Source: Caenibius tardaugens NBRC 16725 (lineage in GTDB: Bacteria; Pseudomonadota; Alphaproteobacteria; Sphingomonadales; Sphingomonadaceae). Taken from it: a stretch of 64,000 nt of DNA. The notes under the pieces are model-generated. The model was not told where the DNA came from. It did not search any database and worked only from the letters and a program-made list of their open reading frames with translations. Location: positions 3,022,001-3,086,000 of the forward strand of contig NZ_CP034179.1 of NCBI RefSeq assembly GCF_003860345.1, in the 5' to 3' direction. Of this stretch, positions 1 through 64,000 are shown one piece after another. The stretch's first letter is position 1, and each line of letters opens with the position of its first letter. The translations under genes were made by a program, and so were the position numbers.

Positions 1-154
1 CGTCGCGCACGCCGTTGTCGTGCAGGACGCGCGCAATTTTCCCTGCGCGTTCAAGTGCATCGCACCAGTTTAACCGTTCTTCCCCGCAGGTAATGGCAAG
101 TTCTTTTTTGCGGAGCCGGGCGGCCCTTTCCAGCTGATTCCAAAGCACGTGCAT
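1..154 (-). CDS. Acyl-CoA synthetase (AMP-binding), N-terminal fragment cut by window edge
   Basis: Only the first 51 codons are present. The reading starts MHVLWNQLERAARLRKK and runs through a LNWCDALERAGKIARVLHDNGV stretch broken at the edge; this pattern (self-recognition of a substrate line, a W-x-E/D-L-x-x-R-A helix, then ALxxxGV) is how class I adenylate-forming acyl-CoA ligases begin. The ATG at 154-152 is preceded on the minus strand by TTGGGAG, a good ribosome site. The gene is divergent from the membrane protein at 267, and the shared upstream region carries two TGTCAA-N5-TTGACA-type sites, so it probably belongs to the same regulon. The catalytic parts lie outside the window, so substrate cannot be guessed. 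Confidence 0.6.
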   Translation of the reverse strand, partial: MHVLWNQLERAARLRKKELAITCGEERLNWCDALERAGKIARVLHDNGVRD

Positions 155-197
155 GGCTGTCTCCCAATAGCAGCGTTGTGCCTCCTGCAAAAAAATA

Positions 198-244
198 TGT
201 CAACTAGCTTTACAATATCTTCGGCTTTGTCTATAAGCTTGACA
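198..244. promoter_or_regulatory. Promoter with two TGTCAA-N5-TTGACA-type operators
   Basis: Site 1 is TGTCAA-N5-TTTACA (198-214) and site 2 is TGTCTA-N5-TTGACA (228-244). The TTTACA of site 1 forms a -35 with a TATAAG -10 at 232-237, exactly 17 bp apart. Site 1 therefore covers the -35 and site 2 covers the -10 and start point, a layout typical of repression. The promoter would drive the 267-5248 operon. The same palindrome recurs at 13292, 13314, 13423, 16628 and 16751. Confidence 0.6.
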
Positions 245-266
245 AAATAGAGGAGAGTCGAGGGGT

Positions 267-788
267 ATGGATGCCATCCGCAATTTCCTGAGCGAGCACT
301 ATCTCCAGCTCAAGTTCCTGCATCTCACTGCAGTGATGATCTGGGTCTGGAGTACCTCGGTCGCATACGCGTTCTATCTGGTCCCGGTGTTCAAGGCCTG
401 GCGGCGCAACCCGGACGATGTTGAAATCATTCGTCTGCGCAACTGGGTCATGGAACGTTTCGATCAGGGGGCGATATATGAACATATCGCCTTGCCGGTG
501 GTGCTGGTTACCGGCCCGTTGCTGTTCTGGGCAGGCGGGTTCAATTCCGGCGTTGGCTGGCTGATGCTCAAGCTGCTGATTGTCGTCGGCCTGTTCATCC
601 CGATCGAGATTGTCGACTATTACCTCGCGCATTTTGGCGGGGCCAAGCACCGTTTCCGCGAAGCCGGGGATTGGGAAGGCTATGAGCGTGCGCTGCATCG
701 CCACTGGTGGTTCCTGCTGGTGACGAGCCCGGCGGTGATGATCGCCGGCGTGCTGGTCCTCTTCCTTGCAATCACCAAACCGTTCTGA
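267..788 (+). CDS. Integral membrane protein, possibly CopD/DUF2269-like
   Basis: This 173-residue protein has about four hydrophobic segments: residues near 15-35 (FLHLTAVMIWVW), 75-92, 95-115 and 150-170. Histidines sit in or next to the membrane segments (H11, H19, a YEHIALP motif, YYLAHFGG and ALHRHWW), which is compatible with haem b or metal binding but does not prove it. An AGGAGAG ribosome site lies 10 bases before the ATG. It leads an operon with a second small membrane protein, a TonB receptor, a P450 and a cytochrome c lipoprotein, so a role in electron transfer or transport for that pathway is possible. I do not recognise a named family with confidence. Confidence 0.75.
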   Translation: MDAIRNFLSEHYLQLKFLHLTAVMIWVWSTSVAYAFYLVPVFKAWRRNPDDVEIIRLRNWVMERFDQGAIYEHIALPVVLVTGPLLFWAGGFNSGVGWLMLKLLIVVGLFIPIEIVDYYLAHFGGAKHRFREAGDWEGYERALHRHWWFLLVTSPAVMIAGVLVLFLAITKPF

Positions 789-800
789 AGGGGGCTGGCG

Positions 801-1148
801 ATGTCCGAAGACAATGTGAAGCAGGATAGTGCGATCGATCCCGAGGCGAAGGACGCGCTTCCTTTCCCCGGCACACCCGCGATGTACCGCAAGATCGCGA
901 TATGGGGCAGCCTCGGCCTGCACGCCTATCTGTTCGCCGGTTACTGGGCGATCAAGGTGTTTCTTGCCGGAGAAGCGTGGCCAACCAGCTGGGTGCCGCT
1001 GGCGGTAACGGTGGTTTCCGCGGTGCTGTTCGCCCGTTTTTCCTACCGCTGGATCATGCGGCTGGACGCCCGTTACGGCCGCGGGAGCGGCTGGATACTC
1101 CATTCAACCAGAGTGAAGCTGCCGTTCGAAAAACCGCGGCGGAAATAA
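801..1148 (+). CDS. Small two-helix membrane protein of unknown function
   Basis: This 115-residue protein has a charged N-terminus of about 30 residues, two hydrophobic segments (near residues 32-54, IAIWGSLGLHAYLFAGYW, and 64-80) and a basic C-terminal tail ending in EKPRRK, which predicts a cytoplasmic C-terminus. It begins 12 bases after the 267-788 gene behind a GGGGG-rich ribosome site, so the two are probably co-translated and may form a membrane complex. No family is recognised. The same order (two membrane proteins, then a TonB receptor) argues for a role linked to uptake or membrane oxidation of the pathway substrate. Confidence 0.7.
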   Translation: MSEDNVKQDSAIDPEAKDALPFPGTPAMYRKIAIWGSLGLHAYLFAGYWAIKVFLAGEAWPTSWVPLAVTVVSAVLFARFSYRWIMRLDARYGRGSGWILHSTRVKLPFEKPRRK

Positions 1149-1207
1149 TTTTACGCCGAAACGGGCAGCGAAGCCCCCGGCATATATCAAAGGAGAGGAG
1201 AGGTAGC

Positions 1208-3394
1208 ATGACAAGGACTTCGGATATTGCGTTGATCGGCGCGCGGCGCGCGCTGTTCTGTTCGGTTGCGGGTCTGGTGCTGGCGGCATCGCCCGCCCTC
1301 GCACAAGGATCGGACCAGGGCGCGGCGGCCACTGACGATATCATCGTGACCGCGCAAAAACGCGAACAGAACATTCAGGACGTGCCGATTTCGATGGCGG
1401 TCATGGGCGGGCAGAAACTCGCTGAAATGGGGATCAAGGACTTCGCCGAACTCGACCGGTTTGTGCCGAACTTCTACGTGCAGCCGAGCCCGGGCAACAA
1501 TTCCTACTACATTCGCGGGATCGGATCGACGCCGGGCAACCTTGCGTTCGAACAGACCGTGGGCCTCTTCGTCGATGGCATCTATGGCGGTCATGCCCGG
1601 CAGTTTCAGGCGCCGTTCCTCGATGTGGAACGTGTCGAAGTGCTGCGCGGCCCGCAAGGGGCGCTGGTCGGCAAGAACACCAGTGCAGGCGCTATCAGCA
1701 TTGTCAGCGCAAGGCCGACGAAGGATCTGCAAGCCACGCTTGAAGGGGGCTATGAATTCGAACTGGGCGGCGGAAACCTGTTCGGGATGGTTTCCGGCCC
1801 GATCAGCGATGTCGTCAGTGCCCGCGTGGCCGCCCAGTGGGAAAAATCGGATGGCTATGTGCGCAACAAGGGGCTCGACACCATGGATGGCGGGCGTGAA
1901 TCCTTGTTCGCGCGCGGTTCCGTGCTGATCGATCCGGACAAGGGTTGGGATTTGCTGCTGCGGGTTGAAGGCGGGAAAGTCGATCTGGACGGTACGCCTG
2001 CCGAACAGCTGTTCACTGCCAAAGACCCCGATCTCGTGCGCGATACCACCGGCTTTCCCAATTTCGTGGGGCAGGATTGGGACAATACCAAAACGTTGAA
2101 CGCATCCGCGACGGCGAACATCGATATCGGCGATCACACGCTGACATCGATCACCGGATATTCGTCCTACAAGATGCACAAGCGGATAGACTCCGATTTC
2201 CAGCACAGGGTGATGACGGGTTCGGAATTTCGTGAAGATTTCCACCAGTATTCCCAAGAACTTCGTCTGGCGTCTCCGACGACCAGACCGCTGGAATACA
2301 TCGTTGGGATCTATGGCCATATCAACGATTACGACCTTACCCAGGCAACGCAGATCGCCGCCCTCATCGCGCGGTATTTCAAGCAGGATAACAAGGTCTG
2401 GTCGGCTTACGGCAGTGCGACTTACAAGTTCAGCGATCGTCTTCGTCTGACGGGCAGCATTCGCTATACCTACGACCGCAAGACCGCTGATCAGAACGTC
2501 TACTCTGGCCCCAATCTCATTCGCACACTGACCGGCAAGCGCGTCGAGAAAGAGTGGGATCCCTCGCTCAATCTGCAGTGGAACGCCAATGACGACGTGA
2601 TGTTTTATGTCAGCTGGGGGCAGGGCTCCAAGGCCGGCGGATTTATCGGAGGCCAGACCGCGACCACGCAGGCGCAGTTCGAAGTCGATCCGGAACGTTC
2701 GGAAACCTGGGAAGCCGGTGCCAAGTTCACCCTGCTCGATCGCAAACTGCGTCTCAACCTTGCGGCTTATCGCACAACCTTCAGCGATCTGCAGGTGTCG
2801 GCTTACGATGCGGTCGCCAGCGAAGCCAGCGGCACCAACGTCTGGGTAACGAAGAACGCAGGCAAGGCGCGCAGCCAGGGTGTCGAAGGCGATTTCAGCT
2901 TCCGGGTGGTCGATGGGCTGACGCTCAATGGTTCGGTTGCCTATCTCGACGCCAAATACGTCGACTTCGTCGGGGCGCCGTGTTTCTGGAACGAGCCGAA
3001 GTGTGCGGTGGACACCAACGATGCCGCTGGCATGCGGCTGCCGCGCAGCCCGAAATGGAGTGGTACGATCGGCTTCGATTTCACCACCCCGATCAACGAT
3101 CGGCTGGAATTCGCGGCCAACGGCACGATGGCTTTCCGCAGCAAGACCTATCTGGAAGAATCCTATAATCCCATTGCGGCCCAGTCGGCCAATCAGAAAA
3201 TAGATGCGCGACTGGCTGTGAGGACTTCGGATAAACGTTGGGAAATCGCGCTGGTCGGCAAGAACCTGACCAACAAGATCACATCGTCCTACGCATTTGG
3301 AACACCTGGTCTCGTGCCGAGTGATCCTGGCGGTATTTCGAAGTTCGTGCTTCAGCCGCGGACAATCGCGATCCAGGCACGGTTTAATTACTGA
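1208..3394 (+). CDS. TonB-dependent outer membrane receptor
   Basis: This outer-membrane receptor has 728 residues and would import a bulky substrate using TonB energy. The start at 1208 follows AAGGAGAGGAGAGG and gives a signal peptide (MTRTSDIALIGARRALFC through ASPALAQ). A TonB-box-like DDIIVTAQKREQ follows, then the plug domain with the VERVEVLRGPQGALVGKNTSAGAI hallmark (here split over about residues 140-165) and a beta-barrel ending in the aromatic-terminal signal QARFNY. The open frame continues upstream to 902, but that part overlaps the preceding gene and lacks a ribosome site. It is linked in one operon to a P450 and cytochrome c, so its ligand is likely the substrate of that P450. 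Confidence 0.93.
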   Translation: MTRTSDIALIGARRALFCSVAGLVLAASPALAQGSDQGAAATDDIIVTAQKREQNIQDVPISMAVMGGQKLAEMGIKDFAELDRFVPNFYVQPSPGNNSYYIRGIGSTPGNLAFEQTVGLFVDGIYGGHARQFQAPFLDVERVEVLRGPQGALVGKNTSAGAISIVSARPTKDLQATLEGGYEFELGGGNLFGMVSGPISDVVSARVAAQWEKSDGYVRNKGLDTMDGGRESLFARGSVLIDPDKGWDLLLRVEGGKVDLDGTPAEQLFTAKDPDLVRDTTGFPNFVGQDWDNTKTLNASATANIDIGDHTLTSITGYSSYKMHKRIDSDFQHRVMTGSEFREDFHQYSQELRLASPTTRPLEYIVGIYGHINDYDLTQATQIAALIARYFKQDNKVWSAYGSATYKFSDRLRLTGSIRYTYDRKTADQNVYSGPNLIRTLTGKRVEKEWDPSLNLQWNANDDVMFYVSWGQGSKAGGFIGGQTATTQAQFEVDPERSETWEAGAKFTLLDRKLRLNLAAYRTTFSDLQVSAYDAVASEASGTNVWVTKNAGKARSQGVEGDFSFRVVDGLTLNGSVAYLDAKYVDFVGAPCFWNEPKCAVDTNDAAGMRLPRSPKWSGTIGFDFTTPINDRLEFAANGTMAFRSKTYLEESYNPIAAQSANQKIDARLAVRTSDKRWEIALVGKNLTNKITSSYAFGTPGLVPSDPGGISKFVLQPRTIAIQARFNY

Positions 3395-3412
3395 ACGAAG
3401 TCTGCGTTTTGG

Positions 3413-3443
3413 GCAGCGCTCATCCGCAACGGATGAGCGCTGC
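3413..3443 (+). other. Perfect 14-bp hairpin between receptor and P450 genes
   Basis: GCAGCGCTCATCCG (3413-3426), a CAA loop and the exact complementary arm CGGATGAGCGCTGC (3430-3443) form a strong RNA stem. No T-run follows; instead GAGAGGGGG, the ribosome site of the P450, starts a few bases on. It may therefore act as an mRNA processing or stabilising element that sets receptor versus P450 levels, rather than as a simple terminator. Confidence 0.7.
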
Positions 3444-3461
3444 AAGAGAGGGGGTCTGAAA

Positions 3462-4688
3462 ATGCACGAATGTTTGGACTTTAATCTGCTCGATCCGGAC
3501 TGCTTTGCCAGCGGGCATCCGCATGATGCCTATGATCGTTTGCGCAGAGAAGCACCGGTCAGTCGGCAGGATGGGGGCGATGGCCGCCCACCCGTATGGC
3601 TGCTGACCCGTTATGACGACGTTCGGGCGGTTTCGCTGGATCGTGACCGTTTCAGTTCGGCCAGCGGGTTTCGGGTGCATACGGAACGCCGAGCCGCCAT
3701 GGCGCCGGAAATCGCCGAGGTTCTTGGCCGCTTCATGTTGTCCATGGACGAGCCGGAACACAGCGATTTTCGCAAGGTGGTCAGTTCATGCTTCATGCCT
3801 GCTGCCCTGTCCGGGCTCGAACCTCTGATCCGCAGCAACACGGCGCAGATGATGGCCGGATTGCGTGACAAAGGGGAAATGGAGTTTGTCAGCGAGATCG
3901 GCGCTATCGTGCCGATCAAGACTGTCTGCGCAGTGATGGGGGTCCCGCCTGAAGACGAATGGCGGGTGTTCGAGTTCACCAATGCCGTATTCGGTACCGA
4001 CGACCCCGAATATGCGCCGTCGCTGGAAAAGGCGAACGAGCACTATCTCGCCATATTCGACTATGGCTGGTCCATGCTGGAAAAACGACGGCAGGACCCG
4101 CGCGACGATCTTCTGACCCGGATTGCAACGGCCCGGCTTCCCGATGGTCGGGCGCTTACCCGGACCGAGCAGATCAGCTTCTTCTCCAACATGATCGCGG
4201 CTGGCAACGAAACCACACGCAGTTCGCTTTCGGGGGCGGTGTGGTGTCTGGCAAACCATCCGGATGTGCGGCAAATGCTTGTCTCGGATACGACGCTGAT
4301 CCCGCAGGCGGTTCAGGAACTGCTGCGCTGGTTCAGCCCGGTGTTCCAGATGGCGCGCACGGCCTTGTGCGATCTGGAACTGGGCGGCGAAACTGTTCGT
4401 GCGGGCGATAAGGTTGCCTTGCTCTACGGTGCCGCCAATCACGATCCGGCGGTATTCGCCGATCCGCACCGGCTGGATATCCATCGTGCAAACGCGAACC
4501 GCCATGTGACCTTCGGTTACGGTATTCATCACTGTCTGGGGTTAAGACTGGCAGTGATGCAATTGACGATTCTTCTGGAACAGTTTCTGGAGAAGTATCC
4601 GAACTATAAGGTTCTTGCCGAACCCGAATATATTCGTTCCAATTTTGTCGGAGCGATGAAAAGGCTTCCGGTTTCTCTTGACGGTTAG
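3462..4688 (+). CDS. Cytochrome P450
   Basis: This soluble bacterial P450 of 408 residues would hydroxylate the imported compound using electrons from a ferredoxin. The I-helix oxygen-binding motif AAGNETTR lies near residue 246, the K-helix ELLR at 286-289, and the haem-binding FGYGIHHCLG near 351-360 has the cysteine ligand at about 358. The start at 3462 follows GAGAGGGGG; a longer in-frame reading back to 3297 overlaps the receptor gene and the hairpin and is rejected. The MLSMDEPEHSDFRKVV segment is typical of class I P450s that act on terpenoids and steroid side chains, but the substrate is inference. No ferredoxin or reductase gene is nearby. Confidence 0.93.
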   Translation: MHECLDFNLLDPDCFASGHPHDAYDRLRREAPVSRQDGGDGRPPVWLLTRYDDVRAVSLDRDRFSSASGFRVHTERRAAMAPEIAEVLGRFMLSMDEPEHSDFRKVVSSCFMPAALSGLEPLIRSNTAQMMAGLRDKGEMEFVSEIGAIVPIKTVCAVMGVPPEDEWRVFEFTNAVFGTDDPEYAPSLEKANEHYLAIFDYGWSMLEKRRQDPRDDLLTRIATARLPDGRALTRTEQISFFSNMIAAGNETTRSSLSGAVWCLANHPDVRQMLVSDTTLIPQAVQELLRWFSPVFQMARTALCDLELGGETVRAGDKVALLYGAANHDPAVFADPHRLDIHRANANRHVTFGYGIHHCLGLRLAVMQLTILLEQFLEKYPNYKVLAEPEYIRSNFVGAMKRLPVSLDG

Positions 4689-4780
4689 GCAATGCTTTGC
4701 CGTCAGGCGAATATCGTTTCCGATTTTCTTCCGGATTTGAATATCCGGGATTTGGTGTTCAATACGAGGAGGATGTGGTG

Positions 4781-5248
4781 ATGGCCGTAATCGTTCGAAG
4801 CAGTGTTGTTTTCGCGCTATCTGCAATGCTTGCGGCCTGCGGATCGCCATCCGATCAACCCGATGCGTCTGACACCGGCGTAGCCCCGAATTCGGAAGAG
4901 GTGGCCGGGCCGCAGAGCGCGCAAACGGATCAAGCGTCTCCAGACACCGGGGCGGCGGCGCGTCCGGCGGCATTCGCGCAATGCGTGTCGTGCCACAGTG
5001 TGGAGCCGGGCAAGCACGGGGTTGGCCCCAGTCTGGCGAATATTATGGGGACGAAAGCGGGCGATATACCCGGTTTCAACTTTTCACCGGCGCTCAAGGA
5101 AAGTGGGCTGGTCTGGAATGACGAGACGCTCGACCAATGGCTCGCATCGCCGCGCAAATTGGTTCCCGGCACGCGGATGGCCTATGCCGGGATGAGCAAT
5201 CCGGCACAGCGCAAGCAAGTGATCGAATATATCAAGACACTGAAGTAA
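4781..5248 (+). CDS. Cytochrome c lipoprotein (class I, monohaem)
   Basis: This 155-residue protein starts after a clear AGGAGG site. The signal sequence ends in a lipobox (AMLAAC, cysteine 20), so it should be anchored in a membrane facing the periplasm. A linker of about 40 residues rich in A, D, P and S follows. The haem site CVSCH is at residues 68-72 and the likely axial methionine is M133 in GTRMAYAG, as in cytochrome c-552/c2 types. It is the last gene of the 267-5248 operon. The presence of a periplasmic electron carrier next to membrane proteins suggests an exported or membrane oxidation step besides the cytoplasmic P450. Confidence 0.92.
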   Translation: MAVIVRSSVVFALSAMLAACGSPSDQPDASDTGVAPNSEEVAGPQSAQTDQASPDTGAAARPAAFAQCVSCHSVEPGKHGVGPSLANIMGTKAGDIPGFNFSPALKESGLVWNDETLDQWLASPRKLVPGTRMAYAGMSNPAQRKQVIEYIKTLK

Positions 5249-5269
5249 GCCGCTGCGTGGCTGGTGCAG

Positions 5270-5299
5270 AAAACGGGGGGCCACATGCCCCCCGTTTTT
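5270..5299. terminator. Bidirectional intrinsic terminator
   Basis: AAAACGGGGGG (5270-5280), a 7-base loop and CCCCCCGTTTT (5288-5298) form an 11-bp stem with a T-run on one strand and an A-run (T-run on the other strand) on the opposite side. It separates the convergent cytochrome c gene and the minus-strand flavin monooxygenase gene. Confidence 0.88.
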
Positions 5300-5305
5300 G
5301 TGTCA

Positions 5306-6457
5306 TCATACGAGCGGGTGGTTTGGCGGCAGATCGAGAACATTGCGCCCGACCACTTCACGCGTGGCATCCCAATCCCAGAACGCATGCGAACAGACTG
5401 TGTTGAGATCGCGCCAGAAACGCTGCAGCGGCTGGTTCAGGTGGAAGCTGGAAGCACCGGCATTGTTCATCATCGCCGCCACGGTATCGCGGCAATGCCG
5501 CGACAGGAACGCCAGCTTGCCCTTGAGCGCCAGGCGGTCCCCCAGATCGAATGGCCGCGCGTGCAGGATTGCTTCGGTCGTATCGATGATCTGCCGGGCG
5601 AGGTCATGTGCGATATCTGTGGCGATGCGAAATTCACCCAGCATCACATGCGCGAGTTGTTGTTCCTTCACCACAGAACCGCTGTAATTGCGCACGCGCT
5701 TGCCCACCAGTGCCTCATAAGCGTGCATGGCGCCGATCAGGCCGCCCGACAGGACACCCGCCACCGTACAATAGGCCAGCGGCAGCATCGGGATGGAGTA
5801 GAGCGGATTTTCGTACAGCCGGGATGCCTCGGTCGTGCCGAGACGGAACTCGTTGCTGGGCGCCGCGCGATGATCGGGCACGAAAACATCGTCCACGACG
5901 ATATCGTTGCTGCCCGTGCCGGCCATACCCGCAAAGAACCAGACATCATCGACCTTGACGTCGTCAAACGGCAGAATGAAGCTGTAGGGGCCATGTTCTG
6001 TGAAGCCGCTGACAAAGACCCAGTCGGCATGCATGATCCCTGATCCCCAGGATGCGCGGCCGCTGACTTTCCAGCCGCCCTCAACCCGTTCTGCCTTCAT
6101 GGTCGGGGCATTGGCGCCCGGCATCAGGCAGAACCCGCGCTGGCCATACATTTCCTGCTGCAACTGTTCGCCAAACTTGGCCGGATAGACGTTGTGGTTG
6201 ATGTAGAACGAGGCGATCCAGCCGGTGGATACGCAGCCCGCGCTGATTTCTTCCACCACTTCAAACATTGTTGCGAGATCCGATTCCGGGCCGCCCCAAC
6301 GCGCCGGGACGAGCATCTGCATGATCCCGGCGTCGATGAGATCCTGAATGGTGCTGTCCAGCGGTTTGCGCGCGGCTTCGGTTTCGGCGGCGCGGCTTTC
6401 AATCACGGGACGCAGTGCTTTTGCGCGCGTCACCAGCTGTTCGTTTGTCGGTGTCAT
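5306..6457 (-). CDS. Acyl-CoA-dehydrogenase-fold flavin-dependent monooxygenase (HsaA-like)
   Basis: The 383-residue product has the acyl-CoA dehydrogenase fold but the sequence style of group D flavin monooxygenases such as HsaA, which hydroxylates a phenolic steroid intermediate with FMNH2 from a separate reductase. Visible features are an N-terminal helix block (RPVIESRAAETEAAR), the GAGIMQMLVPARWGGPE-like segment, WIASFYINHNVYPAKF, a central beta domain (GRASWGSGIMHADWV; GMAGTGSNDIVVDDVFVP) and a C-terminal helical domain lacking the usual GGxGY acyl-CoA dehydrogenase end. The ATG at 6457 follows GGGAGACACGCCA. It is divergent from a frameshifted TetR gene, with a strong palindrome between them. 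No flavin reductase is nearby. Confidence 0.82.
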   Translation of the reverse strand: MTPTNEQLVTRAKALRPVIESRAAETEAARKPLDSTIQDLIDAGIMQMLVPARWGGPESDLATMFEVVEEISAGCVSTGWIASFYINHNVYPAKFGEQLQQEMYGQRGFCLMPGANAPTMKAERVEGGWKVSGRASWGSGIMHADWVFVSGFTEHGPYSFILPFDDVKVDDVWFFAGMAGTGSNDIVVDDVFVPDHRAAPSNEFRLGTTEASRLYENPLYSIPMLPLAYCTVAGVLSGGLIGAMHAYEALVGKRVRNYSGSVVKEQQLAHVMLGEFRIATDIAHDLARQIIDTTEAILHARPFDLGDRLALKGKLAFLSRHCRDTVAAMMNNAGASSFHLNQPLQRFWRDLNTVCSHAFWDWDATREVVGRNVLDLPPNHPLV

Positions 6458-6492
6458 TGGCGTGTCTCCCAGTTCATGGCACGCGTTCTAGC

Positions 6493-6518
6493 ATTAAATA
6501 TCCACTTGTCTATTTAAT
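6493..6518. promoter_or_regulatory. Likely operator of the adjacent TetR regulator
   Basis: ATTAAATA (6493-6500) and TATTTAAT (6511-6518) are perfect inverted arms around a 10-base spacer, giving a 26-bp palindrome in the gap between the divergent monooxygenase (start 6457) and TetR (start 6555) genes. Size and position fit a TetR-family operator controlling both genes. Confidence 0.55.
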
Positions 6519-6554
6519 TGTGTGGTGTCGCGCTGGAATCGGATAAAAGGGGGG

Positions 6555-7243
6555 ATGATGACTGACAGCAGTGCCAGACGCCGCCGGGGGCGCCCCCTCT
6601 CGATGATGAAAACGCGGTCGATGAACAGGAATGCCTGCGCGTCGCGCTGGAAGCGTTCGCCCAAAGCGGTTTTGATGGCACCTCGGTGCGCGAAGTCGCT
6701 CGCACGCTGAATATCAGTCACGGCTTGCTGAACGCCAAGTTCGGGTCGAAGCGGGCCTTGTGGGAGGCTGCGGTCGATCACGGCATGGAAACCCTGCACG
6801 CGCATATGTCGCGATTGCCGGAGAAGAGCGCGGACGCCGGGGACATTGTGGAACGGATGCGGATCGCCTGCCGCAATTTCGTGGTCGGGCTTACCGAGAT
6901 GCCAGCGATCGTGCGTTTGATGAATGTGGAGGGGGCCAGCCCCAGCGATCGGCTCGATCATATCGCCACCAAGTTTTTCCGCAGGCGAACATGGCCATTG
7001 CAGATCCTGCTCAGGGAAGGGCAGCAGGCGGGGCTATTCCGCAATGTGCATCCGACCGTACCATTCACACTGCTGGCGCATGGGGCGGGGGCGCTGGTTG
7101 CGCTGCGCCCCTTGTTGCACGCTGCAGATGCGGCGCAGAACAATCCGATACAGGATGCCTGTGAAGCCGCCGATATCATTGTCCAGGGCTTGCTGGTGGA
7201 CCGCGCGCTCATGGCAGACAGTTCCGCCTTGGATACGCCGTAG
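6555..7243 (+). pseudogene. TetR-family regulator with a one-base frameshift
   Basis: The gene starts at 6555 or 6558 after AAAAGGGGGG and reads MTDSSARRRRGRP, the usual basic N-terminus of TetR proteins. The rest of the regulator (ALEAFAQSGFDGTSVREVA, then the helix-turn-helix LNISHGLLNAKFGSKRALWE and a ligand domain to 7243) is in another frame. The switch falls at a run of five C at 6593-6597; one added C restores GRPPLDDENAVDEQE with no break. The second frame has a stop at 6563 and no start codon before the DNA-binding domain, apart from a GTG at 6686 inside it. So either the gene is broken, or this is a homopolymer sequencing error. The neighbouring palindrome at 6493 would be its operator. 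Confidence 0.8.
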
Positions 7244-7296
7244 CGTTATTCCCCTGCCCGGGGACAACCATCTATAATTGTGATTATTTTCCCGTC

Positions 7297-7320
7297 ATTT
7301 TGACATATTTTTTGTCAAAT
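7297..7320. promoter_or_regulatory. Inverted repeat upstream of the MarR gene
   Basis: TTTGACA (7299-7305) and TGTCAAA (7313-7319) are perfect inverted arms around 7 bases, 71 bases before the MarR start. The half-sites are the same as in the TGTCAA-N5-TTGACA palindrome found elsewhere in the window, but turned outward. It may be an autoregulatory site. Confidence 0.45.
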
Positions 7321-7390
7321 TTCGCGTTGGCTAGCGGCGCTCTAGCGACTATTGGTTAGAAAATTGTCGATTTTTGTCACGAGGTGAAAT

Positions 7391-7852
7391 TTGCTTCTCT
7401 CCGACCGGGCCTATTTGATTATTCCCCTGCTGCAAGGTTACGAATGGTTTGACGAAGGGCTGCAACGTTCGTTGCGCGCGCGGGAATGGCCGGCTTTGAC
7501 GCGGCCGGAATCGATGATCATGATCCATGTCCTGCTGGAGATGACCAAGCCTTCGGAAATTGCGCGCAGTCTCGGGCTAACGCGTCAGGCGGTGCATCGC
7601 ACTTTGGGCAATATTTGCGAGAAGGGTCTGTTCGAAATGAAGCCCGATCCTGAAGATGGACGCGGTTCGGTCATCGAACTGACGGAACAGGGCAAGGCCA
7701 TGCGGCAGGATGCGCAGCATATCGTCAATCTGATGTTTGCCGAACTTCGCTACCGGCTGGGGGAAGACAAGATCGCTGCCCTTGCCGAAGTCCTGTCGAT
7801 GGATTGGGGACCGATTCCCTCGTTCGGGCTGAATGATCGCCGGCTTACCTGA
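7391..7852 (+). CDS. MarR-family transcriptional regulator
   Basis: The 153-residue protein has the MarR winged-helix arrangement: N-terminal dimerisation helix, SEIARSLGLTRQAVHRTLGNICEKGLFE as helix-turn-helix (about residues 57-82, quoted here in parts), a wing containing DPEDGRGSVIELTEQGKAM, and C-terminal dimer helices. The start is a TTG at 7391 placed 5 bases after GAGGTG; no ATG fits better. It stands alone with a 150-base leader that contains an inverted repeat made of TTTGACA/TGTCAAA half-sites. Its central position among the TGTCAA-N5-TTGACA sites makes it the best local candidate for the regulator of the whole first block, with a CoA ester or substrate as ligand; this is inference. 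Confidence 0.85.
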   Translation: MLLSDRAYLIIPLLQGYEWFDEGLQRSLRAREWPALTRPESMIMIHVLLEMTKPSEIARSLGLTRQAVHRTLGNICEKGLFEMKPDPEDGRGSVIELTEQGKAMRQDAQHIVNLMFAELRYRLGEDKIAALAEVLSMDWGPIPSFGLNDRRLT

Positions 7853-7881
7853 CGGGCGCGCTCGTGCGTGCAGGCAGATGT

Positions 7882-7916
7882 GCGGGGGCAACAAGGCCGG
7901 GCCGATGCGCCCCCGC
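7882..7916. terminator. Hairpin between convergent MarR and lactonase genes
   Basis: GCGGGGGC (7882-7889) pairs with GCCCCCGC (7909-7916) around a 19-base loop that itself contains GGCCGGGCC. It lies in the 75-base gap between two convergent genes. There is no T-run, so the terminator call is moderate. Confidence 0.45.
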
Positions 7917-7927
7917 GACCGGATGCG

Positions 7928-8947
7928 TCAGGCGTAGAAGTTGAGCGGCAGGCCGGGACGCGGCCAGCGGCAGCGATAGATTTTGCCGCTGCTTGATCCG
8001 GTTGCCCAGACATCGCGCATATCCTTGCCGCCGAACACCAGATTGGTGACGGATAGATCGGGGAAGGGCACGTGTTCATGGGTGCCGTCGGGGCTGAAGA
8101 CCGTGATGCCGCCTTCGACCAGCGTGCCGACACAGACTTTCCCATCGGCTTCCACCTTGAGGCTATCAAGCAGTTGAAAACCCGGAAGTGTCGCAATGAG
8201 GTGGCCGGGAAGCCAGGGGGCAGGCGGTGCTTTCGCAATGCCGGGCCCATCCAGATCGATGGCGAATAGCCGGCCCGTCTGCGTATCGGCGAAATAGATG
8301 CGGTCGCCAGCAGGCGACAGGCCGATCCCGTTGGGTGACAGCAAGTCGCCCCGGATTTTGGTGATCTGGCTGCCATCGGCCCGGGCATAGTAAATCGCGC
8401 CGTGATCGCGCCGGTCGGGATAGCTTTTGCCATGATCGGTGAACCAGAAACCGCCGGTCTTGTCGAACACGAGATCGTTGGGGCCGCGCAGCGGTTCATC
8501 GCCGCAGTGATCGTACAGCACTGTCACTTTACCGGTCTTCAGATCGACGCGTTGAATGCTGCCGCCCTTGTAATCGGCCGCAGCGTGGCTGGGGATCAGA
8601 TGCCCTTGCACTTCATGCCATTCGAAGCCGCCGTTGTTGCAGATATAGACTGCGCCATCCGGTCCGATCGCGGCGCCGTTTGGTCCGCCGCCGGTTTCCG
8701 CAACGACTGTGACCTTGCCGTCGGTGCCCAGTCGCGAGAGCGTGCCATGACGCACGTCGACGAACAACAGGCTGCCGTCTTTCATGATCACCGGGCCTTC
8801 AGGGAAGCCCACTCCTTCGGCGACAACTTCGATCTGCATGGTCTCTCCCTTTCTTTCGGTAACAGAACTGGTGCGCGCCAACGCGGGCGATAGGGGCAGC
8901 AGGACCGTTGTGGCCCCCAGTGCGGCGAGAAGCTGCCGCTTGGTCAT
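7928..8947 (-). CDS. SMP-30/gluconolactonase family lactonase
   Basis: The protein is a six-bladed beta-propeller of the SMP-30/gluconolactonase/LRE family, which opens lactones with a divalent metal. Visible marks are EGVGFPEGPVIMKDGSLLFVD (split here: EGVGFPEGP with the metal-binding Glu), GGGPNGAAIGPDG, RGPNDLVFDKTGGFWFTDHG and LLSPNGIGLSPAGD, containing the expected Asn and Asp ligands. Starting at 8947 gives a signal peptide (MTKRQLLAALG through SPALA), implying export. A second start at 8839 has the better ribosome site (AAGGGAGAGACC) and would give a 303-residue cytoplasmic form; an ATG at 8992 is also open. It ends the TonB receptor/NTF2/ligase operon and may hydrolyse a lactone made by a Baeyer-Villiger-type step. 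Confidence 0.85.
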   Translation of the reverse strand: MTKRQLLAALGATTVLLPLSPALARTSSVTERKGETMQIEVVAEGVGFPEGPVIMKDGSLLFVDVRHGTLSRLGTDGKVTVVAETGGGPNGAAIGPDGAVYICNNGGFEWHEVQGHLIPSHAAADYKGGSIQRVDLKTGKVTVLYDHCGDEPLRGPNDLVFDKTGGFWFTDHGKSYPDRRDHGAIYYARADGSQITKIRGDLLSPNGIGLSPAGDRIYFADTQTGRLFAIDLDGPGIAKAPPAPWLPGHLIATLPGFQLLDSLKVEADGKVCVGTLVEGGITVFSPDGTHEHVPFPDLSVTNLVFGGKDMRDVWATGSSSGKIYRCRWPRPGLPLNFYA

Positions 8948-8998
8948 ATGCCCGGTATGAGGGCTGACAGAGTGGGGGCGCTGTGCGGTCATACGTGT

Positions 8999-10582
8999 TT
9001 ATCCATCTGCGGATGATGCTGGCGAGCAATGCTGTTTGCGCAGGTCGCCTTTCAGCACTTTGCCCGCGCCATTGCGCGGCAGCGGCGTTGCGATCACTTC
9101 GAGACTGCGCGGAATCTTATAGCCTGCCAGAGACTGGCGGCAAAATGCGATCATCTCGTCGCGTCCCAAGGTCATGTCCGGCACGAGCGTGACAACGGCA
9201 TGCACGCGTTCCCCCCACTTCTCGTCCGGGACCCCAATTACGGCGCATTCGTGTACGGAAGGGTGCGCGGAGAGGACGTTTTCGACCTCAATCGAATAGA
9301 CGTTCTCGCCACCTGTCACGATCATGTCCTTGAGGCGATCGGTGATATAGATGAAGCCATCCTCATCCATGAATCCGGCATCGCCAGAGTACATCCAGCC
9401 ATCGCGCAAGGCAGCCTGCGTTTCTTCGGGGCGGTTCCAGTAGCCGAGCATGAGATTGTCGCCCCGGCCGATGATTTCGCCGAATTGTCCGCGGGGCACT
9501 TCGGCGCCGGTTTCATCGACGACACGCAATTCATAGCCGTATCCGGCAACCCCGGCCGATTTCAGCTTTTCGGGGTTGGCGGCATGACGATGGTATCGCC
9601 TGGAAAGGAACGAAATCGAGGGCATTTCGGTCATGCCGAAACCCTGAATGAAGTCGACGGACGGGAGCTTTTCCCGCGCGTGGAGATAGGTGCCCCAAGG
9701 CATCGGGGCCCCGCCGTAACCCAATACTTTCAGGCGCGAGAGATCGCGATTTGCCAGATCCGGGCTGCGTGCGATACGATCGATAATGACCGGAACGGTA
9801 AAGCTGTGGGTCACGCCATACTGCTCGATCGCGTCGAGCAGCGAGCGATCGTCCAGTTGACGGATCAACACATGGGTGCCCGCGACCATCGTGACGACGA
9901 AGATCGCAAAGTCGGCGAGATGGAACATCGGTGCGGAATGCAGCACGACGCCATCTTCATCCAGTTTGAGCTGCATAATCAGGTTGGCAGCCATGGCGTG
10001 CAGGGAACCATGGCTGTGCATCACGCCTTTGGGCAGGCCAGTTGTCCCACCGGTATAAAAGATACCGGCCAGATCCTGATTGCCGCAAACAGCGAAGGCG
10101 GCGGGTTCGTGCGCGGCGATCAGGTGTTCGATATGCGTATCGACCCCTGCCAGTTCGCCAAATCCCACGATGTGATCGACAGGGGCGCCCCGCAGGCTTT
10201 CCCCTTGTGCGGAATATCCTTCACCAATGAGGAGAACGCGCGCGCCGGCATCTTCCAACTGAACCCGCAATTCGGGCAAGGCGAGCCGTGTGTTGAGCGG
10301 CACGGCAACCGCACCCATGCCGAACAGCGCGTAGAGGCTGTGGTAATAGGCCGCGCAATTGTTGGCGAGGATCGCCACCCTGTCACCGCGCCGGATGCCC
10401 AGCGAAGCGAACCCGGCAGAAAGCCGCGCAACACGATCGGCAACCTGCGCCCAGGTATAGACATCCGGCCCATCGATCATTGCCGTATGGTGGGGGCGTG
10501 TCGCGGCAGCGCGGCGGAGGGCCTGTATCAGTTCGATCGGATCTCTCCCCCGGTCGGCCGGCTTTCCGCATCTGAGGACCAT
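8999..10582 (-). CDS. Acyl-CoA synthetase (AMP-forming)
   Basis: This class I adenylate-forming ligase of about 527 residues activates a carboxylic acid to its CoA thioester. The P-loop FYTGGTTGLPKGVMH, the central GFGMTEMPS block, the YSGDAGFMDEDGFIYITDR hinge region (in parts) and the C-terminal catalytic lysine region PLPRNGAGKVLKGDL are all present. It is third in the minus-strand operon after the TonB receptor and the NTF2-like gene. The ATG at 10582 overlaps the NTF2-like gene by 55 bases and has no clear ribosome site; a CTG at 10531, overlapping the upstream TGA and placed 11 bases after GGGGGAGAG, is a plausible real start and would shorten it by 17 residues. Confidence 0.92.
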   Translation of the reverse strand: MVLRCGKPADRGRDPIELIQALRRAAATRPHHTAMIDGPDVYTWAQVADRVARLSAGFASLGIRRGDRVAILANNCAAYYHSLYALFGMGAVAVPLNTRLALPELRVQLEDAGARVLLIGEGYSAQGESLRGAPVDHIVGFGELAGVDTHIEHLIAAHEPAAFAVCGNQDLAGIFYTGGTTGLPKGVMHSHGSLHAMAANLIMQLKLDEDGVVLHSAPMFHLADFAIFVVTMVAGTHVLIRQLDDRSLLDAIEQYGVTHSFTVPVIIDRIARSPDLANRDLSRLKVLGYGGAPMPWGTYLHAREKLPSVDFIQGFGMTEMPSISFLSRRYHRHAANPEKLKSAGVAGYGYELRVVDETGAEVPRGQFGEIIGRGDNLMLGYWNRPEETQAALRDGWMYSGDAGFMDEDGFIYITDRLKDMIVTGGENVYSIEVENVLSAHPSVHECAVIGVPDEKWGERVHAVVTLVPDMTLGRDEMIAFCRQSLAGYKIPRSLEVIATPLPRNGAGKVLKGDLRKQHCSPASSADG

Positions 10583-11004
10583 GCCGAAGGCCAGGCCAGA
10601 CCCGCCGCCTCAAGCTGCGGTTGGGTTCGCGCGAACCATTCGGGCAGATCGCTCCAGTCGAAGTATTCCTCGAGCCAGGTTATGCGGCCGTTGGTTGTCC
10701 GGCACACAAGGCATGCAGACGCTTCGAGCACATAACCGTCGGCTGCGGTTGCCACCAGATTGTGTTGCAGGATGAAGCCTCCGGGGAATTCCTGCACGCG
10801 CCGGTCGTGATATTCCCGCGTCACGGAACGGGCGACGAACCCCCGCAGCACTTCCAAGTTTTCATCACGGGATACGGACTTGCGGGTACCATTGTGCCAG
10901 AGCACGGCATCCGGCGTGATGCAGTCCATGGCCGAGGCCAGATCGCCCCTCTCGATAGACGAGAGGAAGCGATTGGCCAGATCTTCGGCTGACAGATGAG
11001 GCAT
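10528..11004 (-). CDS. NTF2-like (SnoaL-type) protein
   Basis: The 158-residue protein has the NTF2-like cone fold pattern: LANRFLSSIERGDLASAMDCITPDAVLWHNG at the start, a middle strand-rich part (GGFILQHNLVATAADG; EASACLVCRTTNGRITWLEEYFDW, quoted in parts) and a basic-acidic tail. Relatives include steroid delta-isomerases, SnoaL cyclases and ketosteroid-like dehydratases, so a small isomerase or cyclase role is possible. H37 in VLWHNG and the buried acidic residues could be catalytic. It starts 17 bases after the TonB receptor stop behind GGGAGGCTGGCAAAC and is translationally coupled to the ligase downstream. Confidence 0.85.
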   Translation of the reverse strand: MPHLSAEDLANRFLSSIERGDLASAMDCITPDAVLWHNGTRKSVSRDENLEVLRGFVARSVTREYHDRRVQEFPGGFILQHNLVATAADGYVLEASACLVCRTTNGRITWLEEYFDWSDLPEWFARTQPQLEAAGLAWPSAWSSDAESRPTGGEIRSN

Positions 11005-11021
11005 GTTTGCCAGCCTCCCGA

Positions 11022-13181
11022 TCAGAACTCGAAGCCGATATCGATGCCGTATTCACGGGGCGGGTTCCACGCCCGCAGCGACATCAGATTGCCGACGGTG
11101 AAGGTGTTGGTCATCACCTTTTCATTGGTCAGGTTCTTGCCCCACAGCGTGAAATGAACCCCGTTTTCGAGCTTCAGCGTAAGGCTGGCGTCAAGCTTGT
11201 CGTTCGCGGGGCGCAGCGCGAGGTCGCTGTACGCATTGATCGGCGTGAATGTCGTGTACTGCTTGGAGGCGTGGCTCCAGGTTGCCTGGGCGCTCAATTC
11301 GCCGATCCCGACATCGCCGGTCCAGTTGCCGGTCAACCCGAAGTTCCACTTCGGCGCGAACGTAATGGGGAGGTTGGAACGATTGATCGTTCCGAGCCCA
11401 TCACCAAGATTGGCGACGAAGTTGCGGAAAGCAGCGTCCAGATAACCGAGCGAGCCGGAGAGGGTGAACCCGCCGAGGCGCAGCGCTGTTTCCAGTTCCA
11501 CACCCTTGTAACGCGATGTTGCGGCATTGCGCACCAAGGTCTGGTTGATGTTGCCGATATTTTCCTGAACGCTGATCTGCTGATCGGAATAGTCCATCTG
11601 GAACAGCGTGCCGTTCAGCGTCAGCATGCGGTCGAAGAGCTGGCTCTTGAAGCCGATTTCGTAGTTTTTCAGCCGTTCGGGTGCATAGGGGCCGACCACT
11701 GTGAAATTGGCGGCGCGCCCATTGAAGCCGCCCGAGCGGTAGCCTTCGGAATAGAGCGCATAGAGCATCAGGTCCGGGTTTACCTTATAGTTGATCCCGA
11801 ACTTGGGCAGGAAATCGCTGAACGATACCGAGAAGGTCTGCGATGAGGGGAAGAACAGCGGCTGGGTGCTGAAACGCTTCTTCTCATGGCCCCAGCGGCC
11901 GCCGGCGGTGACGGTCAGGCCGTCGATGACTTCGTAATCGAGCTGACCGAACACGGCGAACGCTTCTGCGGTCTGGCTGGAATAGGCGATCGAACCGGCT
12001 TCGGGAGAGCCGAACAGGGTGCCGTATTGCCGGGTGGCGATTTCATACCGCTGCTTCATGAAATAGGTGCCGAGAACGTAGTTCAGACGGCCCGTTTCAC
12101 CCGCAAGGCGGAGCTCTTCGCTGACCTGATAGTGGGTTTCGTTGCGATCCACCTGGAAAAACCGGACCTGTTCGCCGTCAAAGTCGGTGTTGGTGTGCAC
12201 CTTGGTGTCGCGATAGCCCGTGATCGAGGTCAGCTTGCCGATCGGCGTTTCCAGATTCATGTTGAGCGTCACGCCCCAGATGTTCAGCTTCACGCTGTCC
12301 GGGTCGCCGATATAGGTATGGTAGGGCTTGCCGTCGTCGTCTGCGGGATATCCGGCCAGCGCGAGGGCCTGTTTGGGCAGGCTGGCATTTTCCAGCGGCG
12401 CGCCCGAGCCTCTGATCCGGGTGTAGTCGGCGATCAGGGCCGCGTCGAAGCCCCCGTTCTCGTAAGCAAGCGTGCCACGGATAGACCGGGTGCGATCACG
12501 CGGTCCTTCGCGGCCGTCGCTGTTGTGATAGTAGCCGTCATAGTCCTTGTAGAGACCCGAAATCTTGCCCGACAGGGTTTCGGTAATCGGTGCCTTGACC
12601 GATGCGCGCACTTCGCGCCGCCCGAAATTACCGATAGTGCCCTGGATTTTGCCGCCGAACGTGCCATCGGGGCGGGCCGTTTTCACGCTGATGGCGCCGC
12701 CGATGGTGTTGCGGCCGAAGAAGGTTCCCTGCGGGCCGCGCAGAACCTGCACGGATTCGACATCGTAAAGGTCGAGCAGGGCGCCGACGTTGCGGGAAAG
12801 ATAGACGCCGTCGATTTCCGTGCCGACAGTCGGTTCGAATGTGGATTCGACGTCAGCGAAACCCAGACCGCGAATGGAGAACGTGCCAGCGAACTGGTAG
12901 GCGCCCACAGGGGCAAGGCTGACATTCGGCACTTTGGCGTTGAGATCGGAAACGTCGTTGATTTTGCCCGATTCCAGCGCCGCTTCCCCGAATGCGGAAA
13001 TGGCGAGTGGTACTTCCTGCAAGCGCTCGTCACGGCGTTGTGCGGTAACGACGATGTCGTTGTTCGATGCCGCAGCCTCTGCTTGCGGTGCGGTTTGCGC
13101 TTCTTGCGCGTTTGCCAGGCCAATGCTCGAAGTGCCGGCCAGCAGTAAAGCGCTCCACGACAGGTGAACCCATCCAGTCAT
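11022..13181 (-). CDS. TonB-dependent outer membrane receptor
   Basis: The second TonB receptor in the window has 719 residues. The ATG at 13181 follows AAAAGGGAGAGG and gives a signal peptide ending near GLANAQE. A TonB-box-like region (NNDIVVTAQRRDERLQ) precedes the plug with VESVQVLRGPQGTFFGRNTIGGAI (in parts) and a barrel that ends in YGIDIGFEF, a correct C-terminal aromatic signal. It leads the operon with the NTF2-like protein, acyl-CoA ligase and lactonase, and two operator palindromes lie 110-150 bases upstream. It likely imports the acid or lactone that those enzymes process. Confidence 0.94.
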   Translation of the reverse strand: MTGWVHLSWSALLLAGTSSIGLANAQEAQTAPQAEAAASNNDIVVTAQRRDERLQEVPLAISAFGEAALESGKINDVSDLNAKVPNVSLAPVGAYQFAGTFSIRGLGFADVESTFEPTVGTEIDGVYLSRNVGALLDLYDVESVQVLRGPQGTFFGRNTIGGAISVKTARPDGTFGGKIQGTIGNFGRREVRASVKAPITETLSGKISGLYKDYDGYYHNSDGREGPRDRTRSIRGTLAYENGGFDAALIADYTRIRGSGAPLENASLPKQALALAGYPADDDGKPYHTYIGDPDSVKLNIWGVTLNMNLETPIGKLTSITGYRDTKVHTNTDFDGEQVRFFQVDRNETHYQVSEELRLAGETGRLNYVLGTYFMKQRYEIATRQYGTLFGSPEAGSIAYSSQTAEAFAVFGQLDYEVIDGLTVTAGGRWGHEKKRFSTQPLFFPSSQTFSVSFSDFLPKFGINYKVNPDLMLYALYSEGYRSGGFNGRAANFTVVGPYAPERLKNYEIGFKSQLFDRMLTLNGTLFQMDYSDQQISVQENIGNINQTLVRNAATSRYKGVELETALRLGGFTLSGSLGYLDAAFRNFVANLGDGLGTINRSNLPITFAPKWNFGLTGNWTGDVGIGELSAQATWSHASKQYTTFTPINAYSDLALRPANDKLDASLTLKLENGVHFTLWGKNLTNEKVMTNTFTVGNLMSLRAWNPPREYGIDIGFEF

Positions 13182-13291
13182 AATGCATCCTCTCCCTTTT
13201 CGCACGGGTACCGGGCAGCCGATTGGTTTCCTCTGAGCGGTGAACGCACCGTCCTTCACGGTAAGGCTGCCCCCGTGATCACGAGTCGCAT

Positions 13292-13330
13292 TGTCACTTA
13301 TATTGACGTATAATGTCAATAGATTTGACT
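13292..13330. promoter_or_regulatory. Two tandem TGTCAA-N5-TTGACA operators upstream of the receptor operon
   Basis: Sites TGTCAC-N5-TTGACG (13292-13308) and TGTCAA-N5-TTGACT (13314-13330) start exactly 22 bp apart, two helical turns. They lie in the 306-base gap 13182-13487 between the divergent receptor operon and the racemase operon. A third site for the racemase side is at 13423. I see nothing else in this gap. Confidence 0.6.
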
Positions 13331-13422
13331 TAAAGGGGTGGCGGCACACGGGAATCTACCGATATTGGCCCCGCCCGTAAGCTTGCAAGCTGCTCTGCAA
13401 GATACATTTTTGCAGAATATAT

Positions 13423-13462
13423 AGTCAACTTATTTGACAAAATATTATGGCGCGAGTCTAAT
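13423..13462 (+). promoter_or_regulatory. Promoter of the racemase operon with an overlapping operator
   Basis: The palindrome AGTCAA-N5-TTGACA spans 13423-13439. Its right arm is also a perfect -35 (TTGACA, 13434-13439) followed after 17 bp by TCTAAT (13457-13462) as -10. Transcription would start near 13469, about 19 bases before the ATG at 13488. A protein bound to the palindrome would block the promoter. Confidence 0.65.
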
Positions 13463-13487
13463 GACGCCACAGTCGAAAGGGAAAGAA

Positions 13488-14579
13488 ATGGAAGCCAGTG
13501 GTCCGCTGCAAGGCGTACGGTTGATCGAAATGGATGCCATCGGCCCGGTGCCGTTGTGCGGCATGATTCTGGCAGATCTCGGCGCCGATGTTGTACGCAT
13601 AGCCCGGCCTTCGGGTCAGGCGGCTTATGACGATCTTGGCGAAGCCGTCGTGCATCGCGGCAGGCGCACCGTTTCACTCAATCTGAAAGATCCGGAAGGG
13701 CGCGCTGCGTTCTTTTCTCTGGTGGAGCAGGCCGACGGTTTGATGGAAGGGATGCGCCCAGGTGTGATGGAACGGCTTGGCCTGGGACCGGATGCTTGCC
13801 TCACGCGCAATCCCCGTTTCGTTTATGGGCGGGCGACGGGCTGGGGGCAGACCGGGCCGCTGGCGCATACCGCCGGGCATGACATCAACTATATTGCCAT
13901 GACAGGCGCGTTGCACGCGATCGCCCAGAAGGATCAGTTGCCGACTGTGCCGCTCAATCTCGTGGGCGATTATGCGGGCGGGACCATGTTTCTGGCCCTG
14001 GGGATGGTTTCGGCCATTCTTTCCGCACGCAGCACCGGGCAGGGGCAAGTAGTGGATGCGGCGATTGTCGATGGCGTTGCCAATCTTATGGCGCTGTTTC
14101 ACGCCTATCTCGCCACGGGTAGCTGGGTGGATCGGCCGGCCGCCAATTTCCTCGATGGCGCGGCGCCCTATTACCGCTGCTATGCTTGTGCGGATGGCGG
14201 GCAGGTCGCGATCGGGCCGCTGGAACCGCAATTCTTTGCGCGCTTGCTGGAGGGGCTGGACATTCCCGCAGATCGGTTCGTGCAGAGCGATCAGTCGCAA
14301 TGGCCTGCTATGGAACACGCGTTCGCGACGGCCTTTGCGGCGAAGCCGCGCAGCCATTGGGAACAGGTTTTTGCAGGCACCGATGCCTGCGTTTCGCCAG
14401 TGCTGTCCATGCATGAGGCGATGGTCCACCCGGCCAATACGGCGCGTGGTGTGTTCGTTGCGCGCGATGGCGTGATGCAGGCCGCGCCGGCGCCCCGGTT
14501 TTCGATCACCCCCGGCGCCATTCGCGAAAGCGAAATGATCACTGCCGAAGCGTTGTTGGCCGAATGGTCCGCGAATTGA
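13488..14579 (+). CDS. Alpha-methylacyl-CoA racemase
   Basis: The enzyme belongs to the CaiB/BaiF (family III CoA transferase) fold but has the racemase signature. It interconverts 2R and 2S methyl-branched acyl-CoAs so that only the 2S form enters beta-oxidation. The catalytic pair can be seen: H131 in AGHDINYIAMTGAL and D161 in VGDYAGG, 30 residues apart, the same spacing as H126 and D156 of the Mycobacterium tuberculosis enzyme MCR. GRATGWGQTGPL and the N-terminal MILADLGADVVRI CoA-binding segment also match. The start at 13488 follows AAAGGGAAAG; at 363 residues it has normal length. Its presence points to a substrate with methyl branches, such as an isoprenoid chain or steroid side chain. 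Confidence 0.9.
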   Translation: MEASGPLQGVRLIEMDAIGPVPLCGMILADLGADVVRIARPSGQAAYDDLGEAVVHRGRRTVSLNLKDPEGRAAFFSLVEQADGLMEGMRPGVMERLGLGPDACLTRNPRFVYGRATGWGQTGPLAHTAGHDINYIAMTGALHAIAQKDQLPTVPLNLVGDYAGGTMFLALGMVSAILSARSTGQGQVVDAAIVDGVANLMALFHAYLATGSWVDRPAANFLDGAAPYYRCYACADGGQVAIGPLEPQFFARLLEGLDIPADRFVQSDQSQWPAMEHAFATAFAAKPRSHWEQVFAGTDACVSPVLSMHEAMVHPANTARGVFVARDGVMQAAPAPRFSITPGAIRESEMITAEALLAEWSAN

Positions 14580-14619
14580 TCACCCCGAATGGGGCGCAAG
14601 ATATACTGTAAGGAAGAGA

Positions 14620-15228
14620 ATGATGGCGAATATTCTTGTTGTTTTCTACTCACGCGATGGTGCGACAGAGGCCTTGGCAAACGCCATTGCCGAAGGCGCG
14701 GCGGCTACAGGGGCGACCGTGCGCCTGCGCCGCGCGCGTGAACTGGTCAGCGATGAGGTGATGGCGCTGGCACCCGGCTGGGCCGAAAATGCCGCGCGGA
14801 TGAATGCCCTGTACGAAGCGCCCACTGTCGAGGATGCGCAGTGGGCTGATGCGATCATTATCGGGTCGCCATCGCGCTTCGGTCTGGTCAGTTCGGAAGC
14901 GAAAGCGTGGCTCGACAGCCTTGGTGGATTGTGGGCGCGGGGCAAATTGGCTGGAAAGGTCGGATCGGCGTTCTGTTCATCGGGGTCTGCCCATGGGGGC
15001 AATGAGATGACCAGCTTCACATTGACAGTGCCCATGGCGCATTTCGGCATGATCATCGTGCCGCCCGGATTTGCCGATCCGGCGATGTTCGCGGCCGGCA
15101 CGCCCTATGGCGCCAGTGCGATTACACAGAACCAGCCGGGCTATCAGTTGTCGCAGGAAGAACGCGCCGCCGCACGCTTTCAGGGGCAGCGGGTGGCGCA
15201 AGTGGCGCAAAAGCTCACGTCTGCCTGA
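14620..15228 (+). CDS. WrbA-like flavodoxin-fold NAD(P)H:quinone oxidoreductase
   Basis: The 202-residue protein starts MMANILVVFYSRDGATEALANAIAEGA (in parts), the flavodoxin FMN phosphate loop, and carries GSPSRFGLVSSEAKAWLDS and FCSSGSAHGGNEMT, which match the second and third FMN loops of WrbA quinone reductases. Such enzymes reduce quinones by two electrons and protect from redox cycling. It follows the racemase by 40 bases with a GGAAGAG ribosome site, so it is co-transcribed; it may handle quinones from ring cleavage. The loops are not identical to classical WrbA (PTRFG is replaced by PSRFG), so the symbol is not assigned. Confidence 0.85.
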   Translation: MMANILVVFYSRDGATEALANAIAEGAAATGATVRLRRARELVSDEVMALAPGWAENAARMNALYEAPTVEDAQWADAIIIGSPSRFGLVSSEAKAWLDSLGGLWARGKLAGKVGSAFCSSGSAHGGNEMTSFTLTVPMAHFGMIIVPPGFADPAMFAAGTPYGASAITQNQPGYQLSQEERAAARFQGQRVAQVAQKLTSA

Positions 15229-15234
15229 AGTCTG

Positions 15235-15271
15235 TCCGGCCGGGCAGGGGGCTGTCGCCCGCCCGGCCGGA
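15235..15271. terminator. Bidirectional hairpin terminator
   Basis: TCCGGCCGGGC (15235-15245) pairs perfectly with GCCCGGCCGGA (15261-15271) around a 15-base loop, in the 52-base gap between convergent genes. No T-run is present, which is common in GC-rich genomes. Confidence 0.6.
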
Positions 15272-15280
15272 TCAGCATTG

Positions 15281-16567
15281 TCAGGCGAATTTCCCCTTGT
15301 TCGGTCCGGTATAGCCGAACAGATAGGCCCCGACCTTGCGCATCTGAATCTCTTCCGATCCTTCGGTGATGCGGTAGCGGCGGTGATGGCGATAAATGTG
15401 TTCGAAGGGCTTGTGCCGGGAGTAACCGATCCCGCCGTGAACCTGCATCGCCCGGTCAGCGGCCTGGCAGACCAGTCGGTTCGCCCAGTAGTTGCACATG
15501 GAAATCTTGTCCGACAACTCGCGCTCGACCGTCTTGTGCTCCATCCGGTCCATTTGCCATGCCGTCTTGTAGATCATCAGACGCAGCATTTCGATCTGGG
15601 TGGCCAGTTCCACGAGGGGGAACTGAATGCCCTGATTGCGCGCCAGTTCCTGCCCGAAGGGTTTGCGGGCGCGTGCGTACTTGACGCTTTCCTCGACACA
15701 ATAGGTCGCCGCGCCCAGTGACGAGGCTGCCTGCCGGATGCGGTTCTGATGAACGAAGCTCTGCGCAATGGCGAGCCCGCCATCAACCGGCCCGAGAATG
15801 GCGCTATCGGGTACCCAGCAATTGGCGAAGGTCATGCGCGGGTGATCGGTGGGCATATTGAAGGTCCACAGATACTCGTCGACGGTCATGCCCGGGGTGC
15901 CCGTCGGTACCAGGAAACAGGTGATGCCCGCGGCATCGCCGGCTTTGCCGCTGGTGCGTGCGAAGCAGGCGCAGTGGCTGGCAACATGCATGTTGGTGAT
16001 CCACATCTTGCTGCCGTCGATGCGCCAGCCATCCACGCCGTCACGTGTTTCACGCACGGCGACCGTTTCCATATGGGTCGCGTCCGATCCGTGGTCGGGC
16101 TCGGTCAGGCCGAACGCGACAATGCGGCTGCGGTCGAACCCGCCGGGAATGAATTCGTCTTTCTGGGCATCAGTCCCGAATGCCTCGAACATCAGCACGA
16201 ACGGGAAATTGCCGACAATCGAATGTTCGTTCTGCAAATCGTTGTGCAGGCCAAGCCCCTTGCGCGTCAAATGGTCGCGGATGACGGCCATCCACAGGTT
16301 GGAGCCCTCCTTGCCGCCATATTTCTTGGGAGCTGAGAAGCGGAAATGCCCGGCGCGGTTGGCGCGTTCCTGGGCCTGATGCAGCAGCGCTTCCCATTCG
16401 TGCCGCGGAAGGCCGCCTGCTTCGAAATCGGTCCGCGCATATTCCCTGCGGTGATCGAAGAAACGAATGTTGTCGTCGGCCAGTTCGAGCGGGCGAATTT
16501 CGTTTTCAATAAAGGCGTCGAGTTCGCCCAGATAAGCGACAAGATCCGTTGGCAGGTCAAAATCCAT
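15281..16567 (-). CDS. Acyl-CoA dehydrogenase, ACAD10/11-like
   Basis: The 428-residue FAD enzyme has all domains of acyl-CoA dehydrogenases: an N-terminal helical part, the FAD-binding middle block GLTEPDHGSDATHM and DGSKMWITNMHVASH, and a C-terminal part with RKPFGQELARNQGIQFPLVE, MQVHGGIGYSRHKPFEHIYRHHR and ITEGSEEIQMRKV (in parts). This long form resembles the dehydrogenase half of ACAD10/ACAD11 and LvaC of levulinate catabolism, which work with APH-type kinases on hydroxyacyl-CoAs. The ATG at 16567 follows AGGAGAAAGAGCC. It stands alone, facing the SDR operon, and a perfect TGTCAA-N5-TTGACA lies 60 bases upstream. Confidence 0.9.
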   Translation of the reverse strand: MDFDLPTDLVAYLGELDAFIENEIRPLELADDNIRFFDHRREYARTDFEAGGLPRHEWEALLHQAQERANRAGHFRFSAPKKYGGKEGSNLWMAVIRDHLTRKGLGLHNDLQNEHSIVGNFPFVLMFEAFGTDAQKDEFIPGGFDRSRIVAFGLTEPDHGSDATHMETVAVRETRDGVDGWRIDGSKMWITNMHVASHCACFARTSGKAGDAAGITCFLVPTGTPGMTVDEYLWTFNMPTDHPRMTFANCWVPDSAILGPVDGGLAIAQSFVHQNRIRQAASSLGAATYCVEESVKYARARKPFGQELARNQGIQFPLVELATQIEMLRLMIYKTAWQMDRMEHKTVERELSDKISMCNYWANRLVCQAADRAMQVHGGIGYSRHKPFEHIYRHHRRYRITEGSEEIQMRKVGAYLFGYTGPNKGKFA

Positions 16568-16627
16568 GGCTCTTTCTCCTCTACCCAATCCGCAGGCGTC
16601 CCCCTGTGTCGGCTTCGGGTTTCAAAA

Positions 16628-16644
16628 TGTCAATCAACTTGACA
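16628..16644. promoter_or_regulatory. Perfect TGTCAA-N5-TTGACA operator
   Basis: TGTCAA (16628-16633), five bases, TTGACA (16639-16644): an exact match to the regulon palindrome, 61 bases upstream of the acyl-CoA dehydrogenase start at 16567 and on the near side of the divergent promoter region. Confidence 0.6.
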
Positions 16645-16739
16645 AAAAACAAAAGATGTCGCAGCCTCCCCCTGTCAGCGCGATAACGTTGGATATCGGC
16701 GGCTGGCCATCCCGGTTCATGGGAATTTATGTTACAAAG

Positions 16740-16767
16740 TTGACGGTAAATGTCAATAAAGTTGACG
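16740..16767. promoter_or_regulatory. TGTCAA-N5-TTGACG operator plus half-site upstream of the SDR operon
   Basis: A full site lies at 16751-16767 (TGTCAA-N5-TTGACG). AAAGTTGACG occurs at 16736-16745 and again at 16758-16767, so a half-site sits exactly 22 bp before the equivalent half of the full site, the same spacing seen at 13292/13314. It lies about 77 bases before the SDR start. Confidence 0.55.
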
Positions 16768-16843
16768 CTATGCGATTCGTCGGGTATGTGAAACTTGAGG
16801 CATTCGCCAGAAAACAACGGTGTGGAGAGGGGCAGTGGCTTCC

Positions 16844-17602
16844 ATGAATGGCCGCAATGTGTTGCTTACAGGGGCATCCTCCGGAGTCGGACGCCATCTC
16901 GCGCGCTTGCTGGGTGCGAAGGGCGCGAATGTCATCTGTTGCGCCCGCAGGCAGGCGGAACTCGATAGCCTGGTTGTAGAAATAGAAGCCGCTGGCGGGC
17001 AGGCGCTCGCGCAAGTGTGCGATGTCACGGATGCCGCGTCGGTGGCGGCTGCGTTCGATGCCGCCGAAGAACGCTTCGGGCTGGTGGATTCGACGATTGT
17101 CAACGCAGGCATCACCAATGCGATGCCTGCCATCAGAATGTCGGTCGAGTCGTTCGATCAGCTGATGGCGATCAATCTGCGCGGTGCGTTTCTTACCGCA
17201 CGCGAAGCCGGTGCGCGGTTGATTGCTGCGGGTGAGGGCGGCCTTACCCGACCGCGCCGTGTGGTGTTCATCGCCTCGACTGCCGGGCGCAAGCCCGAGC
17301 GTGGCGCGGCGGCTTATGGTGCGAGCAAGGCGGGCATGATCATGATGGCCAAGACGCTCGCGCTGGAATGGGCGCGCCATGAGATCAACGTCAACGCGGT
17401 TCTGCCCGGCTTCATGCCGACAGATATCATTGCCGATTATCTCGATAGCGAAGCGGGTCAGAAGCAGATCGCGGGCTGGCCGCGCAAGCGGACCATGCCG
17501 GTCGAAGATCTCGATGCGGCGATGCTGTTCCTGCTTTCGGCAGGCTCGCGCTCGGTATCGGGCATCGAACTCGTTGTCGACGATACGCAATCACTGGCCT
17601 GA
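16844..17602 (+). CDS. Short-chain dehydrogenase/reductase (SDR)
   Basis: A classical SDR of about 252 residues oxidising an alcohol or reducing a ketone with NAD(P). The cofactor motif TGASSGVGRHLA is at the N-terminus, NAGITN replaces NNAG in the middle, the catalytic serine is in FIASTAGRK and the active-site YGASKAG follows. The acceptor-side end SVSGIELVVDDTQS is normal. Two starts are possible: GTG at 16835, 4 bases after GGAGAGGGG, or ATG at 16844; I chose the ATG. It is the first gene of the long operon running to 28185. Confidence 0.9.
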   Translation: MNGRNVLLTGASSGVGRHLARLLGAKGANVICCARRQAELDSLVVEIEAAGGQALAQVCDVTDAASVAAAFDAAEERFGLVDSTIVNAGITNAMPAIRMSVESFDQLMAINLRGAFLTAREAGARLIAAGEGGLTRPRRVVFIASTAGRKPERGAAAYGASKAGMIMMAKTLALEWARHEINVNAVLPGFMPTDIIADYLDSEAGQKQIAGWPRKRTMPVEDLDAAMLFLLSAGSRSVSGIELVVDDTQSLA

Positions 17603-17626
17603 AGGCCTGAGGAAGGGAAGCATACC

Positions 17627-18210
17627 ATGTCTGAACATCCGCAAGCGCGTCCGATCAAGGGGGTGCATCACACCGCGTTCCGCTGCCGTGACGCTGCGCA
17701 GACCATCTGGTTTTACCGGGATGTCCTGGGCCTGGTCGATCCGACCGGCGTGGTGTTGGAAGAAGTGACCGGTACGGGCGAGAACGACCCCTACATGCAT
17801 GTGTTTTTCCAGATGAAGAATGGGGAATACATCGCCTTTTTTGATGCGCCCGGTTCAGCCGATCCGGACTGGTTCGCCCGCAAGGAAAGCTTCGATATGC
17901 ACTATGCGTTCGAAGTGGCCTCGGAAGAGGACCTGCTGGCGATGCAGGCGCGCATACAAAGCTTTGGCGTGACCGCGCTGGGGCCTGTCGATCATCACGA
18001 TTTTGTCCGCTCGATCTATATGTACGATCCCAACGGCATCCAGATCGAACTGACCTATCGCCTGCCCGATCACGACAAGGTTCTGGGGCCGCAGCGGCTA
18101 CCTTCGATCAGCTTCTGGCAGATTGGCAGGCCCGCACCCGCGAGGAAAAAGTCGCCAAGTTCGGTGCGGAGGCGATTGATCGTCGCGCCCGCCGCCCGGC
18201 GCAGGTTTGA
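17627..18210 (+). pseudogene. VOC-family (glyoxalase/dioxygenase-fold) protein with a one-base frameshift
   Basis: The first 155 residues form a normal vicinal-oxygen-chelate domain: KGVHHTAFRCRDAAQTIWFYRDVLGL with a metal-ligand His, DMHYAFEVASEEDL, and DPNGIQIELTYR with the C-terminal Glu ligand. After LPDHDKVLG the frame is lost at a run of four G (18085-18088). With one more G the protein continues AAAATFDQLLADWQARTREEK and stops at TGA 18208, ten bases before the next gene, which is what this family and the operon spacing predict. Unshifted, the frame runs to 18910 inside the hydrolase gene and gives a senseless tail. The enzyme core is intact, so either a sequencing error or a recent mutation that may spare function is possible. 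Confidence 0.8.
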
Positions 18211-18221
18211 GGAGCGGGCCA

Positions 18222-19370
18222 ATGAGCGATCGTTACGAACGCATTCCCTATCTTGTGGTGTTCGACGAACAGAGCGCATTCAAGGACACTTACGCCGGCG
18301 AAATCGGCAAGGTGGTTATCGAAGCGCATCTGCTGAAGCCCGAAACGCCTTCGGATGCGGTGGTGGTGTTTTCGCATCCCATCGGCGGCGGTGCGTGGCT
18401 GCCGATGATGGCCGCGCTGGCCAAGCAGGGTGTGCACACGATCTATTGCAACACCCGCTATCGCGGCAACGACACCGCGCTGATCATGGAACGCGCGGTT
18501 ATGGATCTGGGTGCCTGTATCCGCGATGCGCGCGAACGGCTGGGCTACAAGAAGGTCTATCTCGGTGGCTGGTCGGGCGGGGGCGGCCTGTCCTTGTTCT
18601 ATCAGGCAGAAGCGCAGGACCCGCGCGTTACGCATACACCGGCGGGCGATCCCTACGATCTGACGGCTGCGAAGTTCGAACCCGTCGATGGTGTCATGCT
18701 GATCGCCGCGCATTTGTCACGCAATCTGACATTGACCGAATGGCTGGACCCGTCGGTGACGGACGAGGCCAATCCCTTCGTGCGGGATGCCTCGCTCAAT
18801 CTCTATGCCCCCGACGGCCCGCAAGCGCCCTATTCGGCCGAATTCCTGACCCGCTATCGGGCGGCGCAGATCGCGCGCAACCGGCGCATTACGGCATGGG
18901 TGAAGGATGAACTGGCCACTTTGAAAGCGGCCGGGCTGGAGCATCACGAACGGTGCTTCACCGTGCAGGGCACCATGGCCGATCCGCGTTTCCTTGATGC
19001 CACGCTCGATCCCAGCGATCGTCCGCCGAACTGGTGCATGCTGGGTGTGCCCTCTGTCGTGAATGACGGGCCGGTGGGGCTCGCGCGGTTCAGCACGCTG
19101 CGTTCGTGGCTGTCGCAATGGTCCTATGACGATTCCAATGCCGATGGGCTGAAATGCGCCGCGCGCATTACATCCCCGATGCTGGTGGTGGAAAACAGCG
19201 CCGACGATGCCTGCACCCCTGATCATGCGGCGCGCCTGATGGCGGCGGCGGTGAACTGCCCGATTGATCATCATGTCATCAAGGGCGCGAACCATTACTA
19301 CTTCGGTCAGCCAGCACAGGCCAAGGAAGCGGCGACGCTGATCCGTCAGTGGGTTGAAGCGCAGGGATGA
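18222..19370 (+). CDS. Alpha/beta hydrolase
   Basis: The 382-residue protein has the alpha/beta-hydrolase core: VVVFSHPIGGGAW with the oxyanion strand, the nucleophile elbow GGWSGGGG (Ser118), and near the C-terminus MLVVENSADDACTPDHAARLM with the acid and KGANHYYFGQ with the catalytic His. It could cleave a thioester, ester or carbon-carbon bond in the pathway; the exact reaction is unknown. It starts after GGAGCGGGCCA, 11 bases past the restored stop of the VOC gene, and its last four bases overlap the phosphotransferase start (ATGA), so the genes are tightly coupled. Confidence 0.88.
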   Translation: MSDRYERIPYLVVFDEQSAFKDTYAGEIGKVVIEAHLLKPETPSDAVVVFSHPIGGGAWLPMMAALAKQGVHTIYCNTRYRGNDTALIMERAVMDLGACIRDARERLGYKKVYLGGWSGGGGLSLFYQAEAQDPRVTHTPAGDPYDLTAAKFEPVDGVMLIAAHLSRNLTLTEWLDPSVTDEANPFVRDASLNLYAPDGPQAPYSAEFLTRYRAAQIARNRRITAWVKDELATLKAAGLEHHERCFTVQGTMADPRFLDATLDPSDRPPNWCMLGVPSVVNDGPVGLARFSTLRSWLSQWSYDDSNADGLKCAARITSPMLVVENSADDACTPDHAARLMAAAVNCPIDHHVIKGANHYYFGQPAQAKEAATLIRQWVEAQG

Positions 19371-20395
19371 CACAGGGCGCGCCTGATATTCCCGCGTTCG
19401 CGCATGCCATCGGCGAAGCTGCGGCTCTCGCCGGCTGTACAGGCGCGCGCGCGGAGAACATCAAACGCCTGTCGGGCGGGGCCAGCAAGGAAAGCTGGGC
19501 TTTCGATCTGGTGGCGCCTGACGGGGCGGTGACGCCGATGGTGCTGCGGCGCCAGCCTGCAGAAATGCGGTTCTCCTTCACAGGCGTGGAAAGTCTCGCT
19601 GCCGAAGCCGCGCTCTTGCGTGCAGCGGCGGCAGGCGGGGTACCGGTCCCGCAGGTATTCTTCGAGCTTCCGGAAGGGTCGTCTGCGGGCGAAGGCTATG
19701 CGATGGCCCGTATCGCGGGTGAAACGGTTGGCAGCCGTATTCTCAAATCGCCCGAATTGGCAGAAGCGCGCAAAGGGCTGGCCTATCAGTGCGGCGAAGT
19801 GCTGGCGCGTATTCACGCGGTGCCGGTAGACGATCTGAACGGGCTACCATCGTCCATGCCGGATGCGGAACTGGCCGCATTGGAGGCGCGCCATCGCGCC
19901 ACGGGGCAAGATCGTCCGGTGTTCGATTTCGCGTTTCGCTGGCTGGCTGAGAACCTGCCGCAGCAAGCGCCGCGCACACTGGTTCACGGAGATTTCCGTA
20001 ACGGAAATCTGATGATCGGTGCCGATGGCATCCGTGCCGTGCTCGATTGGGAACTGGCGCACGTGGGATCGCCCGTGTCGGATCTCGGCTGGCTGTGCGT
20101 GACGAGCTGGCGTTTCCAGTGTCCGGAAAATCCGGTCGGTGGTTTCGGTTCGCGCGAGGACCTGCTGTCAGGCTATTATGCAGCAGGCGGCGCGCCGGTG
20201 GATCTTGCGCATCTGCACGCATGGGAAGTGTTCCAGACTTTGTTCTGGGGCGTGATGTGCGCGGAAGTCGGAACCACCTTTATGGGCGGGGTGCGCAGTG
20301 TCGAAGGTGGGATGATCGCGCGCCGCGCATCGGAAACCGAATTCGATCTTTTGCGGCTGCTTTTGCCGGATCATGAGGCCTGGAATGCAGGATAA
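19367..20395 (+). CDS. APH-family phosphotransferase, LvaA/ACAD11-like hydroxyacyl-CoA kinase candidate
   Basis: The 342-residue kinase has the aminoglycoside-phosphotransferase fold: KRLSGGASKESWAFDL (nucleotide loop), VLRRQP with the lysine-equivalent region, LVHGDFRNGNLMI with the catalytic Asp, and AVLDWELAHVGSP with the metal-binding Asp. Family knowledge: LvaA of Pseudomonas putida and the kinase halves of ACAD10/ACAD11 phosphorylate 4-hydroxyacyl-CoAs so that a dehydrogenase-like partner can eliminate phosphate. The next gene is DUF6285, as expected for an LvaA/LvaB pair, and an ACAD10/11-like protein is at 15281. Inference: it removes a hydroxyl group from an acyl-CoA intermediate before beta-oxidation. 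Confidence 0.87.
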   Translation: MTQGAPDIPAFAHAIGEAAALAGCTGARAENIKRLSGGASKESWAFDLVAPDGAVTPMVLRRQPAEMRFSFTGVESLAAEAALLRAAAAGGVPVPQVFFELPEGSSAGEGYAMARIAGETVGSRILKSPELAEARKGLAYQCGEVLARIHAVPVDDLNGLPSSMPDAELAALEARHRATGQDRPVFDFAFRWLAENLPQQAPRTLVHGDFRNGNLMIGADGIRAVLDWELAHVGSPVSDLGWLCVTSWRFQCPENPVGGFGSREDLLSGYYAAGGAPVDLAHLHAWEVFQTLFWGVMCAEVGTTFMGGVRSVEGGMIARRASETEFDLLRLLLPDHEAWNAG

Positions 20396-20753
20396 GCCCG
20401 ACGCCCCGACGCTGCTGGCCGAAGTCCAGGCAGAGTTAAAGGCCGGGATCGCTCCCGGTTTCCAGCAGGCGGTTGCAGCCAATGCGATCGCGCTGGCGTT
20501 GCGCGAACAGGACAAGGCGGCGGCTGGTCACGCCGCCGAGCATGCCCGGCTGGTGGAGCTGCTGGCGCATGAAGGAAGCCTTGAAGCGCTGAATCGCCTG
20601 CTGGCCACCCGCATTCGCGAAGGCGTGCTGGACAGGAACGATAGCACGCTGACCCGGCACCTGATTCTGACTACGATCGAAAAGATGATCGTGGACCAGC
20701 CCCGTTACCCGGCGTTCCGGGCCTGGCGCGCAAGCTATGGAGAACAGGTATGA
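20385..20753 (+). CDS. DUF6285 protein, LvaB-like partner of the phosphotransferase
   Basis: This 122-residue, mostly helical protein (LLAEVQAELKAGIAPGFQQAVAANAIALALRE, then HEGSLEALNRLLATRIREG, both quoted in parts) matches the small partner found next to LvaA-type phosphotransferases. In levulinate catabolism LvaB is needed for the kinase step; the exact role here is by analogy. The ATG at 20385 overlaps the kinase gene by 11 bases and its own end overlaps the next gene by four bases. A distant copy of the same pair is at 40768-42106, with weak but recognisable similarity (A-x-x-L-x-x-R-E pattern and RHLI-like tail). Confidence 0.75.
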   Translation: MQDKPDAPTLLAEVQAELKAGIAPGFQQAVAANAIALALREQDKAAAGHAAEHARLVELLAHEGSLEALNRLLATRIREGVLDRNDSTLTRHLILTTIEKMIVDQPRYPAFRAWRASYGEQV

Positions 20754-21655
20754 CGTCGGTTGAAATCGTTGAAGTGGGTCCGCGCGATGGCCTGCAAAAC
20801 GAAAAACTGATCGTGGCGACGGCGGACAAGGTCGAACTGGCGCAACGCGCCATTGCCGCAGGGGTGAAGCGACTGGAAGTGACGAGCTTCGTTAATCCCA
20901 AACGCGTGCCGCAAATGGCCGATGCCGAAGATGTGGTGAAGCTGCTGGGCCGGCCCGAAGGGGTGACCCGGATTGGGCTGGTTCTCAACGAACAGGGCGC
21001 GCAGCGCGCGATAGATTGCGGGATGGACCAGTTGGGCGCCGTTGCCCTGGCAACCGACGCTTTCGGCATTCGCAACCAGAAGCAGACCAGCGCGGAATCG
21101 GTCGAGGTTGCACGGCGGATCATCGCCATGGGCAAGGCGGCCGGGCGCAGCGCACAGGTGACTATCTCGGTCGCTTTCGGCTGCCCGTTTGCGGGTGAAG
21201 TCGATCCTGCCCGCGTGGTCGCCATGGCGCGGCAACTGGCCGATGCCGGACCTTGCGAGATCGCCCTTGCCGATACGATCGGCGTGGCGGTACCGGGGCA
21301 GGTGTCGCGCTTGATCGCGGCGGTGCGCGCGGAAATCGGGGCGATCCCGGTGCGGGCGCATTTTCATGACACGCGCAACACCGCCATCGCCAATGTCTGG
21401 GCTGCCGTGGAAGCAGGCGCTGCCACGATCGATGCGGCCCTTGGCGGGCTGGGCGGCTGCCCGTTTGCACCCGGCGCAGCGGGCAACGTCGCGACCGAAG
21501 ATGTGATTTATCTGCTCGACCGTTCGGGCGTGACAACAGGCATCGATTTTGCCTCGCTGGTTACCTCATCGAAATGGCTGGGCGGCGTGATGGGGAAGGA
21601 ATTGCCATCAATGCTCGCGCGGGCTGGCGGCTTCCCCGAAGGGGAGGATGCGTAA
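20750..21655 (+). CDS. HMG-CoA lyase family enzyme
   Basis: The 301-residue TIM-barrel protein has VEIVEVGPRDGLQNEK at the N-terminus (catalytic Arg and metal Asp in GPRDGLQ), EVTSFVNPKRVPQMAD, SVAFGCPFAGEVDP, RAHFHDTRNTAIAN (metal His-x-His) and the HMG-CoA lyase signature GLGGCPFAPGAAGNVATED with the catalytic cysteine. The classical reaction splits 3-hydroxy-3-methylglutaryl-CoA into acetoacetate and acetyl-CoA; a related retro-aldol cleavage of a pathway acyl-CoA is equally possible. Its operon position with CoA transferase and thiolase supports branched-chain breakdown. Confidence 0.92.
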   Translation: MTSVEIVEVGPRDGLQNEKLIVATADKVELAQRAIAAGVKRLEVTSFVNPKRVPQMADAEDVVKLLGRPEGVTRIGLVLNEQGAQRAIDCGMDQLGAVALATDAFGIRNQKQTSAESVEVARRIIAMGKAAGRSAQVTISVAFGCPFAGEVDPARVVAMARQLADAGPCEIALADTIGVAVPGQVSRLIAAVRAEIGAIPVRAHFHDTRNTAIANVWAAVEAGAATIDAALGGLGGCPFAPGAAGNVATEDVIYLLDRSGVTTGIDFASLVTSSKWLGGVMGKELPSMLARAGGFPEGEDA

Positions 21656-22851
21656 TGCTGGCGGACAATACCGGAGCCTTGAAAGGGCTCAAAGTCGTGG
21701 AACTGGGGCAACTGATTGCTGGCCCGTTCTGCGGCCAGTTGCTGGGCGATATGGGCGCCGATGTGGTCAAGATCGAGCCGCCGGGCGCCGGCGATCCGAT
21801 GCGGCAATGGGGCAATGGCGAACACAAGGTGTGGTGGGAAGTCATCGGCCGCAACAAGCGGTCGGTTACCGCCAATCTGCGCGAACGTGACGGGCAGGAA
21901 CTGGCGCGCAAGCTGCTGGCCGATGCCGATATCATGATCGAGAATTTCAAGCCTGGCACAATGGAGAAGTGGGGGCTCGATCCCGCGAGGCTGCATGCGC
22001 TCAATCCGGGTCTGATCATCGTGCGGATATCGGGCTATGGGCAGACCGGACCTTATGCCGCGCGCGCGGGCTTTGGCGGCGTGGCGGAATCGATGGGGGG
22101 GTGGCGCGCAATCGTGGGCGATCCCGACCAGCCGCCGAGCCGTATGGGCGTATCCATCGGCGACACGTTGACCGCGACATATGCTTGTATGGGCGCACTT
22201 GCCGCACTGCGCGCCCGCGAAACCACCGGGCAAGGGCAGGTGATTGACGCCGCGCTGTATGAATCGGTGTTGCAGGTCATGGAAAGCCTGGTTGCGGAAT
22301 ACGATGTGATGGGCATTGTGCGCCAGCGTTCGGGGTCGATCCTGCCGGGCATTGCGCCGTCCAATGTCTATCGCTGCGCAGATGGCGAATACATGATTGG
22401 CGCCAATGGCGATGCCATTTTCGCACGGTTGACCGAAGCGATGGGGCAGCCGGAACTGGCCAGCGATCCGCGTTATGCCACACATATCGCGCGCGGTGAA
22501 AATCAGACTGAACTGGACCAGTTGATCGAACGTTGGACGCTGACGTTGACGATCGACCAACTCGAAGCGCTGATGGTCGAATACTCCATTCCGGCCGGAC
22601 GCATCTTCCGCGCACCGGATATGCTTGCCGATCCGCAGTATCAGGCGCGTGAGGCGATTGTTTCGCTACCCAATCCCGATCACGGCACGGTTCGCATGCA
22701 GGCATGCTTCCCGAAGCTGTCCGAGACCCCTTCCACCATCCGTCGTATCGCGCCGCGGTTTCCCGGTGAACACAATGCCGAAGTCTATGGCGAACGCCTG
22801 GGCCTCGACGCTGCGGCACTCGCTGACCTTGCCGCGCGCGGTTTGATCTGA
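21655..22851 (+). CDS. CaiB/BaiF family III CoA transferase
   Basis: This 398-residue protein moves CoA between acids. The N-terminus LKVVELGQLIAGPFCGQLLGDMGADVVKIE (in parts) is the family CoA-binding block; the catalytic aspartate is D170 in VSIGDTLTA, matching D169 of formyl-CoA transferase. Unlike the protein at 13488, it lacks the GHDINY racemase motif, so it is a true transferase. The start ATG at 21655 shares its first base with the TAA stop of the lyase, a sign of tight coupling. With the lyase it may activate an acid by using CoA from acetyl-CoA or succinyl-CoA. Confidence 0.92.
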   Translation: MLADNTGALKGLKVVELGQLIAGPFCGQLLGDMGADVVKIEPPGAGDPMRQWGNGEHKVWWEVIGRNKRSVTANLRERDGQELARKLLADADIMIENFKPGTMEKWGLDPARLHALNPGLIIVRISGYGQTGPYAARAGFGGVAESMGGWRAIVGDPDQPPSRMGVSIGDTLTATYACMGALAALRARETTGQGQVIDAALYESVLQVMESLVAEYDVMGIVRQRSGSILPGIAPSNVYRCADGEYMIGANGDAIFARLTEAMGQPELASDPRYATHIARGENQTELDQLIERWTLTLTIDQLEALMVEYSIPAGRIFRAPDMLADPQYQAREAIVSLPNPDHGTVRMQACFPKLSETPSTIRRIAPRFPGEHNAEVYGERLGLDAAALADLAARGLI

Positions 22852-22872
22852 CTTTTCTGGAGCACGAAGCCA

Positions 22873-24078
22873 ATGCAGGACGTTTACATTTACGATCATG
22901 TGCGCACACCGCGCGGCAAGGGCCGCCCGGATGGTGCGCTTCACGAAATTCCCCCGGTGCAGCTGGTCGCGCAGACGCTCGAAGCGTTGCAAACCCGCAA
23001 CGGGCTCGACACGGCGCTGCTCGACGATGTCGTGATCGGCTGTGCGCAGCCGGTTAGCGAACAGGGCGGCGTGCTGGCGCGCGCTGCGGTGATCAGCGCG
23101 GGTTACGCGCAGACTGTGGCCGCACAACAGGTCCACCGTTTCTGTGCCTCTGGCCTGGAAGGGGTCAACAATGTCGCCGCACAGATTGCGACCGGAATGG
23201 CCTGCGCCGGCGTAGGCGGCGGCGTGGAATCCATGAGCCGCGTCAAGATGGGGTACGACACCGGGGCCTGGGCGGCCGATCCCTGGGTCGCCTATCATAA
23301 CTATTACGCGCCGCAGGGGATTGGTGCAGACATCATCGCCACGCTGGAAGGTTACAGCCGCAATGATGTCGACAGCTATGCTGCCGAGAGCCAGCGCCGC
23401 GCTGGTATTGCATGGGACGAAGGTCGCTTCGCCCGGTCGATCGTGCCGGTCAGGGATGCAATGGGCGAAGTGATTCTGGACAACGACGAACATCGCCGTC
23501 CGACTACGACGGTGGAATCGTTGGCCAGCCTCAAACCGGCGTTCCCCGCTGCGGCAGGGATGGGTTACGCACGCGTGGCCAAAGAGCGGTACCCGCAGAT
23601 CGAAGAACTCAATCATGTCCATACCGGCGGCAATTCGTCAGGGATTGTCGATGGTGCCGGGGTCGTATTGCTGGGTAATGCCGATTTCGGAAAAGCTGCA
23701 GGTTTGACGCCGCGCGCGCGTATCCGGGGCTGGGCCACGATCGGTTCGGAACCGACGATCATGCTCACCGCACCGGTTGATGTCGCCAAGAAGGCGTTGA
23801 AGCACACCGGAATGACCAAGGACGATATCGACCTGTGGGAATTGAACGAGGCATTCGCCAGCGTTGTGCTGCGCTTCATGAATCATATGGACGTCGATCC
23901 GGCCCGGATGAACGTCAACGGCGGCGCGATCGCGCTGGGCCATCCACTGGGCGCGAGCGGGGCCATGATCCTCGGCACCGTGCTGGATGAACTGGAACGC
24001 CAAAACCTGAACACCGCAATGGCTTTGCTGTGCGCCGGCAACGGCATGGGCATCGCCACCATTATCGAGCGAGTCTGA
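22873..24078 (+). CDS. Thiolase (acyl-CoA C-acyltransferase)
   Basis: The 401-residue thiolase carries out the last, carbon-shortening step of beta-oxidation. The acyl-accepting Cys91 is in HRFCASGLEGVN, the catalytic His in NVNGGAIALGHPLGASGA, and the second Cys in LLCAGNGMG. An ELNEAFAS motif confirms the degradative thiolase group. It starts 21 bases after the CoA transferase behind TGGAGCACGAAGCCA and is followed at 4 bases by the FadJ-like gene, the usual thiolase/multifunctional-enzyme pair. Confidence 0.94.
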   Translation: MQDVYIYDHVRTPRGKGRPDGALHEIPPVQLVAQTLEALQTRNGLDTALLDDVVIGCAQPVSEQGGVLARAAVISAGYAQTVAAQQVHRFCASGLEGVNNVAAQIATGMACAGVGGGVESMSRVKMGYDTGAWAADPWVAYHNYYAPQGIGADIIATLEGYSRNDVDSYAAESQRRAGIAWDEGRFARSIVPVRDAMGEVILDNDEHRRPTTTVESLASLKPAFPAAAGMGYARVAKERYPQIEELNHVHTGGNSSGIVDGAGVVLLGNADFGKAAGLTPRARIRGWATIGSEPTIMLTAPVDVAKKALKHTGMTKDDIDLWELNEAFASVVLRFMNHMDVDPARMNVNGGAIALGHPLGASGAMILGTVLDELERQNLNTAMALLCAGNGMGIATIIERV

Positions 24079-24082
24079 TCCC

Positions 24083-26242
24083 ATGAGCCAAACCTATCGC
24101 CATATCCGTGTTGAAAAGGGCGCTGACGGCGTCGCTGTCATCACGCTCGACAATGCCGACGAAACGATGAACGTCGTTGGCAATGCCTTCATCGCCGACA
24201 TGAACGCGGCCATTGCCGATCTGCAGGGTGACGATGCCGTCACCGGGGTGATCGTGACATCGGGCAAACCGGCCTTCATGGCCGGGGCCGATCTCAAGCT
24301 GATGGTGGCCGCTTATGGCCGGATGACCCGGCCCGAAGCCTATGAATTCAGCCACAACGCCACGCGCATGCATCGTGCGCTGGAAACCATGGGCAAGCCG
24401 GTCGCCTGTGCGATGAATGGTCTTGCTCTCGGCGGCGGGTTCGAACTGGCGCTGGCTTGCCATTATCGCGTTCTGGCCGATGATCCCAAGGCGGTCGTCG
24501 GCCTGCCCGAAGTAACGCTGGGTCTTCTGCCCGCTTCGGGCGGGACGCAGCGCATGGTGCGCCTGCTGGGCGCGGACAAGGCGCTGGGTCTGCTTCTGAC
24601 AGGCAAGTCGCTCCGCCCCGCCGATGCCTTGAAGGCCGGTATCGTCGATGCGCTGGCGCCTGCCGATCAGGTTGTTGCCAAGGCACGCGAATGGTTGGCC
24701 AGCAATCCCGAACCCAGCCAGACATGGGATCGCAAAGGTTTCTTCATGCCCGAAATGCGCGGCATGATGGTGCCCGAAGTGGCGATGGGCGCTTCCGTTG
24801 CTGCGGCAGGGGTCGTGCGCGATGCGGGCTACAACCTGCCAGCACCGATTGCCGTGCTGCAATCGGTGTTCGAAGGCATGCAACTGCCGATGGACAAGGC
24901 GCTGTCGGTGGAAAGCAAGTATTTCGCCCGGCTGCTGACCGATCCCGTGGCGCGCAATATCGTTCGCACCACGTTCATTTCCAAACAGGCGGCTGAAAAG
25001 GGCGCGCGTCGCCCGGCTGGCGTGCCCAAGACGACCTACACCAAGGTCGGTGTCGTGGGCGCTGGCATGATGGGTGCCGGGATCGCACTGGTGGCTGCCG
25101 TCGCCGGGATCGAAGTCATCCTGATCGATCGCGATCAGGCCTCTGCCAGCAAGGGCAAGGGCTATAGCGAGAAAGTCTGGGCCAAGCAGGTGGCCAAGGG
25201 CGCGTTGAGCCAGGACAAGATGGATGCCCAGCTTGCCCGGATCACGCCCACGGATGATTTCGCGCTGCTGACAGGTTGCCAGCTGGTGGTCGAGGCCGTG
25301 TTCGAGGATGTCGAAATCAAGGCCGAAACCACACGCAAGGCCGAGGCGGTGATCCCGGCTGATGCGATTTATGCGTCCAACACCTCGACCCTGCCGATTT
25401 CCGGTCTGGCCGAGGCATCGGCACGTCCGGACCAGTTCATCGGCATGCACTTCTTCTCGCCGGTCGACCGGATGGGACTGGTCGAACTGATCATGGGCAA
25501 GCAGACGTCGCCGGAAACGCTGGCCAAGGCGCTCGATTTCATTGCCCAGATCCGCAAGACGCCGATTGTCGTCAACGACAGCCGTGGATTCTACACCAGC
25601 CGCGTGTTCCAGACGCTGGTCTATGAAGGCGCCGCTATGCTGGAAGAAGGTGTTGAGCCTGCCCGGATCGAGAATGCGGCCAAGGCGGCCGGGTTCCCGG
25701 TGGGCCCGCTGGCGCTGCTCGACGAAGTGACCATGGACTTGCCGATCAAGATCAACGAGCAGGCGATTGCCCAGAACGATCCCAACTATGTCGCGCGCGG
25801 CGGCGTCGATGCGCTGAAGGCGATGATCGCTCTTGGTCGCAGTAGCCGCAAGGCAGGCGCGGGTTTCTACGAGTATCCGGCCGAAGGGCCCAAGCATTTG
25901 TGGGCAGGCCTCAGGGAACAGTTCCCGGCTGCTCCCGAACAGCCCGAACAGGATGAACTCAAGACCCGCTTCCTTTATACGCAGGCCATCGAAACGGCGC
26001 GCTGTCTCGAACAGGGCGTGCTCGAAACTGCGCAGGATGCCGATCTTGGCGCCGTTTACGGGTGGGGTTTCCCGGCCTGGACCGGCGGGACGCTCAGCTA
26101 CATCGATACGATCGGTCTTGAGACCTTCGTGCGCGAGGCGGATCGCCTGACGCAGCAATATGGCCCGCGTTTTGCCCCGTCGGCCTGGTTGCGCGACCGC
26201 GCCGCCAAGGGTGAAGCGTTCTATCCCGTGGAAGCGGCCTGA
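24083..26242 (+). CDS. Multifunctional enoyl-CoA hydratase/3-hydroxyacyl-CoA dehydrogenase (FadJ/FadB-like)
   Basis: The 719-residue enzyme joins two beta-oxidation steps. Residues about 1-200 form the crotonase domain, with the two catalytic glutamates in GGGFELALACHY and VGLPEVTLGLLPASGG. The Rossmann domain begins near residue 315 with VGVVGAGMMGAGIA and holds the catalytic His in IGMHFFSPVDRMGLVE; the C-terminal dehydrogenase domain follows from about residue 500 (SRGFYTSRVFQTL) to 710. Length and order match FadJ. It is directly downstream of the thiolase and 2 bases upstream of the acyl-CoA dehydrogenase, so the three make one functional beta-oxidation set. Confidence 0.95.
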   Translation: MSQTYRHIRVEKGADGVAVITLDNADETMNVVGNAFIADMNAAIADLQGDDAVTGVIVTSGKPAFMAGADLKLMVAAYGRMTRPEAYEFSHNATRMHRALETMGKPVACAMNGLALGGGFELALACHYRVLADDPKAVVGLPEVTLGLLPASGGTQRMVRLLGADKALGLLLTGKSLRPADALKAGIVDALAPADQVVAKAREWLASNPEPSQTWDRKGFFMPEMRGMMVPEVAMGASVAAAGVVRDAGYNLPAPIAVLQSVFEGMQLPMDKALSVESKYFARLLTDPVARNIVRTTFISKQAAEKGARRPAGVPKTTYTKVGVVGAGMMGAGIALVAAVAGIEVILIDRDQASASKGKGYSEKVWAKQVAKGALSQDKMDAQLARITPTDDFALLTGCQLVVEAVFEDVEIKAETTRKAEAVIPADAIYASNTSTLPISGLAEASARPDQFIGMHFFSPVDRMGLVELIMGKQTSPETLAKALDFIAQIRKTPIVVNDSRGFYTSRVFQTLVYEGAAMLEEGVEPARIENAAKAAGFPVGPLALLDEVTMDLPIKINEQAIAQNDPNYVARGGVDALKAMIALGRSSRKAGAGFYEYPAEGPKHLWAGLREQFPAAPEQPEQDELKTRFLYTQAIETARCLEQGVLETAQDADLGAVYGWGFPAWTGGTLSYIDTIGLETFVREADRLTQQYGPRFAPSAWLRDRAAKGEAFYPVEAA

Positions 26243-26244
26243 CC

Positions 26245-27399
26245 ATGCGGCGCGTTATCTTCGAACCTGAACACGAACAGTTCCGGGATACGGTCCGCCG
26301 GTTCATGCAGGCGGAAGTGTCCCCCCATTGGGAACGCTTCCGCAAGGCGGGGATGGTGGATCGCGATCTCTACACCAAGGCGGGTGAACTGGGTCTGCTC
26401 TGCACCTGGGCCGACGAGGCCTATGGCGGTGCGGGAATTGACGATTTCCGCTTCGAACAGATCATTATCGAAGAGAACGCCGCCCATGGCGATAGCGGGT
26501 TCTATATCAATCTGCATTCGAACATCGTTGCCCCCTATATCGCCAAGCTGGGTAACGATGCGCAGAAACAGCGGTGGTTGCCGGGACTGGTTAGTGGCGA
26601 CCTGATCGGCGCGGTCGCCATGACCGAACCATCCACCGGGTCTGACCTGGCGGGCATGCGTACCCGGGCGGAGGACAAGGGCGATCACTGGTTGCTGAAC
26701 GGGGCCAAAACCTTTATCTCGAACGGTATTCTGGGCGATGTCGTGGTGGTTGCCGCGCGCACCGATCCTGAACGGCCGCATGGGATCAGCCTGTTCGTGG
26801 TGGAACGTGACACGCCCGGGTTCGAGCGTGGCAAACGGCTCGAAAAAATGGGCATGAAGAGCCAGGACACCGCCGAACTGTTCTTCAACGATGTCCGTGT
26901 GCCCCGCGAAAACCTGCTGGGCGAACCGGGTATGGGGTTCAAGTATCTCGCTCGTCTGCTGGCGCAGGAACGTCTGGTCGTGGCTATCGGTTCTGTCGCC
27001 GCAGCGCAGGCCGGGTTCGATCTGACGCTGGATTATGTCAAGGACCGTAAGGCCTTTGGGCGACCGATCGGCACGTTCCAGAACAGCCGCTTTGCCATGG
27101 CGCGCATGCGTGCCGAAATCGATATGGCGCAGACTTACGTCGATCAGTGTGTGCTGTTGCACAACGAGGGGGCGCTTTCGGCAGAAGACGCCTCTGCCGC
27201 CAAATTGCTGGGCAGCGAACTGGAAGGCCGTGTGCTGGACCAGTGTGTCCAGCTTCATGGCGGTGCGGGCTATATGGACGAATACCGCGTCAGCCGTATG
27301 TTTACCGATGCGCGCGTGACGCGGATATTCGCTGGCGCCACGGAAATCATGCTGGAAATCATCGGGCGTTCACTCGGCCTCGATGATCGTAAGCTCTAG
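26245..27399 (+). CDS. Acyl-CoA dehydrogenase
   Basis: This 384-residue FAD enzyme introduces the alpha-beta double bond in an acyl-CoA. Motifs: VAMTEPSTGSDLAGM (FAD binding), DHWLLNGAKTFISNG, RKAFGRPIGTFQNSRF, VQLHGGAGYMDEY and RIFAGATEIMLEIIGRSLGL. The ending GYMDEYRVSRMFTDARV resembles long- and branched-chain dehydrogenases. It starts immediately after the FadJ-like gene and ends 3 bases before the enoyl-CoA hydratase. Its start has only a weak ribosome site, as expected under translational coupling. Confidence 0.94.
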   Translation: MRRVIFEPEHEQFRDTVRRFMQAEVSPHWERFRKAGMVDRDLYTKAGELGLLCTWADEAYGGAGIDDFRFEQIIIEENAAHGDSGFYINLHSNIVAPYIAKLGNDAQKQRWLPGLVSGDLIGAVAMTEPSTGSDLAGMRTRAEDKGDHWLLNGAKTFISNGILGDVVVVAARTDPERPHGISLFVVERDTPGFERGKRLEKMGMKSQDTAELFFNDVRVPRENLLGEPGMGFKYLARLLAQERLVVAIGSVAAAQAGFDLTLDYVKDRKAFGRPIGTFQNSRFAMARMRAEIDMAQTYVDQCVLLHNEGALSAEDASAAKLLGSELEGRVLDQCVQLHGGAGYMDEYRVSRMFTDARVTRIFAGATEIMLEIIGRSLGLDDRKL

Positions 27400-27402
27400 A
27401 TC

Positions 27403-28185
27403 ATGAACGGCGCGCTTGTCACATATGCTTTGGCCGATGGTGTGGCCCGGATCGCGCTCAACGATCCGGCCACGCTGAATGCTGCCTCCGAAGCGATGGG
27501 CATGGAATTGCTCGCAGCGCTGCGGCGTGCCGGGGCCGAAGCGCGTGCAGTGATCCTAACGGGGGAAGGACGCGCCTTCTGTTCGGGCGCGAATCTGGAT
27601 GATGCCGCGGAACTGATTGCCGACCCGCTGCGCGATGGCGGCGCGCAACTCGAGCGCACCTTTAATCCCGTGATTGAGGAAATGCGCCGCATGACGCAAC
27701 CCGTGGTCGTCGCCCTGCGCGGGGCCGTGGCCGGTGTGGGGTGCGGTATCGCCATGGCTGGCGACATCATCCTCTGTTCGGAAAACGCTTATTTCTTCTT
27801 CGCCTTCCCCCATGTCGGGCTGGTGCCCGATGGCGGTTCGTCATGGCTTTTGAGCAAGGCGATCGGACGGGTTCGGGCGATGCGGCTGATGCTGCTGGGT
27901 GAGAAGCTGGCGGCAGCAGACGCATTCGATTGGGGGTTGATCAGCCGGATCGTGCCGGACGCCGCGCTGGACGAAGAGGCCCAGACGTTGGCTCGAAATC
28001 TGGCTTCCGGCCCCCATTCGCTGGCGCTGATCAAGCAGCTTGCCTGGAAGGCACAGGAAAGCGATCTTGCCGAGGCCTTGGCCGCCGAACGGATCGGACA
28101 GTGCGAAGCCGGCCGAAGCGAGGATTTTATCGAAGGTATGCAAGCCTTCAGGGAACGCCGCAAACCCGTATTCAAAGGGCGCTAG
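27403..28185 (+). CDS. Enoyl-CoA hydratase/isomerase family protein
   Basis: The 260-residue crotonase-fold enzyme closes the long operon. The oxyanion-hole segments are GRAFCSGANLDD and GAVAGVGCGIAMAGDIIL. At the second catalytic position it reads HVGLVPDGGSSWLL, with an acidic Asp as in PaaG and delta3-delta2-enoyl-CoA isomerases, while the hydratase FPEV glutamate is replaced by FPHV. So isomerase activity is at least as likely as hydration; it could move double bonds that arise from methyl-branched chains. No terminator with a T-run is visible behind it, only a GGACCC/GGGTCC hairpin at 28251-28266. Confidence 0.9.
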   Translation: MNGALVTYALADGVARIALNDPATLNAASEAMGMELLAALRRAGAEARAVILTGEGRAFCSGANLDDAAELIADPLRDGGAQLERTFNPVIEEMRRMTQPVVVALRGAVAGVGCGIAMAGDIILCSENAYFFFAFPHVGLVPDGGSSWLLSKAIGRVRAMRLMLLGEKLAAADAFDWGLISRIVPDAALDEEAQTLARNLASGPHSLALIKQLAWKAQESDLAEALAAERIGQCEAGRSEDFIEGMQAFRERRKPVFKGR

Positions 28186-28333
28186 GGCGTGTGGGGCAAG
28201 GCTTGATCGTAAGAATAACCTGCCTCCTCCGGATTTCGATCATGTGCGCTGGACCCGATGGGGTCCCCAATCGCCCCTGCATGGCGGGCTCTGCAAGAGC
28301 AGCGCCGTCGATCGCAGAAAATAGCGATAATCC

Positions 28334-28347
28334 TTGATCTGGATCAG
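28334..28347 (+). promoter_or_regulatory. FNR/ANR-type box upstream of the stress protein
   Basis: TTGAT-CTGG-ATCAG (28334-28347) matches the FNR/ANR/FixK consensus TTGAT-N4-ATCAA at nine of ten positions. If the box is centred at -41.5 as in class II activation, transcription starts near 28382, 44 bases before the ATG at 28426. Universal stress genes are known targets of this regulator group under low oxygen. Confidence 0.6.
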
Positions 28348-28425
28348 TCCAGCTTGTTGCCTTGCCGTGTACGGACAACCCATATGTGCGGACGGTGATC
28401 CGCTGGCTGTGCTGTGGAGGAAAGC

Positions 28426-28875
28426 ATGTACGAGCATATTCTGATTTCGACCGATGGCTCGGATGTGGCCCGGAAAGGCGTTGAATCCGGTCTGGCACTT
28501 GCGAAGGATCTTGGCGCGCGTGCGACGATCATCACAGTAACGGAGCGTCTAGGGAATCATGGGGGATCGCCCAAATGGGACCCCAATTCGGGCGAACGGC
28601 CGGGCTATGAAGACAGCTTGAGTCAGGAGGAAGTGGCGGATGAAATTCTCGCATCGGCCATGGTGACGGCACGAAAGCTGGGGGTTGAGGCCGACACGCT
28701 TCATGTGCCCGACGCGGTGCCCGCCGACGCGATCATCGAAACGGCCAAAACGCGTAACTGCCAACTTATTGCGATGGCATCGCACGGACGCAGCGGGTTG
28801 GGACGTGTGCTGTTGGGTAGCCAGACATCCGATGTCCTGGCGCGTTGCGGAATTCCTGTTCTGGTGGTGCGGTAA
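28426..28875 (+). CDS. Universal stress protein (UspA family, ATP-binding type)
   Basis: The 149-residue protein begins MYEHILISTDGSDVARKGVE, the usual UspA start, and ends with the ATP-binding motif G-x2-G-x9-G-S/T (ASHGRSGLGRVLLGSQTSDV, then VLVVR). It starts after GTGGAGG. UspA proteins bind ATP and help survival under starvation or low oxygen. It does not belong functionally to the catabolic operons on either side; the FNR-like box ahead of it points to oxygen control. Confidence 0.93.
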   Translation: MYEHILISTDGSDVARKGVESGLALAKDLGARATIITVTERLGNHGGSPKWDPNSGERPGYEDSLSQEEVADEILASAMVTARKLGVEADTLHVPDAVPADAIIETAKTRNCQLIAMASHGRSGLGRVLLGSQTSDVLARCGIPVLVVR

Positions 28876-28978
28876 GGCCGGAAGTGTAAACTCCGGGTAT
28901 TTGGAAACCGGTGTATTGATTTTTCCGCACGGCGTGCCGCGTGGCTATGATGAGGGTCGTTCACACAGGAGGGCCCGT

Positions 28979-30196
28979 ATGGCAGATGAAGGTTGCGTCG
29001 ATCGGGGGGAAATCGCATTCGACCCGCATGATCCGCGTTTTGTGGATGATGGCGTCCCGTTTCCCATGCTGGCGCGCATCCGGCAGGAACAGCCCGTTTT
29101 GCCTCTCGCTGAGGGCGCATGGTATCTGTCGCGCTATGATGACGTTGTCAGCGCGCTGAGCGATGTCGAAACGTTTCGTTCCGACCTGTCCGCGATTACG
29201 GGCGTGTCGACCGGTCTTGAAACAATCCCGTCCGAACAACTTTATCTGAGCGAGATCGAAGAACCGCGCCACAAGGAAATGCGTCAGCTGTTCCAGGCCG
29301 TTGTGACGCCTTCCCGGCTGCGTGAGCTGGAAAAGGCGTTGGAACACCATTGCCATCAATTGATCGATGCGATGTTGCAGGCGCCGTCCGTTGATCTGCA
29401 TGAACAGTATGCCATGGCTATACCCGCCTTTGCGATGGCGCGGCTGATGGGATTTGGTGACGATGCCATTGCGCATTTCATGGCATGGTCGTGGGATGGC
29501 ACCTTGATGCAGCGGCCATGTTCGTCAACGGCGCCCCCCGGCGGGCCACGCAGCCATGTCTACTTTGGGGAAGCCGTGGCCGTGCAGCGACGACTGCCTG
29601 TTCCGACAAATCCCGTCATTGCCGTGATGATAGATGCGGTGATCGAAGGGCGGCGGTTGAGCGATGCGGAAATCGTGACGCAACTGCATTTCATGATCCA
29701 GGCGGGTGTACACACCACCCGTTCGTTGTTGGTACATCTCGTCAATCGTCTGGTTCAGGATGCCGCCCTTTGGGCACAGTTGCAGGACGATCGCAGCCTT
29801 GTGCCCTTGTTTGTCGAGGAATCGCTGCGGCGTGATGCCCCTGTGCAGCGCACCACCCGCCGTTGCACGCGGGACGTGGTGCTGAACGGTGCCGTCATGC
29901 GCGCCGGTGATTGCGTGGAGATCGGCATCGGGTCCGCCAATCACGATGAAAGACTGTTTGCTGACGGCGATGATTTCCTGCTCGACCGGGGCAATGTCCG
30001 CCGCCATATCGCATTCGGGACCGGCTCGCATTTTTGCCCCGGCGCAGGGCTGGCCCGGCTGGAGGCGCGTATTATGGTCGCGGCTTTGCTGGACCGGCTG
30101 GAGCGGCTTGAACCCGTCGAAGGCGCGATCTACCCACCTTTGCCCGGCAGCCTTGGCCATCAACCCATTCCTGCCCGTCTGGTGTGCCGCCCTTAA
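28979..30196 (+). CDS. Cytochrome P450
   Basis: This 405-residue P450 starts after ACAGGAGGG. The haem site FGTGSHFCPG lies near residues 346-355, Cys about 353, and the K-helix ESLR and a RRCTRDVVLNG meander are present. The I-helix reads AGVHTTRS near residue 242: the usual acidic residue before the threonine is a histidine, which could change proton delivery. The region RPCSSTAPPGGPRSHVY before the F-G segment is unusually rich in Pro and Ser. It is not clearly linked to an operon: the stress protein is 103 bases upstream and the next gene runs the other way. Substrate unknown. Confidence 0.92.
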   Translation: MADEGCVDRGEIAFDPHDPRFVDDGVPFPMLARIRQEQPVLPLAEGAWYLSRYDDVVSALSDVETFRSDLSAITGVSTGLETIPSEQLYLSEIEEPRHKEMRQLFQAVVTPSRLRELEKALEHHCHQLIDAMLQAPSVDLHEQYAMAIPAFAMARLMGFGDDAIAHFMAWSWDGTLMQRPCSSTAPPGGPRSHVYFGEAVAVQRRLPVPTNPVIAVMIDAVIEGRRLSDAEIVTQLHFMIQAGVHTTRSLLVHLVNRLVQDAALWAQLQDDRSLVPLFVEESLRRDAPVQRTTRRCTRDVVLNGAVMRAGDCVEIGIGSANHDERLFADGDDFLLDRGNVRRHIAFGTGSHFCPGAGLARLEARIMVAALLDRLERLEPVEGAIYPPLPGSLGHQPIPARLVCRP

Positions 30197-30221
30197 AGCA
30201 GGAGGGGGCAACGCGTCCTTC

Positions 30222-31196
30222 TCAGTCCGCGTCCCGGGTCGATAGCAGGGGCGATTTCGCCGGATCGCCAACAACAAGATGTGCCGCGTTGCGTTTCGCC
30301 CACTCGGCGATCGGCACGGGCGTAAGGCCGTACCGCCGTGCTGCGGCGGAACGTGCGGGATAGCCGATCTCACCCAGCCAGAGGTGCTGGGTTACGATGC
30401 GCGGTGATACCCCCAGTTCGCGCGCACGTGCGGCATCCACATGAAGCGCTGTGACGGGTTTTCCGGTACCTTCCATCAGGGCGTGGGCGAGTTGCGCATC
30501 GGTGAGCTCCTCGTCGGCAATTTCCAGCGTGGCGCCCGAATAGGTGGCGGGGTCGCGCATGATCTGCGCTACCGCCGCACCGATGCTCGCATAGGAGATA
30601 TAGGGCACTGCGATCTCTTCTGGCACGCAGGAGACGATGCAGCCATCCGAAGCCAGCCGGGGGAACAGGATTGCCGCGTATTTGACGGCGTTGTCGATAA
30701 TCATAGGGGGGCGCACCAGCGACCAGTGGGTAAACCCCGCCGTGCGAACCGCTTGTTCCTGTGCCTGCTTGTGCTCCCAGTACGGATGGCGGCCTTCCCA
30801 ATATTCCGGCCACAGGGCAGGGTTGCTCCAGCCGGGGGTGGCCTCATGCAGGCCCGTGCCCGAAACCGTCGACTGGACAAACTGCGTGACCCCGGCGGCA
30901 CGGGCGCTGGCGCACAGGTTTTCGGTCCATGCAATCGGCGCATTCTCGGGCTGGACCGAGAAAACGGCGCGGACCCCCTGAACGGCCTGTTCTACTGTTT
31001 CGCGCGATGCGAGATCGCCGGGTACCAGTTCTGCCCCCAGCGACAGCAATTCGCCAGCGGCAGGAGCACTGGCATCACGCACAAAGGCGCGTACCTGCAT
31101 CCCCCGCGCGAGACATGCCCGTGCAGCCGCCCCGCCTTGTCCGCCAGCGGCGCCGATAATCAGGACTGGGGCATTATCAGGATCGGATAGGGACAT
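30222..31196 (-). CDS. NmrA-like NAD(P)-binding protein
   Basis: The 324-residue protein belongs to the atypical SDR/NmrA group: VLIIGAAGGQGGAAARA is the dinucleotide loop (GxxGxxG), followed by VRAFVRDAS, ELVPGDLASRETVEQAVQGVRAVFSVQ and a variable C-terminal domain. There is no YxxxK active site, so it may be a redox sensor or a quinone/NADPH reductase rather than a classical dehydrogenase. I chose the start at 31196 (MSLSDPDN) over 31241, because AAAGG precedes it and the family begins near there. A 17-bp palindrome at 31251-31267 lies just upstream. Confidence 0.87.
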   Translation of the reverse strand: MSLSDPDNAPVLIIGAAGGQGGAAARACLARGMQVRAFVRDASAPAAGELLSLGAELVPGDLASRETVEQAVQGVRAVFSVQPENAPIAWTENLCASARAAGVTQFVQSTVSGTGLHEATPGWSNPALWPEYWEGRHPYWEHKQAQEQAVRTAGFTHWSLVRPPMIIDNAVKYAAILFPRLASDGCIVSCVPEEIAVPYISYASIGAAVAQIMRDPATYSGATLEIADEELTDAQLAHALMEGTGKPVTALHVDAARARELGVSPRIVTQHLWLGEIGYPARSAAARRYGLTPVPIAEWAKRNAAHLVVGDPAKSPLLSTRDAD

Positions 31197-32157
31197 AGCA
31201 GAGCCTTTGTAGCTGTATGGTGCAAACTGGCGTGCCAGCAAGCAGACTGGTCACGATACCATCGTGATATTGAAAGGTGTGCAAGACGCGCCGTGGTGCG
31301 CAATGGTAACGGCACCAATTCCGATCCTGTGGAAACGGGAGCGGAGGCGGCATTGTCGATGTTGGGAGAATGCCCATTCTGGCATTTCGGACAAAATCGT
31401 CTCGATGCTTCATGCGTGGCGCCTCGGGGTGGTCTGAAACTCGCACAGCGCAGCCCCTGCCTTTGATGCTGGAATAAGGCTAAATTCCGATTAAATAAGT
31501 CGGGTTATGGTGGCGTGTGATATCCGGGTCATTCAAATTCGGAAGCGTTACACGCCGATTTCCAGTGGAGGGATGGATATGCCTGACCACGCGACTTTCA
31601 AATTTATACACTATATTACAATTAATTATTGCGCTATCCTTATCTGAAGGATGAGATTTGCAGGGGTGGGGTGGAAGGGTGAAGGCAAGCAGAGCTTTAG
31701 GCAGTCCATGGAAAACTTCGCTTGACGCAAAATAACCCTATCATTTAAGTAGGGATTATTCCGGGCTGTTGGGTTGATCGACCTGCTGCGCCACACCGGC
31801 TCTCGATCCGCGGCTTTTGATGGGAAGCAGCTTGCTCCGCGTTACAAATCGCTAAAGCGCGCGATGCTAAGGCGGCAACGCCAGGTGTCGTGTTCCCCTT
31901 GTTATGCAGGGAGCAAGACATGCGCGAATATTTGATCTGATTCCAGCGCCGGACCACCGGACTGATCCAACACACATAAGAGCCGGTGCAATTTGCGGCG
32001 CGCCATCTGGTGGCGTCCCAAAGAAGCGCGTGGCCATATTCAGGTACATTCGGGTCGCCAGCCGAAGTGTTGCCGTATGCCGTCGTTCGCATGGGTGAGA
32101 CCTGCGGGGGGTAGGGCTGCGTGCGCGGCATGGCTGACCTCATGGAGGTTGCATCTC
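31197..32157. other. Intergenic stretch without a convincing gene, with two inverted repeats
   Basis: I find no protein gene that looks real here; the open frames have no ribosome sites or family motifs. Two structured elements stand out. TCACGAT-ACC-ATCGTGA (31251-31267) is a perfect 17-bp palindrome 55 bases upstream of the NmrA-like start, a likely operator. AATAACCCTA (31731-31740) faces TAGGGATTATT (31750-31760), an imperfect repeat with one extra base. The part 31440-31760 is clearly AT-richer than the flanking genes. The rest is the long leader of the TonB receptor at 32158. Confidence 0.6.
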
Positions 32158-34572
32158 ATGATTAAGTTGTTTCGGGGCATTGCCCCTGTGGTTGCCGTGC
32201 GTTCCACACTGGCGGCAGGTATCAGCGTACTCGCATTGGCGGCAGTGTCTGCCCAGGCGGAAGAGGCGCAGTCGGAATCCGCAGATTCCGCCAGTGTGGT
32301 GACGTCTGGTCCCAATGATGGCGAAATTCTGGTGACGGCCCGCCGCCGCGCCGAGCGCGCGCAGGAAGTGCCGATTGCGCTGAGCGTGGTCAGCGGTTCG
32401 ACAATCGAGCGCACGGGGGCGCTCAATCTGGTCCAGATCGCCAACCTGACCCCCAGCCTTACCATTCGTAACAACAATGCGCGCAATACGTTCGTGAATA
32501 TTCGCGGGCTCGGTTCGAACTCCGACCAGAACGATGGTCTTGAGATCGGCGTCGGGTTCTACATCGACGATGTCTATTACGGCCGCATCGGCGCGTCGCA
32601 GTTCGACCTGATCGATATCGAACGTCTCGAAGTGCTGCGCGGCCCGCAAGGGACGCTGTTCGGCAAGAACACGACGGCCGGTGCGATCAACATCACCACG
32701 CAGGCGCCCCAGTTCGAAACACAGTTCCGTGGCGAGGCCAGCTATGGCGAAAACGGATATCATCAGGTTCGTGGTTCACTGACCGGCCCGCTGCTGGGCG
32801 ATAGTGTCGCCTATCGCGTGACCGTGTCCGATACGCATCGCGATGGCTGGCTGACCAACCTCTACAACGGGAAGAAGATCAACGATTTCGACAACTTCTC
32901 GATCCGGGGCCAGTTGCTGATCAATGCATCGGACAACGTCGCGATCCGCCTGAGCGGGGACTATGCCAAGCAGACGTCCTATTCGCGTGCAGCCAGCATT
33001 GTCGGGCAGTTCAACAAATATGCCAATGGCGCGGCGATCAACAACACCTGGCTGCAGCGCGCGGCGCGGGCCGGCTATACGCCACGCTTCGATATCAATG
33101 ATCCGTTCGCCCGCGAGGTGGATGTGGAAGGCGCGATCCAGGCCAACATGGAAGGGTATGGCCTTTCCGGCAAGCTGGACTGGGATCTGGGCAATGCCGT
33201 GCTCACTTCGGTTACGGCCTATCGCTGGTGGGACTGGTATCCGAACAACGATGTCGACAACACGCCGCTGACCGTCATGACGTTAAGCGGCACCACCAAC
33301 AGGCAACGCCAGTTCAGCCAGGAACTGCGTCTGGCATCGACGGGTGAACGCAAACTCGATTATGTCGTCGGGGTCTATTATTTCTGGCAGGTCGTGAATG
33401 CGCTGGGGCACTACGCGGCGGGCAAGGACTATGCCCTGTGGAACAACCCCACGGCCAATCAGACGCTGGCAAACTACGCTTTTACCGGGTTTCGGTCGGA
33501 TTCCATTATCGAACCGCGCACCAAGAGCTACGCCGCGTTTGGCCAGCTGACATGGCATGCGACCGATGCGTTCAACGTGACCGCAGGCCTGCGTTTTACC
33601 CACGAACGCAAGACCGGCCTGTTCGATCAGTATACGTCCGCAGGAAACGATTTGTCGCTGCTTAGTGCAGCCGACCGGATCGCTGCGCAAAAGCTGCGTG
33701 ATGCCGTCTATCCGCAAGTCCGTTATACGACGGGCCTGAAGAACAGTGCGCTGACCGGGCAGATCACCCTGTCATACAAGGTTGCCCCCGATGTCCTGAC
33801 CTATGCGACGTATTCGCGCGGCAGCAAGTCTGGCGGGCTCAGCCTTGGCAACCTGCCTGCCGGCGTTTCCCCAGTCGTAAAGCCGGAAACGGTCGATTCC
33901 TGGGAAGTCGGCTTCAAGAGCCAGTTCTGGGACCGGAAGGTGACGCTTAACGCGGCGGCTTACTGGACCGAGGTGAAAAACTATCAGGCGGCCATTACCG
34001 AACAGATCGGCGCGACCAGTTCGTTTGTCCGGTATATCTCGAACATTCCGGGCGTGCGGTCGCGCGGTGTCGAGGTCGACCTGACTGTCGCACCGAGCCG
34101 CTATGTCCGGTTGACCGCAGGGGCGGCCTATAACGATGCGGTCTACAAGGATTACACCAATGCCCAATCGGCACCGGAAGATCGCAATGCCAAGCCGACG
34201 CAGGATCTGAGCGGGGTACAGCTCGCTAATGCGCCCAAATTCGTCTGGAACGTGGGTCTCGATCTGGCGCAACCGGTCAACATTCTGGGCAGTGGCGGCG
34301 ACGAGGTTTATACCCGTCTCGACTATACCCATCGTTCATCGAACGACACGTCGGCCAGCAACTCCCGCTATACCAAAATTCCGGGTTATGGTGTGGCCAA
34401 TGCCCGGATCGGCATCCGCCTGAATGACGGCAAGTTCGACCTGTCGGTCTGGGCAAACAATCTCTTCGACAAGAAGTACTTCTATTCGCTCGATGCCGCG
34501 ACGACCGGCCTGATCTCGGGCGGGATAGGTGATCCCCGGACCATTGGCGCAACCCTGCGCACGCAGTTCTGA
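32158..34572 (+). CDS. TonB-dependent outer membrane receptor
   Basis: The third receptor, 804 residues, starts after GGAGG at 32145 and has a signal peptide (MIKLFRGIAPVVAVRSTLAA to SAQAEE). The TonB-box-like GEILVTARRRAERAQE precedes the plug with IERLEVLRGPQGTLFGKNT (in parts), and the barrel ends TIGATLRTQF. The frame is open further upstream to 31993 without a ribosome site. It leads the putative operon with PhoD-like phosphoesterase, sulfatase, GH43-like protein and enolase-superfamily enzyme, so the ligand is probably a sulfated or phosphorylated compound or its breakdown product. Confidence 0.94.
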   Translation: MIKLFRGIAPVVAVRSTLAAGISVLALAAVSAQAEEAQSESADSASVVTSGPNDGEILVTARRRAERAQEVPIALSVVSGSTIERTGALNLVQIANLTPSLTIRNNNARNTFVNIRGLGSNSDQNDGLEIGVGFYIDDVYYGRIGASQFDLIDIERLEVLRGPQGTLFGKNTTAGAINITTQAPQFETQFRGEASYGENGYHQVRGSLTGPLLGDSVAYRVTVSDTHRDGWLTNLYNGKKINDFDNFSIRGQLLINASDNVAIRLSGDYAKQTSYSRAASIVGQFNKYANGAAINNTWLQRAARAGYTPRFDINDPFAREVDVEGAIQANMEGYGLSGKLDWDLGNAVLTSVTAYRWWDWYPNNDVDNTPLTVMTLSGTTNRQRQFSQELRLASTGERKLDYVVGVYYFWQVVNALGHYAAGKDYALWNNPTANQTLANYAFTGFRSDSIIEPRTKSYAAFGQLTWHATDAFNVTAGLRFTHERKTGLFDQYTSAGNDLSLLSAADRIAAQKLRDAVYPQVRYTTGLKNSALTGQITLSYKVAPDVLTYATYSRGSKSGGLSLGNLPAGVSPVVKPETVDSWEVGFKSQFWDRKVTLNAAAYWTEVKNYQAAITEQIGATSSFVRYISNIPGVRSRGVEVDLTVAPSRYVRLTAGAAYNDAVYKDYTNAQSAPEDRNAKPTQDLSGVQLANAPKFVWNVGLDLAQPVNILGSGGDEVYTRLDYTHRSSNDTSASNSRYTKIPGYGVANARIGIRLNDGKFDLSVWANNLFDKKYFYSLDAATTGLISGGIGDPRTIGATLRTQF

Positions 34573-34599
34573 TCTACTTTCTTGAGACACGAGGTTCCG

Positions 34600-36150
34600 A
34601 TGTACGATAGACGTCATGTGCTCCGCGGTGCGGCGGCAATGGGTTTGGGCACCATGTTCATGGGCGGGGTCGCCTGGTCGCGCCCCACCACGCCTGTCCG
34701 GGCCATTCTGCCGTCCGCAACGCATGATACGCTGGGTGTCAAGGTTCTGCTCGACACCCCACCGTCATCGGCACCCGTGTTGAAGATCAATGGGCGCGCT
34801 GTTGCCGCGCGCAAGATGGATGCCGATGGCTATAGCTGGGGGTTCGTGCAGTCCGGTCTGTCTGCCGGAAAGCCGCACGAACTGGCGCTGGCGGATGAAC
34901 GGGGCAAGGCGCTGCGTGCGCCATGGCAGTTGAAAACGCTGCCACCGCCGGATTCAGCGCCTGACCATTTCAGAGTGCTGTTCTTCACTTGCGCCGGTGG
35001 GGACGAGGCAGGCGGGCCGGATGGCTATCTGCCCGTCACCGTTCGCCGTGCCCTGTTCGATCGGGCACTCAGCTTTTCTCCGGATCTTGCCGTTGCCAAC
35101 GGGGACCATGTCTACTGGGATCTCGATACGGCGCTGAAGTACCGTCGTGATCCGGTTCGGCGGGCGCAGACGGAAGAACTGTATCGCAAGATCGCCTGGA
35201 TCGATCAGGATCTGGCCTTCGATTCGGAAACCAACCGCCGTTCGGTCAACACGGTGGCCGCACGGCAGATTGCCTCGATTTACGAAGACCGGTTTGCCTC
35301 GGTTCCGTTGATCTTCATCACCGACGATCACGACTATTACGAAAACGATAATGCCGGCACATGGGGTTACAGCCTGCCGCCGCGCCCGTTCATTTTCGGC
35401 CTGCAACAACAGACCCAGGCTCTGGCCTATCCGATTGCACTGGGGCGCCCGGACTGGGGCAATGCCTATGAAGCGGGAACAGTCGAAACGCTGAAGATCG
35501 GCAAGCTTCTGGATCTGGCGTTCTTTGATTGCCGCCGGGGATGGTCGACCGGGCCAAATGCCGGGGTTCTTTTCCCCAAGGCCGAAGAATTCCTGCTCAA
35601 TCACATCCGCAATTCGACCGCACAGCAATATTTCCATGTCCCATCCAACCCCTTCGGCTGGACGGCAGGCAAGCTGGGGGAATGGTATGCGGACGGGCCT
35701 TCGGAAAGCAGCGCGTTCCACAATGACAAGGGCTATTGGCAACAAGGCTGGTTTGAACAGCACCAGCGTCTGGCTGCCGCGCTTGGCGCGCAACGCGGCC
35801 GGGCTGGTATAAGTATCTCCGGCGATATGCACGCCAGTGCGATCAGCAAGATCAGTCGTAGCGGCGATATCGATCTGTCCGCCAATCCCATCCACACCAT
35901 CCTGCCCGGCACGATCGGGACGGCGACGCAAGGGTTCCCGAGTACGGTTCGCGGTGTGTTTCCGTGGCATCCGTCGGCGCTGGAATCCGAGGATGTGGCA
36001 AAGATCGAGGAACGGAACGGTTTCAGTATCGTCGATGTCTATCCCGATCGGGTGACTGTGAAACAGTTCCGCTGGCGCCCGCCAGAACCGGTCGCGGCGA
36101 TTGCCTCGCTCGAACCTTACGCATCCTACACCATTAATCGCCCGGCTTAG
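34600..36150 (+). CDS. PhoD-like alkaline phosphatase/metallophosphoesterase, exported
   Basis: The 516-residue protein begins MYDRRHVLRGAAAMGLGTM, a twin-arginine-type signal (RRHVLRG), so it should be exported folded. Metal-binding motifs of the PhoD/calcineurin group are visible: FFTCAGGDE, VANGDHVYWD, FITDDHDYYENDN and ISGDMHASAI. PhoD enzymes release phosphate from mono- and diesters using Ca/Fe. It begins 27 bases after the TonB receptor stop with GAGG, and 31 bases separate it from the sulfatase, so it is co-transcribed with them. Exact substrate unknown; a role in stripping phosphate from the locus substrate is inferred. Confidence 0.85.
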   Translation: MYDRRHVLRGAAAMGLGTMFMGGVAWSRPTTPVRAILPSATHDTLGVKVLLDTPPSSAPVLKINGRAVAARKMDADGYSWGFVQSGLSAGKPHELALADERGKALRAPWQLKTLPPPDSAPDHFRVLFFTCAGGDEAGGPDGYLPVTVRRALFDRALSFSPDLAVANGDHVYWDLDTALKYRRDPVRRAQTEELYRKIAWIDQDLAFDSETNRRSVNTVAARQIASIYEDRFASVPLIFITDDHDYYENDNAGTWGYSLPPRPFIFGLQQQTQALAYPIALGRPDWGNAYEAGTVETLKIGKLLDLAFFDCRRGWSTGPNAGVLFPKAEEFLLNHIRNSTAQQYFHVPSNPFGWTAGKLGEWYADGPSESSAFHNDKGYWQQGWFEQHQRLAAALGAQRGRAGISISGDMHASAISKISRSGDIDLSANPIHTILPGTIGTATQGFPSTVRGVFPWHPSALESEDVAKIEERNGFSIVDVYPDRVTVKQFRWRPPEPVAAIASLEPYASYTINRPA

Positions 36151-36181
36151 GCCTGACGGACGACATCGGGGGAATTACGAC

Positions 36182-38455
36182 ATGGTCAAGAAAACCATCG
36201 CGCGCGCCTTGCTGGCGACATGTTTGCCAATTGCCTCTCCGGCATGGGCAGCACCTGATCTGACACCCATTCGGGAACTGGATTCAGATAGACCTGATCC
36301 CGTTTACGCCAAACCGGTCGAAGCGCCGGCGGGGGCACCCAATATCGTTATCATCCTGCTGGACGATCTGGGGTATTCCGATTTCGGGGCTTACGGTTCG
36401 GAAATCCACACACCGGCGATCGACAATCTGGCTTCAGAAGGTCTGCGTTATAACCATTTTACGTCCACTGCATTGTGCACGCCGAGCCGTGCCGCATTGC
36501 TGACCGGGTTGAACCAGCATTCCACGGGATCGGGCTGGCACTACACCAGTGATCGCGGCCAGCCCGGCTATCGCGGTGACCTGAGCCTTGATACGCCGAC
36601 GATCGCAGAACATCTGAAACTGCACGGTTATGGAACGATTGCTGTCGGCAAATGGCATCAGGTGGCGGGCAAGGATTCCACGCCTGCCGGTTCGTTCCAC
36701 AATTGGCCGACCCATCGTGGTTTTGATCAGTTCTACGGCTTTATCGGTGGACAGGAGAGCCAATTCTTCCCCGGAGCTTTGGCCGAAGGTCAGACTTATG
36801 TGAATCCGCCGACGGACGGCAGCTTCTATTTACCCGATGTGCTGACGGACAAGGCTATCGACCTGATCCGTAATCAACGCATCGCCAGCCCGAATAAACC
36901 GTTTCTTCTCTGGTATGCGACCGGGGCGATGCACACGCCGCACCATACAAAGCCGGAAGATCGCGCCAAATACGTGGGGCGGTATGATGGTGGTTGGGAC
37001 AAAATCAGGGAAGAGCGCCTCGCGCGTCAGAAGAAGAGCGGGCTGGTTCCGGGCAACGCGAACCTGGCTCCCTACAACCCGGGTGTTGTGCCGTGGAAGG
37101 ATCTGACCCCGGATCAGAAGAAGATGTATGCGCGGTTCCAGGAGAACTACGCCGCGTTTCTTGATCGCACCGATCAAAATATCGGGCGGCTGATCGACTA
37201 CCTGAAGAAGAGCGGCGAGTACGAGAACACGATTTTCATCGTAACCTCGGACAACGGCGCCAGTCGCGTCGTCGGACCTGAAGGGGAGGCCAATGTCTCT
37301 GTCGGGTATTTGTCGGGGACACCCGCGTCCAACGCGGACAATCTGGCGTATTATGATACCTTGGGCGATTGGAACACCTTCCCCAATTATCCGCATGGTT
37401 GGGCGCAGGTAAGCAATACGCCACTGCGTGAAGGAAAGCGCACGACAGATGGCGGCGGGACACGCGTGCCGCTGATTGTGACCTGGCCGAAGGGGATCAA
37501 GGCGCGGGGTGAAGTGCGTTCGCAATTCCACCACATCAACGATATCGTGCCGACGCTGCTTGATGTGTTGAAGTTTGAGGCGCCCACCACTTTCAACGGT
37601 CAGAAAACCAAACCCATCGAAGGGGTAAGCATGGCCTATTCCTTCGCGGCCCCCAAAGCGGCGAGCACGAAGAAAGAGCAGTATTACGAGATCGAGGGGA
37701 ATCGCGCCTATTATGCCGATGGCTGGCGTCTCGTATCGCGGCGCGTCGATGGGTCGAAGTATTATGAGAACCCGTGGCGACTGTACAATCTCAAGAAGGA
37801 TTTCTCCGAGGTCACGGATCTGTCGTCGCAGTATCCTGAAAAGGTTCGCGAACTGGAAGCCAAGTGGTGGGAAGCTGCGCGGCGTTATCAGGTGCTTCCG
37901 TTGGACGACAGCACCCTGCTGACCCGGACGGCGCGAGTAAGTAACGCGACAAGCCCGAAGCACTACACCTTCTATCCGACCGATCCGACGATCAAACCCG
38001 CCAACCAACCTTCGTTGCGTGGTGCGGCGTTCAGGATTCAGGCGCAGATTGCACGCGCCAGTGCAAATGACAGCGGGGTGCTGGCTGCCTGGGGTGACGT
38101 TGCCGCCGGGTGGGCGTTTTACATCAAGGATGGCCATCTGGTTTACGAACAGAACCGCAAAAAGGACGGCGTCCGCTTGCAATCTGACAGGCCCGTGCCG
38201 ACTGGCGCATCAAGGGTGGCCTTCGTCTTCCAGCCGGACGCATCCGGGCCAGGCGGGGTGGGTACGCTCGAAATTGACGGCATTGCCGCAGGCTCCGTCG
38301 CGATCCCCCACATTATTCCGGGTGGTGCGACCGAGGGGCTGGATATCGGGCGGGACGAGCTCACGGCTGCTGCGCCGGGCTATACCGCGCCATTTCGCTT
38401 TACCGGAACGATATCCAACGTCGATTTTGATGTGACGCCGCAGGCGAAACGCTGA
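36182..38455 (+). CDS. Arylsulfatase-type sulfatase, exported
   Basis: The 757-residue type I sulfatase hydrolyses a sulfate ester. It has a signal peptide (MVKKTIARALLATCLPIAS to AWAA), the metal motif IILLDDLGYSDFGAYGSE, the formylglycine site CTPSRAALLTG with Cys99 (it needs a maturation enzyme, not seen here), GKWH near residue 165 and a TSDNGA metal-binding site. The last 140 residues form a jelly-roll-like domain (AGWAFYIKDGHLVYEQN) typical of the large S1_4-like sulfatases. It sits in the middle of the exported locus, making sulfate release a main step of this operon. The start at 36182 follows GGGGGAA. Confidence 0.94.
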   Translation: MVKKTIARALLATCLPIASPAWAAPDLTPIRELDSDRPDPVYAKPVEAPAGAPNIVIILLDDLGYSDFGAYGSEIHTPAIDNLASEGLRYNHFTSTALCTPSRAALLTGLNQHSTGSGWHYTSDRGQPGYRGDLSLDTPTIAEHLKLHGYGTIAVGKWHQVAGKDSTPAGSFHNWPTHRGFDQFYGFIGGQESQFFPGALAEGQTYVNPPTDGSFYLPDVLTDKAIDLIRNQRIASPNKPFLLWYATGAMHTPHHTKPEDRAKYVGRYDGGWDKIREERLARQKKSGLVPGNANLAPYNPGVVPWKDLTPDQKKMYARFQENYAAFLDRTDQNIGRLIDYLKKSGEYENTIFIVTSDNGASRVVGPEGEANVSVGYLSGTPASNADNLAYYDTLGDWNTFPNYPHGWAQVSNTPLREGKRTTDGGGTRVPLIVTWPKGIKARGEVRSQFHHINDIVPTLLDVLKFEAPTTFNGQKTKPIEGVSMAYSFAAPKAASTKKEQYYEIEGNRAYYADGWRLVSRRVDGSKYYENPWRLYNLKKDFSEVTDLSSQYPEKVRELEAKWWEAARRYQVLPLDDSTLLTRTARVSNATSPKHYTFYPTDPTIKPANQPSLRGAAFRIQAQIARASANDSGVLAAWGDVAAGWAFYIKDGHLVYEQNRKKDGVRLQSDRPVPTGASRVAFVFQPDASGPGGVGTLEIDGIAAGSVAIPHIIPGGATEGLDIGRDELTAAAPGYTAPFRFTGTISNVDFDVTPQAKR

Positions 38456-38486
38456 CGCGATGGCTGGTGAGAAAGTGAGTATCGAC

Positions 38487-39533
38487 ATGAAAAGTGTGAT
38501 CAAGGGCATGGCGCTGCTGCTGTCGGTGGCCGCACCGGCCACGGTATGGGCAGCGCAAGGGCCAGCGCAGGCGCCGGTCTGTGTCGCGGCGCACCGCGTG
38601 CAGGATAGGCCGATTGTTCCGGCCGGAATCGATCAACCTGCGGGCGATAATGTGCAGGGGCCTTCGCTGATAAAAGTCCCGGACTGGGTGAAAGGGAAAC
38701 TGGGGAACTATTACCTCTATTTCGCGGCGCACAAGGGGGAAAGCATTCGCCTTGCCTATGCTGACAAACTCGAAGGGCCGTGGAAAATTCATGCGGGCGG
38801 GACACTGCAACTGGGTGAATCCCTGTTCCCCACGGCGCTGCCCGATATCACCGATCAGGATAATAAGGGCGACGATAACCTGAAGGCACACATCGCGTCC
38901 CCCGATGTGCATGTCGATCACGCGAACAAGCGCATCATCCTCTATTATCATGGCATTCTGTCGAAGAATAACCAGCAGACGCGCGTTGCCACATCGTCTG
39001 ACGGCATCCATTTCGAACCGCGCGCGCCCTTGCTGGGGCCGTCCTATTTCCGGGTGATCCAGCACGAAGGCTATCGTTACGCGCTGGGCATGCCGGGGAT
39101 TTTCTTCCGTTCAAAAGACGGTTTCACCGACTTCGAACGTGGTCCGACGCTGTTTGGCACCGACCAGCGCCATACCGCGCTTCTGAAACGCGGAAATGAA
39201 CTGTTCGTGTTCTGGACCCGCGTGGGTGATGTGCCGGAACGGATTTACCTCAGCCGCATCGACATGCGCGGCGACTGGTCGCAATGGAAAGCGGGTGAAG
39301 CGGTGGAAATCCTGCGCCCCACGCGCCCGTGGGAAGGGGCCGATGCGCCTCTGGAACCGTCGGTTCGTGGCACGGCATTCGGCCATCTCAACCAGTTGCG
39401 CGATCCCGCGATCTATGAAGAAAACGGGCGGACATATCTCCTCTATGCTGTGGGCGGCGAAAGCGGGATTGCGCTGGCGGAACTGCACTTCAACGATGCC
39501 GCCTGCGCGGCTGGTAAAAGGCAGGTGCGATGA
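38487..39533 (+). CDS. Exported GH43-like beta-propeller protein
   Basis: The 348-residue protein has a signal peptide (MKSVIKGMALLLSVAAPAT) and five repeated blade patterns such as NVQGPSLIKVPDWVKG, NYYLYFAAHKGESIRLAYA, YYHGILSKNNQQTRVATSSDG and QLRDPAIYEENGRTYLLYAVGG (in parts). That is the five-bladed propeller of GH43/GH32/GH130-type glycosidases; the RDPAIYEENGR segment carries the typical Asp. Catalytic Asp/Glu residues cannot be assigned from sequence alone, so it might bind rather than cleave. Its end overlaps the enolase-superfamily start by four bases (ATGA), indicating a shared function. Confidence 0.75.
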   Translation: MKSVIKGMALLLSVAAPATVWAAQGPAQAPVCVAAHRVQDRPIVPAGIDQPAGDNVQGPSLIKVPDWVKGKLGNYYLYFAAHKGESIRLAYADKLEGPWKIHAGGTLQLGESLFPTALPDITDQDNKGDDNLKAHIASPDVHVDHANKRIILYYHGILSKNNQQTRVATSSDGIHFEPRAPLLGPSYFRVIQHEGYRYALGMPGIFFRSKDGFTDFERGPTLFGTDQRHTALLKRGNELFVFWTRVGDVPERIYLSRIDMRGDWSQWKAGEAVEILRPTRPWEGADAPLEPSVRGTAFGHLNQLRDPAIYEENGRTYLLYAVGGESGIALAELHFNDAACAAGKRQVR

Positions 39534-40732
39534 AGCGTCGTTCGCTGCTCGGGGCCATGGCTGTCGCGCCTGCGGCGACCATGGCATGGGGTGGGGCGAT
39601 TGCCGCCCCGCGCCGGACGGCTGAAACGACCATTGCCGATGCCGAAGTGTTTCAGGTTCGCGTCAATCGTCGGGGCAATTGGGTGATTGTGCGCCTGAAA
39701 ACCGCCAATGGCCTGACCGGTGTCGGCGATGCCTCGCATGGCGGCAACGATCAGAAGACCATCGCCTATATCCGGCAATTGACCGACCTGTTGCGCGGTC
39801 GCACGATTTTCGATGTGGAATGGTTTCGCGGGGCCGCCGCCAAACTGGTGCGCGAAACGAACGGGGTGGCGCGGTCTGCTGCCAGCGCACTGGAACAATG
39901 CCTGTGGGACCTGATCGGCAAGGCCCTGGGCGTGCCCGTCTACCAGTTGTTCGGCGGAAAATTGCGCGATCGCATCCCGCTCTATGCCAATATCAACCGT
40001 TCGGCGGACCCGCGTACCCCGGATGGCTTTGCAGCCATGGCCCGGCGAGCGGTGGATGCAGGGTTCACGGCGGTGAAGCTGGCCCCGTTCGATGAAATGC
40101 CCAAAGTCCCCGTGGAAGGCGCGGATATTGCCGCTGGTATGAACCAGGGCATTGCCTGCGCGCAGGCGGTGCGTGACGCCATTGGGCCCAAACGCGATCT
40201 GCTGATCGACGCGCATAGCCGTTTCACTTTGCGGCAAGGGCTCGAGCTTTTGCCGCGGATGGAACCGCTCAACCTCTACTGGCTGGAGGAAGTCACCCCT
40301 GAAGAAGATTTGGCCGATCTCGCGGCGATCAACCGCGCGGCGCGCATGCCTACCGCCGGTGGTGAAATGATCTTCGGGATCGAGGCATTCTATAAATATG
40401 TGCAATCGGGTGCCGTCGATACGGTGATGCCCGATGTGAAACTGTGCGGCGGCATGCTGGAGCTGAAAAAGATTTCGGTCATCGCGGAAGCCGCCGGTCT
40501 CACCGTGTCGCCGCATGGCCCGGCCAGTCCGATCGGCAATGTCGCGGCTGCGCATGTCATGGCTGGCGTGCCGAACTTTACCCTGCTGGAGTTCGCATTT
40601 GGTGAAGTGCCGTGGCGAGCGGAACTGATCGACCCGCTGGAAAATGTCGCAGGTGGCAATTTGGCCCTGTCAGACAAACCCGGACTGGGGATCGAATTGC
40701 GCGAACGGACCTTGCAGAAATATGCCGTCTAA
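39530..40732 (+). CDS. Enolase-superfamily dehydratase/racemase with Tat signal
   Basis: The 400-residue protein starts MKRRSLLGAMAVAPAATMAWG, a twin-arginine signal, so an enzyme of a normally cytoplasmic superfamily appears to be exported. The mandelate racemase/galactonate-dehydratase pattern is present: an N-terminal capping domain, then the barrel with metal ligands in LLIDAHSRF (Asp), YWLEEVTPEED (Glu) and GGEMIFG (Glu), and a catalytic His in VSPHGPASPIG. Such enzymes abstract the proton next to a carboxylate, usually to dehydrate sugar acids. It ends the receptor/phosphoesterase/sulfatase/GH43 operon and is followed by a convergent gene without a clear terminator. Confidence 0.88.
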   Translation: MKRRSLLGAMAVAPAATMAWGGAIAAPRRTAETTIADAEVFQVRVNRRGNWVIVRLKTANGLTGVGDASHGGNDQKTIAYIRQLTDLLRGRTIFDVEWFRGAAAKLVRETNGVARSAASALEQCLWDLIGKALGVPVYQLFGGKLRDRIPLYANINRSADPRTPDGFAAMARRAVDAGFTAVKLAPFDEMPKVPVEGADIAAGMNQGIACAQAVRDAIGPKRDLLIDAHSRFTLRQGLELLPRMEPLNLYWLEEVTPEEDLADLAAINRAARMPTAGGEMIFGIEAFYKYVQSGAVDTVMPDVKLCGGMLELKKISVIAEAAGLTVSPHGPASPIGNVAAAHVMAGVPNFTLLEFAFGEVPWRAELIDPLENVAGGNLALSDKPGLGIELRERTLQKYAV

Positions 40733-40767
40733 CCGGCTAGGGGCTGCCCCGGCGGCGTGAATACACG

Positions 40768-41100
40768 TCAGGGGATGGCACGATGCATGGGGTCAAGCAG
40801 TTCGGGGCGTGTGACTTCGACCGCAACCACGGTTTCGTCCAGCAGGCGGGTGATAAGATCGTCCCAGCATGCGTCATGCGCGCCATCGCGGATCGCCGCG
40901 CACAATTGCGCGCCATCATCCAGCATAGGGCCGCGATAGGCGATTTCCCGTTCGCATATGGCCAGCAGATAGCTGGCGACCTGCGCCTGAAAGCGGTTGC
41001 CCGGTTGGCCTGCGTGGCTGTCGAGATAGTCGCGCACTGTGCGGAGCAGATTGGCCATGGTTGGCACTTGCGGGCGAAGGCCCCGGGACGGCTCAGTCAT
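40768..41100 (-). CDS. DUF6285 protein, second LvaB-like partner
   Basis: The 110-residue helical protein (LLRTVRDYLDSHAG, ASYLLAICEREIAYRG, LITRLLDETVVAVEVTRPELL) resembles the DUF6285 protein at 20385 in size, helix pattern and gene context. Its ATG at 41100 overlaps the stop of the phosphotransferase gene by 8 bases, so both are made together, as with LvaA/LvaB in levulinate catabolism. A shorter start at 41058 (MANLLRTV) is possible. It is the last gene of a minus-strand operon with the phosphotransferase, an AttH-like protein and an acyl-CoA ligase. Confidence 0.72.
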   Translation of the reverse strand: MTEPSRGLRPQVPTMANLLRTVRDYLDSHAGQPGNRFQAQVASYLLAICEREIAYRGPMLDDGAQLCAAIRDGAHDACWDDLITRLLDETVVAVEVTRPELLDPMHRAIP

Positions 41101-42106
41101 AATGTCCTGCCAATGTCATAAGAAGATCGTATTCGATCAAGGCGGTGTTGCGCCCGCAGGCAGCGAAGACCAGTCCGCGCCGTTCACCGTTGATATGGCC
41201 ATGGCCCTGCATGATGTTGAGAATGGCCCAGCGCACCAGTCCGAACACCTCCCAATAGCGTAGCTCATCGGGGGTAATGGCCGTGCCCCCCGCACGGGTA
41301 TAGGCTGCCAGCAAATCTTCGCGCGAACCAAGGCCCGCCGCTGCTTTTCCAACCTGCCCGAACCGCCACGACCGCATGCACAGCCATCCCAGATCTTCGG
41401 CGGGTGATCCCAGATGCGCGCATTCCCAATCGAGCAGCGATACGGCGCCTTTATCCGGTGCCACCATCAGATTGCCGAGGCGAAAATCGCCATGCAAGGG
41501 GCGTGGGCCCCCCGCAGGTGGCCGGTTGCGTTCCAGCCAGCGCAGTCCTGCTTCAATAGCGGGGCGGGGCTGGCCATAGCCATCGTAACGATCACGTTGC
41601 GCCATGATCGGGTCGCGGCTGTCCGGGGTTTCGGCCAAAAATGCGAAAGTTTCGGCAGGAATGCTGTGCATTTTGGCAAAAACGCCGCCGATCTGTGCCA
41701 CCAGCAGCGGACGCACGGTGTCGAACCTCTCGCTGGTCAGGATCGTCTTGGGCATGGTTTCGCCGCTGACGAAATCGGTAACGAAACCGAAGCCCATACC
41801 ATCGGCGTGATCGAGTTCGAACAGGGGTTCCGGTACCGGCACGCCATGGTCGAAAGCGGCCCGCATGGCGCGGAACTGATCGTGTGTCGGAAGGAAGGGG
41901 CTGTCGGCTGCGCTGTAGGTTTCCTGTCGGGAAACCATCCGGCGGCGGCCATTGCCCTGCACGAGATCGAAAATCACCGTGCGGTTCGATCCGCCCAGCG
42001 TGGGAACGACGATCCGGTCGATTGTGGCGCTGGTCCCGTAACGGCGCCTGACGGCGGTCAGAAGATCGTCAAACCCTTCCGTGCCCTCATGCGTCAGTTC
42101 GGCCAC
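41093..42106 (-). CDS. APH-family phosphotransferase, second LvaA-like hydroxyacyl-CoA kinase candidate
   Basis: The 337-residue kinase shows the nucleotide-loop region TLGGSNRTVIFDL, MVSRQE in the lysine strand, RPLHGDFRLGNLMV with catalytic Asp and SLLDWECAHLGSPAEDLGWL with the metal-binding Asp. It shares LHGDFRxGN and the LGSPxxDLGWLCxxSWRF block with the protein at 19367 and is also paired with DUF6285, so both should have the same chemistry on different hydroxyacyl-CoAs. The start is a GTG at 42106 overlapping the upstream gene by 13 bases. An acyl-CoA ligase lies upstream in the same operon and could supply its substrate. Confidence 0.86.
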   Translation of the reverse strand: MAELTHEGTEGFDDLLTAVRRRYGTSATIDRIVVPTLGGSNRTVIFDLVQGNGRRRMVSRQETYSAADSPFLPTHDQFRAMRAAFDHGVPVPEPLFELDHADGMGFGFVTDFVSGETMPKTILTSERFDTVRPLLVAQIGGVFAKMHSIPAETFAFLAETPDSRDPIMAQRDRYDGYGQPRPAIEAGLRWLERNRPPAGGPRPLHGDFRLGNLMVAPDKGAVSLLDWECAHLGSPAEDLGWLCMRSWRFGQVGKAAAGLGSREDLLAAYTRAGGTAITPDELRYWEVFGLVRWAILNIMQGHGHINGERRGLVFAACGRNTALIEYDLLMTLAGHYD

Positions 42107-43098
42107 AGGACTGGTTTCCCGTCTTCGATCCGTTCGATGTATTCGGTCATCCCCCAGGCTTCCTGACCATCCCAGCGAAAGCGGGTAAGCCCTTCGGCAA
42201 TGCGGGACATCAGCGTGACATCGCCGTCCCTGCGCCGGTTGCGCAGTGGCGCAACAGTGCGCACATCGGCCTCGATAGTGACGGAGCGCGTTGCCGTGCG
42301 CACACCGATGCGCACGTTACGGGGGTCCTTGCGTTCATCCCAGTCGGTCACGACGCTGAGGTCCATGACTTCGTCATATTCGCCATCGATCAGCAGGGCC
42401 CCTTCTGAACGGGCCGTGCCATCGGGCGCGAAGATCTTGAGCAGCATCAGCCCCTTGCCATCCTCGAACGTGGCGAGAAACAGGCGGTAGGCGAAAAGAT
42501 TGGTCCAGTAACGCGGGCCCCAGCTGTGATCGCGCCAGCCATGCCCGGTAACGGGCCATTGCTGATCGCCCACGCGGATATGGCCGGTGGTCGTGATGTG
42601 CTGGTTGAAATGCCCGCGCGAAAAATCGCGCCCGTACATGGTGCGCTGTTCCGCGCTCAGCGGTTCGCCGCCGTGCAGCGGATTGGCGGAACGATGATCC
42701 CAGACCACTTCGGCTTCTGTCCGGGTGGCCTGGGCCATCATACGGGCGGGATCGCGCAGCAGTTGCGGATCATCGAGCAGCAGCACCTCGCCCCGGTAAC
42801 TGTGCCGCAGATGCCGAAAGGGTTCGATAACTTCGAACGTCTGACCCTCTGCCTCGAACCGGGTATTGGTATCAATCGGTGGGCGTCCGAAGGAACAGGC
42901 GATGCGGCCATCGGGCAGATAGAGCACCACGGATTTTTCCGCATAGCCTTCGTTCACACGATTGCCGATGCGCATCCAGCCACCGACGCCACTGTCCCTG
43001 TCGAAGGCGTTGGAATAGACGCTTTCGTTGAAATTGATCGCCTGATCCGGCGTATGTGGATATTCATCGTCGGGCAGTAGGCGGAATCCATCAGTCAC
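42094..43098 (-). CDS. AttH/lipocalin-like protein (DUF7064-type, tentative)
   Basis: The 334-residue protein is rich in beta strands and tryptophan: NFNESVYSNAFDRDSGVGGWMRIGNRVNEGYAE at the start, GHIRVGDQQWPVTGHGWRDHSWGPRYW in the middle and WGMTEYIERIEDG at the end. The pattern W-x-D-H-S-W-G near the centre is that of AttH/hydroxyneurosporene-synthase-like double lipocalin proteins, some of which hydrate or isomerise terpenoids. A relative at 51381 has YRNHSWGVRP at the same place and also lies next to a phosphotransferase, so the two families seem functionally tied. No catalytic residues can be assigned. Confidence 0.72.
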   Translation of the reverse strand: MTDGFRLLPDDEYPHTPDQAINFNESVYSNAFDRDSGVGGWMRIGNRVNEGYAEKSVVLYLPDGRIACSFGRPPIDTNTRFEAEGQTFEVIEPFRHLRHSYRGEVLLLDDPQLLRDPARMMAQATRTEAEVVWDHRSANPLHGGEPLSAEQRTMYGRDFSRGHFNQHITTTGHIRVGDQQWPVTGHGWRDHSWGPRYWTNLFAYRLFLATFEDGKGLMLLKIFAPDGTARSEGALLIDGEYDEVMDLSVVTDWDERKDPRNVRIGVRTATRSVTIEADVRTVAPLRNRRRDGDVTLMSRIAEGLTRFRWDGQEAWGMTEYIERIEDGKPVLWPN

Positions 43099-43185
43099 AC
43101 GCCGTTCTCCTTCTCGCGCATCGCCGTGATGAACCCGTTGATGCGTGTCTCCCGACGGGTGTCATGCGGGCAGTGTCAGGAACAG

Positions 43186-44865
43186 TCAAACCGATGCGCC
43201 CTTTGCATCGTCTGCGTAGCCCGATTTTCTCAGGGCGGCTTTCAACGGGCGCAGATCGTGGCATCCCGCTACCGTGCGGGGATCTTCGCCCGCTGCGAAA
43301 ATCAGCCGATGCTGGACCTTGCTGGTGCCGGTGGTCGGCAAGGTTTCGCGAAACAGCAGCCAGCCCGGCACCTTGAAATAGGACAGACGTTCGCGGCAGT
43401 GGCGCACCAGCGCCTCGGCGGCGGTGGCATCCTGCCGCGCCCCGGCAGTGGGCACGATGCAGGCCAGCACTTCTTCCTCGCGGAGATCGTCAGGCACGGC
43501 CAGCACGGCGCAGGCCACGACATCGGGATGGGAAGCCAGGGCGGCCTCGACCTCGCTGGCGGAGATGTTCTCGCCCGAGCGACGAATAATGTTCTTGGTG
43601 CGGTCGACAAAGGTCAGCAGCCCGTCCTCGTCCTGTCGCACGACATCGCCGGTGTGGAACCATCCGCCGCGCCATGCCTCCTCGGTCGCATCGGGCCGGT
43701 TGAGATAACCGCCGAAAAAACCCTTGCGCGGATCGTCTGCGGTATGGCGGACAGTCAGCTCGCCAATCGTTCCCCGGGGTACTTCCCTGTCGTCGGAATC
43801 GACCACGCGCGCCTCAAGGCCGGGCAGCGGCCGTCCGATGGCGCGCGTGTGGATCGATCGCGGTTCCAGATGATCGGTGAAAGTCCGCCCCGTTTCGGTC
43901 ATTCCCCAGACTTCCACCATGGGAAATCCGAACCGTTTCTCGAACGCGATATGTGTGGCCGGTGCAACGCCCGCCCCGAAGGCAAAGCGAAGATGATGTC
44001 GCTTTTCGGCGGCATTCGGTTCGGCCGCGAGCAGGATGGGCGGGATAACCCCCATGTAATGCATGATCGTCGCACGGGTGGCGGCGATATCATCCCACCA
44101 ACTGGCGGGGTGGAAACGTTCGGCGCTGATCACGCAGCCGCCGGTCAGGATCATCGCCATCAGGCTGAGGACACCGGCATTCATGTGCAGCATGGGAAAG
44201 GGGTTGAATATCCGTTCTCTGTCGTTGCGAACGGTCATGCGCCCGCCGCGCGAAATGTACCACTGGCCCCCGTGCAGGAAATAATCGTTGGTGACCCGGC
44301 ACCCTTTGGGCAGGCCTGTAGTGCCCGACGTGTAGAGCAGCAGGGCATCGGTGGCGCGGCCCGGTGTGGCCGCCAAGCCCGGATTGCGGGGTGGCGCGAA
44401 GCGATCGGGCAGTGCGGATATATCGCAATGCTGCGGCGTTCCGGCAATCTTGCCCAGCGCGTCTTCAGTCCTTTCGCGCTGGGACGGCACGGAGAGGATG
44501 AGGTCGACAGCACTGTCATCGAGCACATGGGCAATTTCATCGGCCGTCTGATCGAAACCTAGCGGCACGATCATGGCGCCGATCGCATTGGCGGCGAGGA
44601 AAAGCTGGAAATGTTCCGGGCGATTGCCCAGCATTACCGCGATGCGATGGCCGTGGCCGAAGCCCGATCGTTCGAGCAAGGCGCGAATCTCTGCGGCCAT
44701 GCCGGCCATGCGCGCATAGCTGAAGCTTTCCCCATCAGGGCAATAGTCGCGTTCTGCGCGGGCGGGGATGCAAAGGAAATCGGCGTCGGGGCAACGGGCC
44801 AGTGTCTCCGCGAAGGCCTGGTATGCACTGTGCAAGTGTGGGGGTGGATCAACCGGCCTGTGCAT
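43186..44865 (-). CDS. Acyl-CoA synthetase (AMP-forming)
   Basis: The 559-residue class I adenylate-forming ligase has the P-loop LLYTSGTTGLPKGCRV near residue 175, GAGVAPATHIAFEKRFGFPMVEVWGMTETG (in parts), WFHTGDVVRQDEDGLLTFVDR and the C-terminal PTTGTSKVQ with the acyl-transfer lysine. It would load an acid onto CoA as first step for the downstream kinase/DUF6285 pair. An 87-base gap separates it from the AttH-like gene, which could hold an internal promoter. The ATG at 44865 follows GGGGTGGATCAACC, a weak site. Confidence 0.93.
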   Translation of the reverse strand: MHRPVDPPPHLHSAYQAFAETLARCPDADFLCIPARAERDYCPDGESFSYARMAGMAAEIRALLERSGFGHGHRIAVMLGNRPEHFQLFLAANAIGAMIVPLGFDQTADEIAHVLDDSAVDLILSVPSQRERTEDALGKIAGTPQHCDISALPDRFAPPRNPGLAATPGRATDALLLYTSGTTGLPKGCRVTNDYFLHGGQWYISRGGRMTVRNDRERIFNPFPMLHMNAGVLSLMAMILTGGCVISAERFHPASWWDDIAATRATIMHYMGVIPPILLAAEPNAAEKRHHLRFAFGAGVAPATHIAFEKRFGFPMVEVWGMTETGRTFTDHLEPRSIHTRAIGRPLPGLEARVVDSDDREVPRGTIGELTVRHTADDPRKGFFGGYLNRPDATEEAWRGGWFHTGDVVRQDEDGLLTFVDRTKNIIRRSGENISASEVEAALASHPDVVACAVLAVPDDLREEEVLACIVPTAGARQDATAAEALVRHCRERLSYFKVPGWLLFRETLPTTGTSKVQHRLIFAAGEDPRTVAGCHDLRPLKAALRKSGYADDAKGASV

Positions 44866-45241
44866 GGCCTGTTTCGATGCCCGGTGCGCGACGGCGCACA
44901 GTCCGTTTAAAATATTTGGTTGCGGAGGGGGACGGTCTCCCCGACCGGTTTATCTTTCGCCCCATATCGTATGTCTCTCCCAAAGAGACGCGCGAATAAT
45001 ATCGTGCTGTTGTTCTGTTTGTGCAGGCTTATCAGGGTACTTGGCCAATTGTTATGCAGCCGATTTTGCTCTGTCAAAGGGATTGTGATGTCTGCGGGCA
45101 ATAGTTGGGGCCGCATGATGCACAGGGTGCGCCGCCCGGATTTTTCGGCTTCGGGGTTTATTCGGGGAAACCTGGTATACATAAAGTAACTACTTGATGT
45201 GATTTATTTTTATGGGATTAAGGTGCGCTGATATCGGGAGA
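44866..45241. other. Intergenic region between divergent ligase and SDR genes
   Basis: No gene is convincing in these 376 bases. Two small, mutually exclusive hairpins can form around 44927-44955 (GGGGA with TCCCC, or CGGTC with GACCG). An imperfect palindrome AAGTA-AC-TACTT is at 45184-45195, close to the AT-rich segment before the SDR start at 45242. The region should hold the divergent promoters for the ligase and SDR genes. Confidence 0.5.
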
Positions 45242-46075
45242 ATGACTGTGATAGATTTTACCGGAAAGATTGCACTGGTTACAGGTGGTGGCGTCGGCAT
45301 TGGTCGTGCAACCTGCGAAGCATTTGCCGAAGCAGGGGCGACTGTCGTCACGATTGAAAAAGACGCGGCGCGGGCTGCGGATGTTCGCGCGGCGCTGGGT
45401 GACAGCCATCTTGTTATCGAAGGCGACGTGACGGTGCAGGCTGATGTCGATGCGCTGGCAGCCACGATTGCCGAGCGGTTTGGCGGTCTCGACGTGCTGG
45501 TGAACAACGTTGGCGATTTTCTGATGATCGTCAAACGTTTCGAAGAGCATACCGACGAAGACATCGAACGCCTCTATGCGACGAATATGCGGCAGGTGTT
45601 TTCCGTCACCCGCGCGATGATTCCGCTGATCCGCAAGCGTGGGCCGGGCGGCAGCATTATTAGCGTTTCCTCCATCGAAGGGTTCCGGGGGATACCGTTC
45701 AACTGCGTCTATTCGGTGTTCAAGACCGGCCTGATCGGTTTCACGAAAAGTCTGGCGCTGGATCTTGCCCCCGAAGGCATCCGGGTCAACCTTATCGCGC
45801 CGGAAACAACCGATACCCCGCAAGTGGCCATCAGCCAGTATATCAAGCCGGAATACAAGGATGCGGTCAAACAGTGGATTCCACTGGGTCGGTTCGGTGC
45901 GCCGGACGATCTGGCGGGCGGGATTCTGTTCCTGGCCAGCCCGCTGGCTTCCTGGGTGACCGGCACATCGCTGAATGTCGATGGCGGCGCGCTGGCTGCG
46001 GCAGGCTGGTACCGCACGGCCGAAGGGAAATGGACGAACGCCCCCGTTATCCCGACCGACGGCCTGATTTTCTGA
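45242..46075 (+). CDS. Short-chain dehydrogenase/reductase
   Basis: The 277-residue SDR carries TGGGVGIGRATCEA (cofactor loop), LVNNVGDF, IISVSSIEG with the catalytic Ser and YSVFKTG as the Tyr-x3-Lys pair; the terminal NVDGGALAAAGWYR is also normal. The start at 45242 follows CGGGAGA; the upstream in-frame ATG at 45212 has no ribosome site. It lies alone between the ligase operon (reverse) and the BVMO gene 280 bases further on. Likely role: alcohol/ketone interconversion ahead of the Baeyer-Villiger step; this is inferred from position. Confidence 0.9.
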   Translation: MTVIDFTGKIALVTGGGVGIGRATCEAFAEAGATVVTIEKDAARAADVRAALGDSHLVIEGDVTVQADVDALAATIAERFGGLDVLVNNVGDFLMIVKRFEEHTDEDIERLYATNMRQVFSVTRAMIPLIRKRGPGGSIISVSSIEGFRGIPFNCVYSVFKTGLIGFTKSLALDLAPEGIRVNLIAPETTDTPQVAISQYIKPEYKDAVKQWIPLGRFGAPDDLAGGILFLASPLASWVTGTSLNVDGGALAAAGWYRTAEGKWTNAPVIPTDGLIF

Positions 46076-46180
46076 CAGGCGCCGTACAGGGCACGGTGCG
46101 GTAATCTCATGGATTGAACAGGCGATGGTATGTGCGGGCGGGGGCGGCCCCGAACGCGCATATCCGCCGTTTTGCCGCGA

Positions 46181-46208
46181 GCCTCTCTTGCAGGGCCTCT
46201 CTTGCAGG
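46181..46208. repeat. Perfect 14-bp tandem duplication
   Basis: GCCTCTCTTGCAGG occurs twice in direct succession (46181-46194 and 46195-46208), in the 279-base gap between the SDR and the BVMO genes. It may be slippage. About 60 bases on, TTGACG (46270-46275) and CGTCAA (46303-46308) flank an AT-rich segment with TATAAA at 46295, probably part of the BVMO promoter. Confidence 0.7.
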
Positions 46209-46354
46209 GCATCGCCGGATAGCGCGCGCAGCCTCGGCTGCGGCCATATTCGATGGCTCGTTTCGTCCCTTGACGCGATTAAATTATATCATGCTATAAA
46301 AACGTCAACGACTCGGTGGCCACGCATGTCGCCGGACAGGACGGAGAGATATGC

Positions 46355-48139
46355 ATGAGCCAGTTGCCCCCGGAAGACGAAGCCACCGCAGTCCTTGCCC
46401 GCTACAAGGCGGAGCGCGATCGCCGGATCGATAGCAAGGGCAACGCGCAATATATCGATGCGGCTGGCAGTTTTGGCCATTACGCCGATCACGATCCCAA
46501 CGCCGCCCGGCGGGTGGAACGCGATCCGGTGGTGGCCGATGTCGAGGTCTTGATTATCGGTGCAGGGTTCAGCGGCATTCTCACCGCTGCGCGGCTCAGC
46601 GAAGTGGGGATCACCGATGTCCGGATTGTCGATACGGCATCGGATTTCGGGGGCACGTGGTACTGGAACCGCTATCCCGGCGTGCAGTGCGATATCGAAT
46701 CCTGGAGCTACCTGCCGCTGCTGGAGGAAACGGGCTATATTCCGCGGCATCGCTACGCCTTCGGGGATGAGATCCGCGAATACTGCCAATTGCTGGGCGA
46801 GCGGTATGATCTCTATCCCAAGACGAGCTTCCAGACCGCCGTTACCAATGCGACATGGGATGAATCCGCCGGGCGCTGGCAGATCGAAACGGACCGGGGT
46901 GATCGCTTCTCGGCCCGCTATTTCCTGCTGGGGGTAGGGCGTGCCAGCCGGCCCAAGCTGCCCGGCATCAAGGGGATCGAACGCTTCAAGGGGCACAGTT
47001 TCCATTCCAGCCGCTGGGACTATGCCTATACCGGGGGTGGCATTCACGATGATCTGGTGGGTCTGGCGGACAAGCGTGTCGCCGTGATCGGCACCGGGGC
47101 GACCGGCATCCAGTTGATCCCGCGCGTGGCAAAAACGGCGAAGGAACTCCACGTGTTCCAGCGCACGCCTTCGTCTGTTGGGGTGCGGGGCAATATTCCC
47201 ACCGATCCCGAATGGTTTACGGCACAGCCGCCCGGATGGCAGGAACGGCGGCGCAGCCTGTTCCTCGAAGCGGTGAACGGGATCACCGACGATGCCGAAA
47301 TTCGCGATGGGTGGACGGAATCGGGCCGGGTTATGCGCGAAACCGCACCGGATACGCCGGAAACGCCCGAGCAGATGGGCCAGCGTGCGCTCCTTGCCGA
47401 TATAGAGGTGATGAACCGCCGCCGTGCGCGGGTGGACAGTTTCGTGTCCGACCCGGAAACGGCAGACAAGCTCAAGGCGTGGTATGCCCTGTTCTGCAAA
47501 CGGCCGACGTTCAATGACGAATTTCTGCCTGCGTTCAACCAGCCCAATGTTACGCTGGTCGACGTCAGCGGCGACAACGGCATTTCCGAGATTACCGAAA
47601 CCGGTGTTGTTGCGGGGGGCAAGGCGTACGATGTCGATCTGATCATCTATGCCTCGGGGTTCCAGATCCTCGGATCTCTGCAACAGCGCATTTGTTTTTC
47701 GATCAAGGGCCGGGACGGATTGGAGCTAACCGATCACTGGTCGGACGGCATGCGCACGCTGCATGGTCTGACCGTGCACAACTTCCCCAACTGGTTCTAT
47801 GTCGGACAGGGCCAGAATGCGATCGCCGCCAACTACACCACGACGATCGATGATCAGGCGAAGCATATTGCCTATATCCTCAGCACAGCGCGTGATCGCG
47901 GAATGTCGGTGATTGAGCCAACAGCCGAAGCGGAAGAAGCGTGGATTGCCGAAATACGTTCGGGCAGCACCCAGGCCGCCGGGTTCTACGCCAATTGCAC
48001 GCCGGGTTATTACAACAACGAAGGCGGCGAAGGCGTGACCATCTGGGACGAGAGCTATTCCGCCGGTCCGGTCGCGTTCAATGCGCTTATGCGCCAATGG
48101 CGGGAAGAGGGCAGCATGGCTGGCCTTGCCCTGAGGTAA
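46355..48139 (+). CDS. Baeyer-Villiger-type flavin monooxygenase
   Basis: The 594-residue FAD/NADPH enzyme inserts oxygen next to a ketone, giving an ester or lactone. The FAD loop IIGAGFSGILTAARL is near residue 69, GGTWYWNRYPGVQCD follows, and the NADPH loop VIGTGATGIQLIPRV is near 246. The BVMO fingerprint F-x-G-x3-H-x3-W-P/D appears as FKGHSFHSSRWD near residue 211. The start at 46355 follows ACGGAGAG; the long N-terminal extension of about 60 residues before the FAD loop is typical of cyclopentadecanone and steroid BVMOs. The lactonase at 7928 could open the product. Confidence 0.93.
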   Translation: MSQLPPEDEATAVLARYKAERDRRIDSKGNAQYIDAAGSFGHYADHDPNAARRVERDPVVADVEVLIIGAGFSGILTAARLSEVGITDVRIVDTASDFGGTWYWNRYPGVQCDIESWSYLPLLEETGYIPRHRYAFGDEIREYCQLLGERYDLYPKTSFQTAVTNATWDESAGRWQIETDRGDRFSARYFLLGVGRASRPKLPGIKGIERFKGHSFHSSRWDYAYTGGGIHDDLVGLADKRVAVIGTGATGIQLIPRVAKTAKELHVFQRTPSSVGVRGNIPTDPEWFTAQPPGWQERRRSLFLEAVNGITDDAEIRDGWTESGRVMRETAPDTPETPEQMGQRALLADIEVMNRRRARVDSFVSDPETADKLKAWYALFCKRPTFNDEFLPAFNQPNVTLVDVSGDNGISEITETGVVAGGKAYDVDLIIYASGFQILGSLQQRICFSIKGRDGLELTDHWSDGMRTLHGLTVHNFPNWFYVGQGQNAIAANYTTTIDDQAKHIAYILSTARDRGMSVIEPTAEAEEAWIAEIRSGSTQAAGFYANCTPGYYNNEGGEGVTIWDESYSAGPVAFNALMRQWREEGSMAGLALR

Positions 48140-48170
48140 CATAGGTGATTATCGCAGTGAGATCTGCCAC

Positions 48171-48204
48171 CTTTTATGGGTATACATATTGACTTCTCAT
48201 AAAG
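48171..48204. promoter_or_regulatory. Inverted repeat upstream of the P450 gene
   Basis: CTTTTATG (48171-48178) faces CATAAAG (48198-48204) with one extra base in the left arm; between them lies TTGACT (48189-48194), which could be a -35. It is 71-104 bases before the P450 start, the expected place for an operator. Confidence 0.35.
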
Positions 48205-48274
48205 GCACCTGAACTATCGGGCTGCAAAGGGCCGGGGGCAATGTCTTCCCGGCCCCGATAACGGGAGAAGAGCG

Positions 48275-49630
48275 ATGGAGAGGCAACTGGCGGACGGGCG
48301 CCCGATCGTGGATTACGATCACTACGATCCGGCGCTGGTGGCCAATGCCGACGCGGTCTATCGCCACTTGCGTGCGGAGGCACCCGTCGCCTGGACCCCG
48401 CATCATGGCGGGTTCTGGCTGGTCAGCCGCTATGACGATGTCATGGTGCGGATGCGGGAACCGGATGCATTCTCCAGCAACAAGACTTACGATGCCGACG
48501 GTCAACCGCATGGTGGCGTCGCGATCCCACCGCTGCATTTCTGGCTTGTGCCCACCGAAGCGGAAAAGCCCGAATGGTTGCGGTTCCGGGCTGCGCTGGC
48601 GCCGATGTTCTTTCCGTCCGAAATTGCGCGGCTGCGCGAAATGGCGCAGCGGTTCTGCGATGAACTGGTCGACCGGGTGATCGAACAGGGGCACTGCGAT
48701 CTCGTCAAAGATATCACGCAGCCGCTGCCTTCGCTGGTGACCATGCACATGTTGGGCCTGCCGCTGGATGAATGGCAGCGCTTCACCATTCCCCTGCATC
48801 AGGGGACATGGGCCTTGCCCGGCAGCCCGCAGGCGGATCAGGCGCGGCAGGGGATCGAATGGTTCTTTGGCTATATCCAGCGGGCCATTGCCGAACAGCG
48901 ACAGAACCCGCGCCCGGGCATGATATCCCGCCTGATTGATGCCAAGGCGACCAGTGAAAGCCGCCTTGGGCAGGGCGACAGGCTGAGTGACAAGGAAATT
49001 TTCGCCCTCGTGCTGCAAGTGGCGACAGGCGGTGTCGATACTACGACGGCCCTGACCTCCAACGCCCTGCTCTGGCTCGGTCAGAACCCCGATGCGCGCC
49101 AGAAACTGGTCGATAACCCCGCCATGCTGCCCGATGCCTGCGAAGAGTTCATGCGGTATTTTTCGCCGCTGCAAAGCCTGGTGCAGACAGCGACGCGCGA
49201 TTTCGAACTGGGTGGGCAGGCAATCGCGGCGGGTGATCGGCTGATGCTGCTGTATGGATCGGCCAATCGCGATGAGCGGCAGTTTGCCGATCCGGATACC
49301 GTTCGTTTCGACCGCACGCCCAACGCCCATCTGGGGTTTGGGATGGGTATGCATCGTTGCATCGGCATGGCGCTGGCGCGCATGATGTTTTCGGTCATGG
49401 TCACGACGGTGCTGAAGCGCCTGCCGGATTACACGGTCGAGACAGCGGCGGCGCAGCATTATCCGTCGATGCCCACGGTCAACGGCTGGATATCGATCCC
49501 GGCGCAATTCGCCCCCGGCGCGCGGGTAACGGGTGATCCGATTATTCCGCCCAGCAAAAGCCTGATCGATTTTGACGCGCCACCCGGTGGCTCCGGCCTG
49601 TCGATGATGGATATCATGACCGGCGGCTGA
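48275..49630 (+). CDS. Cytochrome P450
   Basis: The 451-residue P450 starts after GGGAGAAGAGCG. The I-helix ATGGVDTTTALTSN is near residue 252, the K-helix EEFMR near 290 and the haem site FGMGMHRCIG near 355-364 with Cys about 362. The C-terminal extension after residue 410 (PSKSLIDFDAPPGGSGLSMMDIM) is longer than usual for bacterial class I P450s. It follows the BVMO by 135 bases and has its own upstream inverted repeat. Together with the BVMO and the Rieske enzyme it makes the second block rich in oxygenases. No redox partner is encoded nearby. Confidence 0.93.
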   Translation: MERQLADGRPIVDYDHYDPALVANADAVYRHLRAEAPVAWTPHHGGFWLVSRYDDVMVRMREPDAFSSNKTYDADGQPHGGVAIPPLHFWLVPTEAEKPEWLRFRAALAPMFFPSEIARLREMAQRFCDELVDRVIEQGHCDLVKDITQPLPSLVTMHMLGLPLDEWQRFTIPLHQGTWALPGSPQADQARQGIEWFFGYIQRAIAEQRQNPRPGMISRLIDAKATSESRLGQGDRLSDKEIFALVLQVATGGVDTTTALTSNALLWLGQNPDARQKLVDNPAMLPDACEEFMRYFSPLQSLVQTATRDFELGGQAIAAGDRLMLLYGSANRDERQFADPDTVRFDRTPNAHLGFGMGMHRCIGMALARMMFSVMVTTVLKRLPDYTVETAAAQHYPSMPTVNGWISIPAQFAPGARVTGDPIIPPSKSLIDFDAPPGGSGLSMMDIMTGG

Positions 49631-49646
49631 TCGCGGACTGTTCTGC

Positions 49647-50276
49647 CTATTGCGGTGGGTGCATGGCCACGATGAATTCCCGGAAGTGTCCGGCGACCAC
49701 GTTGATGGCGATGTCTTCATCGACCTGCCATCCGCTGATGACCAGTTCGTAACACAGGTCTTCGAGTTCGATCAGCAGCAGGTGCGCACGTATCTGCGCT
49801 TCTTCGCTGGTGCCCGATGCGGCGAGGGCGAACGCGGGAATGCCCTGGCCGAGTTTCGCCACGGTCTTGCGATAGGTTTGTGCGCGGCGGGCGACCAGTT
49901 CGGGGTCCTGCCGCAACAGGCTGGACAAGGTGATCATGGCTTGCCGCTGGTTGCGCCAGAGGGAGAGGATATGGCGAATCCATGCGCCGATTTGCTGCAC
50001 ATCGGGATCAGCGTGATCCGCCAGCGATCCGTAGTCATCGATCATCGAGGTGGTGTAGCCATCGAGAATGCCCACTGCGACATCGAGCTTGCTTTTGAAA
50101 TGCTTGTAGAAGGTGACGCGGCTGATCCCCGCCGCGCGCGTGATGTCCTCGATCGATGTCGCGGCATAGGAATGATGGGCATAGAGATCGTTTGCCGCAG
50201 CGACGATTCTCGCGCGGCTTTCGCGCTTCTGCTGCTGTTGCAACTCGGTCAAGACGCCGGGGCGCCGCCCTTTCAT
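49647..50276 (-). CDS. TetR-family transcriptional regulator
   Basis: The 209-residue regulator has the TetR DNA-binding part ARIVAAANDLYAHHSYAATSIEDITRAAGISRVTFYKHFKSK (in parts) followed by an all-helical ligand domain. I chose the ATG at 50276 (MKGRRPGV); a GTG at 50330 would add 18 residues. It is divergent from the SDR operon 50476-55486, and an imperfect palindrome over that operon's -35 lies between them, so it probably represses the operon until a substrate binds. Confidence 0.88.
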   Translation of the reverse strand: MKGRRPGVLTELQQQQKRESRARIVAAANDLYAHHSYAATSIEDITRAAGISRVTFYKHFKSKLDVAVGILDGYTTSMIDDYGSLADHADPDVQQIGAWIRHILSLWRNQRQAMITLSSLLRQDPELVARRAQTYRKTVAKLGQGIPAFALAASGTSEEAQIRAHLLLIELEDLCYELVISGWQVDEDIAINVVAGHFREFIVAMHPPQ

Positions 50277-50363
50277 GCCTGTCGCTCTTTCATGGTCACG
50301 GCTGTAGCCGCCCTGTTTGCGGATTGTCACGTTCCAAGCCGTGCTTCACCCCGGCTTTATTAT

Positions 50364-50403
50364 GGGATTACAATTTGACAACCCGTATCTGGTTCGGGAT
50401 ATT
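50364..50403 (+). promoter_or_regulatory. Promoter of the SDR/Rieske operon with an overlapping palindrome
   Basis: TTGACA (50375-50380) and GATATT (50398-50403) are 17 bp apart and form a sigma70-type promoter. The -35 lies inside an imperfect palindrome GGG-N-T-N2-CAA-N-TTG-N2-A-N-CCC (50364-50384), a fitting operator for the divergent TetR gene. Confidence 0.5.
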
Positions 50404-50475
50404 GTGCGCAAGGATCGCGTCGCGGGGGTGCCTAGGGGCAGCGCATGACAGATGCGACGTGGTGGAGAGAATGGG

Positions 50476-51384
50476 ATGGAAGAATCCTATGCATCGCAGG
50501 GGCCTTCTCTGGCCGGGAAAGTGGCGCTTGTCACCGGTGCCAGCCGGGGCATCGGGCGCGCAATTGCGCAGCGTTTCGCCAGTGCAGGGGCGTTGGTGGT
50601 CGTCACGGCCCGTTCGCTCGACCGGCCGGTGGAGGGCGCGGACGTAGCCGATGGCACCTTGCGCGAAACCGTCGAACTTGTCCGGCAGGCAGGCGGGTCC
50701 GCGATTGCGATTGCGGCTGATCTGGAAAATCCGGATGATCGCGCGCGTCTGCTGGAAGCCGCGGTTTCGCAGGCTGGCGGGATCGATATTCTGGTCAACA
50801 ATGCGGGGCTGACGCGTTTTGCCGCCTCGGAAACCATGCCCGCAGCCCTGTTGGAGCGGACGATAGACCATTATTTCCGGATACCCTTCCTGCTGTCTCA
50901 GGCGGTGATCCCGCAGATGAAGGCGCGGGGGCGGGGCTGGATCATCAATCTGGGGTCCGTGGCGGCGCTGCGCCCGATGACAGGGCACAATCTGGTGCTG
51001 GGCGATACGGTCTACGCGGCCAGCAAGGCGGCGCTTGCGCGATTGACGCAAGGGCTGGCGGCCGAGCTTCAGGCGGATAACATCGCCGTCAATCTGGTCG
51101 CCCCGTCCACGGCCGTCCGCACGCCCGGCGGCAAGGACATCATTCCCGATGATTTTCCGACGGAAGATGTCGAATATCTGGCGGCAACCGCGCTGGCGAT
51201 GGCCCATCTGCCAGCGTCGGAGCGGACCGGGCAACTCGCTTTCAGTATGCATTACGCCAACGAGACCGACCTCGTGGTGCATTCGCTGGATGGCCGGGAT
51301 GTCCTGCCACGGCGCCTGCCGCCGGATTGGGCACATCCTGACATCGCTTTTTCTTCACGCGTTCAATTTCAGGGGCACGCATGA
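50476..51384 (+). CDS. Short-chain dehydrogenase/reductase
   Basis: The 302-residue SDR has TGASRGIGRAIAQRF, the ARSLDRP insert after the second strand, LVNNAGLTRF, INLGSVAAL with the catalytic Ser and YAASKAALARL with Tyr and Lys. The C-terminus is about 40 residues longer than in classical SDRs (VHSLDGRDVLPRRLPPDWAHPD), a feature of dehydrogenases in multi-enzyme degradation operons. The start follows GTGGAGAGA. The end overlaps the AttH-like gene by four bases (ATGA). It is the first gene of the operon that ends with the Rieske dioxygenase subunits. Confidence 0.9.
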   Translation: MEESYASQGPSLAGKVALVTGASRGIGRAIAQRFASAGALVVVTARSLDRPVEGADVADGTLRETVELVRQAGGSAIAIAADLENPDDRARLLEAAVSQAGGIDILVNNAGLTRFAASETMPAALLERTIDHYFRIPFLLSQAVIPQMKARGRGWIINLGSVAALRPMTGHNLVLGDTVYAASKAALARLTQGLAAELQADNIAVNLVAPSTAVRTPGGKDIIPDDFPTEDVEYLAATALAMAHLPASERTGQLAFSMHYANETDLVVHSLDGRDVLPRRLPPDWAHPDIAFSSRVQFQGHA

Positions 51385-52547
51385 GCTACTTCAAGTCCAC
51401 CGACCCTTCGATCATCATCTGCGAGGCGGATGAATTCCAGATCCATCAGACGGCGGCCCCGGTGCGCCATGTCAGCACCAGCGATCGCAATTTCTACGAA
51501 CGCTATCACATGACCGGACACGGCAATCGGGATCTGGTCTATTTCAACGCCGGTTTCGGGCAGTATCCCAATCTGGCGGTGCAGGATGCGTTCCTGAACG
51601 TGGTCGAAGGGGATAACCACCACGTCCTGCGCGCATCGCATATTCTGGGCGATCGGCTGCAGATCGGGGCGGGGCCGCTGCGGATCGAGATTATCGAACC
51701 GCTGAGGAAATTCAGGCTGGTCGCGGAAGAAAACGCATCGGGGATCACGGCCGATCTGGTGTACGAGGCGACAGTGCCCGTCTTCGTGGAACCGCGCCAC
51801 ATCTCCGTCCGCCATGGCCGCACCCTGATGGATTATCAACGCTACGATCAGGCTGGTACATGGTCGGGGCATATCCAGTTGCCCGACCGCCGGATCGAAG
51901 TGCATCCCGAAACGTGGAGCGCCTATCGCAACCATAGCTGGGGCGTGCGCCCGGTGGGCGAACCGGAACCCGCCGGAATCAATGGCGAGCCCAGCCAGCG
52001 CAGCCAGTTTCCGCAAGTTGGCATGTGGAATTATGCCACCATGCAATTCGGCGATTTCGCGATCCTCTATCTCCTGAACGAGCGGGATTCCGGCGAACGC
52101 GCGATCGAGAGCGCGGTGCGCATCTGGAAAGACCCTGCGCGCCCGCTGGATCAACTGGGCACCGTGCAACACGATCACCGGTTCATCAGCGGGACGCGCA
52201 ACATATCGGGGGCGACGCTGCATTTCGCCGATGCCCCCGGCGGGGCGTTGACGGTGGAAGTGGAGCCGCTGATGCGCTGCTATATCACCATCGGCACAGG
52301 CTATGGCACCGGCCATGGCATTCAGGATCCATGGCGGCACGGCAAATATATGGGGCCGGACTGGTTCGATTATCTCAAATGCAGCGTGGCGGAGTTGGAG
52401 GCGAATGGCGCCGATATGCTCTATGTCGAAAATCTCGCAAATTTCCGTTTGAACGATGGGTCCGTGGGCACGGGCTATCACGAAACTGCATTTATTGGCC
52501 CCTATCGCAAGCACGGGTTTCTCGGCGATGACGACACCGCAGCCTGA
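51381..52547 (+). CDS. AttH/lipocalin-like protein (DUF7064/7065-type, tentative)
   Basis: The 388-residue beta-rich protein resembles the protein at 42094: it has DRNFYERYHMTGHGNRDLVYFNAG early, GTWSGHIQLPDRRIEVHPETWSAYRNHSWGVRP (in parts) in the middle and repeated aromatic strands to the end. The Y-R-N-H-S-W-G segment corresponds to W-R-D-H-S-W-G of the other protein. It is coupled by overlap to the SDR before it and to the phosphotransferase after it. A lipocalin-fold hydratase, isomerase or ligand-carrier role is possible; none is shown by sequence. Confidence 0.72.
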   Translation: MSYFKSTDPSIIICEADEFQIHQTAAPVRHVSTSDRNFYERYHMTGHGNRDLVYFNAGFGQYPNLAVQDAFLNVVEGDNHHVLRASHILGDRLQIGAGPLRIEIIEPLRKFRLVAEENASGITADLVYEATVPVFVEPRHISVRHGRTLMDYQRYDQAGTWSGHIQLPDRRIEVHPETWSAYRNHSWGVRPVGEPEPAGINGEPSQRSQFPQVGMWNYATMQFGDFAILYLLNERDSGERAIESAVRIWKDPARPLDQLGTVQHDHRFISGTRNISGATLHFADAPGGALTVEVEPLMRCYITIGTGYGTGHGIQDPWRHGKYMGPDWFDYLKCSVAELEANGADMLYVENLANFRLNDGSVGTGYHETAFIGPYRKHGFLGDDDTAA

Positions 52548-53670
52548 GGATAGCGCGCGGGCTGAGCAGGCGATGCTGGATGCCCTGGCGCGGTGGCTGA
52601 TGCGGCAATGGCCGCAGGCCGCCGATGTGCGATGTGTGTTCGACGGAGCGCCGAAAAACGGTATGTCCAATGATACGCGCTTCGTCACTGTGCGCTGGCA
52701 GGAGGGCGGCATTGCGCAAGTGGCGCGCTATGTCCTGCGTCAGGGCACATCGGGCGACCCGATCCACCCTCTGCAGACTGATGCCGTCGCCAGCAGCGTC
52801 GAACTGCAGTACCGGGTGATGCACGCGCTGCTGCAGGAGGGAAGCCTGCCGCTGGCGCGCCTGCTGCCGTTTGAACCGGACAGGCAGTGGCTGGGGGCGC
52901 CGTTCTTCCTGATGGCGTTCGTGGCGGGGTGGGCGCCACCGGATTTCCCCGGCTTCACGGAACAAGGGCGGATTGTTGCAGCCAGCGCGGACCAGCGTCG
53001 GCGGTTCAACGAACGGGGCCTTTCCGCGCTGGCGCGCCTTCACCGGATCGATTGGCGGGCAGCGGACCTGCAGTGGCTGGATCGGGCGGTGGCGGATGGG
53101 CCGCGCATGCCCGCGCAACTGGCCTTGTGGGATAACTATTGCGCGCCGATTTTCGCACGCACGGCCTTTCCGGTTATGGCATCTGCCCTGACATGGCTGA
53201 AGGCCCATGCACCGGACGAACCCGATGCGGCGTTGGTCTGGGGCGATGCCCGGCCGCAGAACATGCTGTGGGGCGATGACTTCGCGCTGACGGCGGTGAT
53301 GGACTGGGAAGGCGCGGCGATCCTGCCGCCGGAAACCGACATCGCCTATTGGCTGGTCAACGATCACATGGTGCACGAGCGGTTGGGTGTCGTGCGGCTG
53401 GATGATTACCCCACACGCGAAGAACAACTGGCGTTCTACTGCCGCGAATTGGGGCGTCCGGTGCGTGACATGGGCTATTACCGGGTGTTCGCCCTGATGA
53501 CGATCGCCGCCACGATGTACAACGTTTACCGCATTCTTGCGGAAATGGGCGTGGCGGCTGGCGCTGATGCCGATCCCGAAAACAACTATTTCGCCCGCGC
53601 GCTCGCGCGGGAACTGGCCGCCGCGCAGGGCGCGCAAGGCCTTCCCCTGTCTGGTGGAGAGCAGGCATGA
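52528..53670 (+). CDS. APH-family phosphotransferase, third copy, divergent
   Basis: The 380-residue protein has the APH fold but differs from the other two. The catalytic loop reads LVWGDARPQNMLW, with Trp instead of the usual His before Gly-Asp, and the metal-binding motif is VMDWEGAAILPPETDIAYW. WGDARPxN is common in ACAD11-like prokaryotic kinases, so activity is still expected. No DUF6285 gene accompanies it; its neighbours are an AttH-like protein (20-base overlap upstream) and the Rieske oxygenase (ATGA overlap downstream). It may act on hydroxylated ring-derived acids. Confidence 0.82.
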   Translation: MTTPQPEDSARAEQAMLDALARWLMRQWPQAADVRCVFDGAPKNGMSNDTRFVTVRWQEGGIAQVARYVLRQGTSGDPIHPLQTDAVASSVELQYRVMHALLQEGSLPLARLLPFEPDRQWLGAPFFLMAFVAGWAPPDFPGFTEQGRIVAASADQRRRFNERGLSALARLHRIDWRAADLQWLDRAVADGPRMPAQLALWDNYCAPIFARTAFPVMASALTWLKAHAPDEPDAALVWGDARPQNMLWGDDFALTAVMDWEGAAILPPETDIAYWLVNDHMVHERLGVVRLDDYPTREEQLAFYCRELGRPVRDMGYYRVFALMTIAATMYNVYRILAEMGVAAGADADPENNYFARALARELAAAQGAQGLPLSGGEQA

Positions 53671-54962
53671 CCATGAAACAGATCGGTGAACTGGTTTCGG
53701 AAAGCGGGGACCGTTATCTGCCCGAAATCTATCATGATGAAACCGTCTACGAACGGGAAATGGACGCCATTTTCGGCCGATGCTGGCAATTCGTCGGGCA
53801 TGTCAGCCAGATCAGGGAACGGGGGGATTACTTCCTTTCCCGCATGGGGGAAGAGCGTGTGATCGTCACGCGCGGCAACGATGGCGATGTCCATGTGATG
53901 CTCAACATGTGCCGCCATCGCGGACATGTTCTGTGCCGGACAGAGCGCGGCAATGCCAAACGTTTTGTATGCCCCTTTCACGCATGGACCTACAGCGCGG
54001 ATGGCGATCTGCTGAATGCTCCGCTGGCGCAGGAACTCGCGCCCGATATGCCCAAGGGCGATTTTGGCCTGGTGCAGGTGCCGCGTGTGGACGTCTACCA
54101 CGGGCTGATTTTCGCCAGCTTTGACGAGAATGCCCCGCCGTTGATCGACGAACTGGGCGATCTCGCCTTCTATCTGGAAATGTTCCTCGGCCGCCGGGAC
54201 GTGGAGCTGGAAATGATCGGCGGCATCCAGAAATGGGAAGTCGATGCCAACTGGAAGATCGGACCCGATGGCATGGGCGGGGATTTCTATCATACGCCTG
54301 CCGCGCACGCTTCGGTCTTCGCCGCCAATCCCGCGCTGCGCGACAGTATCAACGGGATGATGAACCCGCAGAGCGCGCGCAATATCGCATTCGATGGCGG
54401 GCACGGTTTCAATATGCTGTTTCTGCCCGAAGGTTTGCCGGACGATTATTACTTCCCGATCGAACCGCGCTTTCTTGAAGTGCCAGAAGTGCGTGCGTAT
54501 TTTACGGGAATACAGGCGGAAGCACGCGCCAGGCTGGGCCCGCGCCGCACATCGCTCAAAATCACCACGGGCACGATCTTTCCCAACCTGTCGTTTTCGC
54601 CGGGGATTTTCACTTTGCGGCTGGTCTTGCCCAAGGGGCCGGGACGGATCGAGAACTGGTGCTGGGTGTTCGGTTACAGCGATATGCCGCCGGTGGTGAA
54701 GGCGGTGATGCATCAGGCCTATCTTTCGGTGTTCGGGCCGGACGGCTGTCTGGAGGCTGACGATGCCGAAGCCTGGACGCTGGTGACGGATGGCACGCGC
54801 AGTCGGCAGGGGCGCAAGGTGCCGCTGTTTGCGGGGCTGGGCGCGGATAATCGCGATCAGGATCCGGATCTGCCGGGCTATCACCATCATCCCATGTCCG
54901 AAGGCGTTTCGCGCGCATTCCTGCGGCAGTGGCGCAAACGCATGCTGGAGGCGGGCGCATGA
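53667..54962 (+). CDS. Rieske ring-hydroxylating dioxygenase, alpha subunit
   Basis: The 431-residue subunit adds O2 to an aromatic or alicyclic ring. The Rieske [2Fe-2S] site is C82-x-H84-x17-C102-x2-H105 in CRHRGH and CPFH. The mononuclear iron site is D206-x2-H209-x4-H214 in GDFYHTPAAH, almost the same positions as D205, H208 and H213 of naphthalene dioxygenase. The E of the usual NWKxxxEN helix is replaced in NWKIGPDG. The start overlaps the phosphotransferase by four bases and the end overlaps the beta subunit. The required ferredoxin and reductase are not in this window. Confidence 0.94.
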   Translation: MTMKQIGELVSESGDRYLPEIYHDETVYEREMDAIFGRCWQFVGHVSQIRERGDYFLSRMGEERVIVTRGNDGDVHVMLNMCRHRGHVLCRTERGNAKRFVCPFHAWTYSADGDLLNAPLAQELAPDMPKGDFGLVQVPRVDVYHGLIFASFDENAPPLIDELGDLAFYLEMFLGRRDVELEMIGGIQKWEVDANWKIGPDGMGGDFYHTPAAHASVFAANPALRDSINGMMNPQSARNIAFDGGHGFNMLFLPEGLPDDYYFPIEPRFLEVPEVRAYFTGIQAEARARLGPRRTSLKITTGTIFPNLSFSPGIFTLRLVLPKGPGRIENWCWVFGYSDMPPVVKAVMHQAYLSVFGPDGCLEADDAEAWTLVTDGTRSRQGRKVPLFAGLGADNRDQDPDLPGYHHHPMSEGVSRAFLRQWRKRMLEAGA

Positions 54963-55486
54963 GGCAGGCATCTCTGGAAGAAACGCACCGCATTGCCCGC
55001 TTTCTGTTCGATGAGGCGGAATTGCTCGACAACCGGCAATATCGTGACTGGTTGGCGTTGTTTGCGGACGACTGCACCTATCAGGTGCCTTCGCGTATCC
55101 ATCGTCAGCAGGACGGTCTGGCAGACGATTGGGCCGTGGACAAGGAACTGGGTGGTGCGGCCGATCTGCCGATCACCATGCACAACCGCCTGACATTGGA
55201 GGCCAGTATCGAACGCATCCTGTCGGGGCGCACGATCAGCGAAAATCCGCCATGGTTCACCGAGCGGCTGATTACCAACATCGCGGCGGATCAGGGGGAC
55301 GAGGCGGGGGCATTCGCAGTGCGCTCCAAATTCGTGATCCAACGTTACAAGGGTGGGCGCGAACAGGTGATTTTCGGCCACCGGCAGGACAGGCTCGATC
55401 AGGCAGGTGACGGATTTCTGATCCGCCACCGCCGTGTGATCCTGAGCAGCGACAGTTACCGCTGGACCAATTTCGTGTTCATCTGA
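54959..55486 (+). CDS. Rieske ring-hydroxylating dioxygenase, beta subunit
   Basis: The 175-residue protein has the NTF2-like fold of small dioxygenase subunits: THRIARFLFDEAELLDNRQYRDWLALFADDCTYQVPSR (in parts), the ENPPWFTERLITNI segment and RHRRVILSSDSYRW near the end. It has a structural role in the alpha3-beta3 complex. Its start is in the ATGA overlap with the alpha subunit, so equal amounts are made. It is the last gene of the operon; a repeat array and another gene follow. Confidence 0.93.
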   Translation: MRQASLEETHRIARFLFDEAELLDNRQYRDWLALFADDCTYQVPSRIHRQQDGLADDWAVDKELGGAADLPITMHNRLTLEASIERILSGRTISENPPWFTERLITNIAADQGDEAGAFAVRSKFVIQRYKGGREQVIFGHRQDRLDQAGDGFLIRHRRVILSSDSYRWTNFVFI

Positions 55487-55505
55487 TCGCGGCGGCAGAG
55501 AAATT

Positions 55506-55557
55506 ACACGGTGTTCAATAAATAATTAGACGGCGTTCAATTGTGTGATACACGGTG
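55506..55557. repeat. Three direct repeats with 22-bp spacing, likely regulator binding array
   Basis: ACACGGTGTTCAAT (55506), AGACGGCGTTCAAT (55528) and ACACGGTGCAT (55550) are on the same strand with starts exactly 22 bp apart, two DNA turns. The array ends 25 bases before the GTG of the sterol-desaturase-family gene. It may be bound by the TetR protein encoded downstream at 56726, or by another regulator binding cooperatively on one DNA face. Confidence 0.6.
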
Positions 55558-55581
55558 CATGGAACGAAGGGGGGAAGCATC

Positions 55582-56736
55582 GTGAAGCGTTCCTATTTTC
55601 AAAGTCTGGCGCGTGATCTCGAAGCGCCGATCGAAGCGCGGGGTTTCGGTACCGGCTGGTTTTCCGGCTTTTTCGCGCTGGTACTGGCGATTTTCGGGCT
55701 GTGCAGTGTCGTGGCGCTGCGCTGGCCGGATTGGGCGGGTATGCCGGAACTGGGCTTGTTGCGCGACGATTCGAGCTTCCGGGTGGTGGTGCACGGCACT
55801 TTGCTGGTGGCTTATGCGCTGGCGCTGCTCAGCCTGATCCTGCGCCCGCGCAAGGCGATCGGCGCCACGGCCCTGGTGATCGCGCTGGCGGCGACTATCC
55901 TGGGCGGGGCGGCGGTGCAGGCCGATGAAACCCGCGACTGGGGCATCTTCTTCGGCCTCGATTTCTTCGCGGTCAACATGGTCGCCACCGGGTTGATGTT
56001 TGCTCCGCTGGAACGGTTCGCCCCGCATATCGGCAGCCAGCGCCTGTTCCGCCAGGAATGGCGCGAAGATCTGTTCTACTATCTCGTCAGTTCGATGATG
56101 GTGCAGTTGATCACCTTCCTCACGTTGGCCCCGTCGAGCTATATCAACACGCATGGCGATTGGCTGACTGGCACACGCCAATTCGTGTCGAACCTGCCGT
56201 GGCTGGTGCAATTCGTGCTGGCCATGCTGGTCACCGATCTGGCGCAATACTGGTTCCACCGGCTGTTCCATCGGGTCCCGTTCCTGTGGGGGTTCCATGC
56301 CGTGCACCACAGCGCCAAATCGATGGACTGGCTGGCCGGCGCGCGGATGCACTTCATCGAGATCGTGCTGTTGCGGGGCGTCACCTCGCTGCCGCTGCTG
56401 ACACTCGGTTTCCTGCCGTCGGTGATGCAGGCCTATATCGGGCTGGTCTATGTCTGGTCGTCGCTGCTGCATGCCAATCTGCGCGGGGATTTCAACAGAC
56501 TGGGGGCGTGGCTTGCCCTGCCGCGGTTCCATCACTGGCATCACGCCATCGATCCCGAAGGCATAGACAAGAACTTCGCCATCCATTTCCCGATCTACGA
56601 CCGGATTTTCGGCACTTACTATCTGCCCGACAGTGTCTGGCCGAGCGGCTATGGCGTACCGGAACGGGTTCCTAACGGTTACTGGGCGCAGTTCCGGTAT
56701 CCCTTTGTGCGCAAGCAGGGTCAGGATGGGGCGTAG
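55582..56736 (+). CDS. Sterol desaturase/fatty acid hydroxylase family membrane di-iron enzyme
   Basis: The 384-residue membrane protein has about six to seven hydrophobic segments and the three histidine clusters that bind the di-iron centre: HRLFH (226-230), HAVHH (239-243) and HHWHH (317-321). Family members hydroxylate or desaturate sterols, fatty alcohols or carotenoids using O2. I chose the GTG at 55582, 7 bases after AAGGGGGGAAG, over ATG 55558, which lacks a ribosome site. It overlaps the following TetR gene by 11 bases, so the two are one unit and the regulator probably senses the substrate of the enzyme. Confidence 0.9.
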   Translation: MKRSYFQSLARDLEAPIEARGFGTGWFSGFFALVLAIFGLCSVVALRWPDWAGMPELGLLRDDSSFRVVVHGTLLVAYALALLSLILRPRKAIGATALVIALAATILGGAAVQADETRDWGIFFGLDFFAVNMVATGLMFAPLERFAPHIGSQRLFRQEWREDLFYYLVSSMMVQLITFLTLAPSSYINTHGDWLTGTRQFVSNLPWLVQFVLAMLVTDLAQYWFHRLFHRVPFLWGFHAVHHSAKSMDWLAGARMHFIEIVLLRGVTSLPLLTLGFLPSVMQAYIGLVYVWSSLLHANLRGDFNRLGAWLALPRFHHWHHAIDPEGIDKNFAIHFPIYDRIFGTYYLPDSVWPSGYGVPERVPNGYWAQFRYPFVRKQGQDGA

Positions 56737-57328
56737 ATCCGATCATTCGCGGGAGGAATTGCATGAACTGATCGTTGGCGAAGGACACCGCCATATCAGC
56801 GAGGTAGGCTTCGCGCGGTTTTCGGCGCGTGAAGTGGCCAAGCAGGCGGGCTATTCGATCGGTACGATCTACAATGTGTTCGGCTCCTACGATCAACTGA
56901 TGCTGGCAATCAACGGGCGGACGCTCGATCTGTGGCTGCAATTCCTCGAAGAACGACTGGCGCAGGCACAGGACGATCGCCTGCGCCATGCCATTGCCGC
57001 CTATTTCGAATTTGCGATGATGCATCGCCATGCCTGGGCCGCGCTCTATGATTTCCGGTTGCCCGAAGGCGCGGTGATGCCAGTCTTCTATCAGGAAAAG
57101 GTCACCCGCATTACCGAGGTGGTCGTGCGTGAAATCGCGGCCGCGTTACCCGATGCCTTCAAGGCAGAAGCCCCCGCGCTGGCCCGGTCCTTGCTGGCGA
57201 CAGTCCACGGGCATTGCTTCTTCACCCTGACCGGCACGTTCCGGTTGATGGGCGGCGTGGACCCGCTGGCTGCGGCGCTCGACCGAGTGCAGGATGCATT
57301 GGCCGCATATCAGCGCAAGGAAGCCTAG
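56726..57328 (+). CDS. TetR-family transcriptional regulator
   Basis: The 200-residue protein has the TetR N-terminal domain HISEVGFARFSAREVAKQAGYSIGTIYNVFGSYDQLMLAIN (in parts) with the helix-turn-helix AGYSIGTIYNVFGSYDQL, and a helical C-terminal domain with MMHRHAWAALYDFRLPEG, a TetR_C variant (WHG-like). The ATG at 56726 lies inside the end of the desaturase gene. It is the likely regulator of that unit via the 22-bp repeats at 55506. Its stop overlaps the convergent GST gene by four bases. Confidence 0.88.
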   Translation: MGRRSDHSREELHELIVGEGHRHISEVGFARFSAREVAKQAGYSIGTIYNVFGSYDQLMLAINGRTLDLWLQFLEERLAQAQDDRLRHAIAAYFEFAMMHRHAWAALYDFRLPEGAVMPVFYQEKVTRITEVVVREIAAALPDAFKAEAPALARSLLATVHGHCFFTLTGTFRLMGGVDPLAAALDRVQDALAAYQRKEA

Positions 57329-57975
57329 CGCGTCGGGAACAGTATCGGCGGATCGCCTGCCTGCCACGGCTTGAGCCGGATCATGGCCTGCGCGAACAGC
57401 GCGGAATCGAGATGCTGCTGAAGCCAGCGCTGCACGTGGGGCAATGCCTGCTGATCGAACCAGGCGCGATCGGTCTGGGCGAATTGGCGGACAAACGGCA
57501 TTATCGCCATGTCGGCCAATCCACGCGTTTCGCCGCACAACTGGGCATTCTGTGACAGGCGGTCATCCAGCCCTTGTAGGATCGCCAGCCCCGCCGTGCG
57601 ATGCGCGACAGGGTCGGAACCGTGCCTTTCCGGATATTTATAGCGATCAAGATGATGCTTGAACGCGCCGTCATGGGTTGCGATCAGCGCGGCGTCATCA
57701 CGCGCGAGCCAGTTTTCCGGATCATTGCGGTTGAGGCACCAGCGCATGATGTCGAGGCTTTCGTCGATAACCTGGCCATCGGGCAGCACCAGCACGGGAA
57801 CGGTGCCCTTGGGTGAAGCTGTGAGCATTTCTGCGGGTTTCGCGGCCAGCTTGACCTCGCGCAACTGGCATAGGGTTTCGCTTGCCAGCACGGCGAGCCG
57901 CGCCCGCATGGCGTAAGGACATCGGCGGAAGCTGTAGAGAACTGGCCCGATTGCGTCAGGCTGGGCCATCGCCAT
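57325..57975 (-). CDS. Glutathione S-transferase-like protein
   Basis: The 216-residue protein has a thioredoxin-fold N-terminus, [17 protein letters not shown] with Cys19 (CPYA, a single-cysteine glutaredoxin-like site), [22 protein letters not shown] with the glutathione-binding Pro and Glu-Ser, and an all-helical C-terminal domain with [17 protein letters not shown]. It is a GST of the omega/stringent-starvation-like type; it could reduce or conjugate electrophiles. It overlaps TrhO by 20 bases and is translated with it. A role in tRNA or stress rather than catabolism is possible from that pairing. Confidence 0.9.
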
Positions 57976-58918
57976 CGTGTTTCTCTTTCGCGCCTATGTG
58001 CGCTTCCCCGCGCGCATGAGCGAGCGTTTCCTGTTTCTGCCGTTCACGATACCGGATGCGTTGTTCGTCCGTCCGTTCCTCATGGCATGCAGGGCAGCAG
58101 ACACCGGTTTCGAACAGGGGCGAGGCGCGGTCTTCCGCGCTGACCGGACGGCGGCATCCGTGGCATAGTTCGTATGTGCCCGGCGCCAGCCCATGGCCCA
58201 CGGCCACGCGCTGATCGAAGACGAAGCATTCACCCTGCCACAGGCTGTCTTCGGCCGGAACGGTTTCGAGATATTTCAGAATGCCGCCCTTGAGGTGATA
58301 GACGTCGTCAATCCCCTCTGCCTTGAGAAAGGCGGTCGATTTTTCGCAGCGGATTCCGCCGGTGCAGAACATGGCCACCTTGGGCGGGGTGCCCGTACCC
58401 AGCAGCCGTTCGCGCTCTGCCCGGAACCATTGCGGGAATTCGCGGAAGGTTTTTGTCTGCGGGTCGATTGCCCCGATGAATGTGCCCGCTGTCACTTCAT
58501 AGTCGTTGCGGGTATCGATCACGATCGTATCGGGATCGGAAATCAGCGCATTCCAGTCTTCCGGCGCGACATAGGTGCCGACACTGGCACGCGGATCGAT
58601 CGCCGCTTCGCCCATCGTCACGATTTCGCGCTTGATGCGTACTTTCATCCGGTGGAACGGCATCGTTTCCGCCGTGGAGAATTTGACGTCCAGTTCGCCG
58701 CAGCCGGGTAAAGTCCGGATATGCGCCAGCACTTCGTCGATCGCTGCATCGGTGCCTGCGATTGTGCCGTTGATTCCTTCATGCGCCAGCAACAGCGTGC
58801 CCCTGATCCCCAGATCATCGCACAAGGCGGCCAGTGGTGCGCGCAAGGCGGCGCAATCCTCGAACGGGGTGAAGCAGTAAAGGGCCGCAACACAAAGCGG
58901 CGAGTGGCTCTTGCTCAC
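57956..58918 (-). CDS. trhO: tRNA uridine-5-hydroxylase TrhO (rhodanese-like, UPF0176)
   Basis: The 320-residue protein belongs to the YceA/TrhO group, which hydroxylates uridine 34 in some tRNAs with O2. N-terminal domain: [14 protein letters not shown] and [14 protein letters not shown]. Rhodanese domain: [27 protein letters not shown] and the active loop [10 protein letters not shown] (C185, C191). The C-terminal part has CHGCRRPV and CCPACH, a likely zinc site found in many members. I chose the GTG at 58918 (reading [13 protein letters not shown]); the frame is open to 59041 but the extra residues do not resemble the family. It is a housekeeping gene at the edge of the catabolic blocks. 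Confidence 0.93.
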
Positions 58919-59127
58919 GATCTTGGGTCCATGTTCATGCGTTACTGGCAGCAGCCCGACGGACTCGGTACGGGCCGCCTTTGCCCCTTCCTGTGCCGGA
59001 AGCATACCCCGCAACTGCCGGTAATGCGAAATTCTGCCCAAATGGGGTTGCCAATCGGTGCGAGATCAGTGCTGTACTGTCACGTTGTTACAAGCCCGTA
59101 GCGGTGAAAGCATATCGGGGAGGGAAT

Positions 59128-60648
59128 GTGAGCGGTTCGGCGGAAAAATGGGCGGCGATACTCAACGAACTGGAACGACGGCGGGACTTCGGCCGCGCCA
59201 TGGGCGGCGAGGAGCGGTTGAGCAAATTTGCCAGCGGTGGCAAGCTCAATGCGCGGCAGCGGTTGGCGGCGCTGTTCGATGACGGACTGTTCGTGGAGAT
59301 CGGCGGATTTACCGGGGTCTTGTCGGAAGAAGGGCCTGCACCGGCCCCGGCGGATGCCTTCGTTGCCGGTTTCGGTAATATCGATGGGCGCCCCGTGCTT
59401 GCCGGTGCCGAAGATTTCACGGTCCTGGGCGGTTCCATCGGCATGGCCGCTGCCGACAAACGCTATCGCCTGACCGAGATCGCAGCGCAGGAACACCTGC
59501 CGCTGGTGTTCATGCTGGAAGGGGCCGGACATCGCCCAACCAACAGCCACGACGGCCGTTCACCCAACGATCTGCAGGGGCTGGCGGCGTTGTCCGGCCT
59601 TGTTCCGCTCGTTTGTCTCGTCATGGGCGCATCGGCGGGGCACGGCGCTTTGACCGCACCGCTTTGCGATTTTGTGGCGATGACCGATCAGGCCGCGATT
59701 TTTGCCGCAGGACCGCCGCTGGTGAAGGCTGCAATCGGCGAAGTCGTGACCAAGGAGGCGCTGGGCGGCCCGGATATTCATGTCACACAGTCCGGCGTGG
59801 TGCATAATCTGGTGGCCGATGATGCCTCTGCCATCGCGCTTGCCCGCAAGTATCTTTCCTATTTTCCGACCAATGCCTGGGGGGCTGCACCGGTTCAGCC
59901 GGGGCCGGACAGCGAACCGCGACGGATCGATGCCCTGCTCGATCTGGTCAGCCCTGATCCGCGTGTTCCTTTCAGCATGCGCAAGCTTGTCGAACTGGTC
60001 GTCGACGAAGGCGCATTTCTCGAAATCCAGCCGAAGTACGGCCCTTCTTTGGTCACCGGGCTGGCCCGCCTTGGCGGACGCAGTGTGGCACTGGTCGCGA
60101 ACGATCCCAGCGTGGGCGCGGGGGCGATCGATGCGGCGGCGGCAGACAAGGCGGCGCATTTTCTGGACGTGGCGGGTGCTTTCCGCATTCCGGCTGTCTT
60201 CCTGACGGACAACCCCGGTGTCATGGCCGGGACGGCCGCGGAAAAGAGCGGCATCCTGCGCCATGCCGCGCGCATGTTCATGGCACAGCATCGCCTGCGC
60301 TCGCCCAAGATTCACGTGACACTGCGCAAGGCCTTTGGCTTCGGTTCCTCGATCATGGCGATGAATCCGTTCGACAGGCAGACCGCGCTCTATGCCTTTC
60401 CGTCGATCACTTTGGGGGCCATGCCGGTCAGCGGCGTGGCCGATACCGCCAAGCTGGATGCGGAAACACGCGCCCGGCTGGAAGCGCAGCAGGCGGGCAG
60501 CGCCTATCATCTGGCGGATGGCATGAAGTATGACGATGTCATTGATCCCCGCGATTTGCGCAATGCGCTGCTCAATGGCCTTGCCCTGACAGCCGGGCGT
60601 GCCCATGACGCGGACGGCCCGGTGGTACACAGGGGTATCTTGCCCTGA
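59128..60648 (+). CDS. Acyl-CoA carboxylase carboxyltransferase (beta) subunit
   Basis: The 506-residue protein has both carboxyltransferase halves. N-terminal half: GGKLNARQRLAALFDDGLFVEIG, LAGAEDFTVLGGSIGMAAADK, VFMLEGAGHRPTNSHDG and a VMGASAGHGAL oxyanion loop. C-terminal half: VPFSMRKLVELVVDEGAFLEIQP, AVFLTDNPGVMAGTAAEKSG and KAFGFGSSIMAMNPFDRQ. It transfers carboxyl from biotin to an acyl-CoA (propionyl-, methylcrotonyl- or geranyl-type). The GTG start at 59128 follows GGGGAGGGA. No biotin carboxylase or biotin carrier gene is in the window. With the HMG-CoA-lyase-like protein at 20750 it fits isoprenoid-type breakdown. Confidence 0.9.
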   Translation: MSGSAEKWAAILNELERRRDFGRAMGGEERLSKFASGGKLNARQRLAALFDDGLFVEIGGFTGVLSEEGPAPAPADAFVAGFGNIDGRPVLAGAEDFTVLGGSIGMAAADKRYRLTEIAAQEHLPLVFMLEGAGHRPTNSHDGRSPNDLQGLAALSGLVPLVCLVMGASAGHGALTAPLCDFVAMTDQAAIFAAGPPLVKAAIGEVVTKEALGGPDIHVTQSGVVHNLVADDASAIALARKYLSYFPTNAWGAAPVQPGPDSEPRRIDALLDLVSPDPRVPFSMRKLVELVVDEGAFLEIQPKYGPSLVTGLARLGGRSVALVANDPSVGAGAIDAAAADKAAHFLDVAGAFRIPAVFLTDNPGVMAGTAAEKSGILRHAARMFMAQHRLRSPKIHVTLRKAFGFGSSIMAMNPFDRQTALYAFPSITLGAMPVSGVADTAKLDAETRARLEAQQAGSAYHLADGMKYDDVIDPRDLRNALLNGLALTAGRAHDADGPVVHRGILP

Positions 60649-60759
60649 GATGCGGTGCGGTTTGCGCAGGGTGGACCGGGCATGATCGGGGGCATAGGGC
60701 CCTGACAGAATAGAACAGGGACGGTTCGCCTGCCCGATAAAGTGTGAAGAGTTCGCGTG

Positions 60760-61962
60760 ATGGGAAGTGAAAACAGGCATCAACCCGCCAGCCGGCGGGT
60801 GGCGATGCTGATACGGGGGTTCCTGTCGCAGAACGTGGCGATCGGCTGTTCCTATGGCACATTCGGGATCAGCATGATCGGCCTGCAGGAACGCTATTCC
60901 GCCGGCCGTGGGGCGGTCTCACTGGGGTTTTCGCTGGTTATTCTGGCGATGGGGTTGCTTGGTCCACTCATATCCCGGGCGGTGGAACGTTTCGGGTTCC
61001 GGCGGACCATGATGATCGGGACCACGCTGGCCGGATGCGGGTACGCCTTGCTTGCGACATCGTCCAACATTGTCGCATTTTTTGTCGCATTCGGACTGCT
61101 TATCGGCCCCGGCGTTGCCATGGCGGGCACGCTGCCGGTCGGGCTTCTGGCCGGGGGATGGTTTCCCGAATGGCGCGGCCGGGCAGTGGGCCTGGCGACG
61201 ATGCCCATGCTGCTGAGCATGATGCCGATGCTGGGCGTCGCGGTGATCGAGCAGGTCCGTCTGCCGGGCTTTTATGCCGGTATTGCCGTGCTCCATTTCC
61301 TGATGTTGGGGGTCATCCTTGGCATTCGCGGCGCACCGCGAAGCGATGCCGTGGGCAACCCGGGGGCGCAGCACAGGGCGGATCGCACGGGGATCGTATC
61401 CCGTCCGATTTTCTGGTTGCTGGTATTATCCGGCGGGCTGCTCAATTCCATCTCGATCACCGGGGTGACCAACATCGTATCGTTGTTGATCGAAACGGGC
61501 ACATCGCCCGGGCGCGCTGCGCTGATGGCATCGGCCATGGGGGTGGCCAGCATGTGCGGTACGCTGAGCATCGGGTGGCTCTGCGATCATATGGGTGGCG
61601 GTCGCGCCTTGGCTCTGGCCGCAGTCGGGCTGGCGTTGAGCTGGCTGACCTTGTCCTATGTGCCGGGGTTCATGCTCACGCTGGTGGCGCTGATTTTGAT
61701 CGGTCTGTGCGGGGCAGGGACCTTTCCCGCGGTTACAGTGATTTCCACGCGCCTGTTCGGGCTGGCACATCTGGGCAAGGCTCTGGGCCTGTTTGGCCTG
61801 TTCACTGTGCCGCTGACATTTCTTCTGCCGCCGCTGGCGGGCTGGCTGCATGACGCGACCGGGGGCTATCCCGCTGTGATCGCCTGCATCGTGGCCGGAT
61901 GCGGGCTCGTGGCGGTCAATTTTTATCTGGTGGGGCGGATTGAACGCCGCCAGCCCCGATAG
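60760..61962 (+). CDS. MFS transporter
   Basis: The 400-residue membrane protein has twelve predicted helices in two halves. The loop between helices 2 and 3 reads RAVERFGFRRTMMIG, the MFS motif A type, repeated after helix 8 as CDHMGGGRALAL. The central loop (RGAPRSDAVGNPGAQHRADRTG) is cytoplasmic. The pattern resembles the OFA/monocarboxylate group of the MFS, suggesting uptake or export of an organic acid. The start at 60760 overlaps a GTG at 60757. It is 111 bases after the carboxyltransferase and may be in the same unit. A hairpin terminator follows at 62031. Confidence 0.9.
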   Translation: MGSENRHQPASRRVAMLIRGFLSQNVAIGCSYGTFGISMIGLQERYSAGRGAVSLGFSLVILAMGLLGPLISRAVERFGFRRTMMIGTTLAGCGYALLATSSNIVAFFVAFGLLIGPGVAMAGTLPVGLLAGGWFPEWRGRAVGLATMPMLLSMMPMLGVAVIEQVRLPGFYAGIAVLHFLMLGVILGIRGAPRSDAVGNPGAQHRADRTGIVSRPIFWLLVLSGGLLNSISITGVTNIVSLLIETGTSPGRAALMASAMGVASMCGTLSIGWLCDHMGGGRALALAAVGLALSWLTLSYVPGFMLTLVALILIGLCGAGTFPAVTVISTRLFGLAHLGKALGLFGLFTVPLTFLLPPLAGWLHDATGGYPAVIACIVAGCGLVAVNFYLVGRIERRQPR

Positions 61963-62030
61963 GCGAATCTGGCCGCGTCAGATCGCGGGTGATCCACTGT
62001 TCAAATGACCGCGCGGCCACCGGCGCCAAT

Positions 62031-62056
62031 GCCCGGCCACGTGGTGGTGGCCGGGC
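62031..62056. terminator. Hairpin terminator between convergent genes
   Basis: GCCCGGCCAC (62031-62040), loop GTGGTG and GTGGCCGGGC (62047-62056) form a perfect 10-bp stem in the 112-base gap between the MFS and SDR genes. No T-run. Confidence 0.6.
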
Positions 62057-62074
62057 GATCATTGCCGATGGGGC

Positions 62075-62872
62075 TTACTGGCCTTCGGCGATCGCGGTGG
62101 GCGCGCCGGGGAGATAGGCGTGGTAGTAACCGGCCGCCCAGCCACCATCGACGGCCAGTTCTGCACCCGCGCAATAGCTGGCATCGTCGGAACAGAGGAA
62201 CACGCTGGCCGCTGCAATTTCTTCCGGTTCGGCAATCCGTTGCAGAGGCACGCGGCCGAAGGCCCAGTTGCGATCATCGCCCGCATGACCCTGCGGATTG
62301 CCCATGACCGTGTCCACACCGCCGGGATGGACCGAATTGACGCGCACACCACGCGGTCCGAATTCGAGTGCGGCGGTCTTGGTCAGCCCGCGCACGGCCC
62401 ATTTGGTGCTGCTGTACAACGCCAGTGTATTGGCCCCACGGAAGCCATCGACCGATGAAATGTTCACAATCGCGCCGCGCCCTGCATCAAGCATGACCTT
62501 GCCCACGTGCTTGAGTCCCAGCAGCGTCCCTTTGACATTGATGCTCAAAACACGGTCGATATCGGCGGCCTGCAGGTCTTCCAGCAGGGAAAAGTGCGTG
62601 ACGGCAGCATTGTTGACCAGCGCATCGATCCGCCCGTGTTTCGCCACGGCGCCAGCCACAAGTGCGGCCCAGTCATCCTCGTTCGTCACGTCGAGCTTTA
62701 CGAATTCGATAGTGCCGTTGGACGATTCCGCGACGGCTTTGCCTTCTGCTTCGAGGACATCGCCGATGATGACTTTCGCACCTTCTGCGGCAAACCGGCG
62801 TGCGGTTGCTTCCCCCATGCCGCGTGCACCGCCTGTCACAACCGCAACTTTTCCTGCAAACCTCTGGCTCAT
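62075..62872 (-). CDS. SDR, 3-alpha/20-beta-hydroxysteroid dehydrogenase-like
   Basis: The 265-residue SDR has TGGARGMGEATARRFA, LVNNAAVTHF, IVNISSVDGFRG with the catalytic Ser, YSSTKWAVRGLTKTAALE with Tyr and Lys, and VNSVHPGGVDT. The combination STKWAVRGLxKxAAxExG...RVNSVHPG is the mark of FabG3/3-alpha,20-beta-hydroxysteroid dehydrogenases, so a steroid or bicyclic alcohol is a reasonable substrate. The ATG at 62872 follows GGGAGATTGCG. The gene stands alone, divergent from the VOC-oxidoreductase gene at 63062 with a 189-base gap. Confidence 0.9.
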   Translation of the reverse strand: MSQRFAGKVAVVTGGARGMGEATARRFAAEGAKVIIGDVLEAEGKAVAESSNGTIEFVKLDVTNEDDWAALVAGAVAKHGRIDALVNNAAVTHFSLLEDLQAADIDRVLSINVKGTLLGLKHVGKVMLDAGRGAIVNISSVDGFRGANTLALYSSTKWAVRGLTKTAALEFGPRGVRVNSVHPGGVDTVMGNPQGHAGDDRNWAFGRVPLQRIAEPEEIAAASVFLCSDDASYCAGAELAVDGGWAAGYYHAYLPGAPTAIAEGQ

Positions 62873-63061
62873 CGCAATCTCCCTGATTCCTGTTCTGGCG
62901 GGAAGGCAATCTACCCGTCCCGCAATTCAGGAAAACACTATTACGGACGGTCCGATCCTGCCGCAACTCGTCAGTTCCATGGTTGGGTATGATGTTTTGC
63001 GTATGCGAAACCGGTTGCGGGCGATGGCCGTGCGTCGCACTATGGGGCCAAGGGAGAGCAG

Positions 63062-64000
63062 ATGATGCAGGCATGGTTTGGCGGGTTCGATCAGATCAGT
63101 TTCGCCACCGACGATCTCGACCGGACACTGGCCTTCTGGGAACAGAAGATGGGTGTCGGGCCATGGTCGGTGTTTCGCGGGTTGACGCTGGCCATGCAGT
63201 ATGGCGGCGGCCATATTGCCTTGCCGGCCCACGTCGCAGTGGCCTGGCACGATGGGCGGATCGTGGAACTGATGCAGGTGGCGGGTGACGGACCGTCGCC
63301 ATTCCATGACGCCTTGAACCGGCCGATTGTGGGGCTGCAGAGGCTGGCCGCCGTGACAGATGACATTGAACGCGACGCGGCACTGGCCGAAGCGCGTGGC
63401 ATGGAGCGGTTCGCCGATGGCAATGCGGCGGGCCAACGCTTTGTCTATTTCCGTTCCATGGAAGCGCCGGGGGTTATTCTCGAACTGCTTGAACGGACCC
63501 CGATGTTCGATGCCTTGGTCGAACGGTTGCAAGCGCGCTCTGCCGGGTATGTCGCACCGGCCCCCTCCGACGGCCTTGCCACAGGCGCGCCAGATGGCGT
63601 CATGACAGCAATCAGGCTGACCGGGTATGGAAACCCCGACCAGTTCCGCGTCGACACGGCGCCCATCCCGACACCGGGGGTAGGGGAACTGCTGATCCGC
63701 ACGGCCGGGGCGGCGGTCAATCCTGTCGACATCAAGGCGCGCACCGGAGTGCTGCATGCGTTCGTGCCACTGGCGTTTCCGGCGCAGCTTGGCGGCGATG
63801 TGTCGGGCGTGGTTGAGGCTGTCGGGGTAGGGGTTGGCGGATTTGCCATTGGGGACCGGGTGGCTGGAATGCTCAATCCGTTCGCCAATGGCGCCTATGC
63901 CACCCATGTTCTGGTGCATCAGGGATCTGTTGCGAAAGTTCCCGAAGGGGCCGATCTCGCGGCGGCGGCGGCGGCGCCAACCGGGGTTCTCACTGGCACG
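63062..64000 (+). CDS. VOC domain fused in frame to a zinc/quinone-type oxidoreductase, cut by window edge
   Basis: One open frame of at least 313 residues starts at 63062 after AAGGGAGAG. Residues 1-160 form a VOC domain (FDQISFATDDLDRTLAFWEQKMG; VYFRSMEAPGVILELLE at the end). After a linker of about 20 residues the sequence MTAIRLTGYGNPDQFRVDTAPIPTPGVGELLI begins at residue 181 (quoted in parts), the standard start of a medium-chain dehydrogenase/quinone oxidoreductase, continuing with AAVNPVDIKARTG and GGDVSGVVEAVG. The oxidoreductase part has its own ATG at 63602 within an ATGA, as if two overlapping genes had been merged. Either a natural fusion or a one-base error is possible. Confidence 0.75.
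   Translation, partial: MMQAWFGGFDQISFATDDLDRTLAFWEQKMGVGPWSVFRGLTLAMQYGGGHIALPAHVAVAWHDGRIVELMQVAGDGPSPFHDALNRPIVGLQRLAAVTDDIERDAALAEARGMERFADGNAAGQRFVYFRSMEAPGVILELLERTPMFDALVERLQARSAGYVAPAPSDGLATGAPDGVMTAIRLTGYGNPDQFRVDTAPIPTPGVGELLIRTAGAAVNPVDIKARTGVLHAFVPLAFPAQLGGDVSGVVEAVGVGVGGFAIGDRVAGMLNPFANGAYATHVLVHQGSVAKVPEGADLAAAAAAPTGVLTGT

What the first reader, a model, noticed from the sequence alone, without database searches (positions are those of the whole stretch)
19367..53670. Three LvaA/ACAD11-like kinases, two paired with LvaB-like DUF6285 proteins
Seen: APH-fold phosphotransferases at 19367, 41093 and 52528; the first two each overlap a DUF6285 gene. Established: in Pseudomonas putida LvaA with LvaB phosphorylates 4-hydroxyvaleryl-CoA and LvaC, an acyl-CoA-dehydrogenase-fold protein, removes phosphate; vertebrate ACAD10/11 fuse the two activities. 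An ACAD10/11-like gene is at 15281, and each cluster has CoA ligases. Inferred: phosphorylation-assisted dehydration of several hydroxyacyl-CoAs is a repeated step in degrading a complex substrate here, which would extend this chemistry far beyond levulinate.
Basis: partly seen in the sequence, partly recalled or inferred. Interest (0 to 1): 0.78.

Follow-up and report, generated by a model that had tools for sequence, protein, structure and literature searches.

The report
Three kinase-lyase modules for ATP-driven dehydration
One stretch of a bacterial chromosome, probably a sphingomonad's, carries three different gene sets that look built to remove water from stubborn alcohols by first attaching a phosphate and then expelling it, one of them with an enzyme branch whose part in this is still a prediction.

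Summary
The kinases are real, but they are three different modules. K1 (19367), with a clear DUF6285 partner, is LvaA/LvaB-like: DUF6285 sits beside or fused to a kinase in 84 of 84 examined loci (one place counted twice), and one locus is a complete lva-type operon. The ACAD at 15281 is not ACAD10/11-type: it lacks HCMR, the catalytic Asp and the phosphate triad. It belongs to a separate clade, sister to LvaC-type in one tree, found in 34 of 147 sampled genomes of the order, all 34 with kinase-DUF6285 (81, 46, 86). Its role as phosphate eliminase is inferred. K2 (41093) has a marginal DUF6285 partner and overlaps a DUF7064 gene remotely homologous to the 25-phosphosteroid-lyase family (131): a possible hybrid. 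K3 (52528) has no DUF6285; its overlapping partner matches solved 25-phosphosteroid lyase at E 7.7e-91 (119), so K3 reads best as a hydroxysteroid-kinase/phospholyase-like pair. No activity, substrate or structure was tested. New variant of a known kind.

The parts
15281..16588 (-). ACAD of the NRIRQ / HHRRYRITEG clade: candidate phosphoacyl-CoA eliminase partner of K1
   Evidence: PF00441 146.1 bits; clade 100/100, sister to LvaC-type 98/86; no HCMR, Glu409 kept; co-occurrence with kinase-DUF6285
16820..17602 (+). SDR dehydrogenase beside the 15281 ACAD
   Evidence: PF00106 171.6 bits; 45-48% homologues near the clade ACAD in L143, L157, L159
19367..20395 (+). K1: APH-fold kinase, LvaA-like, of the DUF6285-associated group
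   Evidence: PF01636 125.6 bits; groups with DUF6285-adjacent kinases in the tree, modest support
20373..20753 (+). DUF6285 (LvaB-family) partner of K1, overlapping it by 23 bp
   Evidence: PF19802 74.7 bits; 93.3 bits with a model that excludes it
20750..21655 (+). HMG-CoA-lyase-like enzyme, overlapping the DUF6285 gene by 4 bp
   Evidence: PF00682 149.8 bits; 54-55% homologues near the clade ACAD in L143, L157, L159
21574..28185 (+). beta-oxidation run: CaiB-type CoA-transferase, thiolase, FadB-like fusion, ordinary ACAD, enoyl-CoA hydratase
   Evidence: Pfam
40768..41100 (-). marginal DUF6285 (LvaB-like) partner of K2, overlapping it by 8 bp
   Evidence: 28.1 bits = cut-off; 31.0 bits against a best of 9.1 in 2000 shuffles; not reported by the genome-wide search
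41093..42106 (-). K2: APH-fold kinase
   Evidence: PF01636 100.9 bits
42094..43098 (-). DUF7065/DUF7064 protein, candidate phospholyase, overlapping K2 by 13 bp
   Evidence: PF23212 67.2 bits; hhalign to the Rv3169/25-PSL family 98.7%; AttH 2ich E 0.0015
43186..44865 (-). acyl-CoA ligase upstream of the K2 group
   Evidence: PF00501 199.4 bits
49647..50330 (-). TetR regulator near the K3 pair
   Evidence: PF00440 48 bits; Rv3167c-Rv3168-Rv3169 has the same kinds of gene (PMC5340868 passages)
51381..52547 (+). Rv3169-family protein, 25-phosphosteroid-lyase homologue
   Evidence: NF053593 357.7 bits, cut-off 150; PDB 9g4c and 9fzn, 25-phosphosteroid lyase, E 7.7e-91 and 3.7e-90
52528..53670 (+). 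K3: APH-fold kinase (the longest ORF starts at 52456; a start at 52528 overlaps the lyase-type gene by 20 bp)
   Evidence: PF01636 61 bits; PDB 9fsg E 6e-32, 3ats E 1.3e-27
53667..54962 (+). Rieske oxygenase alpha subunit, overlapping K3 by 4 bp
   Evidence: PF00355, PF00848; HcaE model 313.8 bits, below its cut-off of 830

Best explanation
The island encodes three ATP-dependent dehydration modules, each an APH-fold kinase that phosphorylates an alcohol and a second protein that expels the phosphate to leave a C=C bond. (1) K1 plus its LvaB-family subunit (DUF6285) phosphorylates a hydroxyacyl-CoA; the 15281 ACAD, from a clade distinct from LvaC/ACAD10/11, eliminates the phosphate on FAD, and the enoyl-CoA goes to the beta-oxidation genes at 21574-28185. 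(2) K2 with an LvaB-like subunit is served by a phosphosteroid-lyase-type protein (42094) instead of an ACAD. (3) K3 and the 51381 protein work like 25-hydroxysteroid kinase and 25-phosphosteroid lyase on a (probably tertiary) alcohol of a steroid- or terpenoid-like substrate. Shown here: gene families, gene overlaps, co-occurrence, the clade and homology. Inferred: substrates, order of reactions, and the eliminase role of 15281, 42094 and 51381 in this organism.
For: K1: a kinase is adjacent to or fused with DUF6285 in 30 of 30 examined loci of the order, 34 of 34 across the phylum outside the family and 20 of 20 further loci; L090 and L230 are one place. The clade ACAD is in 34 of 147 genomes of the order and DUF6285 in 31 by Pfam, all 31 within the 34; the other 3 have kinase-DUF6285 fusions that Pfam missed. 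Among 80 named loci of the clade, DUF6285 lies within 6 kb in 61 and a kinase in 60, and the other 19 genomes all hold DUF6285 elsewhere. Across the phylum, 21 of 34 DUF6285 loci hold an LvaC-type ACAD, a clade ACAD or both, as if the two were alternatives. Clade rows have 7 basic residues in the 12 before the aligned catalytic position in 45 of 45 (one sequence twice), against 0-6 in 42 other ACADs. K3: its partner matches 25-PSL at E 7.7e-91; in the order 28 of 28 over-cut-off Rv3169-family loci have a kinase within the 1.5-kb flank. K2: its neighbour's family is homologous to that family, with a shared R-[DN]-[HR]-SWG-x-R; the same order DUF7064, kinase, DUF6285 stands in L290, from another class.
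Against: No activity or structure. The ACAD11 phosphate contacts R626/H634/R637 are F278/Q286/S289 in the window protein, and the base is Glu as in ordinary ACADs. All 34 clade genomes also have an LvaC-type ACAD by profile, and seven phylum loci, all of one genus, carry both types; 13 of 34 carry neither. Variovorax L120 has kinase-DUF6285 beside an ordinary ACAD; L118 has the clade ACAD with no kinase within 8 kb. Outside the order, 5 of 13 over-cut-off Rv3169-family loci have no detected kinase within about 6 kb. K2's DUF6285 is marginal. In the window the 15281 gene is 2.8 kb from K1, on the other strand.
Confidence: 0.55

Rival explanations
1. The 15281-clade ACAD is an ordinary dehydrogenase in the same pathway; the phosphate is eliminated by LvaC-type ACADs encoded elsewhere (three in this genome).
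For: Glu base and missing ACAD11 phosphate triad; seven loci with both ACAD types; LvaC-type present by profile in 117 of 147 genomes, including all 34 with the clade.
Against: DUF6285 tracks the clade (34 of 34), not LvaC-type (34 of 117). No LvaC-type gene lies in the stretch held around the clade ACAD in any of 80 named loci (up to 6 kb each side, some contigs shorter). The clade is the sister of LvaC-type in the tree (98/86). Two of the own genome's LvaC-type genes (1.47 and 2.48 Mb) lie within 1 kb of kinases of their own.
Confidence: 0.3
2. One reading: all three are LvaA/ACAD11-like hydroxyacyl-CoA kinases served by an ACAD10/11-like protein.
For: K1 and K2 have DUF6285 partners; all three kinases share remote similarity with ACAD11 (9-11).
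Against: 15281 fails the ACAD10/11 residue tests; K3 lacks DUF6285 and has a 25-PSL homologue as partner.
Confidence: 0.08
3. The kinases are drug-modifying or other small-molecule phosphotransferases that merely sit in a catabolic island.
For: They match the APH family (3), and K1 and K2 match models of macrolide and other antibiotic kinases weakly, far below the cut-offs.
Against: APH(3') model 24.3 bits (K1) and 12.4 bits (K3) against a cut-off of 205; conserved coupling to DUF6285, ACAD and lyase-type genes.
Confidence: 0.04
4. The 42094 (DUF7064) protein is a hydratase, isomerase or binding protein rather than a phospholyase.
For: It resembles AttH and, weakly, CrtC; Sulfitobacter alexandrii L119 has it next to an LvaC-type ACAD, which could do the elimination.
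Against: Homology to the 25-PSL family (131) and overlap with a kinase gene here and in L290 (101).
Confidence: 0.4

Closest known systems
lvaABC of Pseudomonas putida (levulinate; PMC6692424, passages)
   Same: K1 and marginally K2: kinase plus a DUF6285-type partner of about LvaB size; an ACAD-superfamily protein linked by co-occurrence
   Different: the ACAD belongs to another clade; K2 has a lyase-type neighbour and no ACAD beside it; K3 is not of this kind. The KT2440 LvaB sequence itself was not available here
ACAD10/ACAD11 (PMC11342911 and PMC12440821, passages)
   Same: kinase plus ACAD-fold chemistry proposed on a hydroxyacyl-CoA
   Different: no fusion; HCMR, R626 and the catalytic Asp are absent from the 15281 protein
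25-hydroxysteroid kinase / 25-phosphosteroid lyase of Sterolibacterium denitrificans (PMC8449060: abstract, outline and passages; PMC11061730: passages; PDB 9g4c, 9fzn by name only)
   Same: K3's partner is a near-full-length homologue of solved 25-PSL; the kinase is APH-type
   Different: the pair is adjacent and overlapping here, while the 2021 paper reports no lyase candidate near 25-HSK; substrate unknown. That 9fsg is 25-HSK is my guess: its title and organism were not seen, nor the organism of 9g4c
Rv3167c-Rv3168-Rv3169 (PMC5340868, passages)
   Same: TetR regulator, APH kinase and Rv3169-family protein together
   Different: here an SDR ORF and the lyase-type gene precede the kinase; the passages seen give no enzymatic function

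Membership tests
LvaA/LvaB kinase pair | APH-fold kinase with catalytic motifs | tested here: met
   K1, K2, K3
LvaA/LvaB kinase pair (K1) | small LvaB-family (DUF6285) partner gene | tested here: met
   74.7 bits
LvaA/LvaB kinase pair (K2) | small LvaB-family (DUF6285) partner gene | tested here: inconclusive
   exactly at the cut-off; 31.0 bits with own model; not reported in the genome-wide search
LvaA/LvaB kinase pair (K3) | small LvaB-family (DUF6285) partner gene | tested here: not met
   the genome-wide PF19802 search reports only the K1 partner
LvaA/LvaB kinase pair | DUF6285 is the LvaB family | tested here: met
   by synteny only: lva-type operon in L286; KT2440 LvaB not compared directly
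LvaC/ACAD10/ACAD11 | catalytic Asp, HCMR and upstream Arg | tested here: not met
   15281: Glu409, F278, Q286, S289
LvaC/ACAD10/ACAD11 | phosphate elimination without an electron acceptor | not testable with these tools
   no assay
ACAD10/ACAD11 | kinase fused to ACAD domain | tested here: not met
   separate genes
25-PSL / Rv3169 family | full-length match over the family cut-off (51381 protein) | tested here: met
   NF053593 357.7 bits against 150; PDB 25-PSL E 7.7e-91 (119)
25-PSL / Rv3169 family | full-length match over the family cut-off (42094 protein) | tested here: not met
   22.5 bits against 150; remote homologue only
25-hydroxysteroid kinase | K3 is an orthologue of 25-HSK | tested here: inconclusive
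   best solved match 9fsg, whose name is uninformative
25-hydroxysteroid kinase | phosphorylates 25-OH steroids | not testable with these tools
   no assay
aminoglycoside phosphotransferase (resistance) | NCBIfam APH(3') cut-off | tested here: not met
   24.3 (K1) and 12.4 (K3) bits against 205; K2 has no match to that model at E 0.001 (4)

The most novel reading that the evidence does not exclude
LvaAB-type kinases are a general activation module with interchangeable eliminases: LvaC-type ACADs; a second ACAD clade, found in Proteobacteria, an actinobacterium and haloarchaea, that binds the phosphate with a different set of basic residues; and (K2) a phosphosteroid-lyase-type protein working on the product of an LvaAB-type kinase. 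One catabolic island then uses three distinct ATP-driven dehydrations on one complex substrate.
Probability: 0.35. Interest if true: 0.78.

Novelty: new variant of a known kind. Interest (0 to 1): 0.6.

Why it matters
If right, phosphorylation followed by phosphate elimination is a common bacterial and archaeal way to dehydrate alcohols that do not lose water readily, with at least two apparently unrelated eliminase types and an ACAD branch that the annotated records seen here call only acyl-CoA dehydrogenase family protein. It gives LvaB/DUF6285, a family that no paper of the searched library names as DUF6285, a clear context, and it offers a coupled kinase/lyase-type gene pair for the 25-hydroxysteroid type of reaction.

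Tried and rejected
Rejected: 15281 as ACAD10/11-like; antibiotic resistance; K3 as an LvaAB-type pair. Corrected: my motif filter in 97 called 7 LvaC-type ACADs 'other' (and missed them in the same way in 111); re-read in 133 and recounted in 134. Three genomes that Pfam scores as lacking DUF6285 have it fused to the kinase by my own model.

Led nowhere: tblastn of the DUF6285 protein against plasmids (no match); papers on 9FSG (0 hits), DUF6285 (0 hits), AttH with phosphotransferase (nothing relevant in the 15 of 72 listed), LvaB (32 papers; of the 10 listed only PMC6692424 is about lva). The test of whether clade ACADs occur in a genome without any LvaC-type ACAD failed, because all 34 genomes have both. 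The partner proteins of about 157-159 aa in haloarchaea (L116, L117) and in L119 are not recognisable as DUF6285 (93). Weak DUF7064/Rv3169-type matches in L322, L323, L324, L326, L327 and L328 had no kinase in the stretch fetched, nor had L083 and L084 in their short flanks, nor L300, L301 and L316 (105). A solved structure close to the ACAD clade was not found at E 1e-60 (117), nor one for DUF6285 (best E 0.1).

Of 13 plasmid records with the clade ACAD (51) I fetched 5 (53-57). Absence of DUF6285 in the other 113 genomes of the order rests on Pfam alone. The ACAD tree is one search on 65 rows; rows were dropped before it as duplicates, fragments or over-long ORFs, and likewise before the count in 109. 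Kinase, DUF6285 and ACAD calls in scripts use models built here. Genomes within an order are not independent, so the Fisher value in 85 (9.7e-29, on the Pfam counts 31 / 0 / 3 / 113) is only indicative.
Full report
What is there. The window is C1:3022001-3086000 of a 4.36-Mb single-contig genome. A relative of the same family (G065) has a DUF6285 match at the same coordinates as the genome that holds the Sphingomonas ursincola KR-99 locus L167, so the family is probably Sphingomonadaceae (inference). Three APH-fold kinases are present: K1 19367, K2 41093, K3 52528. The genome has 12 APH matches.

K1. Its overlapping partner is a clear DUF6285 protein. In the 30 DUF6285 loci of the order that I examined (L001 and L085-L113), 30 have a kinase next to DUF6285 or in the same reading frame; in 25 the two are one ORF, and in 23 a clade ACAD lies within the 1.5-kb flank. 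Across 398 genomes of the phylum, 39 have DUF6285; I fetched 34 loci, those of the 32 genomes outside the family, and 34 of 34 have the kinase, 4 of them fused. Twenty further loci, have it in 20 of 20 (L230 is the same place as L090). One phylum locus, L286, reads PrpR-type sigma-54 regulator / kinase / 118-aa DUF6285 / LvaC-type ACAD / SDR / ligase. That matches the lva genes and the 12-kDa LvaB that pulls down with LvaA, as told in PMC6692424 (passages). DUF6285 is therefore very likely the LvaB family; KT2440 LvaB itself was not compared.

The 15281 ACAD. Its PDB matches are led by SCAD-like and other ordinary ACADs, and ACAD11 is not among the best 60 of 88. PMC12440821 (passages) gives ACAD11 R626, H634 and R637 as phosphate contacts and D753 as the base; here they are F278, Q286, S289 and E409. 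Proteins with LvaC-type residues lie at three other places in the genome. Yet 15281 belongs to a distinct clade (29 rows, 100/100) that is sister to LvaC-type proteins in my tree (98/86). The clade has an invariant RIRQ-type helix and HHRRYRITEG up to the base: 7 basic residues of 12 in 45 of 45 rows (one sequence counted twice), 0-6 in 42 other ACADs.

The clade tracks kinase-DUF6285. In 147 genomes of the order the clade is in 34 and DUF6285 in 31 by Pfam, all within the 34. The remaining three carry kinase-DUF6285 fusions that Pfam missed. LvaC-type ACADs are in 117 of the 147 by profile. Of 80 named loci with the clade ACAD, 60 have a kinase and 61 a DUF6285 within 6 kb, 40 of them fused (the 61st lies at a contig end); the 19 remaining genomes all have DUF6285 elsewhere. 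No LvaC-type gene is in any of these 80 stretches. Sulfitobacter pontiacus has ligase-kinase-DUF6285-ACAD-hydratases-thiolase in a row, Nocardia farcinica DUF6285-kinase-ACAD, and two haloarchaea the ACAD beside a kinase that groups elsewhere in the tree, with a different small protein.

In the phylum set the ACAD found with kinase-DUF6285 is LvaC-type in 8 loci, clade in 6, both in 7 (all genus g65) and neither in 13. The simplest reading is that the two ACAD types fill the same slot. Against it: the missing phosphate triad, the Glu base, the loci with both types, an ordinary ACAD in Variovorax L120 and no kinase near the clade ACAD in L118.

K3. The overlapping upstream gene is an Rv3169-family protein (357.7 bits) that matches solved 25-phosphosteroid lyase at E 7.7e-91. 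K3's best solved match is 9fsg, an APH-like protein. PMC8449060 (abstract, outline, passages) describes ATP-dependent dehydration of 25-hydroxysteroids by a kinase and a then-unknown lyase, with no candidate near the kinase gene; PMC11061730 (passages) still calls the lyase putative. The window pair is thus best read as a coupled kinase/lyase set of that kind, with unknown substrate. A TetR gene lies nearby, as in Rv3167c-Rv3168-Rv3169 (passages). In the order, 28 of 28 over-cut-off Rv3169-family loci have a kinase within the 1.5-kb flank. Across the phylum 20 genomes are over the cut-off: 13 have a kinase within the flank, two more have one starting 1.3-1.4 kb away that the flank had cut, and 5 have none in the stretch fetched. 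The kinases belong to more than one lineage.

K2. It overlaps a marginal DUF6285 on one side and a DUF7065/DUF7064 protein on the other. That protein's family aligns with the Rv3169/25-PSL family (98.7%, E 2.9e-16) through a shared R-[DN]-[HR]-SWG-x-R motif, and weakly with AttH. L290, from another class of the phylum, has the same order: DUF7064, then kinase fused to DUF6285. L325 holds four kinases interleaved with three DUF7064-like genes. In the own genome all three Rv3169/DUF7064-type matches lie in genes that overlap a kinase gene. Other weak DUF7064-type matches have no kinase nearby. K2 therefore looks like a hybrid: LvaAB-type activation with a phosphosteroid-lyase-type second step. 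That second step is inference.

Conclusion. What would settle it is enzymology on the three sets.

Noticed in passing
L325 (G097:C50:64000-83000), 156-12352: Four APH kinases interleaved with three DUF7064-like genes in 12 kb of a relative's genome.
   Followed up: partly
L089-L113 and 40 of the 80 loci L132-L211: Natural single-ORF fusions of kinase and DUF6285, common in the sphingomonads sampled.
   Followed up: yes
L116 and L117 (haloarchaeal plasmids), L119: Kinases beside ACADs with a partner of about 157-159 aa that is not recognisable as DUF6285; possibly another LvaB-like subunit.
   Followed up: partly
17627-19370: A 427-aa ORF with a glyoxalase domain at its start runs for 700 bp over an alpha/beta-hydrolase ORF in another frame; one of the two is probably over-long or shifted.
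   Followed up: no
L143, L157, L159 (two of them Sphingosinicella): Homologues of the HMG-CoA-lyase-like gene (54-55%) and the SDR (45-48%) lie near the clade ACAD while DUF6285 lies elsewhere in the genome.
   Followed up: partly
902-3394, 11022-13349, 31993-34572: Three TonB receptors, with P450s at 3297, 28685 and 48275: the look of an island for a large hydrophobic substrate.
   Followed up: no
34582-39533: PhoD-like (below cut-off), sulfatase and a weakly GH43-like gene in a row: perhaps removal of a sulfate or sugar from the substrate.
   Followed up: no
L017 (own genome, 884-899 kb): A third kinase/DUF7065 pair overlapping by 4 bp, with TetR, AraC-type and TonB receptor genes around it.
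   Followed up: partly
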